Shown here: one piece after another, positions 1-60,923 of the stretch
Layout: each line of letters starts with the position of its first letter
How positions within the stretch are numbered: the stretch's first letter is position 1
Source: a bacterium
GTDB taxonomy: Bacteria > UBP14 > UBA6098
DNA: 60,923 nt
Direction: 5' to 3'
NCBI GenBank assembly: GCA_023145965.1
Contig: JAGLDC010000060.1
Location: 1-60,923 of the forward strand
Notes under the pieces: model-generated
Told to the model about the DNA's origin: nothing
What the model saw: the letters and a program-made list of their open reading frames with translations, nothing else
Database searches by the model: none
Made by a program: the position numbers and the translations under genes

Positions 1-120
1 TGGCGCGCAATTTGCCCCAAGCAAATTTCGTGACAGCGAATGGGAAGGGATGGGATTTTTGCGGTCGAAAATCATGTAATCAAATATTCCTTAATGACCG
101 TAGCAAAAATCGTGACAGCG
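1..120 (+). repeat. Palindromic intergenic element, copy A (left-truncated, long form)
   Basis: First of five related elements. Two stacked hairpin modules are visible: AATTTGC (9-15) pairs with GCAAATT (21-27), and GATTTTTGC (54-62) pairs with GCAAAAATC (103-111). Each module is followed by TCGTGACAGCG (28-38 and 110-120). The second loop holds an extra private pair GGTC/GACC (63-66 with 96-99). The usual left terminus ACGCTGGCGCG is missing because the window starts inside the element. It lies downstream of the cyclophilin gene and overlaps no supported gene. Confidence 0.85.
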
Positions 121-212
121 CCTTATTTATTGAGAAATAGCCTTGTAAGTAATCATTTCAGCAAATCTACTAGCGCCCTCTTTCCCTCTCTGAATCTTGT
201 AATCCAAATTTT

Positions 213-244
213 TTATAGGGATACCAATTATGGCATCCCTATAA
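213..244. other. Perfect 10-bp inverted repeat downstream of the cyclophilin operon
   Basis: TTATAGGGAT (213-222) is the exact reverse complement of ATCCCTATAA (235-244), with an inner CC/GG pair. It lies about 45 bp beyond the end of the cyclophilin gene, where a transcription terminator would be expected. There is no U-run on the 3' side in the gene's direction, so a classical intrinsic terminator is not shown. The rest of 121-288 shows nothing recognisable. Confidence 0.5.
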
Positions 245-288
245 CGAGTTACAATAAATAACTATTCAAGCGCCGAAAATTCCAAAGT

Positions 289-906
289 CTATTTAGAAAT
301 AACTTCAACCTTGAGAATATTAACCGGCTTCTGAGGCCTGCCCATACGGGGGTCGGCCATGGGAACATTTGCAATCTTATCTACAACATCGATGCCCTTA
401 ACGACAGAACCAAAAACCGTATATTGGCCGTCGAGATGCGTTGCAGCCTGATGGCAAATGAAAAATTGGCTTCCACTAGAAGCTTTCTGAGGATTAGCCT
501 GATCTCCGAGACGCGCTGTGGCTAATGCTCCTCTAACATGCTTAAGGTCGGTTATTTCAGCGGGAACTGTGTAGCCGGGACCTCCAGTGCCATCACCCTT
601 GGGGTCGCCACCTTGAATCATGAAACCCTTTATAATACGATGAAAAGTTAAATCATCGTAAAAACCTTCATTCGTTAGTTTGAGGAAATTCTCTGTGGTC
701 TTAGGAGCTTTGTCCGGCCTAAGTTCGATAACAATATCACCATAATCGGTTTTAAGTAATACCTGAGGTCTCGAAATCGCTTCTTCTGATTGTTTGTTTT
801 CTGCCATTTTTTGGCTATCTCCTTTTTTAATCATTTCTCCGCTTTCTTTGCATCCTGTGAAAATAATCATCATGCAAAGGATTGCAAATAGAATGTTTTT
901 TGTCAT
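289..906 (-). CDS. Lipoprotein peptidyl-prolyl cis-trans isomerase (cyclophilin type)
   Basis: 205 residues. It begins with a lipoprotein signal peptide whose lipobox is FTGC (Cys19), so it is expected to be lipid-anchored in the periplasm. A cyclophilin domain fills residues 48-203. It contains TTENF, the catalytic-arginine segment FHRIIKGFMIQGGDP and the later GSQFFI segment, all typical of PpiA/PpiB enzymes that isomerise Xaa-Pro bonds during protein folding. The start is fixed by a GGAGG ribosome binding site 5-6 nt upstream of ATG. It is the last gene of the four-gene operon led by the giant Ig-repeat gene, 15 bp after the TPR gene. That position fits a folding helper for exported proteins, which is inference. 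Confidence 0.93.
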   Translation of the reverse strand: MTKNILFAILCMMIIFTGCKESGEMIKKGDSQKMAENKQSEEAISRPQVLLKTDYGDIVIELRPDKAPKTTENFLKLTNEGFYDDLTFHRIIKGFMIQGGDPKGDGTGGPGYTVPAEITDLKHVRGALATARLGDQANPQKASSGSQFFICHQAATHLDGQYTVFGSVVKGIDVVDKIANVPMADPRMGRPQKPVNILKVEVISK

Positions 907-921
907 CTGTTTTCCTCCGTC

Positions 922-3495
922 CTATTTTTGGTTTGATAAATTTGGCGATGTTGCATTATATTTTTTTAATTTGGTTCTAGCCATTGCGACAACAGAATCA
1001 TTTTCCGATACCTGGATTATCCATTCCCATACTCGTTTAGCATCAGTTAGCGAACTTCGGGCCTCGAGAATTAATGCTAAATCGTGAAGAATCGACTGGT
1101 CTTTAGTGCCTGAACAAATAAAAATCTCTGCTGTGTCCGGAAGAAGCCTCTGCAAGGCTATATCCGACCATCCCAGGCGAAGTGCAATCTTACCTATTTG
1201 CTCTCCAAGCTCACATTTGAAGCTATCTGCCGGGAGGGTATCAAAGACAGGATTAGCAAGTTTGAATCCCTCTTCGAATTCAGCCATGGAATAATAAACA
1301 CGGGTAAGCCCCAAAAGCCCTTGCTGTCGATATTGTAAAGCTATGTTTTCGTTTTCGTAGATATTTTTCAACATAATTCGCGCTTCAGGAAGCCTTCCAA
1401 GTCCCTCGTAGCTTTGCGCAAGTTTAAGCTCACAAAGCGCAACCTGGTTTGTATCTAAAGCCGATTCAAGAACACTGTTATATATTTCGGTAGCCGATTC
1501 ATAAGCACCGATAGAGTGAAAATAATCTCCTAACGATATCATCCCTCTAGCAGCTGTGGGATCGTTCTCAAATTCGCCCAGAAGCTGGCTTAATATCTCT
1601 TTTGCTGCCGTCGTATCACCCATACCGAGATAACAAAGCCCCATCCTGAAACTAGCCTCTACCCATAAGGAATCAGGTATATTCCGATGCCTCAGTCGAT
1701 CAAAAGCGATAGCCCCTTTCTCGTAGTCTCCGACATTGCATAAGTAGCTCCCAATGTCGAGAAGCACCTCGCCAATGAGTGGAGAGTCGGGGTATTTCTC
1801 TAAGAATTTTTCGGAAACTTCGAGCGGATCAGAATAGATACCCGCATGGTATCTCGCTCTCTCTCCAAGTATTCGAACTTGGTCCGCTTTTTCGCGGGAT
1901 ATCGAGTATATATCGACTTGATCGGCAATGCTTATAAGCCTAAAATAATCGCCTCTCGCGAATAGAATCTTTGCATATTGGCTAACAATCTCCTCGGCAA
2001 GGGGATTTTTCCGATATCTTTCCATAAATTCTTGCGAGGTCTCAATTATCCTATCCGTATCACCAACAGCCTTGAAAGCGATAATAAGATCATAAAGGAT
2101 ATTATCGACAAGATCAGGGTTAGCGGCGCCGAGGAAGTCGTTAAGCTCCATAATAGCGCGTTTGGGGCGACCTTCGAGTAGGAAGGTTTCGGCATATGTT
2201 AACCTCGCCGATTGTGCAAATTCGTCCTCCTCACCAGCAAAAACAGAGGTAAAATAAATTCTTGAATCTTCGTAATTTCGAACTCTGAGATATGACCACC
2301 CAAGGCCCCAACTAGCCTCGCGGTCTCTTTTAGAGCAACAGGAATGCGTGATTTGATAAAAATCGATAGCTTTATCGTATTTACGGCGATTATAAGCACA
2401 TTCGCCGGCGAAAAGGAAGCATTCACCAATCAAATCTTTATCCTCCGCCATCTCTGCAGCTTCGAGGAACTTCCCTTGCGCTGTATTAAACTCACCATCC
2501 TCCATAAAAAGATACGCAATACGCAAGAGAACATCGGCATATAAATCCGGTGAAAGTGCAGCCAGAAGGGCGCTATCACGAGCAGCATTAGTGGATTTGG
2601 TTTCGATCTCACCTAGAATCGACAAATAAGGAAGCCTTCCGACATATGGCGATTCGGGGAAACTGTTTTCAAGCTTCTGGAATCGCCGAATCGCGACTAC
2701 ATGGCGCCCCTCCATGAAATCGCCTGCGCCAAGCATAAACTGAGCCTCATCGGACCACCAATGAGCCGATTTTCTCGATGATAAATCATAAAATTCTAGT
2801 GCCTCGTAAAGATGGCTTCTGCAGTTTTTCCAATCCTCGTGCGAAAATGCAATCGATGCCATACGATATTTGATCTCACCGCTTAAAAGGCTACGAGGAT
2901 ATTTCTCTATAAGCCCTTCGAATGTATCTGTAGCTTTGTCTATCTGCCCAAGCCTTGTATATGACAATCCGAGGAAATAGCCCGACATGAGTTTCAATAT
3001 CGTCTGGCTCGATTCATCGTCAGACAGTGCATCAAAGATGTCGATAGCAGAGTCATAGTCCCTTTCGGAAAAAAGCCATGCCCCCAACCAGAACCTCCCC
3101 CATGGCGGGCTTCGAACGCTGAACACCTCGCGGATTGTAGATTTATCGCCTGCCTCCTGAGCCATCTCGCCTATCCAGAATGCAGCCCAATCTGCCAATG
3201 GAGAACTTCCGAGAAGCGAGGAAATCGACTGATAATTTCGAAGCGCTCTTTCGTTCCAATCAGCGGACTGGAAGCTATATGCCCTTAGGAGGATATCCCT
3301 CGTATCGAGGCTATCGGGGTCAATTCGTGGAACAAAATAATGAACGGCTTGAGGTTCTTTGTCTAAAAGGCCCCTTGCCCAGAAATCTGAGAAGGGGCCT
3401 CGATCCGGCCTAAAGGAAAATAGATTTGTTGCGACAAGAAGACTAATAAGAACTGGTAGAACCGACCCCCTGCAAAGCAGGCGCATCCTCGTCAT
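922..3495 (-). CDS. Secreted or envelope TPR-repeat protein
   Basis: About 857 residues with an N-terminal hydrophobic signal segment followed by many degenerate tetratricopeptide-type helical pairs, for example GEIKYRMASIAFSHEDW and GECFLFAGECAYNRRKYDKA, through nearly the whole length. TPR solenoids mediate protein-protein contacts; no enzymatic domain is visible. The frame is open back to 3540, but I place the start at the ATG at 3495. AAGGA lies 5 nt upstream there, and this start puts the signal peptide at the N terminus. It then overlaps the 3' end of the upstream barrel gene by 53 nt. The partner could be the barrel protein or the giant lipoprotein of the same operon; this is inference from gene order only. 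Confidence 0.85.
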   Translation of the reverse strand: MTRMRLLCRGSVLPVLISLLVATNLFSFRPDRGPFSDFWARGLLDKEPQAVHYFVPRIDPDSLDTRDILLRAYSFQSADWNERALRNYQSISSLLGSSPLADWAAFWIGEMAQEAGDKSTIREVFSVRSPPWGRFWLGAWLFSERDYDSAIDIFDALSDDESSQTILKLMSGYFLGLSYTRLGQIDKATDTFEGLIEKYPRSLLSGEIKYRMASIAFSHEDWKNCRSHLYEALEFYDLSSRKSAHWWSDEAQFMLGAGDFMEGRHVVAIRRFQKLENSFPESPYVGRLPYLSILGEIETKSTNAARDSALLAALSPDLYADVLLRIAYLFMEDGEFNTAQGKFLEAAEMAEDKDLIGECFLFAGECAYNRRKYDKAIDFYQITHSCCSKRDREASWGLGWSYLRVRNYEDSRIYFTSVFAGEEDEFAQSARLTYAETFLLEGRPKRAIMELNDFLGAANPDLVDNILYDLIIAFKAVGDTDRIIETSQEFMERYRKNPLAEEIVSQYAKILFARGDYFRLISIADQVDIYSISREKADQVRILGERARYHAGIYSDPLEVSEKFLEKYPDSPLIGEVLLDIGSYLCNVGDYEKGAIAFDRLRHRNIPDSLWVEASFRMGLCYLGMGDTTAAKEILSQLLGEFENDPTAARGMISLGDYFHSIGAYESATEIYNSVLESALDTNQVALCELKLAQSYEGLGRLPEARIMLKNIYENENIALQYRQQGLLGLTRVYYSMAEFEEGFKLANPVFDTLPADSFKCELGEQIGKIALRLGWSDIALQRLLPDTAEIFICSGTKDQSILHDLALILEARSSLTDAKRVWEWIIQVSENDSVVAMARTKLKKYNATSPNLSNQK

Positions 3496-4294
3496 CTTTG
3501 TCCTTCTTCGGATAATATAATTGTGACAGTCCAATTCCAATCGTCGTCTCGCTTTTACCCCAATAACTAGCTTCTAAGGTTAGAACATAACCCTTGCCTA
3601 TGTCTATGTCAAGCCCAAGAATGGGCTTGGGGTATTGCCCTGGATCATTAAAGAGGCCGGACATTTTAGTGAATGGCGTGCCCGAGCTTGCGGAATATGC
3701 CTTGCGATATTTTCTTCCTGTAAGATATGTCCATTTGATACCGAGATACGGAACTGTTCTTCCAAATTGCCAACTTCCGTAAAGACTCATATCGAATTGC
3801 TGAAAACGATACGAATCAACATAGTGGAGGACACCTCCACCGAAAATAACCTCGTCTGAACTCACTGTTGTGAGCCAATTGGCTATAGCATATAAACGCA
3901 CCGGTTGCTTAGATATCCTTCGGCATCCGAAAGCGGGGTAATAATAGGCAAAATGCGTTTTAAGCCCCAAACCGAAAGCCAATTCTTGGCTTCCGTTAAA
4001 ATCTGTGTAAACGCTTGAAATAGAAGGGAAATTGAGATCCGCCATTCCTAGAATTGCATTGGCTTCGACAAATCTAAATAAGCCGAGCGAAGGCTTCAGC
4101 AAAATTCTCTGGGAGTTAATTTTATAGTCGGGGCCAATTTCATAGCGGATCAACCACTTCTCGTAGTCGAATTCCACAGAAAAGCCGAACCTTTCATAGG
4201 GTGTTTCTTTGGTTGGGTTGCCGACCATTATTGCCATGCCGGAGCCAGCAACTAGGACAAGCAGGGCGAAATATAGAATTATTTTGCGTTGCAT
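3443..4294 (-). CDS. Putative outer-membrane beta-barrel protein
   Basis: 283 residues. A signal peptide (residues 1-21, ending around SGMA) is followed by alternating aromatic/hydrophobic strands rich in Tyr, Phe and Gly (for example YGSWQFGRTVPYLGIKW and GYVLTLEASYWGK), the usual look of a small outer-membrane barrel. I recognise no specific family. The C terminus is charged (KKDKDDEDAP) and does not end in the canonical aromatic residue, so classical BamA recognition is not obvious. The start is supported by GGAGG about 6 nt upstream. It follows the giant gene by 22 bp and precedes the TPR gene, so it probably belongs to the same envelope assembly. Confidence 0.75.
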   Translation of the reverse strand: MQRKIILYFALLVLVAGSGMAIMVGNPTKETPYERFGFSVEFDYEKWLIRYEIGPDYKINSQRILLKPSLGLFRFVEANAILGMADLNFPSISSVYTDFNGSQELAFGLGLKTHFAYYYPAFGCRRISKQPVRLYAIANWLTTVSSDEVIFGGGVLHYVDSYRFQQFDMSLYGSWQFGRTVPYLGIKWTYLTGRKYRKAYSASSGTPFTKMSGLFNDPGQYPKPILGLDIDIGKGYVLTLEASYWGKSETTIGIGLSQLYYPKKDKDDEDAPALQGVGSTSSY

Positions 4295-4316
4295 CGGTGT
4301 TCCTCCGGTCTATGGC

Positions 4317-7300
4317 TTAGTCTTTTCTTCCAACGACAGCAGTATCTGGGACAACAATTGTCGCCTTAGGGATATCCGAACTTTCATCAGGTGGCATCGG
4401 ACGCCTTCGTGAAGAATAAGATATTGGCACGTTGATCGTTCCGCCGGTGCTAATTATTCTTGCCAAGATAACACCTGAGGCCGGCCAACTAGAATCCGCT
4501 GCTGCAGAAAGATCATAGGATGCTTCTCCAGTAATCCCTGTTGTGTGTGTAGCCGGGATCGAACCGAAGACATTTGCGCCGGTAACCTCTACATCCTCAC
4601 CACAGATGGGATTACCCCATTGATCGACAATCTTAACGCTAATCGGGAAGGATGTTCCATAGGGAACACTCTCTGGTGATGTTATTGAAGAGGCTTCGGA
4701 GTTTGGAGTATCGTGCTTAAGATAAATTGTATCCTTCTCGCTGACACCACCGACGGTTGCAGTAACTTCGGCTAATCCACCTGTATCGGAACTACAATAA
4801 TTATCAACGTTGACATTGCGCGCTGTATATCGGCCTATCGCATAACTTTCGTAGCACTCATTAGAAGTGAAAACTGGTGATTCGACTGTCCCCCAATTTG
4901 TAACTATCTGAACAACAGTGCTATCGCAAACCGGATGGCCGTTTTCGTCCCATACATCGACACGGACATCAGAGAAGCCCAGGGTATCGGCATAGGTCAG
5001 GCCCGGTAAAACAGTAATATCCACACTATCCGGTCTCCCACTGGAATAGAAGGCTACGGTATCGGTGCGCTCGCCCAACGTATCCCTTGTCTCTGCTATA
5101 ATTTGGACGATTCCATCGTTTCTCGGTGTGGCGGAATACCATGTGGCAAAAGAGAACCCGCTATCATTGGTTGTCGATGAGGTTGTTATCGCGCCCTCCT
5201 CGGTTCTGAACCAAACGGCTGTTCCCGGCGCGACGGGATTTCCGTATTCATCCGTTATAATCGCCATCACGTCGTTAACAACACCGTCAACATCCCAGCC
5301 ACGAACATTACAGTCATTTACTGAAACAGATACATAATAAGGTAGTCCGCTTCCAACAGTAATCCTCGGGGCGCGTGAGACGAATGTTCCGCCACCCGGC
5401 AATATAGCTGTAGCTTCCACTACAATAGAACCGGATTTATCACCTGAACGAAGAGTAACACTCGCTCTTCCGTTAATTGTGTAAACGGTATCGCTAAGCA
5501 TTCCTCCACCGGGGATGAGTTCCGGGTTAATGCTTCCACCGCCCGGGAAATCGACAATACGGAAAACGACCTCGCTACTATCGCGAACGGGATTGTCATA
5601 TTGGTCATAAATCACAGCCTCGAGGACAGATTGGTCAACCTCGCCTACTCCGCGAATATAGATGAAATCCCTGCTAACAGCAAGGTCTATAGTGTGTGGA
5701 GGTCCGGCGTAGAGGAGGAAGTCCTTACGCGCTGTTAGGGTGTTAACGCGTGCCGTGATGCCTGTAAGGCCTGCCTTTAACCCCGGCGCATAGGTTGTCT
5801 CATAATAACCAGTGTCATCCGTGGCAACCACAGGATCGGCAATGCTTCCCATACCCGCGCTATCGACTGAAATATATACGTAGGTTCCAAGTGCAACCGG
5901 ATTTCCTATTGCATCCGTTATAAAGCCTGAGACTCTGCTTGTTCTGCCACTTCCAACTGTAGAAGTGTCAGGATTAACGTTAATTGTAATCTCATCGGCT
6001 GCTCCGGCGGAATAGGTTATTGTAACCTTGGCGGTTTCCGACTGGCACACGGCCCATATCGTATCGATACATGTTGTATCTGCGGCGACGAGAGTCGCTG
6101 TAGCCACTCCGCTTTCGAGGGAATCGAGAGGTGAAACAAGGCCAAATAGCGCAGTGAAACGAACTGAGACGCCATCGGACACAGGATTCCCAGATGCATC
6201 GGTAACTATTGCCCGAACAATCGCTGTAGAAACGCCATCTGCTGGAAGACCCCGTGGTGCAACGGAGAGAGCGATATTGGCTGCTGTTGTCGGTTGATAA
6301 TAGATTGGAAGATAACCGGTAATGTCGCCGTCTGTAGCATTGAGGTATGTCGTTCCTATTCTGTTTGGCGCGGTGATCTTAAAGGATACTCTTCCAGAGT
6401 CGTTTGTTACGCCGATTAGTGGGACAACGGCACCCGTTTCCAATGTGAGGTTAATCGTAGCATCGGTAATACCGTTTGCGAAAGCATCTTCCACACGGAC
6501 GAAGCCAGCAAGACTATCTTCGCCGTTAGCTGAAAGTTCGACATAGTTGATTTGGTCATAGCTTCCACCTGCCAATGTATCGAAACGAATAACAGCCACA
6601 TTGCCCGGCTCGAAATAGACCGTGACAGTTTCCGAAGAGGCAATTGTGGTGCTATCGTTAATATCGCAATATGCATAGACCAGGGTGCTACCCACCTTTG
6701 TTGGAGCAAATAGGTTAATATTCGCATAACCGCTACTTGTAGTCGAGAAACTTGGATTTAGAAGAGCTAATATGCCATCCGGGGCGATTTGACCGAAGCG
6801 GACACCGGTGCCATCCGCTATTTCCATACCTGAAGAATCGGTAACGAATGCCGAGACTTCTGTGGAGGTAACACCATCGGCAGACAAGAATCTATCCATA
6901 ACGGATACATGTAATTCGTTCACATCGGTAGGCTGAAGCTCCACCTGAGTGATACCTGCAGCACCCTCGCAGCTTGCGCGAATTATTGCCACTCCGGCGT
7001 AGCGCCCGGCACGGAAGGGAACATCGACTCTACCGAGGGTATCGGTAACATCCGCTGCCCAGATAGTGCCATAGGTTGAAGGATCGACATTGAAGTTTAC
7101 AACGTAGCCTTCATCTACGTGGTTACTGGCCTGATCGAAAACCTCGCCAAAGATGCGCGTAGTATCAGTTTCATTTGCAATCAGCACGGTATCTGGCGCG
7201 GGATATAGTAGGATGTAATCGGGAGCACCCGATATAAAGCGCACTTCGACTGAATCTTCAATGCCTCCGCTACTCGCTATTAGAGTATCGTAACCGGTAT

Positions 7301-10300
7301 CTGTATAAGCTCTTATACGCGCTGTTGCAATACCGCCTGATGTAGTCGCGAATATAGGTGTGACACTTCCTAAGTTGAGTCCGGTGAAGCGCACCGAGGT
7401 TCCATTGGAAACAGGGGATCCAAGAACATCGAGCACAACAACAGAAACATCGGCCGTGCTAGAACCATCGGCCACTAGGGTTGGCGGAATCACTGTCATA
7501 GAAATCTCGTAAACCTCTGTGGAAATGAACTCGATAAGTATGTTTCCCGAAGCAGAACCCGACGAAACAGCCACATTCGACCAACCACTTGTAGTCCCTG
7601 CGATGAGTCTAACTGTAATTTGACCTGTTGTATCGGTGTATGCTGTGGGAACAATAATCCCAAGAGAGGCGCTGAAATTCACCGCTACACCAGCTCCGAC
7701 TGAATTACCGTATTGATCGAAAACGCTTACGGTTATCATCGAAGAATCGATGCCATTCGCTTCGATAATTGTGGTGTCGGCTGCTATATCGATAACCGCC
7801 GGAGGACCGGGAATAAAATCAACGTATTGCGTATCGACGGCCGTGCTGCCAGCATCGGCAACGACAACAATGGAATCTTGCGGCACAGTGCTGGATTTGA
7901 GTGTGCTTGTAGCTATGCCGCCGGAGGTGTAGGCCACGGCAGGATTAATTATGCCGTTTCCTGTGTTGAATCGGACTATCGAGCCATCGGAAACAGGAAG
8001 TCCTTCATCATCGAAGACGACAGCCGTCAGCGCTGCTGTTTCGGTTCCATCGGCAATGAGAACCGGCGGATCGACGACAAGCACCAGCGACTCAGCAGTG
8101 AGAGGTATGAAGTTGATAGTTGCATAATTAGTCGCACTACCGCAGGTTGCTGAGAGACTCGCGATGCCGTATTCGGTGCCAGAAACCACAACGGCGTGGG
8201 CGAGGCCGGTATCAGCCGGCCAATTATAACCGGTAGCACTAACAGGAGTTACGAAGCCTTTATTGATGGTAAAATCGACTGTAAGGCCGTTTGCGACTGG
8301 ATTGCCATAAGCGTCCCTAACACGAACGATTATGCTCTGAGTATCCGCACCGTCGGCTATCATATCTGTAGGTATTGGGTCGAAGTCTAGGATCGATGGT
8401 GGCCCTGCCACGAATTCGACATCGACAGTGTCCTTGAGTGAGTCCGTTACAGTTGCAATCACAGAATTCATTCCAACGATCACACCTGCCGTAAGAGTAG
8501 CGCGTGCTTGTCCGCCATCGGTATATGCTGTGCGCGGGCTTACTACACCACTACCGATAACATCGAAGAACACAGGCGTGCCATCTGAGACGGGTCGCGA
8601 GGTCCCAGCTGTATCGAGAACAGTAACTGTGATATTGCTCGTGCTGGTTCCATCGGCGTTGATTCTTATAGGATTGGCAACAATATCGACGAAGTTCGCC
8701 TCGATTTCGACAAAGTCGATGACCTTGCTCCCAACAGCATCGCCTGAACGTGCGGTTAGCAGAGCGGGGCCGGTCTCGGTGCTGGAAATAAATGTTCTAG
8801 CTCTTCCGGAATCATCTTCGACCACAGTCGGTGTAATAACCTCGCCGCGTGTTGTCTCCCATGTAACGCCGGTGCCAATATTCACCGGATTTCTGAATTC
8901 ATCCATAACGATGACTGCCTGTTGCCAACCGCTGCCATCTGCGGGAAGGCTATCCGGCGAGAGCGGATCAAATTCGATGACTGCCGGTTCGCCCGGCTCA
9001 TAGACTACTGATACAGTATCGCTAACCGAAACGCCGACATTCGCTGTAATACTATCTCTTCCGACATCAAGCGGAGCGATAAGCGTGGCTGTAGCCAATC
9101 CGCCTATAGTAAAGGTCACTCGTGGATTGATTATTCCGTTAGGTTCTGTATTCACATGGTCGAAATCGACGCGGGTTCCATCGGAAACTGGCATGCCTTC
9201 GGTATCGAAAACATAGGCTGTAATGTCGGCTGAACTTGTTCCATTACCGGGCATCCTCGCTGGAACTATATTGAGAACAATTTCATCGGCAACGAGTTCT
9301 TGGAAGCGAACCTGAATAAAGTCTATCGCATCGCCGCTGCGAACCGTAATAAGCGCCTCACCCGGTGTTGTTCCTGCTGTAAGACGCGTAGTGGCATAGC
9401 CTTCGGTATTAGTGAAGGCCGAAGCGCCTATTGTTCCAAGTGTTGTTGTAAAGCTAACGGCGCTTCCGGGTGTAACCGGATTTGAGTAGCGGTCAAAGAC
9501 CGAGCACGCGACAGCGGCATTGGAGGAGCCATCGGCGGAAATGACGCTATCTACCGAGTCAACCAAAAAAGCGACGAGTCTCGAGGGCGGTCCAGGCAGG
9601 AGTTGAACCGAAACCTTCCCGGAATCTGTATCGGCTCTTCCCCAAATATCTAACTCACCGGCCAGCGTGTCCGAGCGCAGATAAATAGTCGCAATACCTG
9701 AATCGGTATATGCTACGGAGGGTTCCACATTACCCAAGCTATCAGGATCGACCCAGAATTCCACTCTAGTATTATTTGAGACAAGGTGGCCACCGGCAGA
9801 ATAAACATAAGCTTGAATTTCCGTGCGATTGATACCATTCGCCAACATCTCGGTGGAATCAGCGAATAGCACCACGCTATTAACAGTCGTAGGGGCCATG
9901 TTGACTTGATGATAACCGGCAGCTGAACCGCAATGTGCTTGAATAACAGCGTCTCCGGGTTCTATATCAGATGTGAGTAAAGCGCGAGCAATCCCCGAAG
10001 TATCGGTGATGGCCGACTCTTCTATGATGCCACGGTTAGTAGAGAAGTTTACTGTCTCACCGGCGCGCATGCGGTTTCCGTATTGATCGAGGACACGGGC
10101 GAATATAAGAAGGTCATCCATACCATCGGCATCGATTGTATCGAGGGGAGCATGTGTAGAATCGCCCCAAACCTCTATAGTTGCTGCCGGGCCGGGAATC
10201 AGGAGAATACGCACGCTATCCGATCTAATTACAGACGGAGATACTGTTGTATCCTCGAATTCCCCGATAATCCATGCCTCACCGGTGCCAACATCTGTGC

Positions 10301-13300
10301 TGGAGGTAAAGGTGGTCAAGCAGTTCCCGCCGAGAGTTTGTTTCGGAGAAATAACTACACCACTAGCCACCGGGTTAGCGCGGAACGAAATCATAGTTCC
10401 GTCGGAGACGGGACTTCCGTCGTCATCGAATACCTGGCATGTAATTATTGACTGTTCCATACCATCGGCAACCAGCTGCACCGGGTTGGCTGTGAGCAAC
10501 AAGGTTCCAACATTGCTCTCACGAAGTTCGATCTCTGTGAGTTCAAATACGCCGGAGCTTTGCGCCCAAACACGTGCGATTCCGGGATCTGTGCCGGCAG
10601 TGAGAATTGTATATGCATCGCCAGCGGAATTAGTAAAGGTATTGGAAGGCGATATAGCGCCAAGGTCCGTGCCAAATTGGACGGCTTCGCCGGAAAGCAG
10701 CCTATTCCCAAAATCGTCGAGGAGAGTGGCTACTACGCGGGTTTGGTCTCTACCGTTGGCGGCAATGATGTTGGTATCCGGTTCGAGTTCGATGGATGCA
10801 AGATCGCCGGGTATAAGATCGATAAAGCCCTGGTCACCGTGACCAGAACCATCGCCGGCTGAAATCCAAACGCGTCCGCGTTGTGTTCCCGTGCGGAATG
10901 CAGTTGTTGCAATGCCGGTTGTAGTATAAGCAATCTGTGGTATAAGTGAACCAAGCGTATCTGAAGGACTCAGCAGTGTATCGCCCAGGGTATCCGGCCA
11001 CGAGGCAAAATAGACCGATGTGCCATCGGATACGGGATTCCCAAAAGTATCGAGAACAGTGGCTCTGCACGTTGTCTCGGAGTAACCATCGGCTTGTATT
11101 ATCCTATCCTCGATAGTCAATGAAATTGTTAGAGCCAAGGTTCCGCCAAAACGGACATTCGTTTCACCGCGAGCAGTGCCGGAACGCGCCACGATCCTTG
11201 CCATTCCAGCATCGAAACCACTGCGAAGGTTTATAATTACGATACCATCGCTGTTAGTCTCATCGGAGGTCGGGAAAATCTCTCCGAGAGATGTGGTCAG
11301 AGTAACAGTAACTCCCCCACGCACCGCGTTTCGATATCTATCAAACACCGCTACACTACAAATCGTTGTGCTGAAGCTATCGGCTGGGATTGAATCCGGA
11401 TTAGCCCAAACGGCAATACTATCTGGTTCGCCGGGGATAAGATAGCAAAGCGCTGTATCGGCAATATATGTTGTAGATGTATCGCCCACATAGGCGACAA
11501 TATTGCAATTTACAGCACGAGTGGATGCGGTGAAAGTTGCTGAAATGCGACCGCTATCTGTATAGACAATGGTCGGCGAGACGAAGCCTATATCACCTAA
11601 TGAATCTGGGATTGTGAATAGGCGCACCGGTGTGCCATCCGATATGGGATTGCCTGCAGAGTTACGCACCATTCCGCTCACAATAGCTGAGGAAAGGCCA
11701 TCTGCGACAAGCGTGTTAGGATCGATTGAAACGATAATAGTGGCATCGTCGAGGCTATCGGGGGTGAAATCGACGCGGCCTATACCGGTGGCATCACCTG
11801 AAGTGGCGGTGATAAGTGCCGTTCCCGGTGTAATACCGCTACGAAGTTGAGTTATCGCTACACCCGTGGTATCATCCACGGTGCCGGTTACTGCGAGGGT
11901 ATCGATGGAACCGAGGGTTGTAGAATAATTAACGAGATACCCGCCATCGACACGATTTCCTACGGCATCATACACATAGGTTCTAATTTCGGAGCGTTCT
12001 TCGCCATCCGCAGTGATTGCTGGGGGCACAGGTATAATATCTATGGATTGTGGAGACCCTGAAACAAAGTGGATAACCACGGAATCGGAGACATAGCCAC
12101 TATCGCCTTCGGTGCCGATATATGCAACTATGGTTGCAGTATCGATTTCGGTTGAACTACGAAGACTAGAAATCGCAACACCAGCGTTGGTGTAAGCCAC
12201 ACCGGGATAGACGAAGCCGACATCGGTTTTAAAGAATATTGGTGTCGAGTCGGAAACCGCCATCCCCAGATCGTCGAGAGCAATAGCTCTCAATTCCGAG
12301 CTTGAAATGCCATCTGCAGTTAAAGTCATGCTATCGGCAAACAGGTCGATAGAAGCAACATCGAGGGGAATAAGGCGAAGAATTTTTGTTCCAACTGGCC
12401 CGGCGGTTGTAGTAACGGTGATAACAGCGGTTCCGGCGTTGGTTCCTGCAAGGAAGCGGAAATTGGTCGATTCATCGAGAATAGTATAACCAAATGATGG
12501 AATAATCGACCCAAGTGTTGGATCGGGCGATATAGTAATATCCATCCTATTGCCGGATTCGACTGGATTGCCGTATCTATCGTAAACGAATACCCTAATA
12601 ATACAGGAATCTCTGCCATCGGCGATGAGAATATCCCGCACGGTAGAGCCTGTGTCGGAATCGTAAGCCTCGACTACTATTGTAAAAGGATCCCCCGGAG
12701 TAAATTGGACCTCGACGGTGTCATAGAGGAAGTTTGTGGAGTCAACCGCAACAGAACAGATAACTGAAGCTATACCGGTTTGAGTTTCCGAATAGAGGGC
12801 AACTGTGGCCTCTCCAACAGAAGTCGTTGCGATGTCGTCTATTGTTCCAAAATCGGCACCGGTGCCATCAACCGACCGGAAATCGACGCGAGTGCCATCA
12901 CGAACAGGTTGTCCCAGTATATTGAGGACTCTAGCTGTTATAGTAGAAAAGGTTTCGCCATCGGCGGCTATTCTTCGAGGATCAGCACGGAGAGTGAGGT
13001 ATTCTGGCGGTGCGGCTTCAAAGCGAACCTGCGCAACTCCAACGCGCCCACCGGCTGTAACATCCACACGAGCTATCGAGGGCGCATCCGGGGCAGTTAG
13101 TATGGCTTGAGCCGAACCAGAACCATCGGTGAAGGTATTTGTCGGTTGGATAGTGCCCGCCGAAGTCGCGAGATTAACGGTTATGCCTGAGCTGAGCGGA
13201 TTACCGTATCTATCGAATAATTGAGCGTGAACGACTGTGTATGCCTCGCCATCGGCTGGAAGAACTGTATCTTCAGCCCAAACAGATATACTGTCCACCT

Positions 13301-16300
13301 CACCCGGAATTAGGTCGAGGAAAGTATTATCACATATCGAAGTGATTGTATCGACTGTGCAACACGCTTGAATCCAAACTCTGCCTGTGCTATCGCTGCT
13401 GAATATCTGAATCGCGGCTTCGCCATCGGTTGTGAATGCTATAATGGGTGAAAGTGAGACAAGCTGGGTATCTTCAGGTGCACCTGCAATTGTATCTACT
13501 GAGAAATAAACCGGAGTGCCATTGGTAACCGGGCTTCCAAGGCTATCTGTAATCACGGCGCGCGCAAAAGTAAACGACCTACCATCTGCGACAAGTTCAC
13601 TGGTGTCGGTGGTCAGGCTAACATAAGCAACCTCGGCGTTGGTGAGAGTTATATATGTTTCGCCCCATGCATCACCGGAGTTAGCACGAACACGCGCCTC
13701 ACCGGGTATTCTTCCGGATGTAAATTCTGCTACTACAAGGCCTTCGGAATTAGTTACATCTAAAATGGGATCGACAGTTCCGCGAGTAACCTCGAATCGG
13801 ACTGTATCACCCGATCCAACCGAGTTACCAAACCTGTCGAAGACAAGCACCGAACAGATACTTGTCGAGAAACTGTCGGCGGGGATCGAGGTCGGCGTCG
13901 CCCAAATCGAGCACATATCCGCCGAGCCGGGGATAAGATCGATAATAACGCTGTCGATTGCGGAGGCATTGGCCCTCGCGATAATATAGGCCGAACCTAT
14001 ACTGTCTTTCGAGTTAAAGGTTGTTCGGAAGGCTCCGCTATCTGTATATGCAGTGCTTGGAGTGATGAAGCCCATAGAGAGAGGATGCACCTCGAAGGAA
14101 ACGGGCGAACCATCGGAAACAGGCATACCGTCGCCATCGACGACCTGACCGGTAATCTCGGCGGTCGAGCGACCATCTGCAACAACCTCGCCGGGATCGA
14201 CATAGACATAGAGGTCCTGAGCGACTGTGTTATAGAAAGTGACTGTAGCTTGGGCTAAAGCCTCACCGGTATTCGCCCAAATGATAGCCGTTCCGGGGGT
14301 GGTGCCGGCGTATAGGTTAACCGATGTTACGCCAGAGCTATCGGTAAAGTTAGCCGTGTCGATCTCTCCGAGTGACGTTGTGAATCTAACTTTTATTCCC
14401 GTTCGGACATGGTTGCCATATTCATCTTTAACGATGACAGTGACCGGCGTGAAAGTATCGCCATCGGCTGGGATATCGTAAGGCGCGGGTGTAAATTCAA
14501 TAATCGCTGGCTCCCCGGGGATAAATTCAATATTGGTGGTGCCTGTTACGCTATCGCCGGCATCACCGGTGATGGTGGCGAGACAAACTGTGGTGCCAGA
14601 ACGAAGCGTCGTGGTGGCCTCACCCGATATGGTATAAGCCACTCCGGGGAAGATGAATCCGGAATCTGTGCTAAAGCGGACGGGCGTATTATCCGGCACG
14701 CCGACGCCCATAGAGTCTAAAACAATAGCGCGAATGGTTGTCGTGGTGATTCCATCGGCAACGATGCGAACATCATCAGAGGAAAGGAATATCTCACTAG
14801 CTATTATCGGAGAGAAATTCAGCTCGGTGTAATCGGTGAAGCCGCCTGCGGTGCCCATAATAGTTGTGTGACCCGAGACATCGGAATATATTTCCACCGA
14901 GACATTGCCGGTGCTGTCGGTATAGCCACGGTCGAACACGAAAGTTCCAAGCGGCGAGGCCGAGAAGATAACGAGTTCGCCGATAATCGGATTACCATAT
15001 TCATCGTAAACATAAGCCCAGATTGTGGCGCGCGATTCGCCATCGGCGAATATAACAGTATCCGCCGAATCAACTTCAACATCGATGCCCGCCGGTTCCC
15101 CTGCGATAAAATCTACAATAGCGCTATCCCTAAGACCGAAAACCTCTCCGAATACCATTGCCTTGGTTGTGTAAGTAGGCGAGCGCCACCAAATCCTCGC
15201 ATCGCCAGAGAGGGTAGTAGCAAAAGGTGTCATTGGAAGGCTATCTGTGCCAATTGCGCCCGTGGAATCCATTATTCTATTCTGGAAATTCACTAGAATT
15301 CCATCCGAGACAGGCATGGCCGAAGAATCCATAACCATAGCGATTATTTCGCAAGAGTCCACACCATTGGCCGTAACACGGTTAGGTGTTGCCGAAATAG
15401 CAATAAAGGCAGCCGTCGTCTCGACTTGCTCGATATAAATCCATGCATTCGCGAGGTCGATATTAGCATCAATCCTCACCTGTCCGACATAATCGCTGGC
15501 AGAGTATTCTGTGGTAGCTTCACCGAGAGAATCAGTGATAACCGGCGATATTATAGAACCTTCACTCGATGCAAATTCCACTTGCCTCCCGGCTCCAAGT
15601 GGATTACCATACTCATCGGTGCAGGTAGCTGTAATCGTGCTTCGCGCGCGCGGATCCGCGATAAGAGTATCCGGATCTGCTTCGAGAGAAATATAATGCG
15701 CCACACCGGCATCGAAGCGGATAAGGAGCGTATCAGCAATCCTTCCGGAATCTGCGGAGGCGACGACAGTGTCGATACCTGCATCCGAGCCGCTGATCAA
15801 AATCGTATTCACAAATCCGCCAACGGTGAATTCAAAAATACTCGAGAAGCCGCCGAGACGGCTTGCAAAATCGATGCGCGTGCCATCGGAAACAGGGCGG
15901 CCTACTCCATCTACACAGTAAGCTGTGAGGCCGAGGCCGGAGCCATCAATCGACATGTGGGTACTATCGGCAGTGAGAATCAATGTATGGGCTTCAGAGC
16001 CGATAAGCTCGATATTCATCGCAGCAACAGGCGCAAAACCCGATGAAGCTTGAATACGCGCGGTGCCAATAATTACATCTGAGGTAAATGTGGTTGTAGC
16101 AATTCCCAGAGTATCGGTGGTAGTAGGTGAAACAATGGAGCCTAGGTCGGTCGAGAATTCGACTATCTCGCCCTCCTCGGCTTCATTCCCATAAGCATCA
16201 AAGCATTCGGCTGTAACAGATGTAGTGCTGAAGCCATCTGCGGGGAGAGTATCATCAACCGAACTAAGAACAATGTTCGCAACCGCGCCGGGGAGAATGC

Positions 16301-19300
16301 GGACCGTTTTAGTATCGGCGATGGCACCGACAGTAGCTATCAAAATGCAACTGCCAACTGTAGTATTCGGCCTGAATTCGGCGGTGGCCTCTCCGCCGAT
16401 TGTAACCGGGCTTGATGGGACAACCGTAGCGAGACTGTCCGGTTCAACCGAAAAATCTACATGCGTGCCATCGGTAATTGGGTCGCCGAGAGTGTCATAG
16501 ACATTGGCCGTAACGTTCATCACACTGCCGATATGAATTCTCGCGCTGTCCGTCGAGAGAATGACCTCGCCCGCATCGGCTCCGATGAGCCAAATGCGAA
16601 CGTTCTCGCTAACGGTGGGATATAGCGAAAGTTTCGCGTTGAGGACGGCCTCGCCCGAAGTGTAAAAGCTTCTGAATGTAGTGTGTGCCTGACTGCTGTC
16701 GCTGTCGTCTGTCCAGTCGGTGAGTGTGACCGGTGCGCCGAAAATCTCACTTCCGGCGGCCATCTCGAATTCGACAAGGAAACCCGAACCGACACGGTTC
16801 GAGTGCGCATCGAACACGGATGCTGTAATCGTGCTAGTGCTAGAGCTATCGGCGGGGATGATGTCAGGAAAAGCATCGAGAGCAATGCGTGCAGGAACAT
16901 CTGGAACGAAAACTATTTTCATGCTATCCGTCGCCCATGTGCTATCGCTCGTCGCGACGCTAACGTAAACCCATGTGCTTCCGATAGTTGTTGGAGCAAT
17001 AAGATTGATGCGCGCGGTTCCATCCGAAAAAGGTGTTCCGGTGAGAACGGTGAAACTATCGGCCATAGGCGCGAGTGTCGCTGTTTCGATTACACCGCGA
17101 ACTACTGTATCCCTTTTTATTCTGGCGCGTGAGGAGTTTTTGTGCCCTATTTCGCCTTTTTGTCTATCGAGCTTAGTTTCTTTTGCTGAAAAAAGTGCCG
17201 CGCGCGATTCCGCAGGAAGAAAGGTCCCCATACCGGTGCGAAAGATAACCTCCGTGCCATCGGAACATGGGCGGTCTTCATCGTCGGTAATATAAGCAGT
17301 AATCAAGACGCTGTCAGCGCCATTAGCAACCGCAGAATCGACATCCATGAGAAGGCGAATCTCATCAGGAAGAATAGGATAGAAGTAAATGTCACCACTA
17401 CCGGGGGTAGCTCCAGGAACTGTCGCAAGAACATTGTGCCAACCAACCGAGCGTGAGCTTGTAAGCTCGGTTTGCGCGCGACCGGAGACATCGGTGTTGC
17501 TGGAAACCGGATTAACCGTGCCTTCCTCAGGCTCGAATGATATAAGATGGCCTGCAAGAATGGGATTGTGATAAAGGTCCGATGCGAAAGCAAATACCCT
17601 ACATGTATCTTCGCCATCGGCGAGAATGCTATCTTTGCTGAATGTAACACTATCTATTTGGTTGGGATCTCCCGGGAGGAAAGGAATATACAAAGAGTCT
17701 AGCGCTGAATATACCGAATCCCCAAGAATAGAATCGTAAACCGTAAACCATGCCTTAATTTCGCAGGTGTCCGCGAGGGTTCCGGTAGTAATCGTTACCG
17801 AGGCAAAGCCGTCTTCTGTAAGCGCCTGGCGTGTGTCCATGGCTTCGAATAAATATTTACTACGCCCACGCATAGCCCTTGCCCCGGAGAGCGTTCCGAG
17901 ACTGCTGGAAAAGTCGAGACGAACGCCATCGGTAACGGGATTATAAAATGTATCGAGAACCTCGGCAGTAACAGTCGCACTGCTGAGGCCATCGGCTATA
18001 AGTTGATTGGGCGATGCTGTAAGATTAATGTATTTGGGTATTGTGCTAGTGAAAAGCACTTCCGTGAAGCCCGAAACACCTTCACAAGTCGCCGTAATAT
18101 GAGCATAACCCGAAATTACACCGCTTGTAAGAACAGTGTAGGCTGTGCCGCTGGAGTCCGTTACTGCAGATGGAGGATAAATATCGCCTTTATCGGTTGC
18201 AAAGGTTACATTCCAGCCAGAGGAAACAGGATTACTATACTCATCGTAAATGGTAGCTTCGATTCGAGTTGTGTCAAAACCATCTGCATTGATCGGGCTT
18301 CTTCCCGAAGTAACTACAATCGTCATCGGATCGCCCGCTACGAAGCGGACATCGATAGTATCCGCTATAACACCGGTGGTTCCAACATCCGCAGAGGCAA
18401 TACACTCGACTGAGCCTGCGCTTGTGCTACTTCGAAGCTTAACATGGGCATAACCGCCATCAGTAACAGAAATGAAAGCCCCCGGGCGGCTTCGTAGGTT
18501 AATTCCCGAAGAAATGCTCATTAATTCGCCACCGAGCGCTTTTTTTGGATTGGCGGCTTTAGCTGGTGTATATGGAAGCAGCGTCCCATAAGCAGAAGTG
18601 AATGTAATAGGGGTGCCATCGGGTGCCGGGGTGCCAGTTACACCAACCGTAACATAAGCCGAAAGTAAAAGTTCGGAGAGGCCATCGGCGGGAATAGACA
18701 TCGGTTCGGCACGAAGATTGATAAAATCGATGTCTGGAATGTCTAGAACCCAAATTGTATCACGCGCAGACACAGTGTCATAAATACCATAAACAGTGGC
18801 ATCAATGATGATTATTCGGCTAGTGTTCGGCGCAGTTAAATGCGCCGTTGCTTTGCCATCAACTCCAGTAAGGGCGTAGTTATCGACCTCCATAAAAAGA
18901 TCACCAGGGTTGCCAGCAATAAAATTAAACCTTACCTGATGGTTTTCGAGTGGTGAATAGGTTCCATCGAGGACTCGCGCTTCAAAATCTACGCGGCTAC
19001 TTCCATCAGCATAAACGGTATCCGGACTAGACGTCAAGAATAAATAGACTGGATCAATAAAATTCGTTGGAAGAAGATCGATTGTGATTCGTTTAGTCCT
19101 GACCATCTCAGCAGTTACCTTAGCTGTTATAGTCGCCGTGCGCCTGCTAGAATCGGCAAAGGAAATAAATGTGGTCGTCGCAATACCTGAATCGTCGGTT
19201 ATCACTCGAACATTCTCGATAGTATCCGTATCGGTGGAAAACTCGACAACAACATCCTTTAAAGGATCACCAGAATTGGCCCCTACAATAAGAGCTTTAA

Positions 19301-19484
19301 CCTCTGTCTGGTTGCCTGAAACCATAATTGGATATACGGCCCATAGTGAATCGATCTTATAATCCGTTTCAACCTGAAAACCGAAGTTACCGGATTTCCC
19401 GCAACCATTAGCAAAAAATAATATAACAGGAATTAGGCATAAAATAAACAAAAGGCTGGCTCGATGTAATTTTACTCCGACCAT
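4317..19484 (-). CDS. Giant lipoprotein of about 48 tandem bacterial Ig-like (Big/invasin-type) domains
   Basis: 5055 residues in one uninterrupted frame of 15,168 bp. The N terminus is a lipoprotein signal peptide with lipobox ANGC, predicting a lipid anchor. Counting the ADGxS...VSDGTxVxF cores by eye gives about 48 domains of roughly 100 residues. There are two divergent N-terminal domains, then 21 pairs of two alternating types, then four divergent C-terminal domains. One type carries PVSDGTxVxF and ends in VxFxPGxP; the other carries DxYGNPVxxGxxVxF and ends in a short VxF linker before (V/I)ADG. Big_1-type domains make stiff rods in adhesins and invasins, so this is probably a surface stalk or adhesin; there is no obvious binding head. 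The start has GAGGAG 6 nt upstream and a strong promoter at 19541-19569. It leads the operon ending at 289. Confidence 0.92.
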   Translation of the reverse strand: MVGVKLHRASLLFILCLIPVILFFANGCGKSGNFGFQVETDYKIDSLWAVYPIMVSGNQTEVKALIVGANSGDPLKDVVVEFSTDTDTIENVRVITDDSGIATTTFISFADSSRRTATITAKVTAEMVRTKRITIDLLPTNFIDPVYLFLTSSPDTVYADGSSRVDFEARVLDGTYSPLENHQVRFNFIAGNPGDLFMEVDNYALTGVDGKATAHLTAPNTSRIIIIDATVYGIYDTVSARDTIWVLDIPDIDFINLRAEPMSIPADGLSELLLSAYVTVGVTGTPAPDGTPITFTSAYGTLLPYTPAKAANPKKALGGELMSISSGINLRSRPGAFISVTDGGYAHVKLRSSTSAGSVECIASADVGTTGVIADTIDVRFVAGDPMTIVVTSGRSPINADGFDTTRIEATIYDEYSNPVSSGWNVTFATDKGDIYPPSAVTDSSGTAYTVLTSGVISGYAHITATCEGVSGFTEVLFTSTIPKYINLTASPNQLIADGLSSATVTAEVLDTFYNPVTDGVRLDFSSSLGTLSGARAMRGRSKYLFEAMDTRQALTEDGFASVTITTGTLADTCEIKAWFTVYDSILGDSVYSALDSLYIPFLPGDPNQIDSVTFSKDSILADGEDTCRVFAFASDLYHNPILAGHLISFEPEEGTVNPVSSNTDVSGRAQTELTSSRSVGWHNVLATVPGATPGSGDIYFYPILPDEIRLLMDVDSAVANGADSVLITAYITDDEDRPCSDGTEVIFRTGMGTFLPAESRAALFSAKETKLDRQKGEIGHKNSSRARIKRDTVVRGVIETATLAPMADSFTVLTGTPFSDGTARINLIAPTTIGSTWVYVSVATSDSTWATDSMKIVFVPDVPARIALDAFPDIIPADSSSTSTITASVFDAHSNRVGSGFLVEFEMAAGSEIFGAPVTLTDWTDDSDSSQAHTTFRSFYTSGEAVLNAKLSLYPTVSENVRIWLIGADAGEVILSTDSARIHIGSVMNVTANVYDTLGDPITDGTHVDFSVEPDSLATVVPSSPVTIGGEATAEFRPNTTVGSCILIATVGAIADTKTVRILPGAVANIVLSSVDDTLPADGFSTTSVTAECFDAYGNEAEEGEIVEFSTDLGSIVSPTTTDTLGIATTTFTSDVIIGTARIQASSGFAPVAAMNIELIGSEAHTLILTADSTHMSIDGSGLGLTAYCVDGVGRPVSDGTRIDFASRLGGFSSIFEFTVGGFVNTILISGSDAGIDTVVASADSGRIADTLLIRFDAGVAHYISLEADPDTLIADPRARSTITATCTDEYGNPLGAGRQVEFASSEGSIISPVITDSLGEATTEYSASDYVGQVRIDANIDLANAWIYIEQVETTAAFIAISATPNRVTANGVDSCEIIAMVMDSSAMPVSDGILVNFQNRIMDSTGAIGTDSLPMTPFATTLSGDARIWWRSPTYTTKAMVFGEVFGLRDSAIVDFIAGEPAGIDVEVDSADTVIFADGESRATIWAYVYDEYGNPIIGELVIFSASPLGTFVFDRGYTDSTGNVSVEIYSDVSGHTTIMGTAGGFTDYTELNFSPIIASEIFLSSDDVRIVADGITTTTIRAIVLDSMGVGVPDNTPVRFSTDSGFIFPGVAYTISGEATTTLRSGTTVCLATITGDAGDSVTGTTNIEFIPGEPAIIEFTPAPYDIPADGDTFTPVTVIVKDEYGNHVRTGIKVRFTTSLGEIDTANFTDSSGVTSVNLYAGTTPGTAIIWANTGEALAQATVTFYNTVAQDLYVYVDPGEVVADGRSTAEITGQVVDGDGMPVSDGSPVSFEVHPLSMGFITPSTAYTDSGAFRTTFNSKDSIGSAYIIARANASAIDSVIIDLIPGSADMCSIWATPTSIPADSFSTSICSVLVFDRFGNSVGSGDTVRFEVTRGTVDPILDVTNSEGLVVAEFTSGRIPGEARVRANSGDAWGETYITLTNAEVAYVSLTTDTSELVADGRSFTFARAVITDSLGSPVTNGTPVYFSVDTIAGAPEDTQLVSLSPIIAFTTDGEAAIQIFSSDSTGRVWIQACCTVDTITSICDNTFLDLIPGEVDSISVWAEDTVLPADGEAYTVVHAQLFDRYGNPLSSGITVNLATSAGTIQPTNTFTDGSGSAQAILTAPDAPSIARVDVTAGGRVGVAQVRFEAAPPEYLTLRADPRRIAADGETFSTITARVLNILGQPVRDGTRVDFRSVDGTGADFGTIDDIATTSVGEATVALYSETQTGIASVICSVAVDSTNFLYDTVEVQFTPGDPFTIVVEAYDSDTGSTVRDILIADGRDSCIIRVFVYDRYGNPVESGNRMDITISPDPTLGSIIPSFGYTILDESTNFRFLAGTNAGTAVITVTTTAGPVGTKILRLIPLDVASIDLFADSMTLTADGISSSELRAIALDDLGMAVSDSTPIFFKTDVGFVYPGVAYTNAGVAISSLRSSTEIDTATIVAYIGTEGDSGYVSDSVVIHFVSGSPQSIDIIPVPPAITADGEERSEIRTYVYDAVGNRVDGGYLVNYSTTLGSIDTLAVTGTVDDTTGVAITQLRSGITPGTALITATSGDATGIGRVDFTPDSLDDATIIVSIDPNTLVADGLSSAIVSGMVRNSAGNPISDGTPVRLFTIPDSLGDIGFVSPTIVYTDSGRISATFTASTRAVNCNIVAYVGDTSTTYIADTALCYLIPGEPDSIAVWANPDSIPADSFSTTICSVAVFDRYRNAVRGGVTVTLTTSLGEIFPTSDETNSDGIVIINLRSGFDAGMARIVARSGTARGETNVRFGGTLALTISLTIEDRIIQADGYSETTCRATVLDTFGNPVSDGTSVYFASWPDTLGDTLLSPSDTLGSLIPQIAYTTTGIATTAFRTGTQRGRVWISAGDGSGHGDQGFIDLIPGDLASIELEPDTNIIAANGRDQTRVVATLLDDFGNRLLSGEAVQFGTDLGAISPSNTFTNSAGDAYTILTAGTDPGIARVWAQSSGVFELTEIELRESNVGTLLLTANPVQLVADGMEQSIITCQVFDDDGSPVSDGTMISFRANPVASGVVISPKQTLGGNCLTTFTSSTDVGTGEAWIIGEFEDTTVSPSVIRSDSVRILLIPGPAATIEVWGDSTHAPLDTIDADGMDDLLIFARVLDQYGNRMRAGETVNFSTNRGIIEESAITDTSGIARALLTSDIEPGDAVIQAHCGSAAGYHQVNMAPTTVNSVVLFADSTEMLANGINRTEIQAYVYSAGGHLVSNNTRVEFWVDPDSLGNVEPSVAYTDSGIATIYLRSDTLAGELDIWGRADTDSGKVSVQLLPGPPSRLVAFLVDSVDSVISADGSSNAAVACSVFDRYSNPVTPGSAVSFTTTLGTIGASAFTNTEGYATTRLTAGTTPGEALITVRSGDAIDFIQVRFQELVADEIVLNIVPARMPGNGTSSADITAYVFDTEGMPVSDGTRVDFDHVNTEPNGIINPRVTFTIGGLATATLIAPLDVGRDSITANVGVSVSDTVSVVYEPGEPAVIEFDPLSPDSLPADGSGWQQAVIVMDEFRNPVNIGTGVTWETTRGEVITPTVVEDDSGRARTFISSTETGPALLTARSGDAVGSKVIDFVEIEANFVDIVANPIRINADGTSTSNITVTVLDTAGTSRPVSDGTPVFFDVIGSGVVSPRTAYTDGGQARATLTAGVIVGMNSVIATVTDSLKDTVDVEFVAGPPSILDFDPIPTDMIADGADTQSIIVRVRDAYGNPVANGLTVDFTINKGFVTPVSATGYNWPADTGLAHAVVVSGTEYGIASLSATCGSATNYATINFIPLTAESLVLVVDPPVLIADGTETAALTAVVFDDEGLPVSDGSIVRFNTGNGIINPAVAYTSGGIATSTLKSSTVPQDSIVVVADAGSTAVDTQYVDFIPGPPAVIDIAADTTIIEANGIDSSMITVSVFDQYGNSVGAGVAVNFSASLGIIVPTAYTDTTGQITVRLIAGTTSGWSNVAVSSGSASGNILIEFISTEVYEISMTVIPPTLVADGSSTADVSVVVLDVLGSPVSNGTSVRFTGLNLGSVTPIFATTSGGIATARIRAYTDTGYDTLIASSGGIEDSVEVRFISGAPDYILLYPAPDTVLIANETDTTRIFGEVFDQASNHVDEGYVVNFNVDPSTYGTIWAADVTDTLGRVDVPFRAGRYAGVAIIRASCEGAAGITQVELQPTDVNELHVSVMDRFLSADGVTSTEVSAFVTDSSGMEIADGTGVRFGQIAPDGILALLNPSFSTTSSGYANINLFAPTKVGSTLVYAYCDINDSTTIASSETVTVYFEPGNVAVIRFDTLAGGSYDQINYVELSANGEDSLAGFVRVEDAFANGITDATINLTLETGAVVPLIGVTNDSGRVSFKITAPNRIGTTYLNATDGDITGYLPIYYQPTTAANIALSVAPRGLPADGVSTAIVRAIVTDASGNPVSDGVSVRFTALFGLVSPLDSLESGVATATLVAADTTCIDTIWAVCQSETAKVTITYSAGAADEITINVNPDTSTVGSGRTSRVSGFITDAIGNPVALGTYVYISVDSAGMGSIADPVVATDDTGYYETTYAPGLKAGLTGITARVNTLTARKDFLLYAGPPHTIDLAVSRDFIYIRGVGEVDQSVLEAVIYDQYDNPVRDSSEVVFRIVDFPGGGSINPELIPGGGMLSDTVYTINGRASVTLRSGDKSGSIVVEATAILPGGGTFVSRAPRITVGSGLPYYVSVSVNDCNVRGWDVDGVVNDVMAIITDEYGNPVAPGTAVWFRTEEGAITTSSTTNDSGFSFATWYSATPRNDGIVQIIAETRDTLGERTDTVAFYSSGRPDSVDITVLPGLTYADTLGFSDVRVDVWDENGHPVCDSTVVQIVTNWGTVESPVFTSNECYESYAIGRYTARNVNVDNYCSSDTGGLAEVTATVGGVSEKDTIYLKHDTPNSEASSITSPESVPYGTSFPISVKIVDQWGNPICGEDVEVTGANVFGSIPATHTTGITGEASYDLSAAADSSWPASGVILARIISTGGTINVPISYSSRRRPMPPDESSDIPKATIVVPDTAVVGRKD

Positions 19485-19540
19485 TTTGACTCCTCGCCCT
19501 GATATTAAATGTAAACTATCTAACTATATCTCATGTAATT

Positions 19541-19569
19541 ATATTAAATCTCTTGAAGTGATTTGTCAA
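19541..19569 (-). promoter_or_regulatory. Sigma-70-type promoter of the giant-gene operon
   Basis: On the minus strand, TTGACA (19569-19564) is followed after exactly 17 nt by TAATAT (19546-19541). The predicted start is near 19534, giving a leader of about 50 nt. This is the best -35 match possible and a good -10. The neighbouring gap 19570-19997 otherwise contains only element B at 19723-19822; nothing else was recognised. Confidence 0.75.
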
Positions 19570-19722
19570 GACTAAACTGCTTCTTTATGTCTTTTAATAA
19601 AATGTCAAAATATCACAATTTTCTCATCAAAAATATAACTGAAAACTAATCCAGTAAATTATAGGTAAAATAGAGTCCTAAACAACTTGAACGATAAAGA
19701 AATACGCGCGGAAAAAGAAAAA

Positions 19723-19822
19723 ACGCTGGCGCGAGCGGTGAAGGGCGGCTCAGGGGGATTTTTGCGCAAGATAATCGAAGTGTTAGCACAAAGTCGCGGA
19801 ATAGCAAAAATCGTGACAGCGT
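19723..19822 (+). repeat. Palindromic intergenic element, copy B (short form)
   Basis: A complete short-form copy of 100 bp. The termini ACGCTG and CAGCGT are inverted repeats. The main stem is GATTTTTGC (19757-19765) with GCAAAAATC (19804-19812), closed by the TCGTGACAGCG tail. It lacks the first AATTTGC hairpin module found in copies A, C and D. It sits between the end of the FemAB-like gene and the promoter of the giant-gene operon. Confidence 0.85.
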
Positions 19823-19997
19823 TGCGTGGAAAAAGCAAATAGAAAAAGTGGTCTGCAAAAAACTCTTGATACCACTCTAAAGCGGAGCAATTAAACAAAG
19901 AAAAGAGGTTCTCGCTAATAGCAAAAAGTTGATTCTTCGGATTTGATATATGTTATTTAAGCTGAAGACAAAACAAGCAGTATATGCCGCCCTTATT

Positions 19998-20960
19998 TCA
20001 AAAAACCAGACGCAGCGTGTCTCTAAAAATGCCCTTCGCTCCAAAGCCCTCTTTAAAATGGGCGAGGCCGAAATTTGCCTCCATATTCAGGGTGTAAGTT
20101 CCAAAATCGAACCACTCGAAACCACGCTCAATGCACCAACAGAATATCTCCCAAAATAGCAGATTCAGCGGCCTATATTTTTGCGCCGATTCGAGATGGC
20201 TAATATAAAACGCAATAACAGCACGCTCGTTAACTTCCCACAGATTTACACCAGCTACAGGGATACCTTCAACAAAGGCGGTCATCTGGTGGATTTTATC
20301 GGGAAAACGACTTTTCAGGTCGAGGAGTTCTTCGAGAGAATGTGTGGGTCTAACATTGTGACGGGCGCCGAGGTTGGCTTCGAGAATCGAGTAAAAAGGC
20401 GGGATATCGGCATCGAGATCGACAGTCACTCCAAGCTTCTCGGCTTTACGGGTAGAGGTCCGAGCCTCGGGGCGGAAACGCGCAAAGGAGGCATCCTTTG
20501 ATGGGCCAAGACGAAGCACGGCAGTTAACTCACGCTTCACAAAAAAAGCGCCTTTCTTCATTAAAGCAAAATCCACATGCTCCTCGGGCATTGCGTGATA
20601 AATGGTGGGAACGCGGGTGAATTCAACGCCCTCATATCCCTTGCGCTTTGCCCAATCTAACCATAAATCTACCATGCGATGCGCGGCTTTGACTCCAACA
20701 CTCGGAAGAACCGCTATCCCTCCAAAACTGGCGCCGGGGTGGCTCACATGGATAAGTTTGCCATCACGGACACGGTCGGCGGCGGGTAACACGCCGAGCC
20801 ACTTCCCGCGATCCTCGAAAATGAGATGTTTCGCTGGAAACCTGTCAGCGGGATGGTATTCGAGGAATTGCTGCAAATGATACATTGTACCGTTGTTCGT
20901 TCTCGGAACAAAATTCTCCCATTTTTCGCGTAATTGGGGAATATATTCAATAATTTTCAT
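19998..20960 (-). CDS. FemAB/GNAT-type acyltransferase family protein
   Basis: About 320 residues. The segments GVLPAADRVRDGK, SFGGIAV and VEFTRVPTIYHAMPEEH, together with the C-terminal block AFVEGIPVAGVNLWE...AFYISHLES...LLFWEIFCWCIERGFEWFDFG, match the double-GNAT fold of FemAB/BioF2-like proteins (lipid II aminoacyl transferases and PEP-CTERM/XrtA-associated FemAB). The exact acceptor cannot be told. The frame is open to 21074, but the ATG at 20960 is chosen because it overlaps the stop of the upstream gene as ATGA and has GAGGT 8 nt upstream. It is the last gene of the operon starting at 26401. Confidence 0.85.
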   Translation of the reverse strand: MKIIEYIPQLREKWENFVPRTNNGTMYHLQQFLEYHPADRFPAKHLIFEDRGKWLGVLPAADRVRDGKLIHVSHPGASFGGIAVLPSVGVKAAHRMVDLWLDWAKRKGYEGVEFTRVPTIYHAMPEEHVDFALMKKGAFFVKRELTAVLRLGPSKDASFARFRPEARTSTRKAEKLGVTVDLDADIPPFYSILEANLGARHNVRPTHSLEELLDLKSRFPDKIHQMTAFVEGIPVAGVNLWEVNERAVIAFYISHLESAQKYRPLNLLFWEIFCWCIERGFEWFDFGTYTLNMEANFGLAHFKEGFGAKGIFRDTLRLVF

Positions 20961-23215
20961 AAATTTGACCTCAATAACGCAATTTTCCCACGCGCAGTAC
21001 CGCGTGAAGAAGGTGCTGCCAGGATGTATATCCCGCTTGCGACCGGTTTGCCGGCATCGTTTCTGCCATTCCACTCGATGGCAGCTGTGGGTCCTTTATC
21101 CAAACTCGAAAGAGTCCTCACCAACAAGCCTTCGGAGGAATATATATGTAAATCGGCATCTGACGGGACCCCTGATATAGTTGCCATGTTCGTTGCAGAA
21201 CCATCCCAAACAAAGGGATTGGGAAATGCGAGTAAATCCTTAAGCTCGCCATCCTCGCCTCCGAAACCAGTAGATAAAACTCCAATCGCCCCCTCCCCTA
21301 AAAACCATACATCACCATTCGAGGGATTGACTTTCACAGAATAAAGATAGTCGGTCGGAAGGTCTGTCATTTCCTCGAAATCAGCGTTGTTGCTGGCTCG
21401 GGATTTAATTGCATGCCATGTGGTGTCTGAATTCCGATACATAGCCGCACCATCGTCAGTGGCTATCCATACATTGTTCCAGGGATCGATATCCACATCG
21501 GCGACTCCGAGAGAGACATGTTCAGGGAGAAAACCGTTAATCACTGTTCCAAGAGAAGGATCGATGTTCGCAACGCCACCATCGGCGGCAACCCATGCTT
21601 TTCCATTATCCTCGAGAGCGATTTGATAAACCGAAGAACTCGGCAAGTAATTTGAATACACGTAAATATTATCGTCGGCGGTGTTCCCAATATCTGGACC
21701 GAGGGATATTTCCGCAATACCCTCATCTTTAAGAACAAGCCAAACTCGTGTCTCATCTACAGCAATCCCGTGAATATTGTTCGTCGAGATGCCGGAAGAA
21801 CCGCTATAATACGAGACTATCGGTGCGTCGAGACCAATATTGGGATCGAAGGCAGCAACAGCGAGACCATTCGAAGCAGCGTAATTTGTTACCCACAACA
21901 AAGACCGATAAGGGTCATAGGTCAAAGCCCTACAAACCACAACATCAGGCGCGCCGGCAATACCTCTAAGAACGCTGTTTGTTTCGTTGAACACCTGCCA
22001 ATTCCCATTATTATCATAACAAAAAATGCCTTTTCCGTTAGTGCCGATCCAAAGCGCATTATTGCCATCAACAGTTAAAGAATATGAAGAAAACACACCT
22101 GTTTCAATAATATCGAGAAGCGAGTCATCGGTCGTAATCGTCCAATCCGTAAAAGCATCCCATTGGTTATTTTGCCAGTGCATTACTCCTAGATTCTTTG
22201 CCACAAGCCACACATCGCCATCGGGACCAAAGGTTAAATCAGAATATCCTGTTCCCCACGGCGTATTAGGGTGAATAGCGCGTATTGTATCGTTTTGCAG
22301 AACACCAAAACCGACCTCCAACCCGACATAAAGCTCGCCATCTATTGAAGTAGCACCATGGACCGCCCAGTGCTCATCCAAGCGAATTACATCGAAGTTT
22401 TCCATCGACCGGCTAATGTAAAGCCCAGAACCTCCAGAGACATAAAAATCATCGTTGTAATAGAAAAAATTATCTATCATTCGATAATTCATATATTCAT
22501 CTGCTACCGTATCGATAATCTCACCGTTAGTCCAAAATATCGAGGGCTGATCTGCAGCTCGTTCGAGAGCAAACCATGCGCCTCCAGAATCCGCAAAGAT
22601 TCCTGTAACCGAACGATTGGTGAAAAGGTTTTGCCATTCATCTGGAGTGAATAGGTTGCTTTCGAGATTTCCATATGCGAGGCCGTCTTCAGTTGCGGCC
22701 CATATGAGACTGCCTTCCGATGAGACTGCCACAACAGGCAAATTTCTATCGAACTCGCCAAGTTTGGTGTAGTTTTCGGCTATCTCCACAGGATTCGAGC
22801 CTGAAAGAATATTGAGCTTAGAAACACCGGAAGTGGTCGCGGTATAAAGATGTTCGCCTATTGAAATTAGGCCATTGCAACTAATATTAGAGCGTTTCAG
22901 ATCGGAATTGGTTTTAAAGCGAATACCTTCGAGGCACCCTATGGAACCATTTGCACCGGCATAAAACAATCTCCCGTTGTAAAGAGCCAGACCAGTGATA
23001 TTCAAGTCCCCGAGTCCATCGAGATTGGTAAGTATATCGGATATTCCAGTCGAAGGACTATATCTAACCATACCCCCTTTTGTTCCAACGAAGACCTGTC
23101 CATCGAGAGAGGCTATGCAATTGGAGTAATGAGCATCGGCAAAAATTTGCCACGAACCAGCTACCTCTCCAAAAACCATACTTGCTAATAGAATTAAAAC
23201 AGAAAAATATTTCAT
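20957..23215 (-). CDS. Secreted beta-propeller protein with FlgD-like C-terminal sorting domain
   Basis: 752 residues: signal peptide (1-20), then repeated propeller blades of the two-component-regulator type (short strands such as LWAATEDGLAYG, VWLVAKNLGVMHW, LWIGTNGKGIFCY, VWIATDDGAAMY, VWFLGEGAIGVL) to about residue 660. The C-terminal FlgD-Ig-like domain has FPNPF, LHIYSSEG, WNGRNDAGKPVASGIY and IALL. The domain order resembles PorZ-like and other type IX secretion substrates of Bacteroidetes. The last domain probably directs export across the outer membrane, which is inference. It overlaps both neighbours by 4 nt (ATGA) in the purM-lnt operon. No kinase domain is fused to the propeller. 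Confidence 0.87.
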   Translation of the reverse strand: MKYFSVLILLASMVFGEVAGSWQIFADAHYSNCIASLDGQVFVGTKGGMVRYSPSTGISDILTNLDGLGDLNITGLALYNGRLFYAGANGSIGCLEGIRFKTNSDLKRSNISCNGLISIGEHLYTATTSGVSKLNILSGSNPVEIAENYTKLGEFDRNLPVVAVSSEGSLIWAATEDGLAYGNLESNLFTPDEWQNLFTNRSVTGIFADSGGAWFALERAADQPSIFWTNGEIIDTVADEYMNYRMIDNFFYYNDDFYVSGGSGLYISRSMENFDVIRLDEHWAVHGATSIDGELYVGLEVGFGVLQNDTIRAIHPNTPWGTGYSDLTFGPDGDVWLVAKNLGVMHWQNNQWDAFTDWTITTDDSLLDIIETGVFSSYSLTVDGNNALWIGTNGKGIFCYDNNGNWQVFNETNSVLRGIAGAPDVVVCRALTYDPYRSLLWVTNYAASNGLAVAAFDPNIGLDAPIVSYYSGSSGISTNNIHGIAVDETRVWLVLKDEGIAEISLGPDIGNTADDNIYVYSNYLPSSSVYQIALEDNGKAWVAADGGVANIDPSLGTVINGFLPEHVSLGVADVDIDPWNNVWIATDDGAAMYRNSDTTWHAIKSRASNNADFEEMTDLPTDYLYSVKVNPSNGDVWFLGEGAIGVLSTGFGGEDGELKDLLAFPNPFVWDGSATNMATISGVPSDADLHIYSSEGLLVRTLSSLDKGPTAAIEWNGRNDAGKPVASGIYILAAPSSRGTARGKIALLRSNL

Positions 23216-24699
23216 ACTACTTTAGACAAAAGAGCCATCAATGCCAGAAGAAGCGGAGTAGCAAAAAGACTGCCATAACCTACCCATTCGCCGGTTTTGG
23301 TAAAAAAGGTTTTTTTATGCACGATTGGTAATTCCTCGATAAGAACTCCCTTTACATGTAACGGAAGAGAAGATTTGAAGCGCCCATTTTCATCGACGAA
23401 GAGAGAGATTCCTGTTTGGGCACAACGTGCAATACCGAGGCGGTTTTCAACGGCACGGAAGCGGGAGAAATTTGCATGTTGATATGGCCCTGGCGTGAAG
23501 CCAAACCAGTCATCGTTTGTTATATTGATAAGAAACTGTGCCCCTTCTTTTGCAAAACCCAGAGAGGACCTACTAAACGCGGATTCAAAACAGATGGGAG
23601 TGCCAAATTTAAAGCTGTCGAACTGGAAAGTAGTGTATTCTTCTCCGCGCGCGAAGTGGCTTCCGCCGACATCCAAATCTCGAAACACTGGGAAATACTC
23701 TTGAAAAGGTATCTGTTCGCTCATAGGCACAAGTTCCATTTTATGGTAGGATTCGCTGACTTTCATTGGCTCGATAAGAACAGAAGCGTTATAATAGTGC
23801 GTGCTTCTGCGTCCCGGATCAAAATCGAGTGTGCCGGTGAGTATCGGTGCGCCTGCACGATCCGATGCCTTTTGCAAAAGGCCGACCAGGGCGGGATAGC
23901 TTCGGTGATAATGCGCAGTAGCAGTTTCGGGAAGCACAATTAAATCGACCCTTTCGGGGAGGGAGTCTATCATGTGCACATAATGATGGATATTAGCCCT
24001 ACGAAAGCCGGGTTCCCACTTTTGCTCGGCTGAAATATTGCCCTGCATAAGCGCTATCTTTATTGTTTCGGATGGCGGTGGTTGTTTGAGTCTATAGAGA
24101 CCGTAGGCCAGCGGCAGGGCAAAGGTCAATATTAATGCAAGAAGCAAAAGCCCTCGTCTTTTGCGCATGATCGAAAAAGCGAATATCATTGCATTTATGG
24201 CGACTATCCAGAAGCTTATTCCGAGGTGTCCGAAAATATCGGCCATCTGTATCAAGACTGTGTAATTGCCCTGAGTGTATGCTAAGTCCATCCATGGAAA
24301 ACCGAGTCTCCCATAACCACGAATGAATTCCATCGCTACCCATAGTATGGGGGATACGGCCAGAGCAAGGGCTTTGTTTCGGCGCTCAAAAAATGAATAG
24401 GCTAACGCAAAAAGTGCATTATACAATGACAATATCGTAACTGCCGCTACCATGCCCGCAAAGGTTGGTAACGCGATCCAGTAAAGTGATAGAATGTTGG
24501 ATGTGAAACCCCATAGATAGCCGAGAGCAAAGGATGAAAAATATCGTTTGCCGTGCAATACCATAAAAAGGGGAACTAAGCAGAAATAGGACAGAAAGGT
24601 GGGAAAAAGCGGTGGTTGTGCCGAAGAGAGTAAAACTCCTCCGGATAGCGCAAGTATCAGGTCTTTCCACCCCGCTGCTGTTCTTGTGGTTTTAGTCAA
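23212..24699 (-). CDS. lnt: Apolipoprotein N-acyltransferase
   Basis: 495 residues. It transfers a fatty acyl chain to the N-terminal cysteine of apolipoproteins in the inner membrane, the last step of lipoprotein maturation. About six hydrophobic segments (residues 11-200) precede a nitrilase-like domain. The catalytic triad is visible: Glu258 in VLPETA, Lys320 in YHKMELVPMSE and Cys370 in GTPICFES, followed by NITNDDWFG. The start codon is TTG (24699), sharing TTGA with the purM stop; GGAG lies 4 nt upstream and no usable ATG occurs before residue 46. The several lipoproteins in this window (giant protein, cyclophilin, DUF6754 protein, the small protein at 51900) would be substrates. Confidence 0.96.
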   Translation of the reverse strand: MTKTTRTAAGWKDLILALSGGVLLSSAQPPLFPTFLSYFCLVPLFMVLHGKRYFSSFALGYLWGFTSNILSLYWIALPTFAGMVAAVTILSLYNALFALAYSFFERRNKALALAVSPILWVAMEFIRGYGRLGFPWMDLAYTQGNYTVLIQMADIFGHLGISFWIVAINAMIFAFSIMRKRRGLLLLALILTFALPLAYGLYRLKQPPPSETIKIALMQGNISAEQKWEPGFRRANIHHYVHMIDSLPERVDLIVLPETATAHYHRSYPALVGLLQKASDRAGAPILTGTLDFDPGRRSTHYYNASVLIEPMKVSESYHKMELVPMSEQIPFQEYFPVFRDLDVGGSHFARGEEYTTFQFDSFKFGTPICFESAFSRSSLGFAKEGAQFLINITNDDWFGFTPGPYQHANFSRFRAVENRLGIARCAQTGISLFVDENGRFKSSLPLHVKGVLIEELPIVHKKTFFTKTGEWVGYGSLFATPLLLALMALLSKVV

Positions 24700-25739
24700 T
24701 TTACTCCGTCAATTTTAATCGATCTTTCACCGGAGACAATCTCGCCACAAGACACAGCGAAAATCTCCGAGGATTCGCATAAAGCAAGCGCTTTATTTTG
24801 CATATCCGCTGTTAACACTATCACAAACCCGGCACCCATATTGAAAACATCATACATTTCGGAAATAGGCACCTCGCCGGCATGTCTTATAAGTTCGAAG
24901 ATAGGCGGAATCGATATTTGAGACACATCGACGATGGCCCGGCAGTTTTTCGGCAAAACACGCACGAGGTTTCCGGGGATACCTCCACCGGTGATATGCG
25001 CCATCCCGCTTATATTTATCCCTTTATCGATTAAAGATTTAACCGGCTTGAGATAACTGGGATGAACTGCAAGCAGTGCCTCCCCCACAGAAATACCTTT
25101 CAAAATATCCGGCCTGTCATCGAGGGCATATGCACTTGAATCGATTAAGATTTTTCGCGCAAGCGAATAACCATTTGTTTGAAGGCCGTTGCTCTGAAGG
25201 GCAATAAGCTTATCCCCCGGGCGGATAGCGCTACCATCGACGAGGCTTTGTTTGCTAGCGCTTCCCACAATAAATCCGACAAGATCGAAGTCGCCGGAGG
25301 AGTATATTCCGGGCATCTGTGCTGTCTCACCACCGATAAGAGCGAGCCCATTGGCGGAACACGCGATAGAAAGCCCCTCGACTATCTCGGCGATACGCTC
25401 TATTGGCAAATCACAATGGCCAATATAATCCAGGAAAAAAAGAGGGGTCGCGTTGAGGGTTAGAAGGTCGTTGACACAGTGGTTTACAAGGTCTTGGCCA
25501 ACCGTATTATATTTTTTGGAAGCCGTGGCAACCTTGAGTTTTGTTCCAACGCCATCGGCAGAAGACAGAAGTAAATTTTCGGAGCCTTCAGGGAAGCGGA
25601 AAATACCTCCGAATGCTCCTATATCAGAAACCACGCCTTTAGTAAAGGTTTTTTTTGCAAGGGCGGCGATTTTTTTCTTTGCATTATCTGCTGCGGTCAG
25701 GTCAACGCCTGCGGCTTTGTATAATTCTCCCTTTTTCAC
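24696..25739 (-). CDS. purM: Phosphoribosylformylglycinamidine cyclo-ligase (AIR synthetase)
   Basis: 347 residues, the normal length for PurM. It converts FGAM to AIR with ATP in de novo purine synthesis. Hallmarks in order are YKAAGVDL at the N terminus, SSADGVGTK, NDLLTLNATPLFFLDY, ALIGGETAQMPG, HITGGGIPGN and the C-terminal FNMGAGFV. The start is GTG at 25739, overlapping the upstream HD-protein stop as GTGA. No other pur genes are nearby, so purM is separated from its pathway and co-transcribed with lnt and envelope genes. Confidence 0.97.
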   Translation of the reverse strand: MKKGELYKAAGVDLTAADNAKKKIAALAKKTFTKGVVSDIGAFGGIFRFPEGSENLLLSSADGVGTKLKVATASKKYNTVGQDLVNHCVNDLLTLNATPLFFLDYIGHCDLPIERIAEIVEGLSIACSANGLALIGGETAQMPGIYSSGDFDLVGFIVGSASKQSLVDGSAIRPGDKLIALQSNGLQTNGYSLARKILIDSSAYALDDRPDILKGISVGEALLAVHPSYLKPVKSLIDKGINISGMAHITGGGIPGNLVRVLPKNCRAIVDVSQISIPPIFELIRHAGEVPISEMYDVFNMGAGFVIVLTADMQNKALALCESSEIFAVSCGEIVSGERSIKIDGVN

Positions 25740-26401
25740 GCTAATTTTACTCCATTTATTACAAGTTCAAATTTTGCTCCGAGATATGATGCGGCCATTT
25801 TGCACGAGTCCATTCGTTTAAGGAATATTTCGAAATACTCCATTACCGAAGACACTTTAGGATCGATGAGAATCTCGATGCCGATGGTTTTGCCGTCATC
25901 TTTTGTATAGAGATCGCTTTTTACTGCGGCGAAATTTACGCGGTCGTGTATGTCGCCGATAACATCACCAGACTCGCGAACGCGAGTAGTGTGGACATCG
26001 GATTTATCGGCAAGTATAAGGGCGGCGGATATATCAGACACTGCCTCGCCTTGCCCCTCGTGATGATTGCCTATAGCGGCTATTATTACATGTATTTCGT
26101 CGATGGGCATACCAAATCTTAAGAGAACCGGTTTTGCGAGAATAGCGCCGAAGGGTGCATGTTGACGACGGTTAATAACATTGCCAATGTCGTGCAGATG
26201 CGCGGCAATAGAGACGAGTTCAACATCGCGCTCTTTTTTTCCAAGGGACATAAGAAGATTGCTCGCCCTGTCGGCCACGACGGAGATATGGCGATTCCCG
26301 TGCTCGGTGTAACCTATAGCCTCGAGGTTGCGATCGGCAGCTTGTATAAGGCTTTCGACTTCAGGATCATCTTTGATTTTTTCGAGAGTTACAATATTCA
26401 T
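25736..26401 (-). CDS. HD-domain phosphohydrolase
   Basis: 221 residues. A canonical HD metal site is seen: His38 (NRHIS), His70-Asp71 in HLHDIGNV, His113-His114 in GNHHEG and Asp132 in ILADKSD. HD proteins of this size hydrolyse phosphate esters, often nucleotides; the substrate cannot be read from the sequence. It is the first gene of the HD-purM-lnt-propeller-FemAB operon. The ATG is preceded by a weak TTGGAAA site, and a promoter is seen at 26433-26461. Purine metabolism as its context is suggested only by its position next to purM. Confidence 0.88.
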   Translation of the reverse strand: MNIVTLEKIKDDPEVESLIQAADRNLEAIGYTEHGNRHISVVADRASNLLMSLGKKERDVELVSIAAHLHDIGNVINRRQHAPFGAILAKPVLLRFGMPIDEIHVIIAAIGNHHEGQGEAVSDISAALILADKSDVHTTRVRESGDVIGDIHDRVNFAAVKSDLYTKDDGKTIGIEILIDPKVSSVMEYFEIFLKRMDSCKMAASYLGAKFELVINGVKLA

Positions 26402-26432
26402 TTATTTCCAATCGGTTGAATTTGAGAATTTA

Positions 26433-26461
26433 AAAATATGTAGAAAAATATCTACTGTCAA
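26433..26461 (-). promoter_or_regulatory. Promoter of the HD-purM-lnt operon
   Basis: On the minus strand TTGACA (26461-26456) is followed after 17 nt by TATTTT (26438-26433), predicting a start near 26426 and a leader of about 25 nt. The 17-nt spacer contains an inverted repeat, GTAGA and TCTAC separated by 6 nt, which could be an operator. Confidence 0.6.
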
Positions 26462-26482
26462 GAGATTTGAAAAGGCAAATAG

Positions 26483-26510
26483 GATGATATAATATAAATA
26501 ACGAATCATC
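26483..26510. other. Inverted repeat between divergent promoters
   Basis: GATGAT (26483-26488) and ATCATC (26505-26510) form a 6-bp inverted repeat with a 16-nt centre of only A, T and a few other bases. It lies between the two divergent promoters and could be a regulator site. No family is recognised. Confidence 0.3.
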
Positions 26511-26526
26511 TAAAGAATAAATAACC

Positions 26527-26555
26527 TTGACATTTTAAGATGCAAGATTTAATTT
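26527..26555 (+). promoter_or_regulatory. Promoter of the large secreted protein gene at 26613
   Basis: TTGACA (26527-26532), 17-nt spacer, TAATTT (26550-26555). The predicted start is near 26562 with a leader of about 50 nt ending in AGGAGGAAAT before the ATG. The -35 and the GATTTAAT -10 context closely resemble the giant-gene promoter at 19541-19569, suggesting the same sigma factor. Confidence 0.65.
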
Positions 26556-26612
26556 ATTAAAGATATATTAGGTACGAATAGCTATAAAAGCAAAACTTGA
26601 ACAGGAGGAAAT

Positions 26613-29600
26613 ATGCGGAACAAAGCTTTATTGTTTGCCGCGTTAGCGATTGCGCTTGCGATCACAGCCTTTGGACAGGAATGGGAGATTCCATTCCAGG
26701 TATATACAAACCCCGATTCAGCGAGAGTGCTTGTCGCAAAGACAAGTATTTATGGTTCAGAACTTTACGACTCCACTGTTGTAGTTGGCGTCGATTCGTT
26801 TACTATCGATAAAGCTGCTCCACCTGCACCTCCGTCGGGCTTGAGCGTCTTTTTTCCGTTGGACGATCCTACTTATTTTTTCATCGACAGACTTATGATC
26901 GACGGTCGTAGTTCCGCCATCGATACCCTGATATGGACAATCCAATGGGGCGGCGCAACTGCTATGGATATAGTTACTGTAGAATGGGATCCTGCCGGTA
27001 TTCCAGCGGATGCGGAATTACTTATCGACACAACTTTCCTTACTTCGACAGTCGATTGGTCTTCGGCTCAGAACATGTCCTTGGTTTCATCTGTTATGGG
27101 CAATGGCATGCTTAACAAGGTTCAGATGCGCTTCACACGCGTTGTTCCCGATGTCGATACTCTTCCACCCTATTTCACGAATTGGAACCCAGCCGATGGC
27201 GCGATCGATGTTCCTGAAACTACGACCACGCTCTCTGTGGATATTATCGACGCGATGTCTCCTATCGATGAGAGCAGTATCACACTCGATGTGGCCGGTT
27301 TTTCTGTTCCGAGCATGTTCCTCGATATTAGCGATATTTCCGGCGGAAAAAGAGTCACGGCCAGCACTGGCGGTATGATTTCACTCCCGCCCGGTTCGAC
27401 AATCGTATGCATAGCTTGTGCAGCGGACAGTATTGGGAACGATGCTTGTGATACCGCGAATTTCACTATTCATGACACGGTTACGACAATCTGGTGTGTT
27501 GAGGGAACTGTTTCTGTCGGCGGAGAATCTGATCTTTCTGGATCGATTGTTATTGTTGGTGCATATCACGACTCAACGGACGCCTCTGGCTACTATCATG
27601 TTTGCGCGCCGGAGAATTCATATATACTGTATGTTCTCAGCTTCGATGGTCGAAATGACTCTCTCGATATAGACCTCGACAGTGACCAGACACATAATTT
27701 CAGCTTCCCGGCTATAATAGGCAGCATTTCGGGAACGGTGTTTCTAGATGGAGCCTCTGATCATTCCGGAACGGTAGTTGCCGAGCTCGTCTCCGGTTTT
27801 ACAACTACCACGGATGTTGCTGGTGATTATATGCTGGATGATTGCGAAATCGGAACTGTAAGAGTAAGTGCTTCCCACTCAGGTTATGAAACAAAGGTCG
27901 ATACCTTTGATCTAACGAGTGACACAACCGGTATCGATTTCCTTCTTTTCCCGGTAACAATGGACTACGATATTACCGGAACGATAACACTAGAGGGCAT
28001 GACAATCCATAGTGCGACAAATGTTAACCTCAGCGATGGCCTCTCCTACGATGAGGACCGCACCACCAATGGCGCGGGTTATTTCGCGTTCAACGATGTT
28101 CCAGAGGGTGGATACACTCTCACTGCCACACACACGGATTTCGAGAGTTGGGATACTACAATTACTGTGAATTCTGATCTCGATATTAACAGGGAACTCG
28201 CGGAAGCACCTTCGGTTTATTACAATCCTCCCAGTAACCTTCAATCGACGACAAGGCCTTGCTGGCCGGGCGCTTTCAATCTGATAACCTGGGATCCGCC
28301 AATGATGGCCGACACAGTTAAGCTCGCTCATTGTAGCGCTCGCGGTTATGGTGACACACGCTGGGGCGGCTTCTCTATGTATTACGGCTACGGCTGGGCT
28401 GGTGGCGGTTATGCTATGCCCTTTGTCGCGCCTCGTTCCGGCATGACCTTATCCAAAATCCGCATGGCGATGCATCCATCTTCTTATGGCGTTAATTCAC
28501 TCATCGGGATATGGGAGGAAGACCCTGATTCCGGTGGTCCTGGCGATATTATCTGGAGTTCGACAGTTGCGTTGAACGACACATCCGATGGTTGGGTTTA
28601 CATAGATGTGCCCGCTGGAATCTTAGTAGGAACTGATTTGTTCTTTGTTGGCTGGAATGATCCCACCGACACGGATGTTCTTTATGTCATGTATGATTAT
28701 ACCTCACCGGATACGCTAGCGTGGGTTCATAACGCTTATGACAGCTCCTGGAGCTGGGAAGGCGATAATGTGAACATGGCCGATGGTGACTTTGCTGTCG
28801 AGTGCTATGTTAGTGGTGGTGCGCGTTCGCACGGTGAACTCAGCAATATGGAAATGATTGAAGCGCTTCAAAGCAGTAAAGTAAGCCATCCGGACAGAGC
28901 TAAAGCGCTTGCGGATTTCCATCCTAAGTCGCTCGATGGTCCGAATGTCGATCTTTTTTCGGTTACTTCAGTAACACCTAGATTGAGACCCTCGGAGCTT
29001 CCGAACGAATACCTTCTTTACCGTCACACTTCTCCGTTCACCGACACAACCGTTGCCGAATTTGTAACTTCCCTACCGGATACCTCACCGTATTATCTAG
29101 ATATGGACGATATCGATGATGTTACCTATTATTATGGCATAGTTGCAGTTTATCCTACAGGAGTGAGTGAAGTTTCGGTGCTTGGCAAGGGTTACAATCG
29201 CAACCCACCGGCGGGAACGAATGTGCTTCTTATCGACTGGTGCGGCGGCCCGCAGCTCGATACGCTCGGTTGGGAATGGGATTCATCCGATTCGCTTGTT
29301 GCCCTTCTTGGAAATGCCGGATTCACCGGCGATTCGCTGTTGATCACCGGTGAGCAAGAGAGGCTATATGGCTACTTCTTCACAGAGGACGACACTACTC
29401 TCTATGATCTTATTGTAATTACCTGGTCGCCTCTGAGCTCGAGCGGTTGGCTCGGCCCGAGGATGCGCGGCCCCGAATGGCGCAAACTTGACGATTATCT
29501 TCGTTGCGGCGGCAATCTTTTCATCGAGGGCGCCGATGCTATGGAGATGCTTTCTGGAGATGGCTACGCAACAAACCAATACGATTCACTTTATTCGCAG

Positions 29601-30272
29601 TTTGGTGTTAGCTTCCTCGATGGCGGAAGCGCGAGTTTAGATACCGGTAATGTTCGCCAGTTGACCGGCAATCCAACCTTATTCAGTTTAGCGGATACTG
29701 TAGATTATTCACTCGCAACCATCTCAGATTTCGGCCTCGATGAATTCGAGCACCAGATGGGAAGCGGCGCAACGACGGTTCTTTGGTCGCAGCTTATTAG
29801 CCCGATTCCTCATGCCACCAATGGAAGAGGTGTCTGGATGAACGCGGCGTCCTACAAGACTTACGTGCAAAGCCCGTATTTCGGCGCTGTTATCGACATC
29901 CCGACCGTAGGCAGTAACGAGATTTTATTCGACGAGCTGCTCGACGGTTTCGGTGTCAATCCTGCAGTTCCTGAGAAGAAGGCATCGCTCCCCGGCGAGA
30001 TGACGCTTTACGCGAATGTTCCTAACCCGTTCAACGCGACGACGGAGGTCTTCTTCAACGTCACGAGAACTGGCGAATTCGACCTGTCCATCTTCGATAT
30101 GATGGGCAAAAAGGTCACCGATCTCGCAACCGGTGTAATGCCCGCAGGAATGCACAGAGTTATCTGGGACGGCAGAGATGCTATTGGCAACGATGCTGAG
30201 TCCGGTATTTATTTCTATCGACTTAAGGGCGATGCCGGCGAAATCACTAAGAGAATGATTCTTCTCAAATAG
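26613..30272 (+). CDS. Large secreted multidomain protein with FlgD-like C-terminal sorting domain
   Basis: 1219 residues. In order: signal peptide (1-21); one copy of an unnamed domain shared with the next gene (about 24-175, with FFPLDDP and VEWDPAGIP); an Ig-like Big_5-type domain (about 185-290, with FTNWNPADGAIDV); three carboxypeptidase-regulatory-like domains (about 295-535, with ASGYYHV and GYFAFNDVPEGGYTL); a segment of about 200 residues with aromatic-rich strands; an FN3-like stretch; a Rossmann-like domain ending in YLRCGGNLFIEGAD; and a FlgD-Ig domain (about 1133-1219, PNPFNAT, IFDMMGKKV, WDGRDAIGNDAESGIY, MILLK). It is probably exported to the surface. The SD AGGAGG is perfect. 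The product is a paralogue in architecture of the gene at 30488. Confidence 0.88.
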   Translation: MRNKALLFAALAIALAITAFGQEWEIPFQVYTNPDSARVLVAKTSIYGSELYDSTVVVGVDSFTIDKAAPPAPPSGLSVFFPLDDPTYFFIDRLMIDGRSSAIDTLIWTIQWGGATAMDIVTVEWDPAGIPADAELLIDTTFLTSTVDWSSAQNMSLVSSVMGNGMLNKVQMRFTRVVPDVDTLPPYFTNWNPADGAIDVPETTTTLSVDIIDAMSPIDESSITLDVAGFSVPSMFLDISDISGGKRVTASTGGMISLPPGSTIVCIACAADSIGNDACDTANFTIHDTVTTIWCVEGTVSVGGESDLSGSIVIVGAYHDSTDASGYYHVCAPENSYILYVLSFDGRNDSLDIDLDSDQTHNFSFPAIIGSISGTVFLDGASDHSGTVVAELVSGFTTTTDVAGDYMLDDCEIGTVRVSASHSGYETKVDTFDLTSDTTGIDFLLFPVTMDYDITGTITLEGMTIHSATNVNLSDGLSYDEDRTTNGAGYFAFNDVPEGGYTLTATHTDFESWDTTITVNSDLDINRELAEAPSVYYNPPSNLQSTTRPCWPGAFNLITWDPPMMADTVKLAHCSARGYGDTRWGGFSMYYGYGWAGGGYAMPFVAPRSGMTLSKIRMAMHPSSYGVNSLIGIWEEDPDSGGPGDIIWSSTVALNDTSDGWVYIDVPAGILVGTDLFFVGWNDPTDTDVLYVMYDYTSPDTLAWVHNAYDSSWSWEGDNVNMADGDFAVECYVSGGARSHGELSNMEMIEALQSSKVSHPDRAKALADFHPKSLDGPNVDLFSVTSVTPRLRPSELPNEYLLYRHTSPFTDTTVAEFVTSLPDTSPYYLDMDDIDDVTYYYGIVAVYPTGVSEVSVLGKGYNRNPPAGTNVLLIDWCGGPQLDTLGWEWDSSDSLVALLGNAGFTGDSLLITGEQERLYGYFFTEDDTTLYDLIVITWSPLSSSGWLGPRMRGPEWRKLDDYLRCGGNLFIEGADAMEMLSGDGYATNQYDSLYSQFGVSFLDGGSASLDTGNVRQLTGNPTLFSLADTVDYSLATISDFGLDEFEHQMGSGATTVLWSQLISPIPHATNGRGVWMNAASYKTYVQSPYFGAVIDIPTVGSNEILFDELLDGFGVNPAVPEKKASLPGEMTLYANVPNPFNATTEVFFNVTRTGEFDLSIFDMMGKKVTDLATGVMPAGMHRVIWDGRDAIGNDAESGIYFYRLKGDAGEITKRMILLK

Positions 30273-30279
30273 TGCTTTT

Positions 30280-30302
30280 GAGGGGGGCTTTATGCCCCCC
30301 TC
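30280..30302 (+). terminator. GC-rich terminator-like hairpin
   Basis: GAGGGGGGC (30280-30288) and GCCCCCCTC (30294-30302) form a perfect 9-bp stem with a 5-nt loop, starting 8 nt after the stop codon. The trailing U-run is weak, so termination may depend on the stem alone. Confidence 0.65.
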
Positions 30303-30308
30303 TGTATC

Positions 30309-30334
30309 TAGGGGTGCACGGTTGTGCGCCCCTA
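30309..30334. repeat. Isolated GGGGTGCAC/GTGCGCCCC hairpin
   Basis: TAGGGGTGCAC (30309-30319) pairs with GTGCGCCCCTA (30324-30334) through 11 bp with one G-T wobble and a GGTT loop. Similar CTAGGGGCGC-type palindromes are scattered in intergenic regions of many bacteria, so this may be one copy of a genome-wide repeat. Only one copy is in the window. Confidence 0.55.
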
Positions 30335-30468
30335 CGGAATCTAGATATTATTTTTGAAATGTTTTTTTTCGTTTTTGATTTTATGTAGTTCTTTAATTTT
30401 GGTTATATGAGAGCTATCTGTTTTTTCGGTTGTATCTCTATAGCTTAAGACATTGTTTGATTTTAAAA

Positions 30469-30483
30469 CCCTTAAGAAGGGGG
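30469..30483 (+). promoter_or_regulatory. Small hairpin over the ribosome binding site of the gene at 30488
   Basis: CCCTT (30469-30473) can pair with AAGGG (30477-30481), part of the SD run AAGGGGG. It could mask the ribosome binding site, but the stem is only 5 bp with a 3-nt loop, so the effect is uncertain. I found no convincing promoter in 30335-30468, which is T-rich. Confidence 0.3.
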
Positions 30484-30487
30484 CAAA

Positions 30488-33400
30488 ATGGGAAATTTGA
30501 CGAAAGTGATCGCACTCACTATCCTCGTTTTCGGTTTAGCAACATTCGCCGAACCGTGGACGACGACGCTCACTCTCGATGACGGAACCCGCACGCTCGA
30601 ACTTACCTTTGGGCGTATAGACGGAGCCTTGGATCTTCTAGGAGACGAGGATGTCGTTCTTGCAATTCCGCCACCTTCCGGTTCTTATGCCTGGTTCGAG
30701 ATTGACGACCCGATTAATCCGTATATCACAATGTTATATACTGATATTCGTCAGGATAATGGGGACAGCGCGCTTTGGGTAACTCACATCTTTTCACTAG
30801 AAACCTCTATTTCTGTGGAATGGAATTCGGCTGCTTTGCCAGCTGGTGATTTCTTTATCGGCGCACATTATCCGACCGAGGATGTCGATACATGGGTTAA
30901 TATGAAGACTATTGACACTCTGGATATTACACCGGGGATAATTCTGGATATAGTCCACCAACCAAGCGGCTATTATCCCGAAGACGAACCTGTTTTCTCT
31001 AACTGGTATCCTTACGACGGTGCTACTGGCGTCTCTGTAACCAGCGATATCCGTTTCGATGTTACAGATGTAGGTAGCGGAATCGATCCGTCGAGCATCA
31101 CCATGGAGGTTCACGGTGTCGAAGTAACGGATGATATTGCACTTACGCCTATAGAAGACGGTTATAGGGTTTCATATGAACCGGATTTACCGCTTCCCGG
31201 TGAAAGCTGGATATCGGTTATTGTAACGGCCTCTGATAACGCACATGAACCTCATGTTGCCGATGCCGTTATTGCATATCACACTGGTTATTCAATTTTG
31301 CCTGTTCAATGGGAAGTTCCACTCAATGTTTATAACATAGATGGCGAAGATACTCAGTTCGTAGATATTTCTTTCGGTGCGGATCCTTTAGCTACTGCCG
31401 GATTCAATATGGGATACGACATGGTTTTCCCGATGGCTCCTCCTTCAGTATTCTATGCTTTTTTTCCGCTCACTGATCCTGATTACTCTCTTTATAGGAT
31501 GCTTACTCGCGATATTCGCTCTTCGGATTTATTCTTCGATGAGTGGATTGTTTATTTTGGTAACACAGATGATGTATTAGGCATTGTATGGGATGAGGCA
31601 GATATTCCAACCGACAAAAACGCCTTTATTGCTATAACATTCCCCTCGATATATCCAACCGATGGCGAATGGCAGGACATGCGCGATATTGATTTTGTCG
31701 AGTTTGGTCCCGGACGGCAGGCCTGGGTAAAGGTTCTCAGTCCCAGCGGTGACACTCTTGCACCTCGGGTCGTATATACCGATCCTGCCGACGGTGAAAC
31801 AGGTGTTGCGGTTTCGTCAGAAATACACGCAAAAATATTGGATATTGGTAGCGGTGTTGATCCTACTTCGATTTGGATGATCGTCGATGGAGTGGATGTT
31901 ACAATGAGTCTTTTAGTTTCTTCATCGAGCGGAACAACGATGGTTCGCTACATCCCGCCTATGGATTTCGATCCTCTAGAAACGATTGAGGTTACAATTG
32001 GCGTCGATGACCTTGCCGATCCTGCCAATCATACGGAATACAATTGGGATTTCGTTACCGGATATTTCCTCACTCCCGAATGGATGGAATCATTATTTGT
32101 CTGGACTGACGAGCCGGGAGAGCTTCTCCACCACTTCACGCTTTATTTTGGTGGCGATACGGAAGGAACAGACTTATTTGATTATGGACTCGATCAACAA
32201 CAACCACCAGCTCCTCCGGGCGATACACCCTATGGTTTTTTCCATATCGATGACCCGCTATGGGGTCAGCTTGCGCGTGACATCCGCGATTCTGAGGATG
32301 ATGATATCATGTGGGTCGGCATGATGATGCGTATCCCGGTTGATGATGAAATAGACAATTGGATTAGCTGGAATTCCGATTACCTTCCAGAGGACGGTAG
32401 CTTCCAATGTGCTTGGTGGCTCACAGGCGACACTGTTTGGCAAAATATGCGCCTCATCAACAGAATCGATATCGAGACACCGGGAGTTCTTTTAATTCAC
32501 TTCAATAGAGGTGTTCCGCCCACGTATTGCTTAGCCGGCACGGTTTCTACCGCTGATGGCGGTCCAATCGGGGGTGCGACAATTTGGATATCTGAAGAGC
32601 TGAACACGACTTCAGATGTCGACGGTTATTATCAAATTTGTGAAATAGAGGGTGGCGAATGGGGAATCTTTACCAGCATCGAAGGATATTATCCAGACAG
32701 TGCCTGGTTCACGTTCGCTGATAATATTGAATATAATCCGGTTCTTTTGCCGATGCCACCGCCATTAGCAACGGTTAGCGGTTATATCACCTGTGAAGAT
32801 GCCGGTTCTTCTGAGGATGCTATGGTTATCCTCGGCTCGGATACAACCTATGCCGATACTGAGGGTTATTACGAATTCCTTGAAATTCCTATGGGTGACT
32901 ACACCATGCATGTTTCCCTGGAATATTATATTCCGCAAACGCGCGAGATAACTGTCGATGATATTGTCATCGAGGAAGATTTCCTCTTATTGCGTCAAAT
33001 TGGGAATATTGTGGGTGTGATAACACTTTCTGATGATCCACCGAACCTATCCGGAACGATGGTCGAGCTGACCGGAACGACTTTCGATGCTGTTTATACG
33101 AATTCCGACGGCGAGTATCTTATCTCTGATGTGCCCTACGGCGACTACGATATTAGAATTAGCAGAATAAGTTATATCACACTGGATACCAACTTAGCGC
33201 ATCTCTCTTTAGAAGATACATTGAACGCAGAACTTGAATACGAGTTTATTCTGCCGCCACCTCAAGAGCTCACTGGCAGAGCGACGTATGACACCCGGAT
33301 TATCCTAAGCTGGGAAGAACCAGAGCCCAGCACTGCAACACTTCAAGGATATAATATCTACCGGCAGATTCCGTTCTCTGACGACTCGATAGTTGGATAT

Positions 33401-34570
33401 GTTCCCGATCCATATACCGAATTTGTGGAATGGGATCTTATAAACTATCTACCTTATACTTATTCGGTCACAGCAGTCTATGACGAGGGAGAAAGTGAAC
33501 CGGAAGGCCCGACAACAGTCTGGCTTAACCCCGAAACAACCTCCGCAGATATTCTTATATGGGATTACGACAATGGTGCTATGCTTGCAAATCAAGGCGA
33601 GACCGACGAAGGCGAATTCCTTCGCCAAAGGGTCGAGTTATGGGGAGACATGGAAGTCGAGGTGACTGGACAGGATGAGAACCTTGGTGACCGCGATCTA
33701 TTTGCATATCGTGCTATCATCCTAATTACAGGTGTAGATGACGCAACGGATGCTATTCCTAACAATTCGAGTATAAACGCGATATCGCGCTATATTGCTG
33801 CGGGTGGCAGAATCTATTGTGAAGGCGCCGACTTTGGATATGATTTTGGCAGAGATGCAAGCCCTCCGAACAGAAAAAAACTTTTCTTGTTCTTTGGTGC
33901 TACTTATATTGCCGATGGTTATACCCACGATGATGGCAATGTGATGTCTCTTCTCGGCGAGGACACATCGTTCTTCACTGAGGGAGTTGTTAATATCGGT
34001 TATGACTATCAGAGTAATGCTGACCAGCGCATAGATGAGTGGGATACCACCGAAACAGCTGAAGGTGTAACCTGGGCTATGTTCTCACAGTCAGATCCTG
34101 CGCCGTTAATGAGCAATCTTCGTATGCTATATCGCGAGATGCATGCATGGAGGTCTGTGCTATCCAGCGTCTATATCGGTGCGATGAACGACGGCCCTGC
34201 GCCTTCGGGACGCCAGCATGTGATCGCCGCTATTCTGAACTTCCTTCTCGGAACGGATTACATTTTGGTGCAGGAGTCCAAGGATATATTGCCGGAGAAG
34301 CTTGCGCTTTCGGCCAGTCCAAATCCATTTAATGCTGTCTGTAAATTCTCAATCGAGGTTGACGCACCGGGGAATTTGGACCTAAGCATTATCGACATCA
34401 CCGGAAGACCCGTTGCTAGGCTTTCCGAAGGATGGGCTGCGGCCGGATTCTACAGCACCACCTGGGATGGAACCGATGATTCTGGAGTTACTTCGCCCAG
34501 TGGCGTGTATTTTGCAGTGCTCAAGTGCGGAGATAAAGTCGCAAAGACTCGGGTAACTTTGGTTAAGTAG
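30488..34570 (+). CDS. Large secreted protein with three copies of an unnamed domain and a FlgD-like sorting domain
   Basis: 1360 residues. In order: signal peptide (1-21); three tandem units made of an unnamed domain of about 140 residues (22-158, 272-415, 528-672), the first two each followed by an Ig-like Big_5-type domain (165-265, 420-527); three carboxypeptidase-regulatory-like domains (about 678-755, 760-835, 840-920, each with a GYY or GEY motif); an FN3-like domain (922-1013); a Rossmann-like domain with YIAAGGRIYCEGAD; and a FlgD-Ig domain (about 1275-1360, SPNPFNA, WDGTDDSG, SPSGVYF, VTLVK). It is probably a type IX-like export substrate. AAGGGGG lies 5 nt before the ATG. It follows the related gene at 26613. 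Confidence 0.88.
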   Translation: MGNLTKVIALTILVFGLATFAEPWTTTLTLDDGTRTLELTFGRIDGALDLLGDEDVVLAIPPPSGSYAWFEIDDPINPYITMLYTDIRQDNGDSALWVTHIFSLETSISVEWNSAALPAGDFFIGAHYPTEDVDTWVNMKTIDTLDITPGIILDIVHQPSGYYPEDEPVFSNWYPYDGATGVSVTSDIRFDVTDVGSGIDPSSITMEVHGVEVTDDIALTPIEDGYRVSYEPDLPLPGESWISVIVTASDNAHEPHVADAVIAYHTGYSILPVQWEVPLNVYNIDGEDTQFVDISFGADPLATAGFNMGYDMVFPMAPPSVFYAFFPLTDPDYSLYRMLTRDIRSSDLFFDEWIVYFGNTDDVLGIVWDEADIPTDKNAFIAITFPSIYPTDGEWQDMRDIDFVEFGPGRQAWVKVLSPSGDTLAPRVVYTDPADGETGVAVSSEIHAKILDIGSGVDPTSIWMIVDGVDVTMSLLVSSSSGTTMVRYIPPMDFDPLETIEVTIGVDDLADPANHTEYNWDFVTGYFLTPEWMESLFVWTDEPGELLHHFTLYFGGDTEGTDLFDYGLDQQQPPAPPGDTPYGFFHIDDPLWGQLARDIRDSEDDDIMWVGMMMRIPVDDEIDNWISWNSDYLPEDGSFQCAWWLTGDTVWQNMRLINRIDIETPGVLLIHFNRGVPPTYCLAGTVSTADGGPIGGATIWISEELNTTSDVDGYYQICEIEGGEWGIFTSIEGYYPDSAWFTFADNIEYNPVLLPMPPPLATVSGYITCEDAGSSEDAMVILGSDTTYADTEGYYEFLEIPMGDYTMHVSLEYYIPQTREITVDDIVIEEDFLLLRQIGNIVGVITLSDDPPNLSGTMVELTGTTFDAVYTNSDGEYLISDVPYGDYDIRISRISYITLDTNLAHLSLEDTLNAELEYEFILPPPQELTGRATYDTRIILSWEEPEPSTATLQGYNIYRQIPFSDDSIVGYVPDPYTEFVEWDLINYLPYTYSVTAVYDEGESEPEGPTTVWLNPETTSADILIWDYDNGAMLANQGETDEGEFLRQRVELWGDMEVEVTGQDENLGDRDLFAYRAIILITGVDDATDAIPNNSSINAISRYIAAGGRIYCEGADFGYDFGRDASPPNRKKLFLFFGATYIADGYTHDDGNVMSLLGEDTSFFTEGVVNIGYDYQSNADQRIDEWDTTETAEGVTWAMFSQSDPAPLMSNLRMLYREMHAWRSVLSSVYIGAMNDGPAPSGRQHVIAAILNFLLGTDYILVQESKDILPEKLALSASPNPFNAVCKFSIEVDAPGNLDLSIIDITGRPVARLSEGWAAAGFYSTTWDGTDDSGVTSPSGVYFAVLKCGDKVAKTRVTLVK

Positions 34571-34592
34571 AGATAATGTAATGTTTGTGTCG

Positions 34593-34625
34593 AGAACGGG
34601 CGAGTCGAACTGGCTTGCCCGTTCT
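34593..34625 (+). terminator. Terminator-like hairpin after the 1360-residue protein gene
   Basis: AGAACGGGC (34593-34601) is a perfect 9-bp complement of GCCCGTTCT (34617-34625), 23 bp after the stop codon. No U-run follows, so the assignment rests on position and stem strength. Confidence 0.5.
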
Positions 34626-34659
34626 GCTTCACAATTTTCGAGAAAGTATCAATAATTGC

Positions 34660-34688
34660 TTGACATTCACTCAAATCGACATTAATTA
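34660..34688 (+). promoter_or_regulatory. Promoter of pth (possibly giving a leaderless mRNA)
   Basis: TTGACA (34660-34665), 17-nt spacer, TAATTA (34683-34688). The expected transcription start is about 34695, only a few nucleotides before the TTG start of pth at 34699. Confidence 0.6.
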
Positions 34689-34698
34689 GCGGACTACT

Positions 34699-35274
34699 TT
34701 GAATATAAGTTGTATCATAGGTCTCGGCAATCCGGGTAAGCGTTATGTCGATACGCGGCATAACGTTGGCTTCATGGTTTTAGATGAAATCGCGCGGCGT
34801 TATTCGAAGAAGTTTTCCGCCGGTAGCGGAGATTATTTCATCGTCGAGGCGTCTCGAAGGTTCCCGGTCGTGCTCATCAAGCCAACCACGTTTATGAACC
34901 TTTCGGGTATTGCGGCGAGGCATATTATGAAGAAAAAAGAGCTTGTAGCGGATGAAATCCTCGTCGTCCACGACGATTTAGATTTGCAGTTCGGTCGCTT
35001 GAGATTACGAACCGCCGGTTCGTCCGGCGGCCACAACGGGCTGGGGGATATTATTATGCGCCTCGGTGTCGATACGATTCCCCGTCTTAGAATCGGGATT
35101 GGAGATAAACCGGAGCGTGTCGAGGGCGCGGATTATGTTCTGAGTAATTTTAACTCGAACGAGAAGAAAGAACTTCCGTTTGTTATAGCAACTGCCGCCG
35201 ATGCCCTCGAGCTTGCTGTTTCCGAGGATTTCGAAGCGGCAATGAACGAATTTAACAAAAAAAAAGAAATTTAG
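34699..35274 (+). CDS. pth: Peptidyl-tRNA hydrolase
   Basis: 191 residues, typical for bacterial Pth, which hydrolyses the ester bond of peptidyl-tRNAs released from stalled ribosomes. Family residues are present: Asn11 (GLGNPG), catalytic His21 (TRHNVGF), Asn67 (FMNLSG), the VVHDDLDL block (Asp92-Asp93) and Asn113 (GGHNGL). The start is TTG at 34699; an in-frame stop 12 nt upstream leaves no other standard start, and the sequence beginning MNISCIIGLGNPG aligns with the family N terminus. There is no clear ribosome binding site, in keeping with the very short leader predicted. Co-transcription with hppA 27 bp downstream is likely. Confidence 0.96.
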   Translation: MNISCIIGLGNPGKRYVDTRHNVGFMVLDEIARRYSKKFSAGSGDYFIVEASRRFPVVLIKPTTFMNLSGIAARHIMKKKELVADEILVVHDDLDLQFGRLRLRTAGSSGGHNGLGDIIMRLGVDTIPRLRIGIGDKPERVEGADYVLSNFNSNEKKELPFVIATAADALELAVSEDFEAAMNEFNKKKEI

Positions 35275-35301
35275 ATTTAGTGCCGAGAAGGAGGTCTAAC
35301 G

Positions 35302-37326
35302 ATGCTTTACGTGCCGATAATAGGTGTTGTTGGAATTATTGCCGCAGGGATAATTTATCTTTACGTTATTAAACGCCCCCCCGGAAACGATAAGATGATA
35401 GAGATCGCCGAGATGATTCATAACGGGGCACTTGTGTTTCTTAAGAGAGAATATTCTACACTTCTCGTTTTCGTAATTGCGGTTTTCGCACTTATCGCCA
35501 TCTTTCTGAAAAACGAATATGTAGCTAACCTCGGGATTTATACCGCGATAGCTTTCCTCGCCGGCGCCGGATGCAGTATGCTCGCCGGTTTTTTAGGAAT
35601 GTCCGCCGCGACAAAAGCCAATGTGCGGACCTCGTGGGCCGCTAAATCTTTGGGACAGGGACCCGCGCTTCGCGTGGCGTTTTTCGGCGGAAGTGTCATG
35701 GGTTTGTCGGTCGCTTCCCTCGGTCTAATCGGCGTCGGGATTCTGTTTATGATTTTTTCTAAGGATTCCGCCGCATCGGCTATAATTAACGGTTTTGCCA
35801 TGGGCGCTAGCTCGATCGCGCTTTTCGCGCGTGTCGGCGGAGGGATTTTCACTAAAACCGCCGATATCGGCGCTGACCTAGTCGGCAAGGTCGAGGAGAA
35901 TATACCCGAAGACGATCCGCGTAATCCGGCAACTATTGCGGATAATGTCGGCGACAATGTCGGCGATGTGGCGGGCATGGGCGCGGATATTTTCGAAAGC
36001 TATGTTGGCGCAATAATCGCAACTATTTCAATTGCCGCTACTGCAACACTGACATCTTCCAATCCTGTAGTTAGGGAGATTGTCGGCAATCGCATCGGAT
36101 ACATGGGTTTTCCGCTGACTGTTGTTTCGATTGGGCTGTTGGCGAGTATAATCGGCATCCTTTTTTTAAGAGCATTAGAACGAATCTCGCCGGCATCTGC
36201 TTTGCGTTTGACAACATATATTGCTAACATCTTGCTTTTTGGAGGAACCGCGTTGGCGGTGCACCTTCTTCATATTCATTTCAATGTTTTTTGGTCGATG
36301 GTTGTAGGTTCGCTGGTGGGAATCTCAATCGGATTAATCGCCGAATACTACACCAGTAAAAAGCCAATCATCAGAATTGCTCAGTCCAGTGAAACAGGCG
36401 CAGCTACGAATATTATAAACGGTTTAGCTTATGGCATGGAATCGACCATGCTTCCGATAATCGCCATTTGCATCGCAATTTATGCAAGTTATCATCTTTC
36501 AGGGCTTTATGGAATTGGCATTGCTGCAGTCGGGATGTTGGCGACTGTCGGTATTACAATGAGTGTAGATGCATACGGCCCTATCGCCGACAATGCAGGA
36601 GGAATCACACAAATGAGCGGCCTTGGGCCAAAGGTTCGCAAGATAACTGACGAACTCGATTCTCTAGGAAATACAACTGCTGCTATGGGCAAGGGTTTCG
36701 CCATAGGTAGCGCGGCATTAACAGCTCTCGCCCTATTTTCGGCCTACACCCAAGCGGCAGGCTTATCATCGATAGACATCACAAAGCCGCTTGTCGTTAT
36801 CGGGTTGCTTTTAGGTGGTGGAATACCTTTTCTTTTCGCCAGTTTGACTCTTAGAAGCGTGGGAAAAGCCGCATTCGAGATGGTTAAAGAGGTTCGCAGG
36901 CAATTTAAGGAAATAACCGGGCTTAGAGAGGGCAATGCAAAGCCCGATGTTCGCCGCTGTATAGATATTTCAACACGCGCAGCGCTCAAGGAAATGATAA
37001 TTCCCGGCTTGATGGCTATTTTGACTCCAGTCATTGCTGGTTTTCTTTTAGGTGCAGAGGCGTTAGGTGGGATGTTGGCCGGTGCCACGCTTTCAGGTGT
37101 TTTGCTCGCCCTTTTTATGGCTAATTCCGGGGGTGCCTGGGATAATGCAAAAAAATATATAGAAGCGGGTAACTTTGGAGGCAAAGGCTCTGAAGCCCAC
37201 GCAGCAGCTGTGGTCGGGGATACGGTCGGAGATCCATTTAAAGACACCTCGGGGCCATCAATGAATATTCTTATCAAGCTTATGAGCGTGGTGAGCCTCG
37301 TGCTTGCGCCACTGCTTTTAAGATAA
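35302..37326 (+). CDS. hppA: Membrane-bound ion-pumping pyrophosphatase (K+-dependent, probably Na+ type)
   Basis: 674 residues with about 16 membrane segments. It couples PPi hydrolysis to cation export across the inner membrane. The pyrophosphate-binding motifs [27 protein letters not shown] and the C-terminal [17 protein letters not shown] are intact. Ala460 in GNTTAA, where K+-independent enzymes have Lys, predicts K+ dependence. Asp229 and Glu232 in ADIFESY match the gate glutamate position of Na+-PPases, so Na+ transport is my inference; H+ or dual transport is not excluded. A very strong SD (AAGGAGGT) precedes the ATG. Confidence 0.96.
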
Positions 37327-37404
37327 TTACGCTTTCATATAAATTCGGTTTGGACTCCGCTCCCCCGATATTTAGTGATAGCGAAATATTGCTTCGGAAA
37401 ACAC

Positions 37405-37432
37405 TTGTAAAATATTTTTTAATATTTATACT
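37405..37432 (+). promoter_or_regulatory. Candidate promoter of the rpsF ribosomal-protein operon
   Basis: TTGTAA (37405-37410), 16-nt spacer, TATACT (37427-37432). The -10 matches 5 of 6 consensus bases and the -35 matches 4 of 6. The start would be near 37439, giving a leader of about 73 nt. Confidence 0.5.
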
Positions 37433-37452
37433 TGGGTTTTTGTAAAATCAAA

Positions 37453-37495
37453 TGGACGGTATGGAACTCCCCATGCCCCATCTACGGGTGGTCCA
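37453..37495 (+). promoter_or_regulatory. Structured mRNA leader of rpsF (possible S6:S18 autoregulatory site)
   Basis: TGGAC (37453-37457) pairs with GTCCA (37491-37495). Inside, GGTATGG (37458-37464) pairs with CCATGCC (37471-37477) with one wobble. rpsF leaders in many bacteria carry an RNA that binds the S6:S18 complex, and the position fits. I could not confirm the conserved bases of that motif. Confidence 0.4.
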
Positions 37496-37511
37496 AGTTC
37501 AAAGGAGACAA

Positions 37512-37850
37512 ATGGAGAATCAAAAAACTTACGAGATGGCTACAATCTTCAGGCCAGAACTGGAAGAGACGGGTTTCGACCCGCTCATCGATATTGTCGA
37601 GAATATTATTCTCTCGGCTGGCGGAGAGATGATCGCCAAGGATATTTGGGGTATGCGAGAATTAGCCTATACCATCAAAAAAATAACGAGCGGGTATTAC
37701 GTTTTCTACTATTTCAACGCAGAACCGGCCGCTCCTCACAAGATCCGCGACGCCATTATGTTGAATGAAAATATTCTTCGACACATGATCGTCGTCAGCG
37801 AATACATGCCGGAACATCTCAAGAAAGGAGACGGCGATGGGGAAGCGTAA
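37512..37850 (+). CDS. rpsF: Small-subunit ribosomal protein S6
   Basis: 112 residues. The N-terminal QKTYEMATIFRPELEE, the central IWGMRELAYTIKK and YYVFYYFNAEP, and NENILRHMIVV are typical of S6, which binds the 16S platform with S18. The frame is open to 37452, but the ATG at 37512 has AAAGGAG 5 nt upstream and gives the normal S6 N terminus. It is followed directly by rpsR and rplI; ssb, often found between rpsF and rpsR, is absent. Confidence 0.97.
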   Translation: MENQKTYEMATIFRPELEETGFDPLIDIVENIILSAGGEMIAKDIWGMRELAYTIKKITSGYYVFYYFNAEPAAPHKIRDAIMLNENILRHMIVVSEYMPEHLKKGDGDGEA

Positions 37851-38091
37851 ACCTAGAAGAACGATGAGATTCACGGTGCGCAGGAGAACATGTCTATTCT
37901 GCGATGAACCAGATATCATCATTGATTACAAGAACACGGATATTATCAAGAAGTATCTTTCTGACCGCGGAAAGATTGTTGCTCGCAGGGTCAATGGAAA
38001 CTGCGCTAAACATCAACGCCAACTTGCAAGAGTGATCAAAAGGGCGCGCTTTATTGCGCTTGCACCCTTTAAGATCGACATATACCGGTAG
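37837..38091 (+). CDS. rpsR: Small-subunit ribosomal protein S18
   Basis: 84 residues. It is the S6 partner on the 30S platform. The sequence IDYKNTDIIKKYLSDRGKIVARRVNG and AKHQRQLARVIKRARFIALAPF is characteristic. The N-terminal CLFC pair (Cys19 and Cys22) may keep a partial zinc-site motif. It overlaps the end of rpsF by 14 nt, with AAAGGAG upstream of its ATG. Confidence 0.97.
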   Translation: MGKRKPRRTMRFTVRRRTCLFCDEPDIIIDYKNTDIIKKYLSDRGKIVARRVNGNCAKHQRQLARVIKRARFIALAPFKIDIYR

Positions 38092-38100
38092 GAGGCAATA

Positions 38101-38544
38101 ATGAAAGTTATTCTCACTGAAGATGTCAGAAGCCTCGGAAATGCCGGCGATGTCGTCAATGTTGCCGATGGTTATGCCCGCAATTTTCTGATTCCAAAAA
38201 ATTTAGTGGTTTCGGCTACTAAGAACAATCTCACTAAAGTCGAGCATATAAAAACTGCTCGTTCTAATCGTGAAGTAAAACGCAAACGCACGCTTTCTTT
38301 GCTTGCGGAGAAACTCGATGGTTTTAGCGTAGATATTCCTGTTCAAGTCGGTGAAGACGACCGAGTTTTCGGTGCGGTTACCACCCTCATGATCGCTGAT
38401 GCCTTACGGGCTAAGGGATTTAATATCGAGCGCAAAACGATACAGCTAGAAGATCCAATTAAGCAACTCGGCGTATATAATGTCGAGGTTAAGTTGCATG
38501 CAGAGGTTCGCCCACAGATACGGGTTTGGGTAGTCAGCGCCTAA
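38101..38544 (+). CDS. rplI: Large-subunit ribosomal protein L9
   Basis: 147 residues with the L9 signature MKVILTEDVRSLGNAGDVVNV near the start, DGYARNFLIPKNLV, a central connecting helix rich in Lys and Arg, and a C-terminal domain with DDRVFGAVTT. It binds domain V of 23S rRNA at the base of the L1 stalk. It starts 9 nt after rpsR with TAGGAGG upstream. Confidence 0.98.
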   Translation: MKVILTEDVRSLGNAGDVVNVADGYARNFLIPKNLVVSATKNNLTKVEHIKTARSNREVKRKRTLSLLAEKLDGFSVDIPVQVGEDDRVFGAVTTLMIADALRAKGFNIERKTIQLEDPIKQLGVYNVEVKLHAEVRPQIRVWVVSA

Positions 38545-38551
38545 TGACTAT

Positions 38552-39229
38552 ATGAATAACCCGTTATTCTGGAGGTTATTTCTAGCCCACGTGGCCGCAG
38601 ACTTCGCCCTCCAGCCCGACGCACTTATTAAGGCCAAGCGGAAGGTTTGGGGGATAGTGATTCACGCCTGCATTTTCGCCTTGGCGATGGCTATAACGAT
38701 GCGGGATTATTTAGACTCACGCTCGATTCTTATTGCTTTATTATCGCTTGCGGTTTTTCATTTCGCTGTGGATCTGGGCAAGAAAAAACTCCAGCAACTT
38801 ATGGGAAGAGAGTCATTGTGGCTACTCTTAGGAGATCAAGCGCTTCATGTTGCCTCGGTTTTGCTCGTTTCGTATATTTTCCGATTTCGGGTGATAACTG
38901 ATCAGTCGGCCTTTGCGCCTTTATCTCTTGCTATAATAGCAGTTTGGGCCGGAGTAATAATTTTCGAAACAGCTAAAGCAGAGATTACTGGAAGCTATTT
39001 AAAGCCTTTTTCAACACTCGGTTCGCAAAGAGGTAATTTAACGCTAGTAGAAAGCGGTGTTCTTTTTGCCATAGGGCTTCAGACCGGATGGTTCTTGCTT
39101 GGTTTGCTCGTTCTTATCCCGCGTATCGTTGGCTGGTTCAAAGGCAAAAAGGTTGGTGTGATACCTTATTGTTGGGCATTTGCGTTTATTCTAGGCATAA
39201 TTTCAAGGTTTATGGTGCTTAAAGGATGA
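38552..39229 (+). CDS. DUF3307 family membrane protein
   Basis: 225 residues with five or six hydrophobic segments. The N-terminal motif FLAHVAADFALQPDALIKAK and the later FHFAVDLGKKKLQ and LLLGDQALHV match the DUF3307 family, inner-membrane proteins of unknown role that carry conserved His/Asp residues in their helices. The ATG has little visible ribosome binding site and lies 7 nt after rplI, so translational coupling is likely. Its stop overlaps the next start as ATGA. Confidence 0.85.
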   Translation: MNNPLFWRLFLAHVAADFALQPDALIKAKRKVWGIVIHACIFALAMAITMRDYLDSRSILIALLSLAVFHFAVDLGKKKLQQLMGRESLWLLLGDQALHVASVLLVSYIFRFRVITDQSAFAPLSLAIIAVWAGVIIFETAKAEITGSYLKPFSTLGSQRGNLTLVESGVLFAIGLQTGWFLLGLLVLIPRIVGWFKGKKVGVIPYCWAFAFILGIISRFMVLKG

Positions 39230-39690
39230 AACTTCTCATTATTGACAGCCTTGCAATCGACGCCAAATCTAATGATATGGTAATAGTTTTGCGCGTCGAG
39301 GATAACGACGAGATACTACCTATCTGGATAGGCAACATCGAAGCGCTTTCGATAGCACTTTCCTTATCTAATACAAAGCCACTACGCCCACTCTCTCATG
39401 ACCTTATTGTCAACATCTCGCGCGGTTTTGAGGCGGAGATACAACGTGTTGTCATAACAGCTCTTATCGAAAATACATACTACGCTTTGGTCTATTTCCA
39501 AAGGGAAAAGGACCTTATCGTTGTGGATTCGCGTCCGTCTGATGCTATAGCACTTGCATTGAGAGTGGGTGCACCTATCTTTTTAAAGGATGAAATCCCC
39601 ACAGTCAGTGCCGATTTGGAAAATGAAGAGAGGCGTAAACTCGAGCTTCGATTAAAGCGAATAGATCCTAAGCAAATCGTAGGAGGGTAG
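39226..39690 (+). CDS. DUF151 bifunctional-nuclease domain protein
   Basis: 154 residues. The DUF151/BFN domain covers residues 1-130, with ILPIWIGNIEALSIALSLS, RPLSHDLI and VVDSRPSDAIALALRVGAPIFL as the family blocks. Members have reported nuclease activity in plants and are widespread in bacteria with unclear function. The C-terminal tail is charged and helical (LENEERRKLELRLKRIDPK). It overlaps the DUF3307 gene by 4 nt and abuts the carbonic-anhydrase gene, so it belongs to the same transcript. Confidence 0.9.
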   Translation: MKLLIIDSLAIDAKSNDMVIVLRVEDNDEILPIWIGNIEALSIALSLSNTKPLRPLSHDLIVNISRGFEAEIQRVVITALIENTYYALVYFQREKDLIVVDSRPSDAIALALRVGAPIFLKDEIPTVSADLENEERRKLELRLKRIDPKQIVGG

Positions 39691-40191
39691 ATGATCAAGG
39701 AGTTTGAAGGGAAAAAGCCGGACTTCGAAAATAGCGCTTTCCTAGCGGAAAATGCCACTTTGATAGGTAATGTTCAGCTTGCCACAGATTCGAGTGTTTG
39801 GTTTGGCGCTGTCCTTAGGGCTGATCTTAACTCTATTATTGTCGGGAAGAGATCGAACATTCAGGACTTATGTGTTATTCATGTTGATACGGACAAGCCT
39901 GTGGTTATCGGTGAGGATGTTACTATCGGCCATTCGGCTACAATTCACGGAAGCACTCTGGAGGACAGATGTCTCATCGGCATGGGAGCTGTGATATTAG
40001 ATGGTGCAACAATAGGCACAGGCGCTATCGTTGCGGCAAATTCGCTAGTCCCTCCGGGTAGAAAGGTGCCGCCAAAAACCCTTGTTGCAGGAATTCCTGC
40101 TAAAACCTTGCGAGAACTTACAGATAAAGATTACGAGGACCTTAAACATCATGCGGAGAGCTATGTCGAACTTGCTAAAAGACATGCATAA
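39691..40191 (+). CDS. Gamma-class carbonic anhydrase-like hexapeptide-repeat protein
   Basis: 166 residues forming a left-handed beta-helix of hexapeptide repeats. The three zinc ligands His64 (VIHVD), His81 (IGHSA) and His86 (IHGST) are present, as are Arg43, Asp45 and Gln58 around the active site (VLRADL, NIQD). It is of the YrdA/CaiE/Cam family. Actual CO2 hydration is not assured, because many homologues lack the proton-shuttle loop, and the loop appears short here. It starts immediately after the DUF151 stop, with AGGAGGG upstream. Confidence 0.92.
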   Translation: MIKEFEGKKPDFENSAFLAENATLIGNVQLATDSSVWFGAVLRADLNSIIVGKRSNIQDLCVIHVDTDKPVVIGEDVTIGHSATIHGSTLEDRCLIGMGAVILDGATIGTGAIVAANSLVPPGRKVPPKTLVAGIPAKTLRELTDKDYEDLKHHAESYVELAKRHA

Positions 40192-41977
40192 GGTTTTTAT
40201 ATTACTTGCGTTAATCTCAACGAGCGCAGTTTTTGGGTGGGTCGATCCTCAATTCGTTGAAGGCTCATTTAAGTCTGCACTCGAAGTATTCCGAGGGGGC
40301 GATTATCAATCTTCCCACAAAAAATTTACTTCGCTTTTGATGGATTCCAGAGGCACCGAGCATTATTCGATGACCAAATTTATGGTGGCTTTGAGTTCCT
40401 ATCGTGATGGCAACTGGGAGGCTTCTGCTCGGGAGTTTGGAGATTATGTTAGGAGTTTTCCTGAATATCCAATCTCAGCAACTGCAAGATTATATCAGGG
40501 CAATGCATATTTCTTCATGGATGATTACATCAATGCCACCGAGGTGTATCTTGCCTCAGCGAAATTAGCTGGGGATGATATGCCGAAGGTTGCTGCGAAT
40601 GCAATGCAATCTTCTTCGAACCTTCTATGGGGTTACCTCACAGATGATCAGATTATGCTTCTTGCTGCACGTCTGGAAGGATCTTCTGGACAAATCGTAG
40701 ATTTTTATCGCGTTAAGCGTTTCCAATTTAGAGGGGAAAACCGTAGGGCCTTAGAACTATGCAATAGAAGCCTCGAAACTCGTGCGTTTGGAGTTTTTTC
40801 TGACAGTCTGAAGGTGCTTGCCAACACACTCAAAAACGCTATATCCGAAAAGATTAATATACTTGTCCTTGCCCCCACTGAAGGGGCTTATGCCGAATAT
40901 GGCAATAACATTGTCAACGGTGTTAAGATGGCGGTTGACAGGTTCTCGCGGGAAAAACGAATAAATATTGCGGTAATAACCGAGAACACAGCGGCCGATC
41001 CGCTGGTCGCGGCTTATGCTTGTAAAACTGCAATCGCTAAGAACTCACCTATCGCCGTTATTGGACCACTTCTTTCTGATGTTGCCGTGCCGGTGGCCAT
41101 ATATTGCGATCACGAGCACGTGCCATTGATACTTCCCACTGCCAGCAAGGATGGTCTCTCGGGTATATCGCCGTTTGTCTTTCAGCTCTCCTCTCCGCCA
41201 TCTGTCGGAGCGAAGACATTGGCACATTTTGCTTTTGATTCGCTTGCTGTTACTCGTTTTTCGGCCTTGGCGCCGGATGATCCCATTGGCAGAAAAGCCG
41301 TTGACCTTTTTGTGAAAGAGGTCGAGGCCCTTAATTGTGAGATGCTAAGTGTGGCCTATTACGCCGAGGGCACCATAGATTTTTCAGAGCATTTACAGGC
41401 TATTAAAAAGCCATATTTCGATGAGGCTAAGCGCTTTTTTCCGCATGCCGATACCACGGATACTCGTTTTTATAAACCCAACCATTCCATGCGTAATGAA
41501 GAGGAATGGATTGTCGATATTCCCGGATTTTTCGTTCCGGCCTATTATGATGATCTTGTAAATATTATTCCTCAAGTTCCGTTTAATTATATTCGACCAA
41601 GATTTCTAGGCGAAAACGGCTGGATAATCGACCAGCTTAAAACGATGAATGGCTCACAGATCGACAGCGCCGTTGTCGTTCCCGATGATTTTTGGGTCGA
41701 TGAAGGAAGCTCTATATGGACGAGTTTTTCAAAAGAATATAAAAAATCTTTCGGTGTCAATCCGGACAGAATTGCCGCACTTGGATTTGATTCTGCCAAA
41801 CTCATACTTCGCGGAATCGATAAGGGGCTTATCACACCGGAACAACAGAGGGATTTCCTTTCTGCCACAAACGATTTCTCCGGCACCAGCGGAGATATTA
41901 GCTTCGATGAAATGGGCACCAATTTCGATGTTTCATTAGTGCGGTTTAATAGGAATATTCCGGAGAAGATCAGGTGA
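40163..41977 (+). CDS. Periplasmic TPR plus type-1 ligand-binding-fold protein (LpoA-like architecture)
   Basis: About 604 residues: signal peptide; a TPR-like N-terminal region to about residue 225 (ALEVFRGGDYQSSHKKF, ARLYQGNAYFFMDDYINATEVY); then a periplasmic-binding-protein fold (INILVLAPTEGAYAEYGNNIVNGVKMA, AVIGPLLSDVAVPVA, IAALGFDSAKLILRG). This order matches LpoA, the outer-membrane activator of penicillin-binding protein PBP1A, but there is no lipobox. A soluble solute receptor is the alternative. The frame is open to 40082. I choose the ATG at 40163, with GGAGAG 5 nt upstream, inside the 3' end of the previous gene; the ATG at 40184 is a second option. Confidence 0.82.
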   Translation: MSNLLKDMHKVFILLALISTSAVFGWVDPQFVEGSFKSALEVFRGGDYQSSHKKFTSLLMDSRGTEHYSMTKFMVALSSYRDGNWEASAREFGDYVRSFPEYPISATARLYQGNAYFFMDDYINATEVYLASAKLAGDDMPKVAANAMQSSSNLLWGYLTDDQIMLLAARLEGSSGQIVDFYRVKRFQFRGENRRALELCNRSLETRAFGVFSDSLKVLANTLKNAISEKINILVLAPTEGAYAEYGNNIVNGVKMAVDRFSREKRINIAVITENTAADPLVAAYACKTAIAKNSPIAVIGPLLSDVAVPVAIYCDHEHVPLILPTASKDGLSGISPFVFQLSSPPSVGAKTLAHFAFDSLAVTRFSALAPDDPIGRKAVDLFVKEVEALNCEMLSVAYYAEGTIDFSEHLQAIKKPYFDEAKRFFPHADTTDTRFYKPNHSMRNEEEWIVDIPGFFVPAYYDDLVNIIPQVPFNYIRPRFLGENGWIIDQLKTMNGSQIDSAVVVPDDFWVDEGSSIWTSFSKEYKKSFGVNPDRIAALGFDSAKLILRGIDKGLITPEQQRDFLSATNDFSGTSGDISFDEMGTNFDVSLVRFNRNIPEKIR

Positions 41978-41981
41978 TAGA

Positions 41982-42182
41982 ATGACAAATGAACCTTTAT
42001 TGAAATTAAAAAACCCGAACGGCTCTACTCAAGAAATAACGATAGAGCAACTTTGCGTGAGTAATCACATCACTTATCAAGCTTTAGTAGCGGTTTTGGT
42101 TAGGAAAGGTATAATCTCGGAAGATGAGCTTCTCGAAGAGGTAAAGCGTGTCCAGAATTTGAGATTTGACGAAAATGGATAA
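41982..42182 (+). CDS. Small conserved-looking protein of unknown function
   Basis: 66 residues, soluble, no recognised domain. A helical C-terminal half reads VLVRKGIISEDELLEEV, a pattern often used as a small helix-turn unit. AGGTGA lies before the ATG, it starts 5 nt after the previous gene and overlaps the next by 8 nt, which supports a real gene in the operon. Confidence 0.65.
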   Translation: MTNEPLLKLKNPNGSTQEITIEQLCVSNHITYQALVAVLVRKGIISEDELLEEVKRVQNLRFDENG

Positions 42183-42588
42183 GTTTTCCTGGGTAAATCG
42201 GCCTTCGGGGGAGTTTCGAGGACGCAAGATTTTTGGAATCATTGTTATCGTGCTAACCGGTATAGTTGTTTTTTGGGCATCAGAGAACAATTGGTTTTTT
42301 TCGGTAATTGCGGTTTTTTTAATGGTTTTTGCCTCGTCGAGATTTTATTTTAGGACATACTTTTATGCCGATGATATAGGTGTAGGCGAAAAATTTATGG
42401 GATATTCCAGAACAAGAAAGTGGAAGGAGTTCCGACGGGTCGATGAAGGAAACAAGGCTGTTTTTCTTTCGACCTTCGAGACACCTCGGCGCATGGATAA
42501 TTTTCGTGGGTGGTTTATTCCTACACCATCGAGCGAGGTGAAGGAGTTTATTATTAGGAAAGTCCGAGAGACTCATAAACCCAAATAA
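42175..42588 (+). CDS. Small membrane protein with PH-like domain
   Basis: About 137 residues. Two adjacent hydrophobic segments (about 19-57: IFGIIVIVLTGIVVFW and FFSVIAVFLMVFAS) are followed by a strand-rich domain (YFYADDIGVGEKFMGYSRTRKWKEFRRV...VFLSTFETPRR) resembling bacterial PH-like domains of the YdbT/bPH type. The role is unknown. An in-frame TTG at 42166 is possible, but the ATG at 42175, overlapping the previous stop, is preferred. Confidence 0.72.
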   Translation: MDKFSWVNRPSGEFRGRKIFGIIVIVLTGIVVFWASENNWFFSVIAVFLMVFASSRFYFRTYFYADDIGVGEKFMGYSRTRKWKEFRRVDEGNKAVFLSTFETPRRMDNFRGWFIPTPSSEVKEFIIRKVRETHKPK

Positions 42589-42606
42589 AAGGGATTTGGA
42601 GGTTTT

Positions 42607-42975
42607 ATTATCAAGGATAATTTCTGGAATGTCGATTGGGAAAGCGAATTTTCCGCCGAACTTTCGGAGGAAGAGCTGGCGCTATTTGATAAGGTCTCCA
42701 TGGAGATTGCAAAGCGCCAGTTGACTGTTCCGGCTCTTATGATAATCGAGGGGTTTAAGCCACTGAATTGGATTGGCAGCCAGTTTATGTTACTTTTAGA
42801 GCCATTTACTGTATATATTTTCAATGTTAAGCAGATTCAAACTTTGCGTAGGGCACTTCAAAAGCGCGAGGCGATGGAAGAGCTTGCCAAACGAATAGAA
42901 AAAGCCGATGTGAAATACGGCCCAAAAAAGAAAAAAAAGGCCAAAAAGAGGAGCCCAGATGAACAAAAAACCTGA
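42607..42975 (+). CDS. Small soluble protein, probable ATT or ATC start codon
   Basis: About 122 residues. The part from the ATG at 42700 is an obvious coding frame. The same frame continues upstream without a stop to 42589 and reads as protein (DNFWNVDWESEFSAELSEEE), but has no ATG, GTG or TTG. A strong GGAGG (42598-42602) sits 4 nt before ATT (42607) and 7 nt before ATC (42610), so initiation at one of these is likely. The N-terminal part is acidic, a hydrophobic patch lies in the middle and the C terminus is a Lys-rich tail (KKKKKAKKR). No family is recognised. It overlaps the MutL-family gene by 17 nt. Confidence 0.7.
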   Translation: MIKDNFWNVDWESEFSAELSEEELALFDKVSMEIAKRQLTVPALMIIEGFKPLNWIGSQFMLLLEPFTVYIFNVKQIQTLRRALQKREAMEELAKRIEKADVKYGPKKKKKAKKRSPDEQKT

Positions 42976-44827
42976 GGATATCAAGATTATTCTTGCAACG
43001 GACTGCGGTTCGACGACAACGAAGGCTATTTTGATTATGCTTCAAGAAAACGAATACAGGCTTGTCGTTCGTGGCGAAGCGCCTACCACGGTCGAGGCGC
43101 CATTCGAAGACGTAACGATGGGTGTTCTTAATGCAGTAACCGAGGTTTCCGAGCTCGCGAATAGGGAGCTTGTCGGCAAAGACGAGATGATTATACGCCC
43201 CTCTTCTGGAGAAAAGGGGACGGATATTTATATTTCGACATCGAGCGCTGGTGGTGGCCTTCAGATGATGGTTGCCGGTGTTGTCAGAAGCATGACTGCG
43301 AAATCGGCTGAGAACGCCGCTCTCGGTGCCGGAGCTATTGTGATGGATGTTATTGCTTCAAATGATAAGCGTCTTCCGCACGAGCAGATCGAGCGCATAC
43401 GCCAACTCAGACCAGACATGATACTTCTTTCCGGCGGCATCAATGGAGGCACTGTTACTCATGTTGTAGAGCTTGCAGAGCTTATAGGTGCAGCCGATCC
43501 AAAACCGAGACTCGGAATAGGATATCACCTTCCGGTCATCTATGCAGGAAACAAGGACGCAAGGGATAATGTGAGCGGCATACTTGCGGAAAAAGTTGAT
43601 TTGCGCATTGTCGATAATATTCGCCCTACTCTTGAAGAGGAGAACCTCAAACCGGCGCGAGAGATGATACATAATCTCTTTATGGAACATGTTATGGCTC
43701 AGGCTCCGGGGTATAAGAAGCTTATGAGCTGGTCGGATGCCCCAATTATGCCTACGCCGGGAGCTGTCGGTCTTATTATGAAGCGGGTCGCAGACGAAGA
43801 GGGTATTCAGGTTTTGGGTGTTGATATCGGCGGCGCAACCACCGATGTTTTCAGTGTTTTCAAAAATCCATCTTACGATATTCACAAGGATGAGAACGAA
43901 ATCGATAATCCCAAAACGATATTCAATCGCACAGTATCAGCTAACCTCGGGATGAGTTATTCGATAAGCAATGTTTTTAAGGAAACTGGAATCGCGAATA
44001 TTATGCGTTGGGTGCCGTTCAAGATGGACGAAGTAGTTCTTCGCAATCAGGTAAAAAACAAAATGATACGTCCGACGACTATTCCACAGGCCATGGAAAC
44101 ACTGATTTTCGAACAGGCTGTCGCGCGTGAAGCTTTGAGGTTGGCTTTCATTCAGCATAAGAATTTCGCGACCACCTTGAAAGGCGTTCAGAAGAAGCGC
44201 ACCATATCGGAAACCTTCGAGCAAACCGACAGCGATACGCTGGTCGATCTAATGGGATTGGATATTCTCATAGGTTCGGGTGGTGTGCTTTCGCACGCCC
44301 CTAAGCGCAACCAAGCGGCCATGCTCATGCTCGATGCCTTCCAGCCACAGGGCATTACCATGCTTGCTGTCGATTCGATTTTTATGATGCCTCAACTCGG
44401 CGTTCTTTCGACTATACATCCTAAGGCTGCCACCGAGGTTTTCCATAATGACTGCCTTATTTATCTCGGCACCTCGGTATCGCCGAGAGGTACAACCAAA
44501 AAAGGACATGCAGTAGGTCATTATAAGATCGAGTTGCCGTCCGGTGAGATTCATGAGGATGAGCTTATTTTTGGAGAGATGAAGAGATTCCCACTTGAGA
44601 TCGGAGAGAAAGCGAAACTCACTTTTGACTGCTCGCGCGGGTTCGATTGTGGCGAGGGTAGCGGAAAGAAAGTCGAGCGTGAGATTTATGGTGGTATTGT
44701 TGGTGTTATTCTCGATGGAAGAGGCCGTCCTCTTCACATACCAGAAGTCGAAGCCGAGAGAGTTACCGCGCTGAAAAATTGGCTCTTAACTCTCGAAGTT
44801 TACCCCGAAGACGCTCTCAACGGTTAA
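42959..44827 (+). CDS. MutL (glutamate mutase L) family ASKHA-fold protein
   Basis: 622 residues. Two phosphate-binding signatures of the actin/hexokinase/Hsp70 fold are visible: ATDCGSTTTKAIL (about 13-25) and GVDIGGATTDVFSV (about 289-302), plus LLSGGINGG and GSGGVLSHAP. The family is named from clostridial glutamate mutase operons, where MutL is thought to reactivate the B12 enzyme. No mutase (MutS/MutE) or other B12 enzyme is encoded in this window. Here it is paired with the barrel-sandwich protein 16 nt downstream, which probably acts with it. AGGAG precedes the ATG. Confidence 0.9.
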   Translation: MNKKPEDIKIILATDCGSTTTKAILIMLQENEYRLVVRGEAPTTVEAPFEDVTMGVLNAVTEVSELANRELVGKDEMIIRPSSGEKGTDIYISTSSAGGGLQMMVAGVVRSMTAKSAENAALGAGAIVMDVIASNDKRLPHEQIERIRQLRPDMILLSGGINGGTVTHVVELAELIGAADPKPRLGIGYHLPVIYAGNKDARDNVSGILAEKVDLRIVDNIRPTLEEENLKPAREMIHNLFMEHVMAQAPGYKKLMSWSDAPIMPTPGAVGLIMKRVADEEGIQVLGVDIGGATTDVFSVFKNPSYDIHKDENEIDNPKTIFNRTVSANLGMSYSISNVFKETGIANIMRWVPFKMDEVVLRNQVKNKMIRPTTIPQAMETLIFEQAVAREALRLAFIQHKNFATTLKGVQKKRTISETFEQTDSDTLVDLMGLDILIGSGGVLSHAPKRNQAAMLMLDAFQPQGITMLAVDSIFMMPQLGVLSTIHPKAATEVFHNDCLIYLGTSVSPRGTTKKGHAVGHYKIELPSGEIHEDELIFGEMKRFPLEIGEKAKLTFDCSRGFDCGEGSGKKVEREIYGGIVGVILDGRGRPLHIPEVEAERVTALKNWLLTLEVYPEDALNG

Positions 44828-44842
44828 TCATAAGGAGTTAAT

Positions 44843-45973
44843 ATGGGACATGTTTATACACCGGGCCTAAAAGTCACAGAATACACAAAAGTTAAAAAAC
44901 GCCGGATACTTCCGTTGAAGGGTGAGGTTACCGTTAAGGTTGGGGATAAAGTCGATCCACACGATGTGGTTGCTAGGACAGAGCTTCCGGGAAATGTTGA
45001 TTCAATTAATGCAACCAACATTTTAGGTTGTGATCCCGATGACCTCAATTACTTCATGAAGGTCGAACTCAATCAGCCACTCGTTAAGGGTGATATTATC
45101 GCACAAAACAAGGGTATTTTTAACACGGGCTTTTTTAAGACTCAGATAAAAATGCCTTTCAATGGCCATGTCGAGTCGATGAGTAGTGTAACCGGAAATA
45201 TTCTTCTTCGCGCAAAGCCAATACCTGTAGAGGTAACTGCTTATATCGAGGGCGAGATAAGCGAAATTATCCCAAGGGAGGGTGTTGTATTGGAGGCAAA
45301 CGCGACCTTCATTCAGGGGATTTTTGGTATCGGCGGCGAGAGATTCGGAGAAATAGTCACAGCTACATCGGATCACAAAACCGATCTGACTGCCGATCTT
45401 GTAAAAGAAGAGCATCGTAATAAGATACTAATCTGCGGGCGAAGGATAACATCGGGAGCATTTGCAAAGGCACTCGAGATGGGAGTTAAAGGGATCGTTG
45501 CTGGTGGGGTAGATGACCGCGACCTCAAGGAAATACTCGGCGAGGACATTGGTGTTGCTATCACCGGTTCAGAGGACGTAAGCACTACACTTATCGTTAC
45601 CGAGGGATTTGGCGATATTCCGATGGCCGAGAGAACATTCGAACTTTTAAAAAAGTACGAAAACAGACACGCGAGTATTAATGGTGCGACGCAGATACGC
45701 GCGGGCGTTATACGACCGGAGATAGTTATCACACAACCCAAACCACCAAAAGGATTCACCGAACCGACAGAGACTACGGTTGGTCTCGACATAGGTAGTG
45801 TAGTGAGAATTATTCGTGTTCCCTATTTCGGCCATTTAGGTGAGGTAATCGACCTTCCACCGGAGCTTCAAGAGTTGGAAAGCGGTTCGAAGGCTAGGGT
45901 TTTAAAGGTTCGCTTTAAGGATGGTAAAGAAACCGTTATTCCTCGTGCAAATGTCGAGACGATAGAGACATAA
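44843..45973 (+). CDS. Barrel-sandwich (biotinyl/lipoyl-like) protein paired with MutL-family protein
   Basis: 376 residues. Two short barrel-sandwich-like stretches appear near the N terminus (GEVTVKVGDKVDPHDVVARTELPG and MPFNGHVESMSSVTGNILLRA), followed by a central alpha/beta region (ILICGRRITSGAFAKALEMG, VKGIVAGGVDDRDL, DIGVAITGSED) and a C-terminal KOW/SH3-like strand set (GSVVRIIRVPYFGHLGEVIDL...SKARVLKVRF). There is no AMKM or DKA biotin/lipoyl attachment motif, so it is probably not modified. It follows MutL closely with AAGGAG upstream and probably ends this operon. The function is unknown. Confidence 0.72.
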   Translation: MGHVYTPGLKVTEYTKVKKRRILPLKGEVTVKVGDKVDPHDVVARTELPGNVDSINATNILGCDPDDLNYFMKVELNQPLVKGDIIAQNKGIFNTGFFKTQIKMPFNGHVESMSSVTGNILLRAKPIPVEVTAYIEGEISEIIPREGVVLEANATFIQGIFGIGGERFGEIVTATSDHKTDLTADLVKEEHRNKILICGRRITSGAFAKALEMGVKGIVAGGVDDRDLKEILGEDIGVAITGSEDVSTTLIVTEGFGDIPMAERTFELLKKYENRHASINGATQIRAGVIRPEIVITQPKPPKGFTEPTETTVGLDIGSVVRIIRVPYFGHLGEVIDLPPELQELESGSKARVLKVRFKDGKETVIPRANVETIET

Positions 45974-46169
45974 TTAAGCGGGACTTATCGTTGGTTTTGG
46001 ATTTATTCGCGCGCGGAAAACTTTTTTTCTCTCTCGTGGGATTAATCTTATAAGATCACAATATTTAGTTTATACGCTAGCTCTTTGCAGCCTTCAGTAA
46101 ACCTCCGAAACCTAAGGTCTCGAGGATTGATACCGCGCAAGCGATGACATAATTATTATTGCTTTTTTG

Positions 46170-46200
46170 GGTATCTTAATTCGCAAAATACGAATATACC
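46170..46200. promoter_or_regulatory. Bulged hairpin upstream of the DUF6754-type operon
   Basis: GGTAT (46170-46174) pairs with ATACC (46196-46200), and ATTCG (46179-46183) pairs with CGAAT (46191-46195), with a 4-nt bulge and a 7-nt loop. It ends exactly where the promoter candidate begins, so it could be a repressor or activator site, or the terminator of the preceding operon on either strand. Confidence 0.35.
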
Positions 46201-46229
46201 TTGCGCATTAGTGAAATTCAAAATATATT
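46201..46229 (+). promoter_or_regulatory. Weak promoter candidate for the DUF6754-type operon
   Basis: TTGCGC (46201-46206), 17-nt spacer, TATATT (46224-46229). The -10 is good and the -35 is poor. It would give a leader of about 65 nt. Confidence 0.35.
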
Positions 46230-46299
46230 ACTGAAGTTATATAAACACATAGAATTGAAACAAAATCAAAATTCTAATAAACTAACGAAAGGAGAAAGG

Positions 46300-49101
46300 A
46301 TGCACCTTCCGAAAGTGAGGGTCCTTGCCTTGTATATGGCTATTACTTGGGCCTTACTAAGCCTTTCGGGGTGTGTTCAGGAATCGACGGCACCTGCCGT
46401 TCCAACCGGTGTCCAAGTTACAGACATCCCAGCCGACGACGGAACAAATATCGTTCTTGCTTGGAGGCATTATAAAGCCTCTATTGCTAAGCAATATCAA
46501 GTATATTATTCCGTTGCGAAAGATTCTCTCGAAAATGAGGATCTCACCGATGAACTGACTCCATTAACGAGGTCGGTTCAGGTTGCTGTTACCACCCAAA
46601 TCGACACAATTGCCGATAATGTTTGCGATCTGGATTACTACATCGTCCTGGATAACCCCTCGAGCGAAAACCCGGGAGTAAGTTTAGTTAAAGCCACCAG
46701 CGAAAATAGAGATTCGCTTGCCTCTATCGGCGAGAAAGTTCTTCAAGTAGAAAGCGAACTTGCGCCTTTAGATCAAGATTCCAAGAAAATCGTCTTCGCT
46801 CAAGGCAATTTTTATCGTATTCAGTTGCCTGACAACGCTGAAGAGACGATTAAAACGACCATAGAAAATGCTACACTCGCTACCGACTCAACTGGTTTGA
46901 CCATTGTCGAAGGCAATAACTCACTCATATTCGAAGTGGGTATGGCACCAGAAGAAAAAGCATTCCGTGAAGCCGGCGAGAGGATACTCGAATTCGATCC
47001 TTCGATGAGTGAGTATTTCTTCAAGTATGGTAATAAGATAGTTGCTATCGTAACCGAGGATAAAAGATACACCCTCGATTTCGATGTTGTTCAAACTATA
47101 ATCCGCGGAACTATCGACCCCGGGACAAATTATTTTTACAAAATCGTCGCTAAAGATGGAAAATCTTCATCCTCTACTGAGATTATGGAATTCACTGCAG
47201 TCGATGAACCACCGGTTCCAGCCAGTGATATTTCGGCTCGTTTCGATTCTGAACGAGGTGAGGTATTTTTCTCTTGGATGGGTTATATGCCCAGTCTAGG
47301 GGCATTTAAGGATATCCACGACTATTCTATCCATCGTTATTCGCCCTCAGATTCTACAATGGATGCTGGCGAGGTAGTGGGAACTTATGCTCCGGATTTC
47401 GGAAATGCTATCATCAAAGGAACATTCTCAGAAGATGATATGTTCTATATAGCGACTCGCGATAATTCAGAGCATCGCACCGTTAGTGAGCCTTTCGCCT
47501 TGGTGGTTGACAAATTCTCCCCTCCAGCTCTTATCGAACCTTTGGATGTTGTCGATGTCAAGAATGACGATGGCTCAGCGCTTTCGATTCACTGGGGTGT
47601 TCCTCAAATAGCGCTCGATATAGTTATTACCGATCCTTTACCTCAGTTCGAGGATAGAGAAATACCCGCCAATTACTATTTAATCCCAACCGAAACCGGC
47701 CATAAGCTGACTCAATTCGAGCCGGGAGATAGCCTTATCCCGCCATCTGCCTCTCCGGTCCTAGGTATTCAACAAACCGAGATAGCGGACAGGTTCGATG
47801 TAACAGCTTCGTATCGCATGTATGTCAACGATGACCATGATGTATTTTATGCGAAGCTTAAGCTCGACGATGGCAAGTTTGTAAACGATTTCAATAATGT
47901 TGGTTCATTCATTTTCCAAGGATTAGAGGCTGGCGAACATACATTTGAAGCGGTTCTCCTGAACTCTGCAGGCAAGGATCTCGAAAATCCTGATGCACGG
48001 ATTTCGAGAACTCTTATTGTAGATCACCCCGGGGCATTCCGTAGCGAAAAGGATGAAGAATATATCGAGATATGGCGCGGCAATACTGAGATAAAAAAGG
48101 ATGAAGATATCTTACTCGATGGCGTTCCGGGATTCGATCCTGAAAACAAGTATACCTTCCAGCTATTTGGCATGGCAGAGTTAATCGACAAGCAACTTAA
48201 AGATTCATATCCAGATAGTTTACGAGACAAGGGAGAGTATTATTATTTCGTTCGAGAAATCGGTCCTGACGGTTCTTTTTCGGATAGCAAGATTTTTGGG
48301 CCTATAACGCCTCGCTCTCAGTTCTTCCATTCCGAGAAATCCATGGTATTGGCGCTTGTAATTCTGTTCATAGCTTTCGTTAATATATTCCTACATCTGG
48401 CTCGTAAAGGGCAGAATTTCTATCTTCGCCCAATCGCTGGAATTGCTCATCTCGATGAGGCACTGGGAAGAGCTACAGAGATGGGAAGACCGATACTATA
48501 TGTTCTCGGTCTCACGGGAATCAGCGACATCGCAACGCTGGCCGGTCTTACTATTCTTGGCCGAGTTGCAAAGAAATCCGCTGAGTTTCAGACGAGAATA
48601 CTCGTTCCTTGTGTTGACCCAATTGTTATGATTGTGGCGCAAGAGACGGTGAAGACTGCTTGTATGGATGCTGGAAGACCGGATATGTATAATGAGGACG
48701 ATGTCTTCTATGCTGCCGGCAGCCAGTTTTCCTATGCTGCGGCTGTAGCTGGTTTGATGGTTAGGCACAAAACAGCAGCTAATTTCTACATGGGCATGTT
48801 CTTTGCCGAGTCGCTAATTCTGACTGAAACCGGTTCGATGACCGGTTCGATTCAGATAGCTGGCACAGATGCAGTCACGCAGATACCGTTCTTTATTACG
48901 ACTTGCGACTATACGCTTATCGGAGAAGAGCTTTATGCTGCCTCAGCCTATCTCTCGAAAGATCCACTTCAGGTCGGGACACTCAAAGCCCAGGATATGC
49001 TTAAAGTTATCTATATGCTGCTCATCGTTCTTGGGACGGTCGCCATGACCACCGGGTTCATGTGGTTTGTTAACCTATTTAAAATCCGGCTGGAACAATA
49101 A
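46300..49101 (+). CDS. Lipoprotein with FN3-like repeats and membrane-embedded DUF6754-type domain
   Basis: 933 residues. It starts with a lipoprotein-like signal (LSLSGC), then an extracytoplasmic region to about residue 680 containing FN3-like strands (VPTGVQVTD...NIVLAWRHY; VDVKNDDGSALSIHWGVP). A membrane segment lies at about 682-703, then a domain (710-933) with RPIAGIAHLDEALGRATEMGRPILYVLG, GSQFSYAAAVAGLM and TETGSMTGSIQIAGTDAV, and a last membrane segment. The C-terminal domain matches what I know as DUF6754, a family of unknown function in candidate phyla. The ATG at 46300 is chosen because AAAGGAG lies before it and it yields the lipobox; the frame is open further upstream. It is the first gene of a four-gene membrane operon. 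Confidence 0.82.
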   Translation: MHLPKVRVLALYMAITWALLSLSGCVQESTAPAVPTGVQVTDIPADDGTNIVLAWRHYKASIAKQYQVYYSVAKDSLENEDLTDELTPLTRSVQVAVTTQIDTIADNVCDLDYYIVLDNPSSENPGVSLVKATSENRDSLASIGEKVLQVESELAPLDQDSKKIVFAQGNFYRIQLPDNAEETIKTTIENATLATDSTGLTIVEGNNSLIFEVGMAPEEKAFREAGERILEFDPSMSEYFFKYGNKIVAIVTEDKRYTLDFDVVQTIIRGTIDPGTNYFYKIVAKDGKSSSSTEIMEFTAVDEPPVPASDISARFDSERGEVFFSWMGYMPSLGAFKDIHDYSIHRYSPSDSTMDAGEVVGTYAPDFGNAIIKGTFSEDDMFYIATRDNSEHRTVSEPFALVVDKFSPPALIEPLDVVDVKNDDGSALSIHWGVPQIALDIVITDPLPQFEDREIPANYYLIPTETGHKLTQFEPGDSLIPPSASPVLGIQQTEIADRFDVTASYRMYVNDDHDVFYAKLKLDDGKFVNDFNNVGSFIFQGLEAGEHTFEAVLLNSAGKDLENPDARISRTLIVDHPGAFRSEKDEEYIEIWRGNTEIKKDEDILLDGVPGFDPENKYTFQLFGMAELIDKQLKDSYPDSLRDKGEYYYFVREIGPDGSFSDSKIFGPITPRSQFFHSEKSMVLALVILFIAFVNIFLHLARKGQNFYLRPIAGIAHLDEALGRATEMGRPILYVLGLTGISDIATLAGLTILGRVAKKSAEFQTRILVPCVDPIVMIVAQETVKTACMDAGRPDMYNEDDVFYAAGSQFSYAAAVAGLMVRHKTAANFYMGMFFAESLILTETGSMTGSIQIAGTDAVTQIPFFITTCDYTLIGEELYAASAYLSKDPLQVGTLKAQDMLKVIYMLLIVLGTVAMTTGFMWFVNLFKIRLEQ

Positions 49102-49110
49102 GGAGGCCCC

Positions 49111-49767
49111 ATGCTTTGGAAAAAACAAATACCACTTGCAATAACATTTATAATGGGGTTGATATTCGGAGTCCAGTATTTCGTTCCGCATAGAATTAGC
49201 GATGCTATCTTCAATACCTATATCGATTGGGGTATTGTTATCGGGATTTTTGGCGGAATTCTAGCTTATATCAGCTTCTATCGCGCCCATGCGATGAGAA
49301 TCAAGAAAAAGGCACCTGCATGGCCGTATTCGCTCGTTGCTATAACTATTTCTGTAGTGATGATCCTGTTTGGCTTCATTAAGGGCACAGAGTCGGGCAC
49401 GGTTTTCTCGAACATGTATTTCTACATTCTTGTTTCTATCGAGGGGACTATGTTCAGCCTTTTGGCTTTTTACATCTCGAGTGCAGCCTATAGGGCTTTT
49501 CGCGCTCGTAGTGTACAAGCCACAGCGCTTCTTATTGCCGCTATCATCGTTATGCTTGGAAGAATTCCCTTAGGCGAACAATTAAGCGTATGGAAATACA
49601 TCTGGCATGGCGCACCATCATTCCCAGATATTGCTAACTGGATATTAAATGTCCCTAACATGGCCGCTAAGAGAGCGATGCAACTTGGCATTGGACTTGG
49701 AATTATGATGCTTAGTCTTAAGATCGTTCTCGGTATTGAGCGTTCATATATGGGTAGCGGAGATTAA
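49111..49767 (+). CDS. Polytopic membrane protein of the DUF6754-type operon
   Basis: 218 residues with about six hydrophobic segments (near 9-27, 40-58, 69-89, 100-124, 135-152, 188-208). No recognised family. It starts 9 nt after the first gene with AAGGAGG upstream and lies 11 nt before the next, so the proteins are probably subunits of one inner-membrane complex. Nothing in it suggests a transporter family I can name. Confidence 0.8.
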   Translation: MLWKKQIPLAITFIMGLIFGVQYFVPHRISDAIFNTYIDWGIVIGIFGGILAYISFYRAHAMRIKKKAPAWPYSLVAITISVVMILFGFIKGTESGTVFSNMYFYILVSIEGTMFSLLAFYISSAAYRAFRARSVQATALLIAAIIVMLGRIPLGEQLSVWKYIWHGAPSFPDIANWILNVPNMAAKRAMQLGIGLGIMMLSLKIVLGIERSYMGSGD

Positions 49768-49778
49768 GGGAGTATGAA

Positions 49779-50618
49779 ATGGCAGAAATGAAACAAGAAA
49801 ATACATTCTGGGAACGATTAATTCAAATAGACAGACGAATTATCTATGTGATTATCGCTCTCGCTATGATACTTCCCTTCTTCTTCCAGATGGGTTTACC
49901 TATTCCGGCAACCAAGGAGGTTAAAGATGTTTATGATCTTATCGAAGGTTTTAAACCCAACGATGTAGTTGTTTTATCGGCGGACTTTGATCCTTCGGTT
50001 TCTCCTGAGCTGTTGCCCATGTTCGATGCACTGTTCAGGCATTGCTTAAAGACTGACGTTAAAGTTATCGCTATGAGCCTTTATATTCAGGGCCCTGGTC
50101 TTATAGAGCCGGTTATACATCAAGCGGCGAAAGACTATAATAAAACTAACGGCCTGGATTATGCATTCCTTGGGTGGCAATATGGATACAGTCTTGTGGT
50201 AATCAACATGATGGAGGACCTCAAGAGAACCTTCCCCATCGATTATTATGGGACTCGCACCGATGATTTACCTGTACTCCGCGGCGTGGACAATTACAGC
50301 GATTTCGATCTTATCACATCGATGAATGGATCGTCTATGTATTTGACATGGTTATTATATGCGCACGAGCCATATAATGTTGCCCTAGCCTGTGGAGTAA
50401 CGGCGGTTTCAGCGGCGGATGTATATCCATACATCCAGTCCGGTCAATTTGTCGGAATGCTCGGAGGTCTCAAGGGTGCGGCCGAATATGAAACTCTTAT
50501 TGGTGAGAAGAGAATGGCTACGATGGGCATGGAAGCACAGAATTGGGCTCACATTATCATCATACTATTCATAATCATAGGAAATATCGGCTACTTAATA
50601 ATAGGCAGAAAAAAATAG
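49779..50618 (+). CDS. Membrane-anchored extracytoplasmic Rossmann-like protein of the DUF6754-type operon
   Basis: 279 residues: a cytoplasmic N-terminal stretch, one membrane segment (about 23-43, YVIIALAMILPFFFQMG), a soluble alpha/beta domain (50-255, beginning VVVLSADFDPSVSPELLPMFDALF and with KVIAMSLYIQGPGL and VALACGVTAVSAADV), and a C-terminal membrane segment (258-276). Conserved features include DLITSMNG and GQFVGMLGGLKGAAEYE. The function is unknown. Two membrane anchors with the domain outside the cytoplasm suggest sensing or assembly at the periplasmic face, which is inference. Confidence 0.78.
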   Translation: MAEMKQENTFWERLIQIDRRIIYVIIALAMILPFFFQMGLPIPATKEVKDVYDLIEGFKPNDVVVLSADFDPSVSPELLPMFDALFRHCLKTDVKVIAMSLYIQGPGLIEPVIHQAAKDYNKTNGLDYAFLGWQYGYSLVVINMMEDLKRTFPIDYYGTRTDDLPVLRGVDNYSDFDLITSMNGSSMYLTWLLYAHEPYNVALACGVTAVSAADVYPYIQSGQFVGMLGGLKGAAEYETLIGEKRMATMGMEAQNWAHIIIILFIIIGNIGYLIIGRKK

Positions 50619-50629
50619 GAGGAATGAAC

Positions 50630-51259
50630 ATGCATATTTCCACAAATCCATGGGTATGGCTCGGCGTGTTCTTCACCCTCAGCGTGTTGAGCTTTCTGTA
50701 CAAGGATAATCCCTTTTACAAACTGGCGGAGCATGTGACGGTTGGAGTTTCCATCGGTTACGGCATCGTCATCTGGTGGACAAACACAGTCTATCCGAGG
50801 TTTATAATACCCGTATTCGAGAACGGTGAATTCGTTCTTATCATCCCGGCAATTCTCGGTCTTATGATGGTTCTTAGGATTGTGCCAAAGTGGAGCTGGC
50901 TATCGCGATATGCTATATGTTTCACAGTCGGCGCAGGCGCAGGCATGGGCATACCAAGAAGTATGCAAGCCTCTGTGCTTAGGCAGTTAGAGGCAACCAT
51001 GCTACCTTTAAGTTTCACATCGACAACCGGAATCAATAACATCGTTATATTTATCGGTGTTTTGACAGTTCTTATTTACTTCTTCTTTTCGAAGGAGCAT
51101 AAGGGCCTTTTCGGGGGCGTTGCTAAAATTGGCATCTGGTTTTTAATGGTCGGATTCGGTGCGACATTCGGTTACACAGTGATGGCGCGTCTTTCGCTGT
51201 TTATCGGACGCGTGCTTTTCATCCTCCAAGATTTCCTTGGAATAAACCTCGCTGGATAA
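50630..51259 (+). CDS. Polytopic membrane protein of the DUF6754-type operon
   Basis: 209 residues with about six membrane segments, including WVWLGVFFTLSVLSFLY, VGVSIGYGIVIWW and FVLIIPAILGLMMVL. The frame overlaps the previous gene upstream, but TAGGAGG at 50615-50621 with 8-nt spacing points to the ATG at 50630; the ATG at 50624 is too close. Between predicted helices 4 and 5 lies a conserved-looking polar loop (GMGIPRSMQASVLRQLEAT). No family is recognised. It is the last membrane subunit of the four-gene set. Confidence 0.78.
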   Translation: MHISTNPWVWLGVFFTLSVLSFLYKDNPFYKLAEHVTVGVSIGYGIVIWWTNTVYPRFIIPVFENGEFVLIIPAILGLMMVLRIVPKWSWLSRYAICFTVGAGAGMGIPRSMQASVLRQLEATMLPLSFTSTTGINNIVIFIGVLTVLIYFFFSKEHKGLFGGVAKIGIWFLMVGFGATFGYTVMARLSLFIGRVLFILQDFLGINLAG

Positions 51260-51262
51260 GAA

Positions 51263-51958
51263 TTGCGCGTTACACTCTTGAAAATAATTGCGGTGCTTGC
51301 TTTCGCAAGCGCCGCAATTTCTTTGGACCCACCAGATAAAAAAATAATGGAAGGATTCTTCAAAGAAAGACTCTCAAAGACCTCAGATAAAAAAATAATA
51401 GAAGGATTCTTAAAAGAAAGACTCTCCAAAACCTCGACTTGGACTGCTAATGTCCATTGCAAAGTAATATTCAATGATGAAACTACTGTCGATACAGTCG
51501 ATTCGGGATTTACCTGGGATTTATCAGGATCGAGCCAGGCATTTTCATTCTCGGGTATTCCTTATTCACTCGATGCGGAGGATTTTTTAACTCCAATAAA
51601 ACTGGCAGCATCGGATATCGATTCGGTTGCGGTCAACAAATCGCGCACACGATTCGATGGAATAATGTGCTGGAAGGCTAGATTTTATAAGGATAATACT
51701 TGTTATGAAATTTTGTTTTCCGGCGATGGTTTATTCAAAGTAATTAAGATGGAGCGAAAAAATCGAGGTAAAGCCAATTCTGATGATATTTGGCTTTTTA
51801 AACAGGTAGGGCGCGATAAGGATATTCCGGTTAAGATGACTCGCTCGGTAGAATTCGGATGGGGTGAGGATGGAAGCGGAATAATATCCACTGTCGAGCT
51901 TATGGATTTTCACGAAGTTTCCTCGGAAAGCGTCCCTTTAGATAATACATCGCAATAG
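51263..51958 (+). CDS. Secreted protein with recent internal duplication (LolA-like strands possible)
   Basis: 231 residues. The start is TTG at 51263, 3 nt after the previous stop; it is chosen because it produces a clean signal peptide (VTLLKIIAVLAFASAAIS). Residues 25-58 are two near-identical 17-residue helical repeats (DKKIMEGFFKERLSKTS and DKKIIEGFLKERLSKTS). The rest is strand-rich (TWTANVHCKVIFNDE, MCWKARFYKDNTCYEILFSGDGLFKVIKMER) and recalls LolA/LolB-like lipoprotein carriers, but that is a weak guess. The 3' end overlaps the convergent gene at 51900 by 59 bp. Confidence 0.75.
   Translation: MRVTLLKIIAVLAFASAAISLDPPDKKIMEGFFKERLSKTSDKKIIEGFLKERLSKTSTWTANVHCKVIFNDETTVDTVDSGFTWDLSGSSQAFSFSGIPYSLDAEDFLTPIKLAASDIDSVAVNKSRTRFDGIMCWKARFYKDNTCYEILFSGDGLFKVIKMERKNRGKANSDDIWLFKQVGRDKDIPVKMTRSVEFGWGEDGSGIISTVELMDFHEVSSESVPLDNTSQ
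51335..51436 (+). repeat. 51-bp in-frame tandem duplication
   Basis: Units 51335-51385 and 51386-51436 differ at only five positions, three of them synonymous-type changes. The unit encodes a 17-residue charged helix at the mature N terminus of the secreted protein. Confidence 0.9.
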
Positions 51959-52283
51959 CCGGCCCGCAAAACTCCTCGTGATAAAAAACTATTCCCTCGA
52001 TATCTATATCGGTTCGAAACAAACTATCGGAAATCTCGAAACCTATCGGGAATATTGGGATCGTTATATCAGGTTTCGACATAAGATGCAAGGTTTTTCC
52101 CTTTTCTAAAAAAACTCCTTTTAGCCTGACTGTATCATCCATGAACGCGGGAAAGTCCTCGTTAATATCGGCTATTTTAGCCTTAGTCGGACTTTCGCTA
52201 GGGTCTCCATATTCGACAACCTGACCACATGCTAGGAAAAAAAGGGAAAACAACGCCAAATAAATTTTATTAAACTTGCTCAT
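51900..52283 (-). CDS. Small lipoprotein, possible OB-fold
   Basis: 127 residues. The lipoprotein signal peptide has lipobox FLAC (Cys19). The remaining domain is strand-rich (DTVRLKGVFLEKGKTLHLMS, TDIDIEGIVFYHEEFCGPAIAMYYLKG), compatible with a small OB-like barrel as in DUF4920-type proteins. The assignment is weak. The ATG overlaps the upstream UshA-like gene stop as ATGA, so the two are co-expressed. It converges with and overlaps the plus-strand gene ending at 51958. Confidence 0.8.
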   Translation of the reverse strand: MSKFNKIYLALFSLFFLACGQVVEYGDPSESPTKAKIADINEDFPAFMDDTVRLKGVFLEKGKTLHLMSKPDITIPIFPIGFEISDSLFRTDIDIEGIVFYHEEFCGPAIAMYYLKGRFPRKLRENP

Positions 52284-53797
52284 GGAGCTATACGTATGCG
52301 GTCCTCGAATCTTGGTATGACAACATTATCTTTGAGATAATCTATCAAGAGTTCTGCAATAGGTTGACCTGTTTTGTAAGTTATATCTTCGAGTTCACTA
52401 TAACCGAAACCGCCATCGGCCACAAAATCTGTTGTGGCTATAATATATTCGGCTTTCGGATTAAGCTTCTTCCCCATAATAAATATTTCAGAAATCGAAA
52501 ATGGCTCACCATCTGAGTAATGTGAAGTATCTATCTGAATCGAAACACCTCCGACCTGAAGAAATCCTCCGTGAATCAAGCCGATAAAATTCACCGATTT
52601 ATTTAGAATAAGCGATAAAGTCAAACCATCGATAGTGAGGATGGCAGTTTGTTCATTATAAGGCAATAAATCCAGAATATCGATATCTGTAACTGGACCA
52701 ATTGGGATAATCTGATCTCCAAATATCGAGCCGGCAGGCACAAGCGCAACATCAGCCTCAGGGTGATTGTGTAATAGGGCATCGGTAAGTAGATTCCCAA
52801 AATTAGATTCGCCAGTAGCAAGAATAGCATCCCGGGCATCGAGTTCTGAGGTGATCACAAATAGCGTTTCTGGTTGAGGTAGAGATTTGGTAAATGATTC
52901 TACAATGTCAAAGGCATTTTGGTCGGGTGATATTTTTTCATCGAGATATTGCGAACTCCATCTGTAATCTATAAGCTCGTCGGATTCGCTCCAGGTCGAA
53001 CCCAGAATACCAAGCATAGCTCCTCTCTCACAAGCGCAACCAATTATTGTGCAACATCCGCGCTCGTTACGAATAACAATAGGCTCATCTTCGTAACTAT
53101 GCCATTCACCGGAAATAATAAGATCAATCTCGCAAATCGAACTGGCGATAGAAATATTATCCTCTGGGCCTAGTTGCGACAACAAAACAATAACATCGCA
53201 TTTTTCGTCGAGTATATCGACTGTTTGCCTCACAACAGCGATAATATCCTCTTCAAGCTCCACAACACCATAGGGGCGAGCCGGAGTCTCAGGAGATAAT
53301 ATACCAAAAATCCCTACAATAAGACCACCTCGTTCTGTCGTAGTGTACGAAACTACGTGCCTGCAAATCTTGCACTGAGGGGGTGCAATAAGGTTCGATA
53401 ATACTATCGGAAATCTCGCTAAATGAGCCCACTTATCAAGATAATCCTCCCCCATTGCAAGTTCCTCCGCACCTAGGAGCATGGCATCGTAACGATCTAG
53501 ATTCATAAGCTCGACCTCAGGGATACCACCCCCAAAACTATACTGGAAACCTCCAAAATGATTCCCCCCATCGAGAAGAATGAATCGATCAGAACGAAGA
53601 CGGAGATCACGAATTAGCCTCGATGCACGGACCGAACCACCTAAAGAACCAGAATCAGAATCAATAGGCGTAAGCTGACTTCTGAAATTTGTGGTAAAAG
53701 CAAAAGTTATGTTTCTCTCCACTCCAAAAACGGTAACAATAAAAAATAAAAATATTGTCGCTAAATAAATCCTATTTAACCTCGTGAAACCCAACAT
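52280..53797 (-). CDS. UshA/5'-nucleotidase family protein with degenerate active site
   Basis: 505 residues: signal peptide (1-26), metallophosphoesterase-like domain (about 28-265) and 5'-nucleotidase C-terminal domain (about 310-490). The fold markers are clear, but the metal ligands are changed. The first DxH motif reads TNFRS (36-40), GGD reads GGN (77-79), GNHE reads GAEE (109-112), LSHLG reads LSQLG (206-210), and GHxH reads GEWH (230-233). In the C-terminal domain NGGxR reads PAGSI and GGDGY reads GGFGY, although GGFLQVGG is intact. It is probably a non-catalytic, exported ligand-binding or scaffold protein. A promoter is at 53842-53870, and it is co-transcribed with the lipoprotein gene. 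Confidence 0.88.
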   Translation of the reverse strand: MLGFTRLNRIYLATIFLFFIVTVFGVERNITFAFTTNFRSQLTPIDSDSGSLGGSVRASRLIRDLRLRSDRFILLDGGNHFGGFQYSFGGGIPEVELMNLDRYDAMLLGAEELAMGEDYLDKWAHLARFPIVLSNLIAPPQCKICRHVVSYTTTERGGLIVGIFGILSPETPARPYGVVELEEDIIAVVRQTVDILDEKCDVIVLLSQLGPEDNISIASSICEIDLIISGEWHSYEDEPIVIRNERGCCTIIGCACERGAMLGILGSTWSESDELIDYRWSSQYLDEKISPDQNAFDIVESFTKSLPQPETLFVITSELDARDAILATGESNFGNLLTDALLHNHPEADVALVPAGSIFGDQIIPIGPVTDIDILDLLPYNEQTAILTIDGLTLSLILNKSVNFIGLIHGGFLQVGGVSIQIDTSHYSDGEPFSISEIFIMGKKLNPKAEYIIATTDFVADGGFGYSELEDITYKTGQPIAELLIDYLKDNVVIPRFEDRIRIAP

Positions 53798-53841
53798 AGG
53801 TTATCCCATTTGAAAATCCCAATACCAAATTGATTAGAATT

Positions 53842-53870
53842 ATATTAGTGCATCAAGATAACTATTGCAA
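53842..53870 (-). promoter_or_regulatory. Promoter of the UshA-like gene
   Basis: On the minus strand TTGCAA (53870-53865), 17-nt spacer, TAATAT (53847-53842). The start would be near 53835, giving a leader of about 38 nt. The -10 is identical to that of the giant-gene promoter. Confidence 0.55.
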
Positions 53871-53949
53871 GAGCAAAAAAAGTGGCAACCAATTAACCTA
53901 ATTATCTTGAAATCAATATAAAATATAAAAAATCGGGGGATGATTAAGG

Positions 53950-54093
53950 ACGCTGGCGCGGGAGAAGGGGCGATGGCACGGAATTTGCCCAAAACGCAAA
54001 TTCCGTGACAACGCAGGTGTTCGAAGGGATTTTTGCGCTGGTAAATAAAACTCCTAATACAAAACTTACGAAAAAGCAAAAATCGTGACAGCG
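53950..54093 (+). repeat. Palindromic intergenic element, copy C (complete long form)
   Basis: Complete two-module copy of 144 bp. Left end ACGCTGGCGCG. First hairpin CACGGAATTTGC (53977-53988) with GCAAATTCCGTG (53996-54007), a perfect 12-bp stem with a 7-nt loop. Second hairpin GATTTTTGC (54028-54036) with GCAAAAATC (54076-54084), with a private GTAA/TTAC pair in the loop. Right end CGTGACAGCG. Confidence 0.9.
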
Positions 54094-54276
54094 GCCATCA
54101 ACGGTAAAGGACATTTGTGTCCAACATTTCTTGATTCACTCACTAGTGTTATACCCAGCAAACCTAACAAAAAAAGATGCCGACCCGGGGGAAATCGCAT
54201 TAGTTGTTAATTCTCGGGTGAATAGCCTGAAAAGCCAGCGCTATCGATCATGCGGACACATGTAGATAACCTCGCT

Positions 54277-57200
54277 CTATTTCAAAAGCACTGCACGCGA
54301 AGTGCTCACCATACTTGGATTTATATAACGAACTAAATAAATCCCTGAGGCGCAAGAAAATCCGTCATCTGAGATGCCATCCCATATAATAGAAGTCTCA
54401 GCAAGTTTTTTCGCGACGAGCCTTCCTGATATATCATATATCTCGATATGAGACTCACTCGATATATCGCCTTTAAGCTCGATGTGCAAAGCCGAGTTGA
54501 AGGGATTTGGAAAAACTTGAAGGGTAATATCCTTGGGTAGATCGAGACACGCCTCTATCGAAGTAGTAAAATCCGTTCCGGGACAGTAAAGCGTTATATC
54601 ATCGAGAAAAATACCTTCGTTTTCGTCATCGGCATCGCTGGTAAAACGAAAATAAACCTCAATACTATCACCCGGCGCAAAGGGCAGGTTTTCAAGGCTA
54701 TATCTATACTCCGACCAACCAATAATGAAACTCAGTAAAGCACCACCGCTACCAATATAGTCAAGCTCCACTGTATCTGCGGAACCGGCAATCTCGATAT
54801 GAAGACCATCGGAACCATAATTAGGAAACTGTGCATGCGCCCAAAATCTTAACTCTGCTTTATCTCCGATAACAAATTTAGTTGTTCTAAGAAGATCATC
54901 TAAATTGGAAACATAGGCACCTATAGAGAGATGGCCGCAATACCAAGCTAAAGAGCCGCTGTGTGCACGCCTTGTGCTACGATGCCAGTAGGTTGTCGGG
55001 TTCAACACAAACGGAAACTCCGAAGCTTCGACATCCGTAGTAAACCCAAGTGGCATCGTTGCCAGATAAAGTGTTTCCGGAGGATTAGGCGTCCATTGTG
55101 TGACAAGCGGAACAATGGGTTTAGGACTGACACCAGAAGCCCACGAGACATCAAAAACATTAATATGGGCTGTATCACCCGGAAGATAATGGTATGATGT
55201 AGTTACCGGCGAACCAACTATGTCGAGTTCACCCCCCGGGCAATTTACTGAAACTGTTGCCGTCGAAGCCCAACCTGTGCCACTATTTACCCAATCAATA
55301 AGAAGGTTCGCGCTCTCGCCGGGATCGAGAATCGAATCGACACCACTGAGAGCCACTCCTCCAAATTTCATTCGTGCAGTATTGATCTCAATCGAAATGG
55401 GAAATCCTAACTCACCCATAGAGGAAGAGATTCCAGGATTTATTATCAAGGAAGTATCGCCAATAATATCGGTTGGAATAGAAAATGTAGCCGAGAAAAA
55501 TACGCTATCGCCAACGGCGAGAGTCTCCGGTGGTTCCACAGTCGAAAGCGGCCCAACGAAATTTGCAGAAGGAGACCAAAAAAGCCCGCTTATAAACGAA
55601 TCAAACTCGCCCAGTCCAAAAACAACCTCGACAGTATCGCCAGCATCGGCACGAAAATCGTGTAAACCATAGGAATCCGAATAATCCCAGCGGAAATAAC
55701 CCTCACCTGTCGGAGTAGTAATAGTATCAATTGCCATACCCTCGCTTCCATACCGAGCAACTAGAAAAATAGGAGGAGAACCACCGGCGATAGATAAACG
55801 CGCAAAACCCGACGGATCCGAAATCGAGTCATCGAGAAGACCATAATTATCGTAAGCGGAAACTACTGCACCCATCACAGGCATACCATAAGGAGTTTCT
55901 ACGCCTACACCAACATCGGCGCCCTCCAAATCATAGCTAATTTCTATGGGCGAATATCCGGTAATAGCTCCTGTAGCCGGATCGCCAATAATATTGACCT
56001 GATAAATAACCCAGCGCCATATATTTTCCCATCGAGCAAAAGGCACATATCGCGCTTTGGCTATATCCAGCCCTGAACCGAGTGTGAAATTACCATCAAA
56101 AATCTCCTCCCAAAAGGCTTTGTCTAAAACCTCAGAGTATCCGCGCCCAACATTTCCAGGGGAACCCCAACCATAACGACTGTTGCCGATAAAGGCAACA
56201 CCACCTCCACTCGGATTATTCACAAAATGCTCGGCAAAACAATCTTTATCAAAAGCAGCCGGCCAGCAACCTATGGAAAACAATATCGAAGGTCTAGCAT
56301 AATTAACCAGTAAGTCCATCTCGGTGAGATAAATACAGCTTCCATGATCTACACATAAAACCGCAGAGTTGGCATGGCCAACATGGTTTACAAGGTTTGG
56401 ACCTGTGTTCAAACTATCGAAAGCGCTTTCAGCGTTGCCACCCATTGTGCTATATACCTTTCCAAAATCAAAATAGTCCGGGAAAACATTCGCTATAAGA
56501 TCATCATTAAACTCACCGCCATCGGTGTAGGGATCATCCCACATAACTTGCCCGATCATAAGTCCGCTTTTCGCAAAATCCTCTGAAGGAATCGATTCGT
56601 AAGTAATTAGCTTATCAATTAAACCCAGTAACTCCTCAGAAGAACTGAGCGAGAACCTCCCAACATGAACATCCGGAAACATATCAATCGAGTCCTCGAG
56701 CTCGCCATAGATAATATCGCCATCGAAATTCCAGTTGCCATCGAGATCGCTGTAATAAAGATCTGCACGAATTTCGTTCTCGTCATCATAGAAATCAGCC
56801 TCAGAATCCATAGCATAAACTGTTCTAGCTGGCACAAGATTGGTATCACCAATTAAGAGGACATAAACAATACCCAGTTCCTCATATAATTCGATTATCG
56901 AATTCCTTATCTTCTCTGCATTATCGACTCCCGCGAAGCTAGAATAAATATCGGAAATGATAAGCGTTGTATCGCGAAGCCCACAGCTTCGCCTCAAATC
57001 CAAAAGCTCAGAAGTATATCCAGCGAGTGAATAGGGGGTTATAACTGCCCAGTCGTAAGCCGAAGAATCAACATGATAAGTGTAACTATTTATCTCCTCA
57101 GGATTCAAAACAAGGCCGGCAACTGCTTTTTTCCACAACCTATCCCCAAAAGGCGTTCTGCGTGATGGAGCAATATAAACAGAGGACTCGTATTCCAACC

Positions 57201-57696
57201 TCACCCTCGCACTTGCTAAATACTCGCATATCCCCGCTGAAGGATTCCATCTTATTGGAGAATAACTTATCGAGGCCAAAGAAAAACCAGAAAGATTGCC
57301 ACGAAATGCATCTATCATAGGATTCTCAGGGAACCAGCGATCCTCGATATAATAAGATTCATCACAAGGAATAATCCCTCGAGTTGGACAGGATAAAATT
57401 GCCGGTGGTTGAGCCGGAAAAGGCATGCCCTCTGCTAAATACTCCCACCTTTCCGATTCAATGCTCGCCCGAATAAGTCCCATGCCCTGAGGCAAAAGCA
57501 CAATAACCGCCTCAGCTAAAACCTGAGGCGAACCAGACTCCCCATAAATTATACATTCATCAGAATATACCCGCACAAAATCGCCCGTTTCAACTAAGAA
57601 CTCCGAACGCGAATTCTCTATCGAAAATTCATACACACCAGCAGAAATGGGTGAAACTAAAATTAACACAATAAACGAAAGTAAGATTATGAACAC
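54277..57696 (-). CDS. Gingipain-like C25 cysteine protease with FlgD-like C-terminal sorting domain
   Basis: 1139 residues: signal peptide (1-19), an N-terminal propeptide-like region (to about 205), the C25 catalytic domain (about 215-560), Ig-like regions, a jelly-roll-like domain (about 880-1050) and a FlgD-Ig sorting domain (about 1060-1139: FPNPFNS, IYDISGRLV, WDGISDDG, ASGIYLVRY, LLK). The catalytic dyad is visible as His441 in NHVGHANS and Cys477 in FSIGCWPAAFD. It is predicted to be exported as a surface or secreted protease; the sortase PorU of type IX systems is also a C25 protein, but PorU has no sorting domain of its own. The start is GTG at 57696, with TTGGAG about 5 nt upstream. 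Confidence 0.92.
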   Translation of the reverse strand: MFIILLSFIVLILVSPISAGVYEFSIENSRSEFLVETGDFVRVYSDECIIYGESGSPQVLAEAVIVLLPQGMGLIRASIESERWEYLAEGMPFPAQPPAILSCPTRGIIPCDESYYIEDRWFPENPMIDAFRGNLSGFSLASISYSPIRWNPSAGICEYLASARVRLEYESSVYIAPSRRTPFGDRLWKKAVAGLVLNPEEINSYTYHVDSSAYDWAVITPYSLAGYTSELLDLRRSCGLRDTTLIISDIYSSFAGVDNAEKIRNSIIELYEELGIVYVLLIGDTNLVPARTVYAMDSEADFYDDENEIRADLYYSDLDGNWNFDGDIIYGELEDSIDMFPDVHVGRFSLSSSEELLGLIDKLITYESIPSEDFAKSGLMIGQVMWDDPYTDGGEFNDDLIANVFPDYFDFGKVYSTMGGNAESAFDSLNTGPNLVNHVGHANSAVLCVDHGSCIYLTEMDLLVNYARPSILFSIGCWPAAFDKDCFAEHFVNNPSGGGVAFIGNSRYGWGSPGNVGRGYSEVLDKAFWEEIFDGNFTLGSGLDIAKARYVPFARWENIWRWVIYQVNIIGDPATGAITGYSPIEISYDLEGADVGVGVETPYGMPVMGAVVSAYDNYGLLDDSISDPSGFARLSIAGGSPPIFLVARYGSEGMAIDTITTPTGEGYFRWDYSDSYGLHDFRADAGDTVEVVFGLGEFDSFISGLFWSPSANFVGPLSTVEPPETLAVGDSVFFSATFSIPTDIIGDTSLIINPGISSSMGELGFPISIEINTARMKFGGVALSGVDSILDPGESANLLIDWVNSGTGWASTATVSVNCPGGELDIVGSPVTTSYHYLPGDTAHINVFDVSWASGVSPKPIVPLVTQWTPNPPETLYLATMPLGFTTDVEASEFPFVLNPTTYWHRSTRRAHSGSLAWYCGHLSIGAYVSNLDDLLRTTKFVIGDKAELRFWAHAQFPNYGSDGLHIEIAGSADTVELDYIGSGGALLSFIIGWSEYRYSLENLPFAPGDSIEVYFRFTSDADDENEGIFLDDITLYCPGTDFTTSIEACLDLPKDITLQVFPNPFNSALHIELKGDISSESHIEIYDISGRLVAKKLAETSIIWDGISDDGFSCASGIYLVRYINPSMVSTSRAVLLK

Positions 57697-57727
57697 TTTA
57701 TCTCCAACTTTTAAAAAATATCTGTGT

Positions 57728-57756
57728 ATTATATGTATTAATAAAGACTATTTCCA
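57728..57756 (-). promoter_or_regulatory. Promoter of the gingipain-like protease gene
   Basis: On the minus strand TGGAAA (57756-57751), 17-nt spacer, TATAAT (57733-57728). The -10 is perfect. The predicted leader is about 25 nt. Confidence 0.55.
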
Positions 57757-57883
57757 GTTGGCAATAACCAAAAACCCATAAACTTGCTATCATCAGAATG
57801 TAACTGAAGGCAATGGGCTCGACCTGAAAAAATAATAACCGTTTTAAGTCTGCACTATACTCAACAATAACGGCCTGCCAAAA

Positions 57884-58026
57884 GGCGCTGGCGCGTGCAA
57901 GGTGGCGATGGCGCAAAATTTGCCCGAACTGCAAATTTCGTGACAGAGCGGGGGGTTTGGGGTTTTTGCACAAAATATGAGAATACAAATATAATATCCC
58001 TGAATAGCAAAAACCGTGACAGCGCC
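57884..58026 (+). repeat. Palindromic intergenic element, copy D (complete long form)
   Basis: Complete two-module copy of 143 bp. The termini GGCGCTG (57884-57890) and CAGCGCC (58020-58026) are perfect 7-bp inverted repeats. First hairpin AAATTTGC (57916-57923) with GCAAATTT (57931-57938), 7-nt loop. Second hairpin GGTTTTTGC (57961-57969) with GCAAAAACC (58007-58015). Both arms of the second stem carry the same A-T to G-C change relative to the other copies. Confidence 0.9.
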
Positions 58027-58050
58027 AAAATAGAGATTATTAGTTTAGAT

Positions 58051-60480
58051 TTATAACGGTGGTATAGGCTGATCTACACCGGAATAACCTATAACTTTCC
58101 CATCGAATGTGCTACAGAATATCGAATCATTGATCACATCAATGGTCACTGCACCAGAGATATCCGTGCGAAGTATATCTGTGCCACATTGTCCCAAACG
58201 GGAAATAGTAGCAGGTGATGGATGTCCGAAACGATTAGCTCCAACAGAGATAATCGAAACAACAGGTGTTAATGAGGCAATAAAATCATCACAGGTGCTA
58301 TACTTGCTTCCATGATGTGGAACTTTTAGAATGTCAATGTCCGTTAATGCTCCTCTAAGGGCGCTTTCGGTCGGGAAACCAATATCACCGGTGAATAAAA
58401 ATTGCACCTCCCCAAGGGATAATTCAAAAACTATCGAAGCCTCATTGACATTGACTAAAAGCGAGCCAGAAGAGGAAACAACTGTTGAATCCGGCCAAAT
58501 TATGTTAATCTCTGGGAAACCGGGCAAGGTATCACCAGCATTCACGATTAAAACCTCTGTGCCAGTCGAATCTAAGTTTTGTAAAAATTTTTTATATAGG
58601 TTGTTTGTTAGCGACCTATGTGGCACGAAAACCGAATTATAACTGAAGCTTTCGAGAAGATCATACAATCCACCTAAATGGTCAGAATCAGGGTGCGTAA
58701 GAAGCGCCGCATCTATCCTAGAAATCCCCTTTGATTCGAGAAATGGCCTTACAGAAAATGAGGCATTACCCGGTAATCCGCCATCTACCAATAGCATCCT
58801 TCCGTCTTTGAATTCGATTAGGGCGCAATCCCCCTGCCCTATATCGAAAAATATTACATGTAAATCGCTCTTTGTCTTTGTTTGCGAAAGAGTAAACATC
58901 CCGAAAGTTGCGCATGAAGCAGCGAAAAGAAAAACGAATACGGCTAGCAAACCCTTAATACGCTTTCTTAAAAGCAGTGGAACAACAACTATAACTGCAA
59001 AAAATATAAACACTGAAAATATCGGTGGCTTTGGGAAAGGAAGATAAGATACCTTTGTTCCTGCAAAAAACGAAGCGGTATAGATAAGGTATTTCAGCAC
59101 AAGCTTATCCGCTGCTAAAAACATTATTGCCCCAGTTTTCCAAAATAATGAAAAAAGCGAAGCTAATATTCCATATCCGACCACTATGCCCACAAAAGGG
59201 ACTACAAATAGATTTGCTAAAGGCGATATCGTTTGAAGGCGGTGAAAATAGAAGGCAATAAACGGCGCTGTGCCGATACTCGCTGCTATCGAAACTGTCA
59301 GAGCACCGATAATATACTTCCGAATAAAACCTGACCTAATACCTTGAGAGGGTATCCACTCATCGAAGAAGGGCATTAGATAAGCAATGGCAAGAGTCGC
59401 GCCAAAGCTCAGTTGGAAGCCAATATCGAAAAGCCATATTGGTCTGATAATCAGCAATATCGTCCCAGCAGCACCTATAGAATTAAGCAGATTTGATGGC
59501 CTTCGAAATACAGTTCCAAGAAGGATTATCGAGAACATTAATGAAGCACGTAAAACAGACGGTCTCCCCCCTACTACACCAGCATATATCATCAATCCAA
59601 TAATGCAGATTCCCGCAGCTAAATGCCTCGGCATCCGGAATGTTGTGCCCAAAAGAAACCAAAGTATCCAGGCAATGATCCCTACATGCAAACCACTAAC
59701 AGCAAGTATATGAACCGTTCCAGAATCGGCAAAAGCAGAGCGTACCGATTGTGGAAGCTCTTTGCCTTTTCCTAGCAAAAGGCCGCGCAATAGCGCTGCT
59801 TCATCTCCATCGAGCCCAAGTTCGATAGTTGTTTCGACATGGCGACATATTGCATCGACAACCCTTCCATAAAGGCTTTCTTTACCCTTTTCGACAAATT
59901 TAATCTTGCTATCACCACGAACAAATGTTATAGTCCTTATACCTTTGAGAGATAGCGATTTTTTAAAATCGAAGGCTTCGGGATTGCTAGCTGATTTTGG
60001 TTCCTCTAACACACACTGTAATGCAATACAGTCATTAAAACAAACCTGCTTTGCGCGATAGAGGTAAATTCTTGTTTTTCCATATGCTGGATATATTTTT
60101 CCATTTAAGTCAACTGAATCTGCCTTTAAATCGAATTTTTGTCTATCGCCTTCTCTATTGATTTCATCGGCCACTCGGCCGAAAAGTTGAACCTCCATTC
60201 CAACAAGATTGCTTACATCTTCAGGCCTAACCTGCCTTGAGTTTGTATATCTAAAGGCTCCAAATGCAAATATTGATATAAGGGAAAAGCCTATCAACAA
60301 AGGCTTATTAACCTCTTTTATGAATATTATTAGTAGTGCCGTTAAAAAAACGAAGGTAAAAAAAGCGATAAGATGATGCCATATAAAACATTGCGGTAGA
60401 ATAGCGGCAAGGGCCATGCCACAAGCCAGCGCGAAAAAAGCAAAAAGCAATGGGGTGGGGTGTGAAATGCGCTCTTTCAC
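58051..60480 (-). CDS. comEC: DNA-uptake channel protein ComEC/Rec2
   Basis: 809 residues in the normal three-part layout: N-terminal membrane helices with an OB-like domain (about 70-200), the Competence channel domain with about nine helices (TVHILAVSGLHVGIIAW, GGRPSVLRASLM, FDIGFQLSFGATLAIAYL), and a C-terminal metallo-beta-lactamase domain (about 550-809) with FFDIGQGDCALI, the metal site LTHPDSDHLGG, FTGDI and VPHHGS. ComEC carries single-stranded DNA across the inner membrane during natural transformation. The enzyme residues are intact, so degradation of the non-transported strand by this domain is plausible. The start is GTG, overlapping the upstream stop as GTGA. Confidence 0.96.
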   Translation of the reverse strand: MKERISHPTPLLFAFFALACGMALAAILPQCFIWHHLIAFFTFVFLTALLIIFIKEVNKPLLIGFSLISIFAFGAFRYTNSRQVRPEDVSNLVGMEVQLFGRVADEINREGDRQKFDLKADSVDLNGKIYPAYGKTRIYLYRAKQVCFNDCIALQCVLEEPKSASNPEAFDFKKSLSLKGIRTITFVRGDSKIKFVEKGKESLYGRVVDAICRHVETTIELGLDGDEAALLRGLLLGKGKELPQSVRSAFADSGTVHILAVSGLHVGIIAWILWFLLGTTFRMPRHLAAGICIIGLMIYAGVVGGRPSVLRASLMFSIILLGTVFRRPSNLLNSIGAAGTILLIIRPIWLFDIGFQLSFGATLAIAYLMPFFDEWIPSQGIRSGFIRKYIIGALTVSIAASIGTAPFIAFYFHRLQTISPLANLFVVPFVGIVVGYGILASLFSLFWKTGAIMFLAADKLVLKYLIYTASFFAGTKVSYLPFPKPPIFSVFIFFAVIVVVPLLLRKRIKGLLAVFVFLFAASCATFGMFTLSQTKTKSDLHVIFFDIGQGDCALIEFKDGRMLLVDGGLPGNASFSVRPFLESKGISRIDAALLTHPDSDHLGGLYDLLESFSYNSVFVPHRSLTNNLYKKFLQNLDSTGTEVLIVNAGDTLPGFPEINIIWPDSTVVSSSGSLLVNVNEASIVFELSLGEVQFLFTGDIGFPTESALRGALTDIDILKVPHHGSKYSTCDDFIASLTPVVSIISVGANRFGHPSPATISRLGQCGTDILRTDISGAVTIDVINDSIFCSTFDGKVIGYSGVDQPIPPL

Positions 60481-60731
60481 GATAGCCCGATGAGCTCCCT
60501 TATTTCGGGTAAAACAAACACCTTTTCTATTTTTTCGGCTTCAAAGAATAGCTCTTTTGCCAAAAGCTCTATTTTCGATGCTATCGATAGGTGTTTATTA
60601 ATGAGAATAACCTTTCCATCTCGGATACGGCATAATCCGCCAGAGATAGTTCCCATTTTTTCATAACGAATCTCTATACCGATTTTCTCGGTAAGCTCTT
60701 CAAGTTCCTTTAGGGTTTGTTCGCGTGTCAT
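60477..60731 (-). CDS. Small conserved-type protein upstream of comEC
   Basis: 84 residues, soluble. It has an N-terminal coiled helix (LKELEELTEKIGIEI), then a strand pair with GGLCRIRDGKVILINK and a C-terminal helix ending LPEIRELIGL. I recall proteins of this shape upstream of unrelated genes in Bacteroidetes and other phyla, but I cannot name the family. There is no ribosome binding site, and the predicted transcription start coincides with the ATG, so the mRNA may be leaderless. It shares GTGA with comEC. Confidence 0.82.
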   Translation of the reverse strand: MTREQTLKELEELTEKIGIEIRYEKMGTISGGLCRIRDGKVILINKHLSIASKIELLAKELFFEAEKIEKVFVLPEIRELIGLS

Positions 60732-60737
60732 ACTTAA

Positions 60738-60766
60738 TTTATAAGCGATTTTAAGCTAATTCGCAA
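60738..60766 (-). promoter_or_regulatory. Promoter of the small protein-comEC operon (leaderless prediction)
   Basis: On the minus strand TTGCGA (60766-60761), 17-nt spacer, TATAAA (60743-60738). The expected start is about 60731-60732, the first base of the coding sequence. Confidence 0.55.
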
Positions 60767-60809
60767 TGTGTTTTAATAATTAACTTCACATGAATATCCC
60801 CACCCTCCC

Positions 60810-60914
60810 ACGCTGTCACGATTTTTGCTAATTCATTGATTTGTTTTTGGTATTCGAATTTTTTTTGTGGGCAAAAATCCCTTCTATTCCCTTCCTTTCC
60901 GCCCGCGCCAGCGT
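60810..60914 (-). repeat. Palindromic intergenic element, copy E (short form, opposite orientation)
   Basis: Short-form copy of 105 bp, read on the minus strand. The termini ACGCTGG and CAGCGT are inverted. The stem arms are GATTTTTGC/GCAAAAATC at 60871-60879 and 60820-60828, with a private AATTC/GAATT pair in the loop. It lies 9 bp from the window end and upstream of the comEC-operon promoter. Confidence 0.85.
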
Positions 60915-60923
60915 CCCCTCCAA

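Follow-up and report, generated by a model that had tools for sequence, protein, structure and literature searches.

The BOX and RUP repeats of pneumococcus are modular, intergenic and non-autonomous; their stems are conserved, and an inner module may be present or absent. The ends of IS200/IS605 elements and the MITEs derived from them are irregular single-strand hairpins recognised by HUH transposases. REPs are defined by a GTAG/CGTC tag and lie near 3' ends, where neighbouring genes converge or run in the same direction (PMC3733652). The bottom strand of attC sites, when folded, is stabilised by purine mismatches (PMC6393395), and integrons were reported with IntegronFinder 2.0 to be extremely rare in Firmicutes (PMC9024848).

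The window analysed here is the whole 60,923-nucleotide stretch of contig JAGLDC010000060.1 from a UBP14 bacterium. It carries five copies of a repeat belonging to a real, previously unnamed family of foldable DNA repeats of 100–150 bases, of which this genome holds about 60. The family resembles the REP/REPIN–RAYT systems in being short, intergenic, palindromic with imperfect stems and high in copy number (59 copies), with lineage-specific subfamilies and no target duplication, and in that the genome encodes a Y1 HUH transposase in single copy. It differs from REPs in length (100–150 nt, against 20–40 nt), in the absence of the GTAG/CGTC tag from its foot (the flank profiles of 89 copies contain no unpaired GTAG or CGTC at the palindrome end) and in having no bias to gene 3' ends or against divergent gene pairs. 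Like BOX and RUP it is modular and non-autonomous, with an optional inner module, but its sequence is different, the module copies the design of the outer hairpin and it is not known to have an autonomous partner. It shares irregular single-strand hairpins with the IS200/IS605 ends and their MITEs, but has no left/right end pair, recognised cleavage-site tetranucleotide or internal gene. The purine mismatch on its folding strand parallels that of the attC bottom strand (PMC6393395), and attC-like sites in Bacillota carry its core hairpin as their tip; the UBP14 copies, however, have no R and L boxes, arrays, cassettes or integrase. The attC boxes RYYYAAC ... GTTRRRY are absent from the UBP14 copies, and boxes resembling them are present in the Bacillota arrays. 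Having neither the REP tag nor the attC boxes and integrase, the family is filed with neither REPs nor attC sites. The copies in the window are as follows.

1–120, + strand: copy A, long form, outer 5' arm missing through the contig start; inner hairpin arms 1–15 / 21–38; second stem 54–62 / 103–111; outer 3' arm CGTGACAGCG at 111–120.
19724–19821, + strand: copy B, short form, 85.1 bits with the covariance model; outer arms 19724–19733 / 19812–19821; G-rich spacer 19734–19756; second stem 19757–19765 / 19804–19812, enclosing the loop.
53951–54093, + strand: copy C, long form, 75.1 bits with the covariance model; outer arms 53951–53960 / 54084–54093; inner hairpin 53971–53988 / 53996–54013; second stem 54028–54036 / 54076–54084.
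57886–58024, + strand: copy D, long form, 56.3 bits with the covariance model; outer arms 57886–57895 / 58015–58024; inner hairpin 57906–57923 / 57931–57948; second stem GGTTTTTGC at 57961–57969 / GCAAAAACC at 58007–58015.
60811–60913, − strand: copy E, short form, 84.5 bits with the covariance model; outer 5' arm 60904–60913, outer 3' arm 60811–60820; second stem 60871–60879 / 60820–60828.

All five copies listed in the first-pass annotation were recovered, with offsets of 1–2 bases. They fall into a short form (B and E; about 100 nt) and a long form with an additional inner hairpin (A, C and D; about 140 nt). One end of the contig is occupied by copy A and the other by copy E, in keeping with assembly-breaking repeats. 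Copy A does not have the terminus CGCTGGCGCG attributed to it, since the contig starts inside the element; the 'TGGCGCG' of this copy is the start of the inner hairpin and not the element terminus. The compensatory changes described for the two stems were read correctly: the second stem GATTTTTGC/GCAAAAATC is replaced by GGTTTTTGC/GCAAAAACC in D, and for the first stem C has GAATTTGC/GCAAATTC where D has AAATTTGC/GCAAATTT. Immediately beyond the terminus, B and E have an A–T pair and D a G–C pair, as claimed, and in C these bases are A.G and unpaired. Private loop pairings had also been proposed for A, C and E; that of A is clear (GGTC/GACC), while those of C and E extend over only 4–5 bp. The folding z-scores of 90 loops were moderately negative (mean −0.89, with 32% below −1.64), and in view of this modest signal loop structure was rejected as a conserved part of the element.

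Between and beside copies C, D and E lie two − strand genes: 54277–57696 encodes a C25 peptidase bearing a Por-type secretion tail, and 58051–60480 a ComEC-type competence protein. Positions 4317–19484 (− strand) hold an open reading frame of 5055 amino acids, very large for this genome.

Allowing three mismatches at most, the 2.52 Mb genome contains 73 occurrences of the 18-nucleotide right-arm motif GCAAAAATCGTGACAGCG and two of its reversed control, which puts the repeat far beyond chance; related 3' arms belonging to inner hairpins are among the 73, and the covariance-model count is the better one for elements. The model was built from 28 short copies and scored no more than 150 candidates in each genome. 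Within this limit it gave 59 copies in the genome of the window (G000) and, among relatives of the UBP14/UBA6098 lineage, 94 in G003 (B46_G16, Guaymas), 18 in G002 (UBP14 UBA6098), eight in G001 (SpSt-1142) and three in G004; 12 other genomes of the class, scored in the same way, gave none. Copies beyond the original five, for which a covariance-model search had been suggested, are thus present both in this genome and in four relatives. In a wider genome scan, copies were also found in Coatesbacteria RBG_13_66_14, a Deltaproteobacteria MAG (CSMAG_2661) and the Bacillota genome SKS1.bin35, the Coatesbacteria and Deltaproteobacteria occurrences being single. In these genomes the hairpin is minimal and consists of GGCTGGCRCG directly joined to TTTTTGC, a loop and GCAAAAAYCGTGACAGCC. 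A sample of 386 genomes, taken from the neighbourhood of the lineage and from further away, contained this minimal form in its exact sequence and with a short loop just once, in G008, which belongs to another family (f2) of the window's class. No Rfam family reached its gathering threshold in the window, and copies C and D gave no match up to E = 1; the collections of viral contigs, phages and plasmids searched contained no match to the family. Singletons in the phylum of SKS1.bin35 but outside its class were mostly coding sequence, many with one common conserved coding motif, and a wider spread within that phylum was rejected; one of them is a true attC-like site (L276).

The outer helix of the element, CGCTGGCGCG / CGTGACAGCG or GGCTGGCGCG / CGTGACAGCC, measures about 10 bp and carries a single invariant G.A mismatch as well as an R.T pair. 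Between the stems, the 5' side is a G-rich unpaired strand of 24–28 nt which may hold a second hairpin of like design. The second stem, of 8–9 bp (RTTTTTGC/GCAAAAAY), closes an A-rich loop of 35–41 nt. Among 85 distinct UBP14-type copies, double-sided changes occur at 12 of the 21 pairs, several of them within a single genome. The covariation score of these copies was 0.204, compared with 0.099 ± 0.006 after shuffling (none of 500 shuffles reached the observed score) and at most 0.068 for slid-structure controls; relatedness is kept in the slid control and not removed by the shuffle control. The covariation seen in five copies is therefore strong over the larger set, and the selection on a fold proposed in the first-pass annotation is well supported by it and by the 59 genomic copies. 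The terminal pair is C–G in 44 copies and G–C in 32, and the base of the second stem is A–T in 53 and G–C in 27. A second stem that is replaced in part yet still pairs occurs in some copies, for example as TTCGTGC/GCACGAA. Going outward from the conserved core, complementarity of the successive pairs is seen in 76, 46 and 34% of copies, against 39, 27 and 23% after shuffling. This excess, extending 1–3 positions beyond the core, could have arisen by compensatory change in situ or by insertion of the element into small palindromes.

The G.A mismatch was present in all 96 parsed copies and the adjoining pair was always C–G, while the third position was G.T in 81 copies, A–T in 15 and never G–C. 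The search pattern tolerated two mismatches in the arm bearing the mismatch, so the invariance was not imposed by the search, although it would have passed over very degenerate copies. In 17 of 21 cases the inner hairpin, of like design, also has the G.A mismatch. In the complement, C.T takes the place of the mismatch and A.C that of the wobble, and the element strand therefore folds better. When folded as DNA, the element strand was more stable than its complement in all four complete copies of the window (−18.6/−13.0, −28.2/−23.5, −24.0/−20.8 and −10.9/−9.1 kcal/mol, respectively). A lagging-strand bias as judged from GC skew was inconsistent, the skew being positive for 14 of 46 copies in G000, seven of 14 in G002 and 14 of 22 in G003.

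Gene context was counted in the stretches around 53 copies using crude ORF calls. Neighbouring gene pairs were co-directional in 22 cases, convergent in seven and divergent in nine, and start-facing and stop-facing flanks were equally common (about 46 starts and 45 ends of genes point towards an element). Overlaps of copies with ORFs mostly concern short or dubious ORFs, the copies being otherwise intergenic. The subfamilies are lineage-specific, and G002 has near-identical copies (up to 99%) at unrelated loci. At four gene pairs syntenic between G000 and G002, the element was found only in G000 at three and in both genomes at one; conversely, a G002 copy beside a metal-hydrolase gene has none at the matching place in G000. 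At the one site common to G000 and G002 (L345:5870–6090, G002:C21), a full element and a minimal core lie side by side. A base-exact empty site was not found among the relatives, which are too diverged. The flanks of 89 copies showed no excess of direct repeats of 3–9 bp over chance, contrary to what a DNA-transposon MITE with target duplication would show.

In G002 the repeat unit runs about 100 nt further downstream at several loci (L296, L301, L338, L341 and L346), the extension consisting of a second hairpin and a (TTTTACC)n tract, often with a GTAG-tagged hairpin upstream; the mobile unit of this genome may be larger than the hairpin. The GTAG/RTAG hairpin lying about 45 nt upstream of many G002 and G003 copies is a separate repeat. 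In G003 (L116, L124, L135 and L368–L375) a REP-like hairpin, RTAGCCCACGACTTCAGTCGTGGGTTA, lies upstream of several elements. This RTAG hairpin was rejected as a part of the element and counted as a neighbour, since it also occurs alone.

The minimal hairpin is present in SKS1.bin35 (G061) and in seven of the nine other genomes of its small Bacillota class, in several of which it recurs about every 1 kb in a single orientation. Cassette arrays were noted at L242, L244, L245 and L247 (genomes G067–G075 and G061). Each hairpin is the tip of a palindrome of 120–430 nt framed by boxes (for example GCCTAACGCATT-GGGGCTAAATG and CATTTAGCCCGTT-GTTAGGC), which we take to resemble the R and L boxes of attC, and the genes between the sites include toxin–antitoxin-like ORFs recognised by eye. 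The hairpin was present in 51 of 52 framed sites, the exception being a chance box match, so that the minimal hairpin is the tip of the attC-like sites of these arrays in 51 of 51 cases. One array, in G068, has a tyrosine recombinase at its end in the orientation expected of intI; the element strand of this array lies on the side of the bottom strand. The recombinase matches TIGR02249 in two pieces with 231 bits (cut-off 265) and has no counterpart of profile positions ~178–238. In one Bacillota genome, L180:18287–18385 (− strand) gave an unrelated guanidine-I riboswitch-like match just under the Rfam threshold.

We give roughly an even chance to the reading that the family consists of dispersed intergenic REP/MITE-like palindromes acting as strand-specific single-stranded DNA hairpins. 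An unlikely alternative is that the copies are transcribed structured non-coding RNAs or UTR elements which spread early and are kept for their function, the fold with its conserved G.A and G.U being bound by a protein or regulating a neighbouring gene. The strong covariation, the constancy of the spacer and loop lengths among diverged copies, the stable folding of the element strand as RNA and the intergenic placement all agree with such a role. A selected RNA fold should, however, tolerate G.U and not A.C, and mismatches in the stems are about equally rare (12 A.C, eight G.T); only at the loop-closing pair, where pairing is least important, does G.T prevail (nine, against one A.C). Without a G.T excess, these few mismatch events lean towards a fold acting as DNA and not RNA. 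The RNA reading is further opposed by the lack of any preference for orientation or position relative to genes, by a copy number that ranges from 3 to 94 within one family, by varying presence and absence at syntenic sites and by the lack of an Rfam match. That the palindromes are passive, being terminators or recombination by-products alike through descent of a short hairpin, is highly improbable and already disfavoured: intergenic placement and the terminator-like sequence adjoining some copies would suit it, but about 36 nucleotides with a fixed mismatch are conserved across phyla, orientation bias is absent and the form is rare in the wide genome sample (one of 386).

The other two alternatives concern the enzyme. 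A specific version of the single-strand DNA reading, which by itself we consider unlikely, is a REP/REPIN system mobilised by a RAYT-like, single-copy Y1 transposase found throughout the family. This protein (Y1_Tnp, about 133–138 amino acids) is encoded once per genome of the family and twice in G002, and its HUH and Tyr motifs are readable in the sequence. The gene is an IS200-like, vertically inherited and partly syntenic one (L085, G000:C80; L294–L297; L301), adjoining the same hydrolase or histidine-ammonia-lyase-like gene in several genomes. An element lies about 60 bp downstream of it in G003 (a degenerate copy) and about 830 bp away in G002, and the small GTAG/RTAG-tagged hairpins upstream of many copies in these two genomes point in the same direction; no element was seen close to the gene in G000, G001 and G004. 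Against this version, the gene is also found in class-mates without elements and is absent from Bacillota genomes in which the core is common (G068 and G071), the foot of the element has no GTAG tag, the tagged hairpin of G003 often occurs without the element, and the best HMM match is IS200 and not the RAYT model, below the cut-off. The Y1 transposase is thus a weak candidate for the mobilising enzyme. More doubtful still is the view that the copies are degenerate, solitary attC-like sites, left behind by an integron that is lost or distant and moved by a tyrosine recombinase of the integron type acting at secondary sites. Such an origin would account for the core shared with the Bacillota sites, and G008, of the window's own class, combines minimal hairpins with a full integron integrase (L212, G008:C58:419–1360; 365 bits on TIGR02249). 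The UBP14 copies nevertheless have no R and L boxes, their flanks pair for only 1–3 bp past the core, they are scattered over both strands and not arrayed, and the element-rich genomes have no integrase above the cut-off (265 bits; best match in G000–G004, 75 bits).

Between RNA, a cruciform and fold-dependent mobility, all left open in the first-pass annotation, the data lean to mobile single-stranded DNA hairpins, through the lack of a G.T excess, the lineage-specific subfamilies, the presence/absence differences at syntenic sites and the attC-like core. The fold, its conservation, the rise in copy number and the differing occupancy of sites are observed, whereas recognition of the single strand and movement by an enzyme are inferred. 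Under this reading, replication or DNA uptake would expose the element strand and allow it to fold, the purine mismatch favouring it over the complement. A hairpin-specific enzyme, of the HUH Y1 transposase or tyrosine recombinase type, would recognise the helix and its mismatch in the single strand and move or copy the element without target duplication. Copies losing the fold would cease to be substrates, so that changes in one arm would be compensated in the other. In the Bacillota class the minimal hairpin would have become the tip, or variable terminal structure, of integron-like attC sites, for which folding of single-stranded DNA is likewise decisive. That a purine-mismatch single-stranded hairpin module is common to the mobile palindromes of UBP14 and the attC tips of Bacillota, whose arrays have the recombinase without the profile part between positions ~180 and 239, is put forward tentatively, as a possibility on the less probable side.

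The family adds a well defined mobile palindrome, supported by covariation, from an uncultured lineage. Its compact hairpin with a fixed purine mismatch provides a concrete test substrate for enzymes acting on single-stranded DNA hairpins, of relevance to the origin of attC. If the shared module is real, integron sites and REP-like palindromes would be connected through it, and it would indicate a hairpin-recognising enzyme. The tips of integron recombination sites are usually regarded as variable filler; the shared core suggests that such tips can be a mobile, conserved module.

Follow-up and report, generated by a model that had tools for sequence, protein, structure and literature searches.

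The window, a 60,923-nucleotide stretch of a contig from a UBP14 bacterium, carries four closely spaced genes on the forward strand, designated A, B, C and D (46300-51259). Open reading frame calls place them 9, 11 and 11 nt apart, bearing out the 9-11 nt spacing recorded in the initial annotation. Four further genes, x1, x2, a long-form MutL-family gene and P376, lie directly upstream of A-B-C-D. Coordinates, strand and the basis for each feature are as follows.

42166..42588, + strand: x1, 140 aa (hydropathy, family alignment)
42610..42975, + strand: x2, ~120 aa (family alignment, start comparison)
42959..44827, + strand: MutL, predicted MutL-family ASKHA ATPase, long form, 622 aa (PF13941, motifs, tree)
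44843..45973, + strand: P376, 376 aa, putatively cytosolic, without a Pfam or NCBIfam family (co-occurrence)
46300..49101, + strand: A, 933 aa (PF20539, predicted topology, conserved residues)
46378-48342, + strand: ectodomain of A, exported and lipoprotein-like (predicted topology)
48313-49077, + strand: predicted cytosolic DUF6754 domain of A, Pfam match (PF20539)
48343-48399, + strand: first transmembrane segment of A (predicted topology)
49006-49062, + strand: second transmembrane segment of A (predicted topology)
49111..49767, + strand: B, six predicted transmembrane segments (hydropathy, family alignment)
49779..50618, + strand: C, predicted extracytoplasmic α/β domain between two transmembrane segments (AF2, topology)
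50630..51259, + strand: D, six to seven predicted transmembrane segments (hydropathy, alignment)

The ATG of A at 46300 is preceded by a Shine-Dalgarno-like AGGAGAAAGG. D has an alternative in-frame ATG at 50624, which is the less likely start because of its spacing to GGAGG, and start comparison indicates that x2 probably begins at a non-ATG codon near 42607/42610, its 3′ end overlapping the start of MutL. Neighbour clustering brought out gene E (51263-51958) and a TPR/periplasmic-binding protein gene (40154-41977), both of which recur in UBP14 only, and placed glycine-cleavage P-protein genes near the locus in four genomes. A ninth operon member was considered and rejected, as the same clustering found no further family nearby in most lineages.

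Residues 672-926 of A match DUF6754 (PF20539, E 2.6e-112) with 374.6 bits, well above the curated Pfam cut-off of 27 bits, which places A in this family. The topologies given here for A, B, C, D and x1 are predictions from hydropathy and the positive-inside rule. On this basis A has a signal peptide, in which LSGC resembles a lipobox, and transmembrane segments at residues 682-700 and 903-921; the DUF6754 domain is predicted to be cytoplasmic. The initial annotation had described A as a lipoprotein-like FN3 protein with a membrane-linked DUF6754-type domain; the lipoprotein-like character and the domain hold, whereas the FN3 part is weakly supported. The window A has no Pfam fn3 match, fn3 matches in two relatives are weak (E 0.01-0.02), as are those of the A family profile to Titin and the IL-13 receptor (E 0.0045-0.6). 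Among relatives the ectodomain ranges from almost nothing (the A of locus L089 is 266 aa in total) to about 750 aa, and the DUF6754 domain is near-constant in length. Mean column identity in the family alignments is 51% for the cytosolic domain of A versus 33% for C.

B, which adjoins A downstream in nearly all loci, is predicted to have six transmembrane segments and D six to seven, so that the earlier call of two six-helix proteins fits B and lies within the range for D. Alignments place conserved charged residues of both proteins in or near membrane segments, among them two arginines of D (R187 and R194) near its C-terminal membrane segments. C was correctly described as a twice-anchored extracytoplasmic protein: its segments at residues 21-39 and 257-275 flank a domain predicted to lie outside, which AF2 models as an alternating, Rossmann-like α/β fold (mean pLDDT 83.6, pTM 0.80). 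A Foldseek search with this model retrieved nothing from the PDB at E<=0.001. Sequence comparison gave no support to the proposed relationship between the soluble domain of A and that of C (hhalign probability 1-3%, permutation p 0.16-0.68); the two look alike only in being alternating α/β folds. The AF2 model of the DUF6754 domain was too poor for a structural comparison with C (pLDDT 54.8); AF2 input alignments were only 12-15 rows deep. Homology between B and D was likewise not accepted (hhalign probability 2-14%). The features of A and C and the predicted membrane topologies are compatible with a membrane-spanning complex.

The window MutL matches PF13941 over the full model (E 1.4e-130, 436.6 bits) and carries the phosphate and adenosine motifs DCGSTTTK, DIGGATTD and GSGGVLSH. 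Across the family alignment, the phosphate-1, phosphate-2 and adenosine motifs are invariant or at least 90% conserved, and with its ATP-site residues kept this partner is a predicted ATP-binding ASKHA protein. It differs from the GlmL proteins of B12-mutase operons, from which the system MutL clade separates with 100/93 support. The window protein scores under every curated NCBIfam cut-off for such proteins (GlmL NF040745, 246.5 against 475 bits; OraC-like NF040744, 238.4 against 600; glmL_fam TIGR01319, 178.6 against 204), as do five further system MutLs, whereas the operonic GlmLs of comparison loci L147 and L148 exceed the GlmL cut-off. The GlmLs of L147, L148 and L153 are flanked by B12-binding and MutE genes, and that of L149 adjoins an aminomutase gene. 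No B12-binding or mutase genes were found near system MutL among the neighbours examined, and Rfam, including its cobalamin riboswitch models, gave no match either in the window or in any of seven related loci. GlmL has been described as a chaperone for the reactivation of glutamate mutase, a role cited by analogy with the diol dehydratase reactivase (PMC4682846).

P376 is conserved across families at 62% mean column identity. Its N-terminal part weakly matches an RpoC region at residues 393-466 and its C-terminal part an SPT5 KOW region (PDB profiles, E 0.03-0.05 only). Eight paralogues are MutL-P376 fusions, which support a physical MutL-P376 pair; no fusions of either protein to A, B, C or D were found. 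The small x1 protein has two predicted transmembrane segments followed by a soluble domain that is PH-like by eye only, and its profile matches 19 open reading frames, adjoining x2/MutL. The x2 family shares the aligned motif RQLTVPAIxFLExxKPLN and adjoins MutL in most loci.

Searches of Pfam, NCBIfam and PDB profiles, with Foldseek for C, returned no reliable transporter or secretion relative of A, B, C or D, and Pfam and NCBIfam matched nothing in these four beyond DUF6754. B, C, D, P376, x1 and x2 have no family match in Pfam, NCBIfam or PADLOC, and PDB searches yielded no reliable relative. A role in anti-phage defence was discarded, since PADLOC models matched none of the eight proteins. 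Literature searches found no papers on DUF6754, PF20539 or PF13941, and DUF6754 was named in none of those searched.

We surveyed 386 genomes, mostly drafts and nearly all diderm where tested. DUF6754 occurs in 111 of these, more than a quarter, and P376 in 106; both are found in 104, one alone in nine and neither in 273 (phi 0.94; Fisher p 8e-83, not corrected for kinship). Long-form MutL and DUF6754 co-occur in 103, with eight and three carrying one alone (phi 0.93). Of 145 genomes, 47 encode C, and 46 of these also encode DUF6754. Restriction to diderm bacteria was ruled out as a discriminating trait, as Omp85 occurs in 45 of 46 DUF6754-positive genomes and in 137 of the 145 overall.

Genes A to D keep this order in UBP14, Cloacimonadota, Coatesbacteria and numerous other distant families, more than chance would explain, and at least 63 GTDB families of other phyla contain the system. 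The conserved unit also takes in the four upstream genes. With M for MutL and P for P376, the linkage orders seen are x1-x2-M-P-A-B-C-D, A-B-C-D-x2-M-P, x2-A-B-C-D-M-P, x1-x2-A-B-C-D and C-D-M. The strongly kept gene order, with no known transporter or secretion relative, upholds the suggestion of an undescribed envelope system, and A-B-C-D apparently constitutes a conserved, multi-subunit, undescribed envelope complex. The initial annotation had confined it to four subunits without an ATPase; no transporter family indeed emerged, but the unit was drawn too small, as the upstream MutL ATP-binding protein tracks the membrane genes.

Based on the gene set, joint inheritance, MutL ATP-site motifs and predicted topologies, we propose, judging the case evenly balanced, that A-B-C-D supplies the membrane half of a larger system of eight conserved genes, x1-x2-MutL-P376-A-B-C-D, comprising a predicted ATP-dependent service module (MutL-P376-x1-x2) and exchangeable inner-membrane complexes. 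A, B, C and D would assemble in the cytoplasmic membrane around a core of B and D; the ectodomain of A and the α/β domain of C would lie on the outer side, and the highly conserved DUF6754 domain would face the cytoplasm. There it would serve as the docking site for a cytosolic pair of MutL and P376, with x1, x2 or both as the anchor. Through ATP binding and hydrolysis MutL may switch the membrane complex from one state to another, the likeliest action being a reset or reload like that envisaged for its relative GlmL on B12-dependent mutases. One service module could serve several ABCD complexes differing in the A ectodomain: genomes usually encode one MutL and one P376 but 1-6 DUF6754 genes, and G117 has six alongside a single MutL and a single P376.

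Alternatively, though we consider this unlikely, the system could be an ATP-driven transporter or secretion machine, with ATP hydrolysis by MutL coupled through P376 to B/D, which would move a substrate across the membrane. The ectodomain of A would handle the cargo, and C would act on the outer side as receiver or gate. The charged residues of polytopic B and D, the predicted ATP-binding partner and the cassettes with different ectodomains would suit such a role; however, profile searches revealed no likeness to transporter or secretion families, and we know of no translocation powered by an ASKHA-fold ATPase. Quite doubtful is a trans-membrane sensor or adhesion relay, in which A ectodomains bind ligands or wall and signal through ABCD to DUF6754, with MutL-P376 reading or resetting the signal. 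The variable ectodomains with their weak Ig/FN3-like hints, a near-invariant cytosolic domain far more conserved than C, and several cassettes per service module are in keeping with this, but signalling domains (kinase, cyclase, chemotaxis) are absent from all members, and the ectodomain is all but missing in some A proteins.

The view taken in the initial annotation, an autonomous, ATP-independent four-gene complex with MutL-P376 as separate housekeeping genes, appears improbable. It accommodates 25 runs consisting of A-B-C-D alone, and the two modules lie apart in many loci. ABCD or DUF6754 occurs without detectable P376 or full MutL in five genomes (G045, G073, G092, G232, G270), and a sixth that is about 100% complete (G022) has ABCD and P376 but lacks MutL. 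These cases count against the eight-gene model too, in that some carriers may do without ATP power. Against this reading stand the near-perfect co-occurrence and a linkage re-formed in differing orders. That the window MutL is an ordinary GlmL for a B12-dependent mutase, adjoining ABCD by accident, agrees with its PF13941 membership yet is scarcely credible given its separate clade, sub-threshold GlmL scores, the lack of B12-binding or mutase genes among the neighbours examined and the absence of Rfam matches from the window and seven related loci.

Returning to the eight-gene model, the system may, somewhat more tentatively, represent a new class of envelope machine in which a MutL-type ASKHA ATPase and P376 energise or reset modular inner-membrane complexes A-D, a common cytosolic engine acting on differing extracytoplasmic heads. 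If so, it would couple ATP to the membrane in a manner not seen in ABC or AAA+ machines, in other Walker-type systems or in PMF-driven ones. Should joint inheritance reflect a complex, it would fill a major gap in the envelope biology of the carrier bacteria and reveal a new way of coupling a membrane complex to an ATPase of the actin/Hsp70 fold. The gene set, its order variants and the fused pair provide interaction partners to test and profiles for annotation elsewhere.

Among known families, A is a full-strength member of DUF6754, whereas the Pfam entry covers the domain alone and no family takes in B, C, D, P376, x1 or x2. In the PilM-PilN platform of type IV pili, an actin-like protein of the cytosol binds a membrane complex that has extracytoplasmic domains. 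The present system resembles it in general plan only: no sequence relation was found for any subunit, PilM, PilN, pilin and secretin families are absent from the system proteins, and none was found among the recurrent neighbour clusters inspected. The GlmL/MutL proteins of glutamate mutase and OraC-like proteins of ornithine aminomutase share the ASKHA fold family and ATP-site motifs with system MutL. The latter is longer, at about 570-650 aa versus 449-510 aa in most GlmL-type proteins compared, and whereas GlmL lies beside B12-mutase genes, system MutL lies beside membrane genes.

The four open reading frames (A–D) described in the initial annotation of the window were recovered at 46300–51259 with gaps of 9, 11 and 11 nt, and A and D are each preceded by a Shine-Dalgarno sequence. 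The DUF6754-type domain expected in A is PF20539, located at the C-terminus of this 933-aa protein (E 2.6e-112); B, C and D matched no Pfam or NCBIfam family in profile searches. Based on hydropathy and charge, the DUF6754 domain is predicted to be cytoplasmic between two transmembrane helices, with the A ectodomain outside. The same analysis agrees with a twice-anchored C whose domain lies outside between two helices, and of the two proteins described as six-helix, B has six and D six or seven. The predicted structure of C is a confident alternating α/β domain (pLDDT 83.6, pTM 0.80), for which Foldseek returned only unspecific Rossmann-like PDB matches, none at E≤0.001. A proposed relationship between the soluble domains of A and C fails on sequence comparison, the A model being too poor for a structural verdict.

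The unit is larger than the four genes originally delineated, as x1, x2, MutL and P376 lie directly upstream and adjoin ABCD in distant lineages too. Features of the window are:

4317–19484, minus strand, very long ORF of 5055 aa
35302–37326, membrane H+-pyrophosphatase (PF03030, E 1.8e-264), a few genes upstream
40154–41977, TPR and Peripla_BP_6 fusion preceding x1, with synteny across several UBP14 genomes
42166–42588, x1, small protein
42610–42975, x2, small protein
42959–44827, MutL, MutL/GlmL-type ASKHA ATPase
44843–45973, P376, 376-aa protein
46300–51259, A–D, membrane proteins
51263–51958, gene E, after D, recurring only in UBP14; a tandem 51-bp duplication (51333–51434, 92% identical) gives 17 extra residues
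54277–57696, C25-family peptidase with Por secretion tail (type IX secretion C-terminal domain)

Table. Gene orders (M, MutL; P, P376; G, sampled genomes).
x1-x2-M-P-A-B-C-D: UBP14, G081
x1-x2-M-P-A-B-C-D plus tandem second cassette: G084, G097
x2-M-P-A-B-C-D: G027, G050, G127
A-B-C-D-x2-M-P: G134
x2-A-B-C-D-M-P: G023
x1-x2-A-B-C-D: G019
C-D-M: G075

That the linkage recurs in different orders points to selection and not to an ancestral arrangement that was simply retained. The anticipated conservation of A-B-C-D order was seen in UBP14, Cloacimonadota, Coatesbacteria and many further families. In four genomes (loci L072, L077, L095, L120), glycine-cleavage P-protein genes lie directly upstream of x1 or x2, together with GcvH in L072.

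Within the window's phylum, 16 of 17 genomes carry DUF6754, as do 46 of 145 sampled relatives and 111 of 386 genomes; outside the phylum it occurs in 63 families (counted from the 386-genome table). Because the sample is nearly all diderm where tested (Omp85 in 137/145 genomes), this frequency does not represent bacteria in general. The domain is highly conserved (mean column identity 51%, 47-row alignment), its invariant polar residues including R67, R179, E194, E200, Q209, E234 and D256 (aligned-stretch numbering). P376, which has no named family and only weak matches to PDB profiles, is also strongly conserved (mean column identity 62%). Joint inheritance is apparent across the 386 genomes, uncorrected for kinship: DUF6754 and P376 are both found in 104, DUF6754 alone in 7, P376 alone in 2 and neither in 273, several exceptions being incomplete genomes. 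DUF6754 and long-form MutL, by our own classification of the matches, co-occur in 103 genomes, while 8 have only DUF6754 and 3 only the MutL (kinship likewise uncorrected). MutL was not detected in G022, despite its listed 100% completeness, three ABCD cassettes and P376 (L080, L096, L131, L145).

At the conserved x2 start (42598–42615), the window's family has no ATG, GTG or TTG. The codon is Ile, ATC in the window and L027, both with GGAGG 5–7 nt upstream, and ATA in L024, where a GTG lies in frame three codons before it. In the sister lineage L019 this position holds ATG. Possibly, x2 starts at a rare AUC/AUU codon of the kind used by infC.

Eight MutL-P376 fusion proteins (862–1015 aa; L106–L113) are paralogues encoded away from ABCD in genomes also carrying the system, and provide good evidence that MutL and P376 operate as a pair. 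Three UBP14 fusions are near TsaE-like and DUF2085-like genes (named by eye). Fused paralogues aside, genomes usually encode one MutL and one P376 alongside one to six DUF6754 genes (six in G117), and the segment of A that precedes its DUF6754 domain varies from nearly absent to about 750 aa long, which suggests that a single cytosolic service module serves several membrane complexes with exchangeable heads.

Beyond the observed gene set, its joint inheritance, ATP-site motifs, topology predictions and modelled fold class of C, we propose that A–D form a complex, that MutL-P376 could dock onto the DUF6754 domain, and that x1 and x2 may provide membrane anchoring. Alternatively, the system could be an ATP-driven transporter or a sensor/adhesion relay, or ABCD could act autonomously. 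Profile searches of Pfam, NCBIfam, PADLOC and the PDB found no relative of A–D outside DUF6754, and DUF6754, PF20539 and PF13941 were not mentioned in the literature searched, which did not extend to subscription papers and preprints. With these caveats, we rate the system, known here from sequence and models, as categorically new.

The window MutL belongs to Pfam MutL (436.6 bits) with intact ATP-site motifs, and that it is an ordinary GlmL is nearly excluded, as system MutLs score below GlmL cut-offs and form one clade (100/93), including a further long-form MutL from G102 (85%-complete genome), although long branches make deeper placement rough. This clade is apart from the GlmLs of B12-mutase operons, which, in contrast, are flanked by B12-binding and MutE genes or an aminomutase. 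GlmL has been described as a chaperone that reactivates glutamate mutase (PMC4682846) and, by analogy, ABCD may be reset or reloaded in an ATP-dependent manner.
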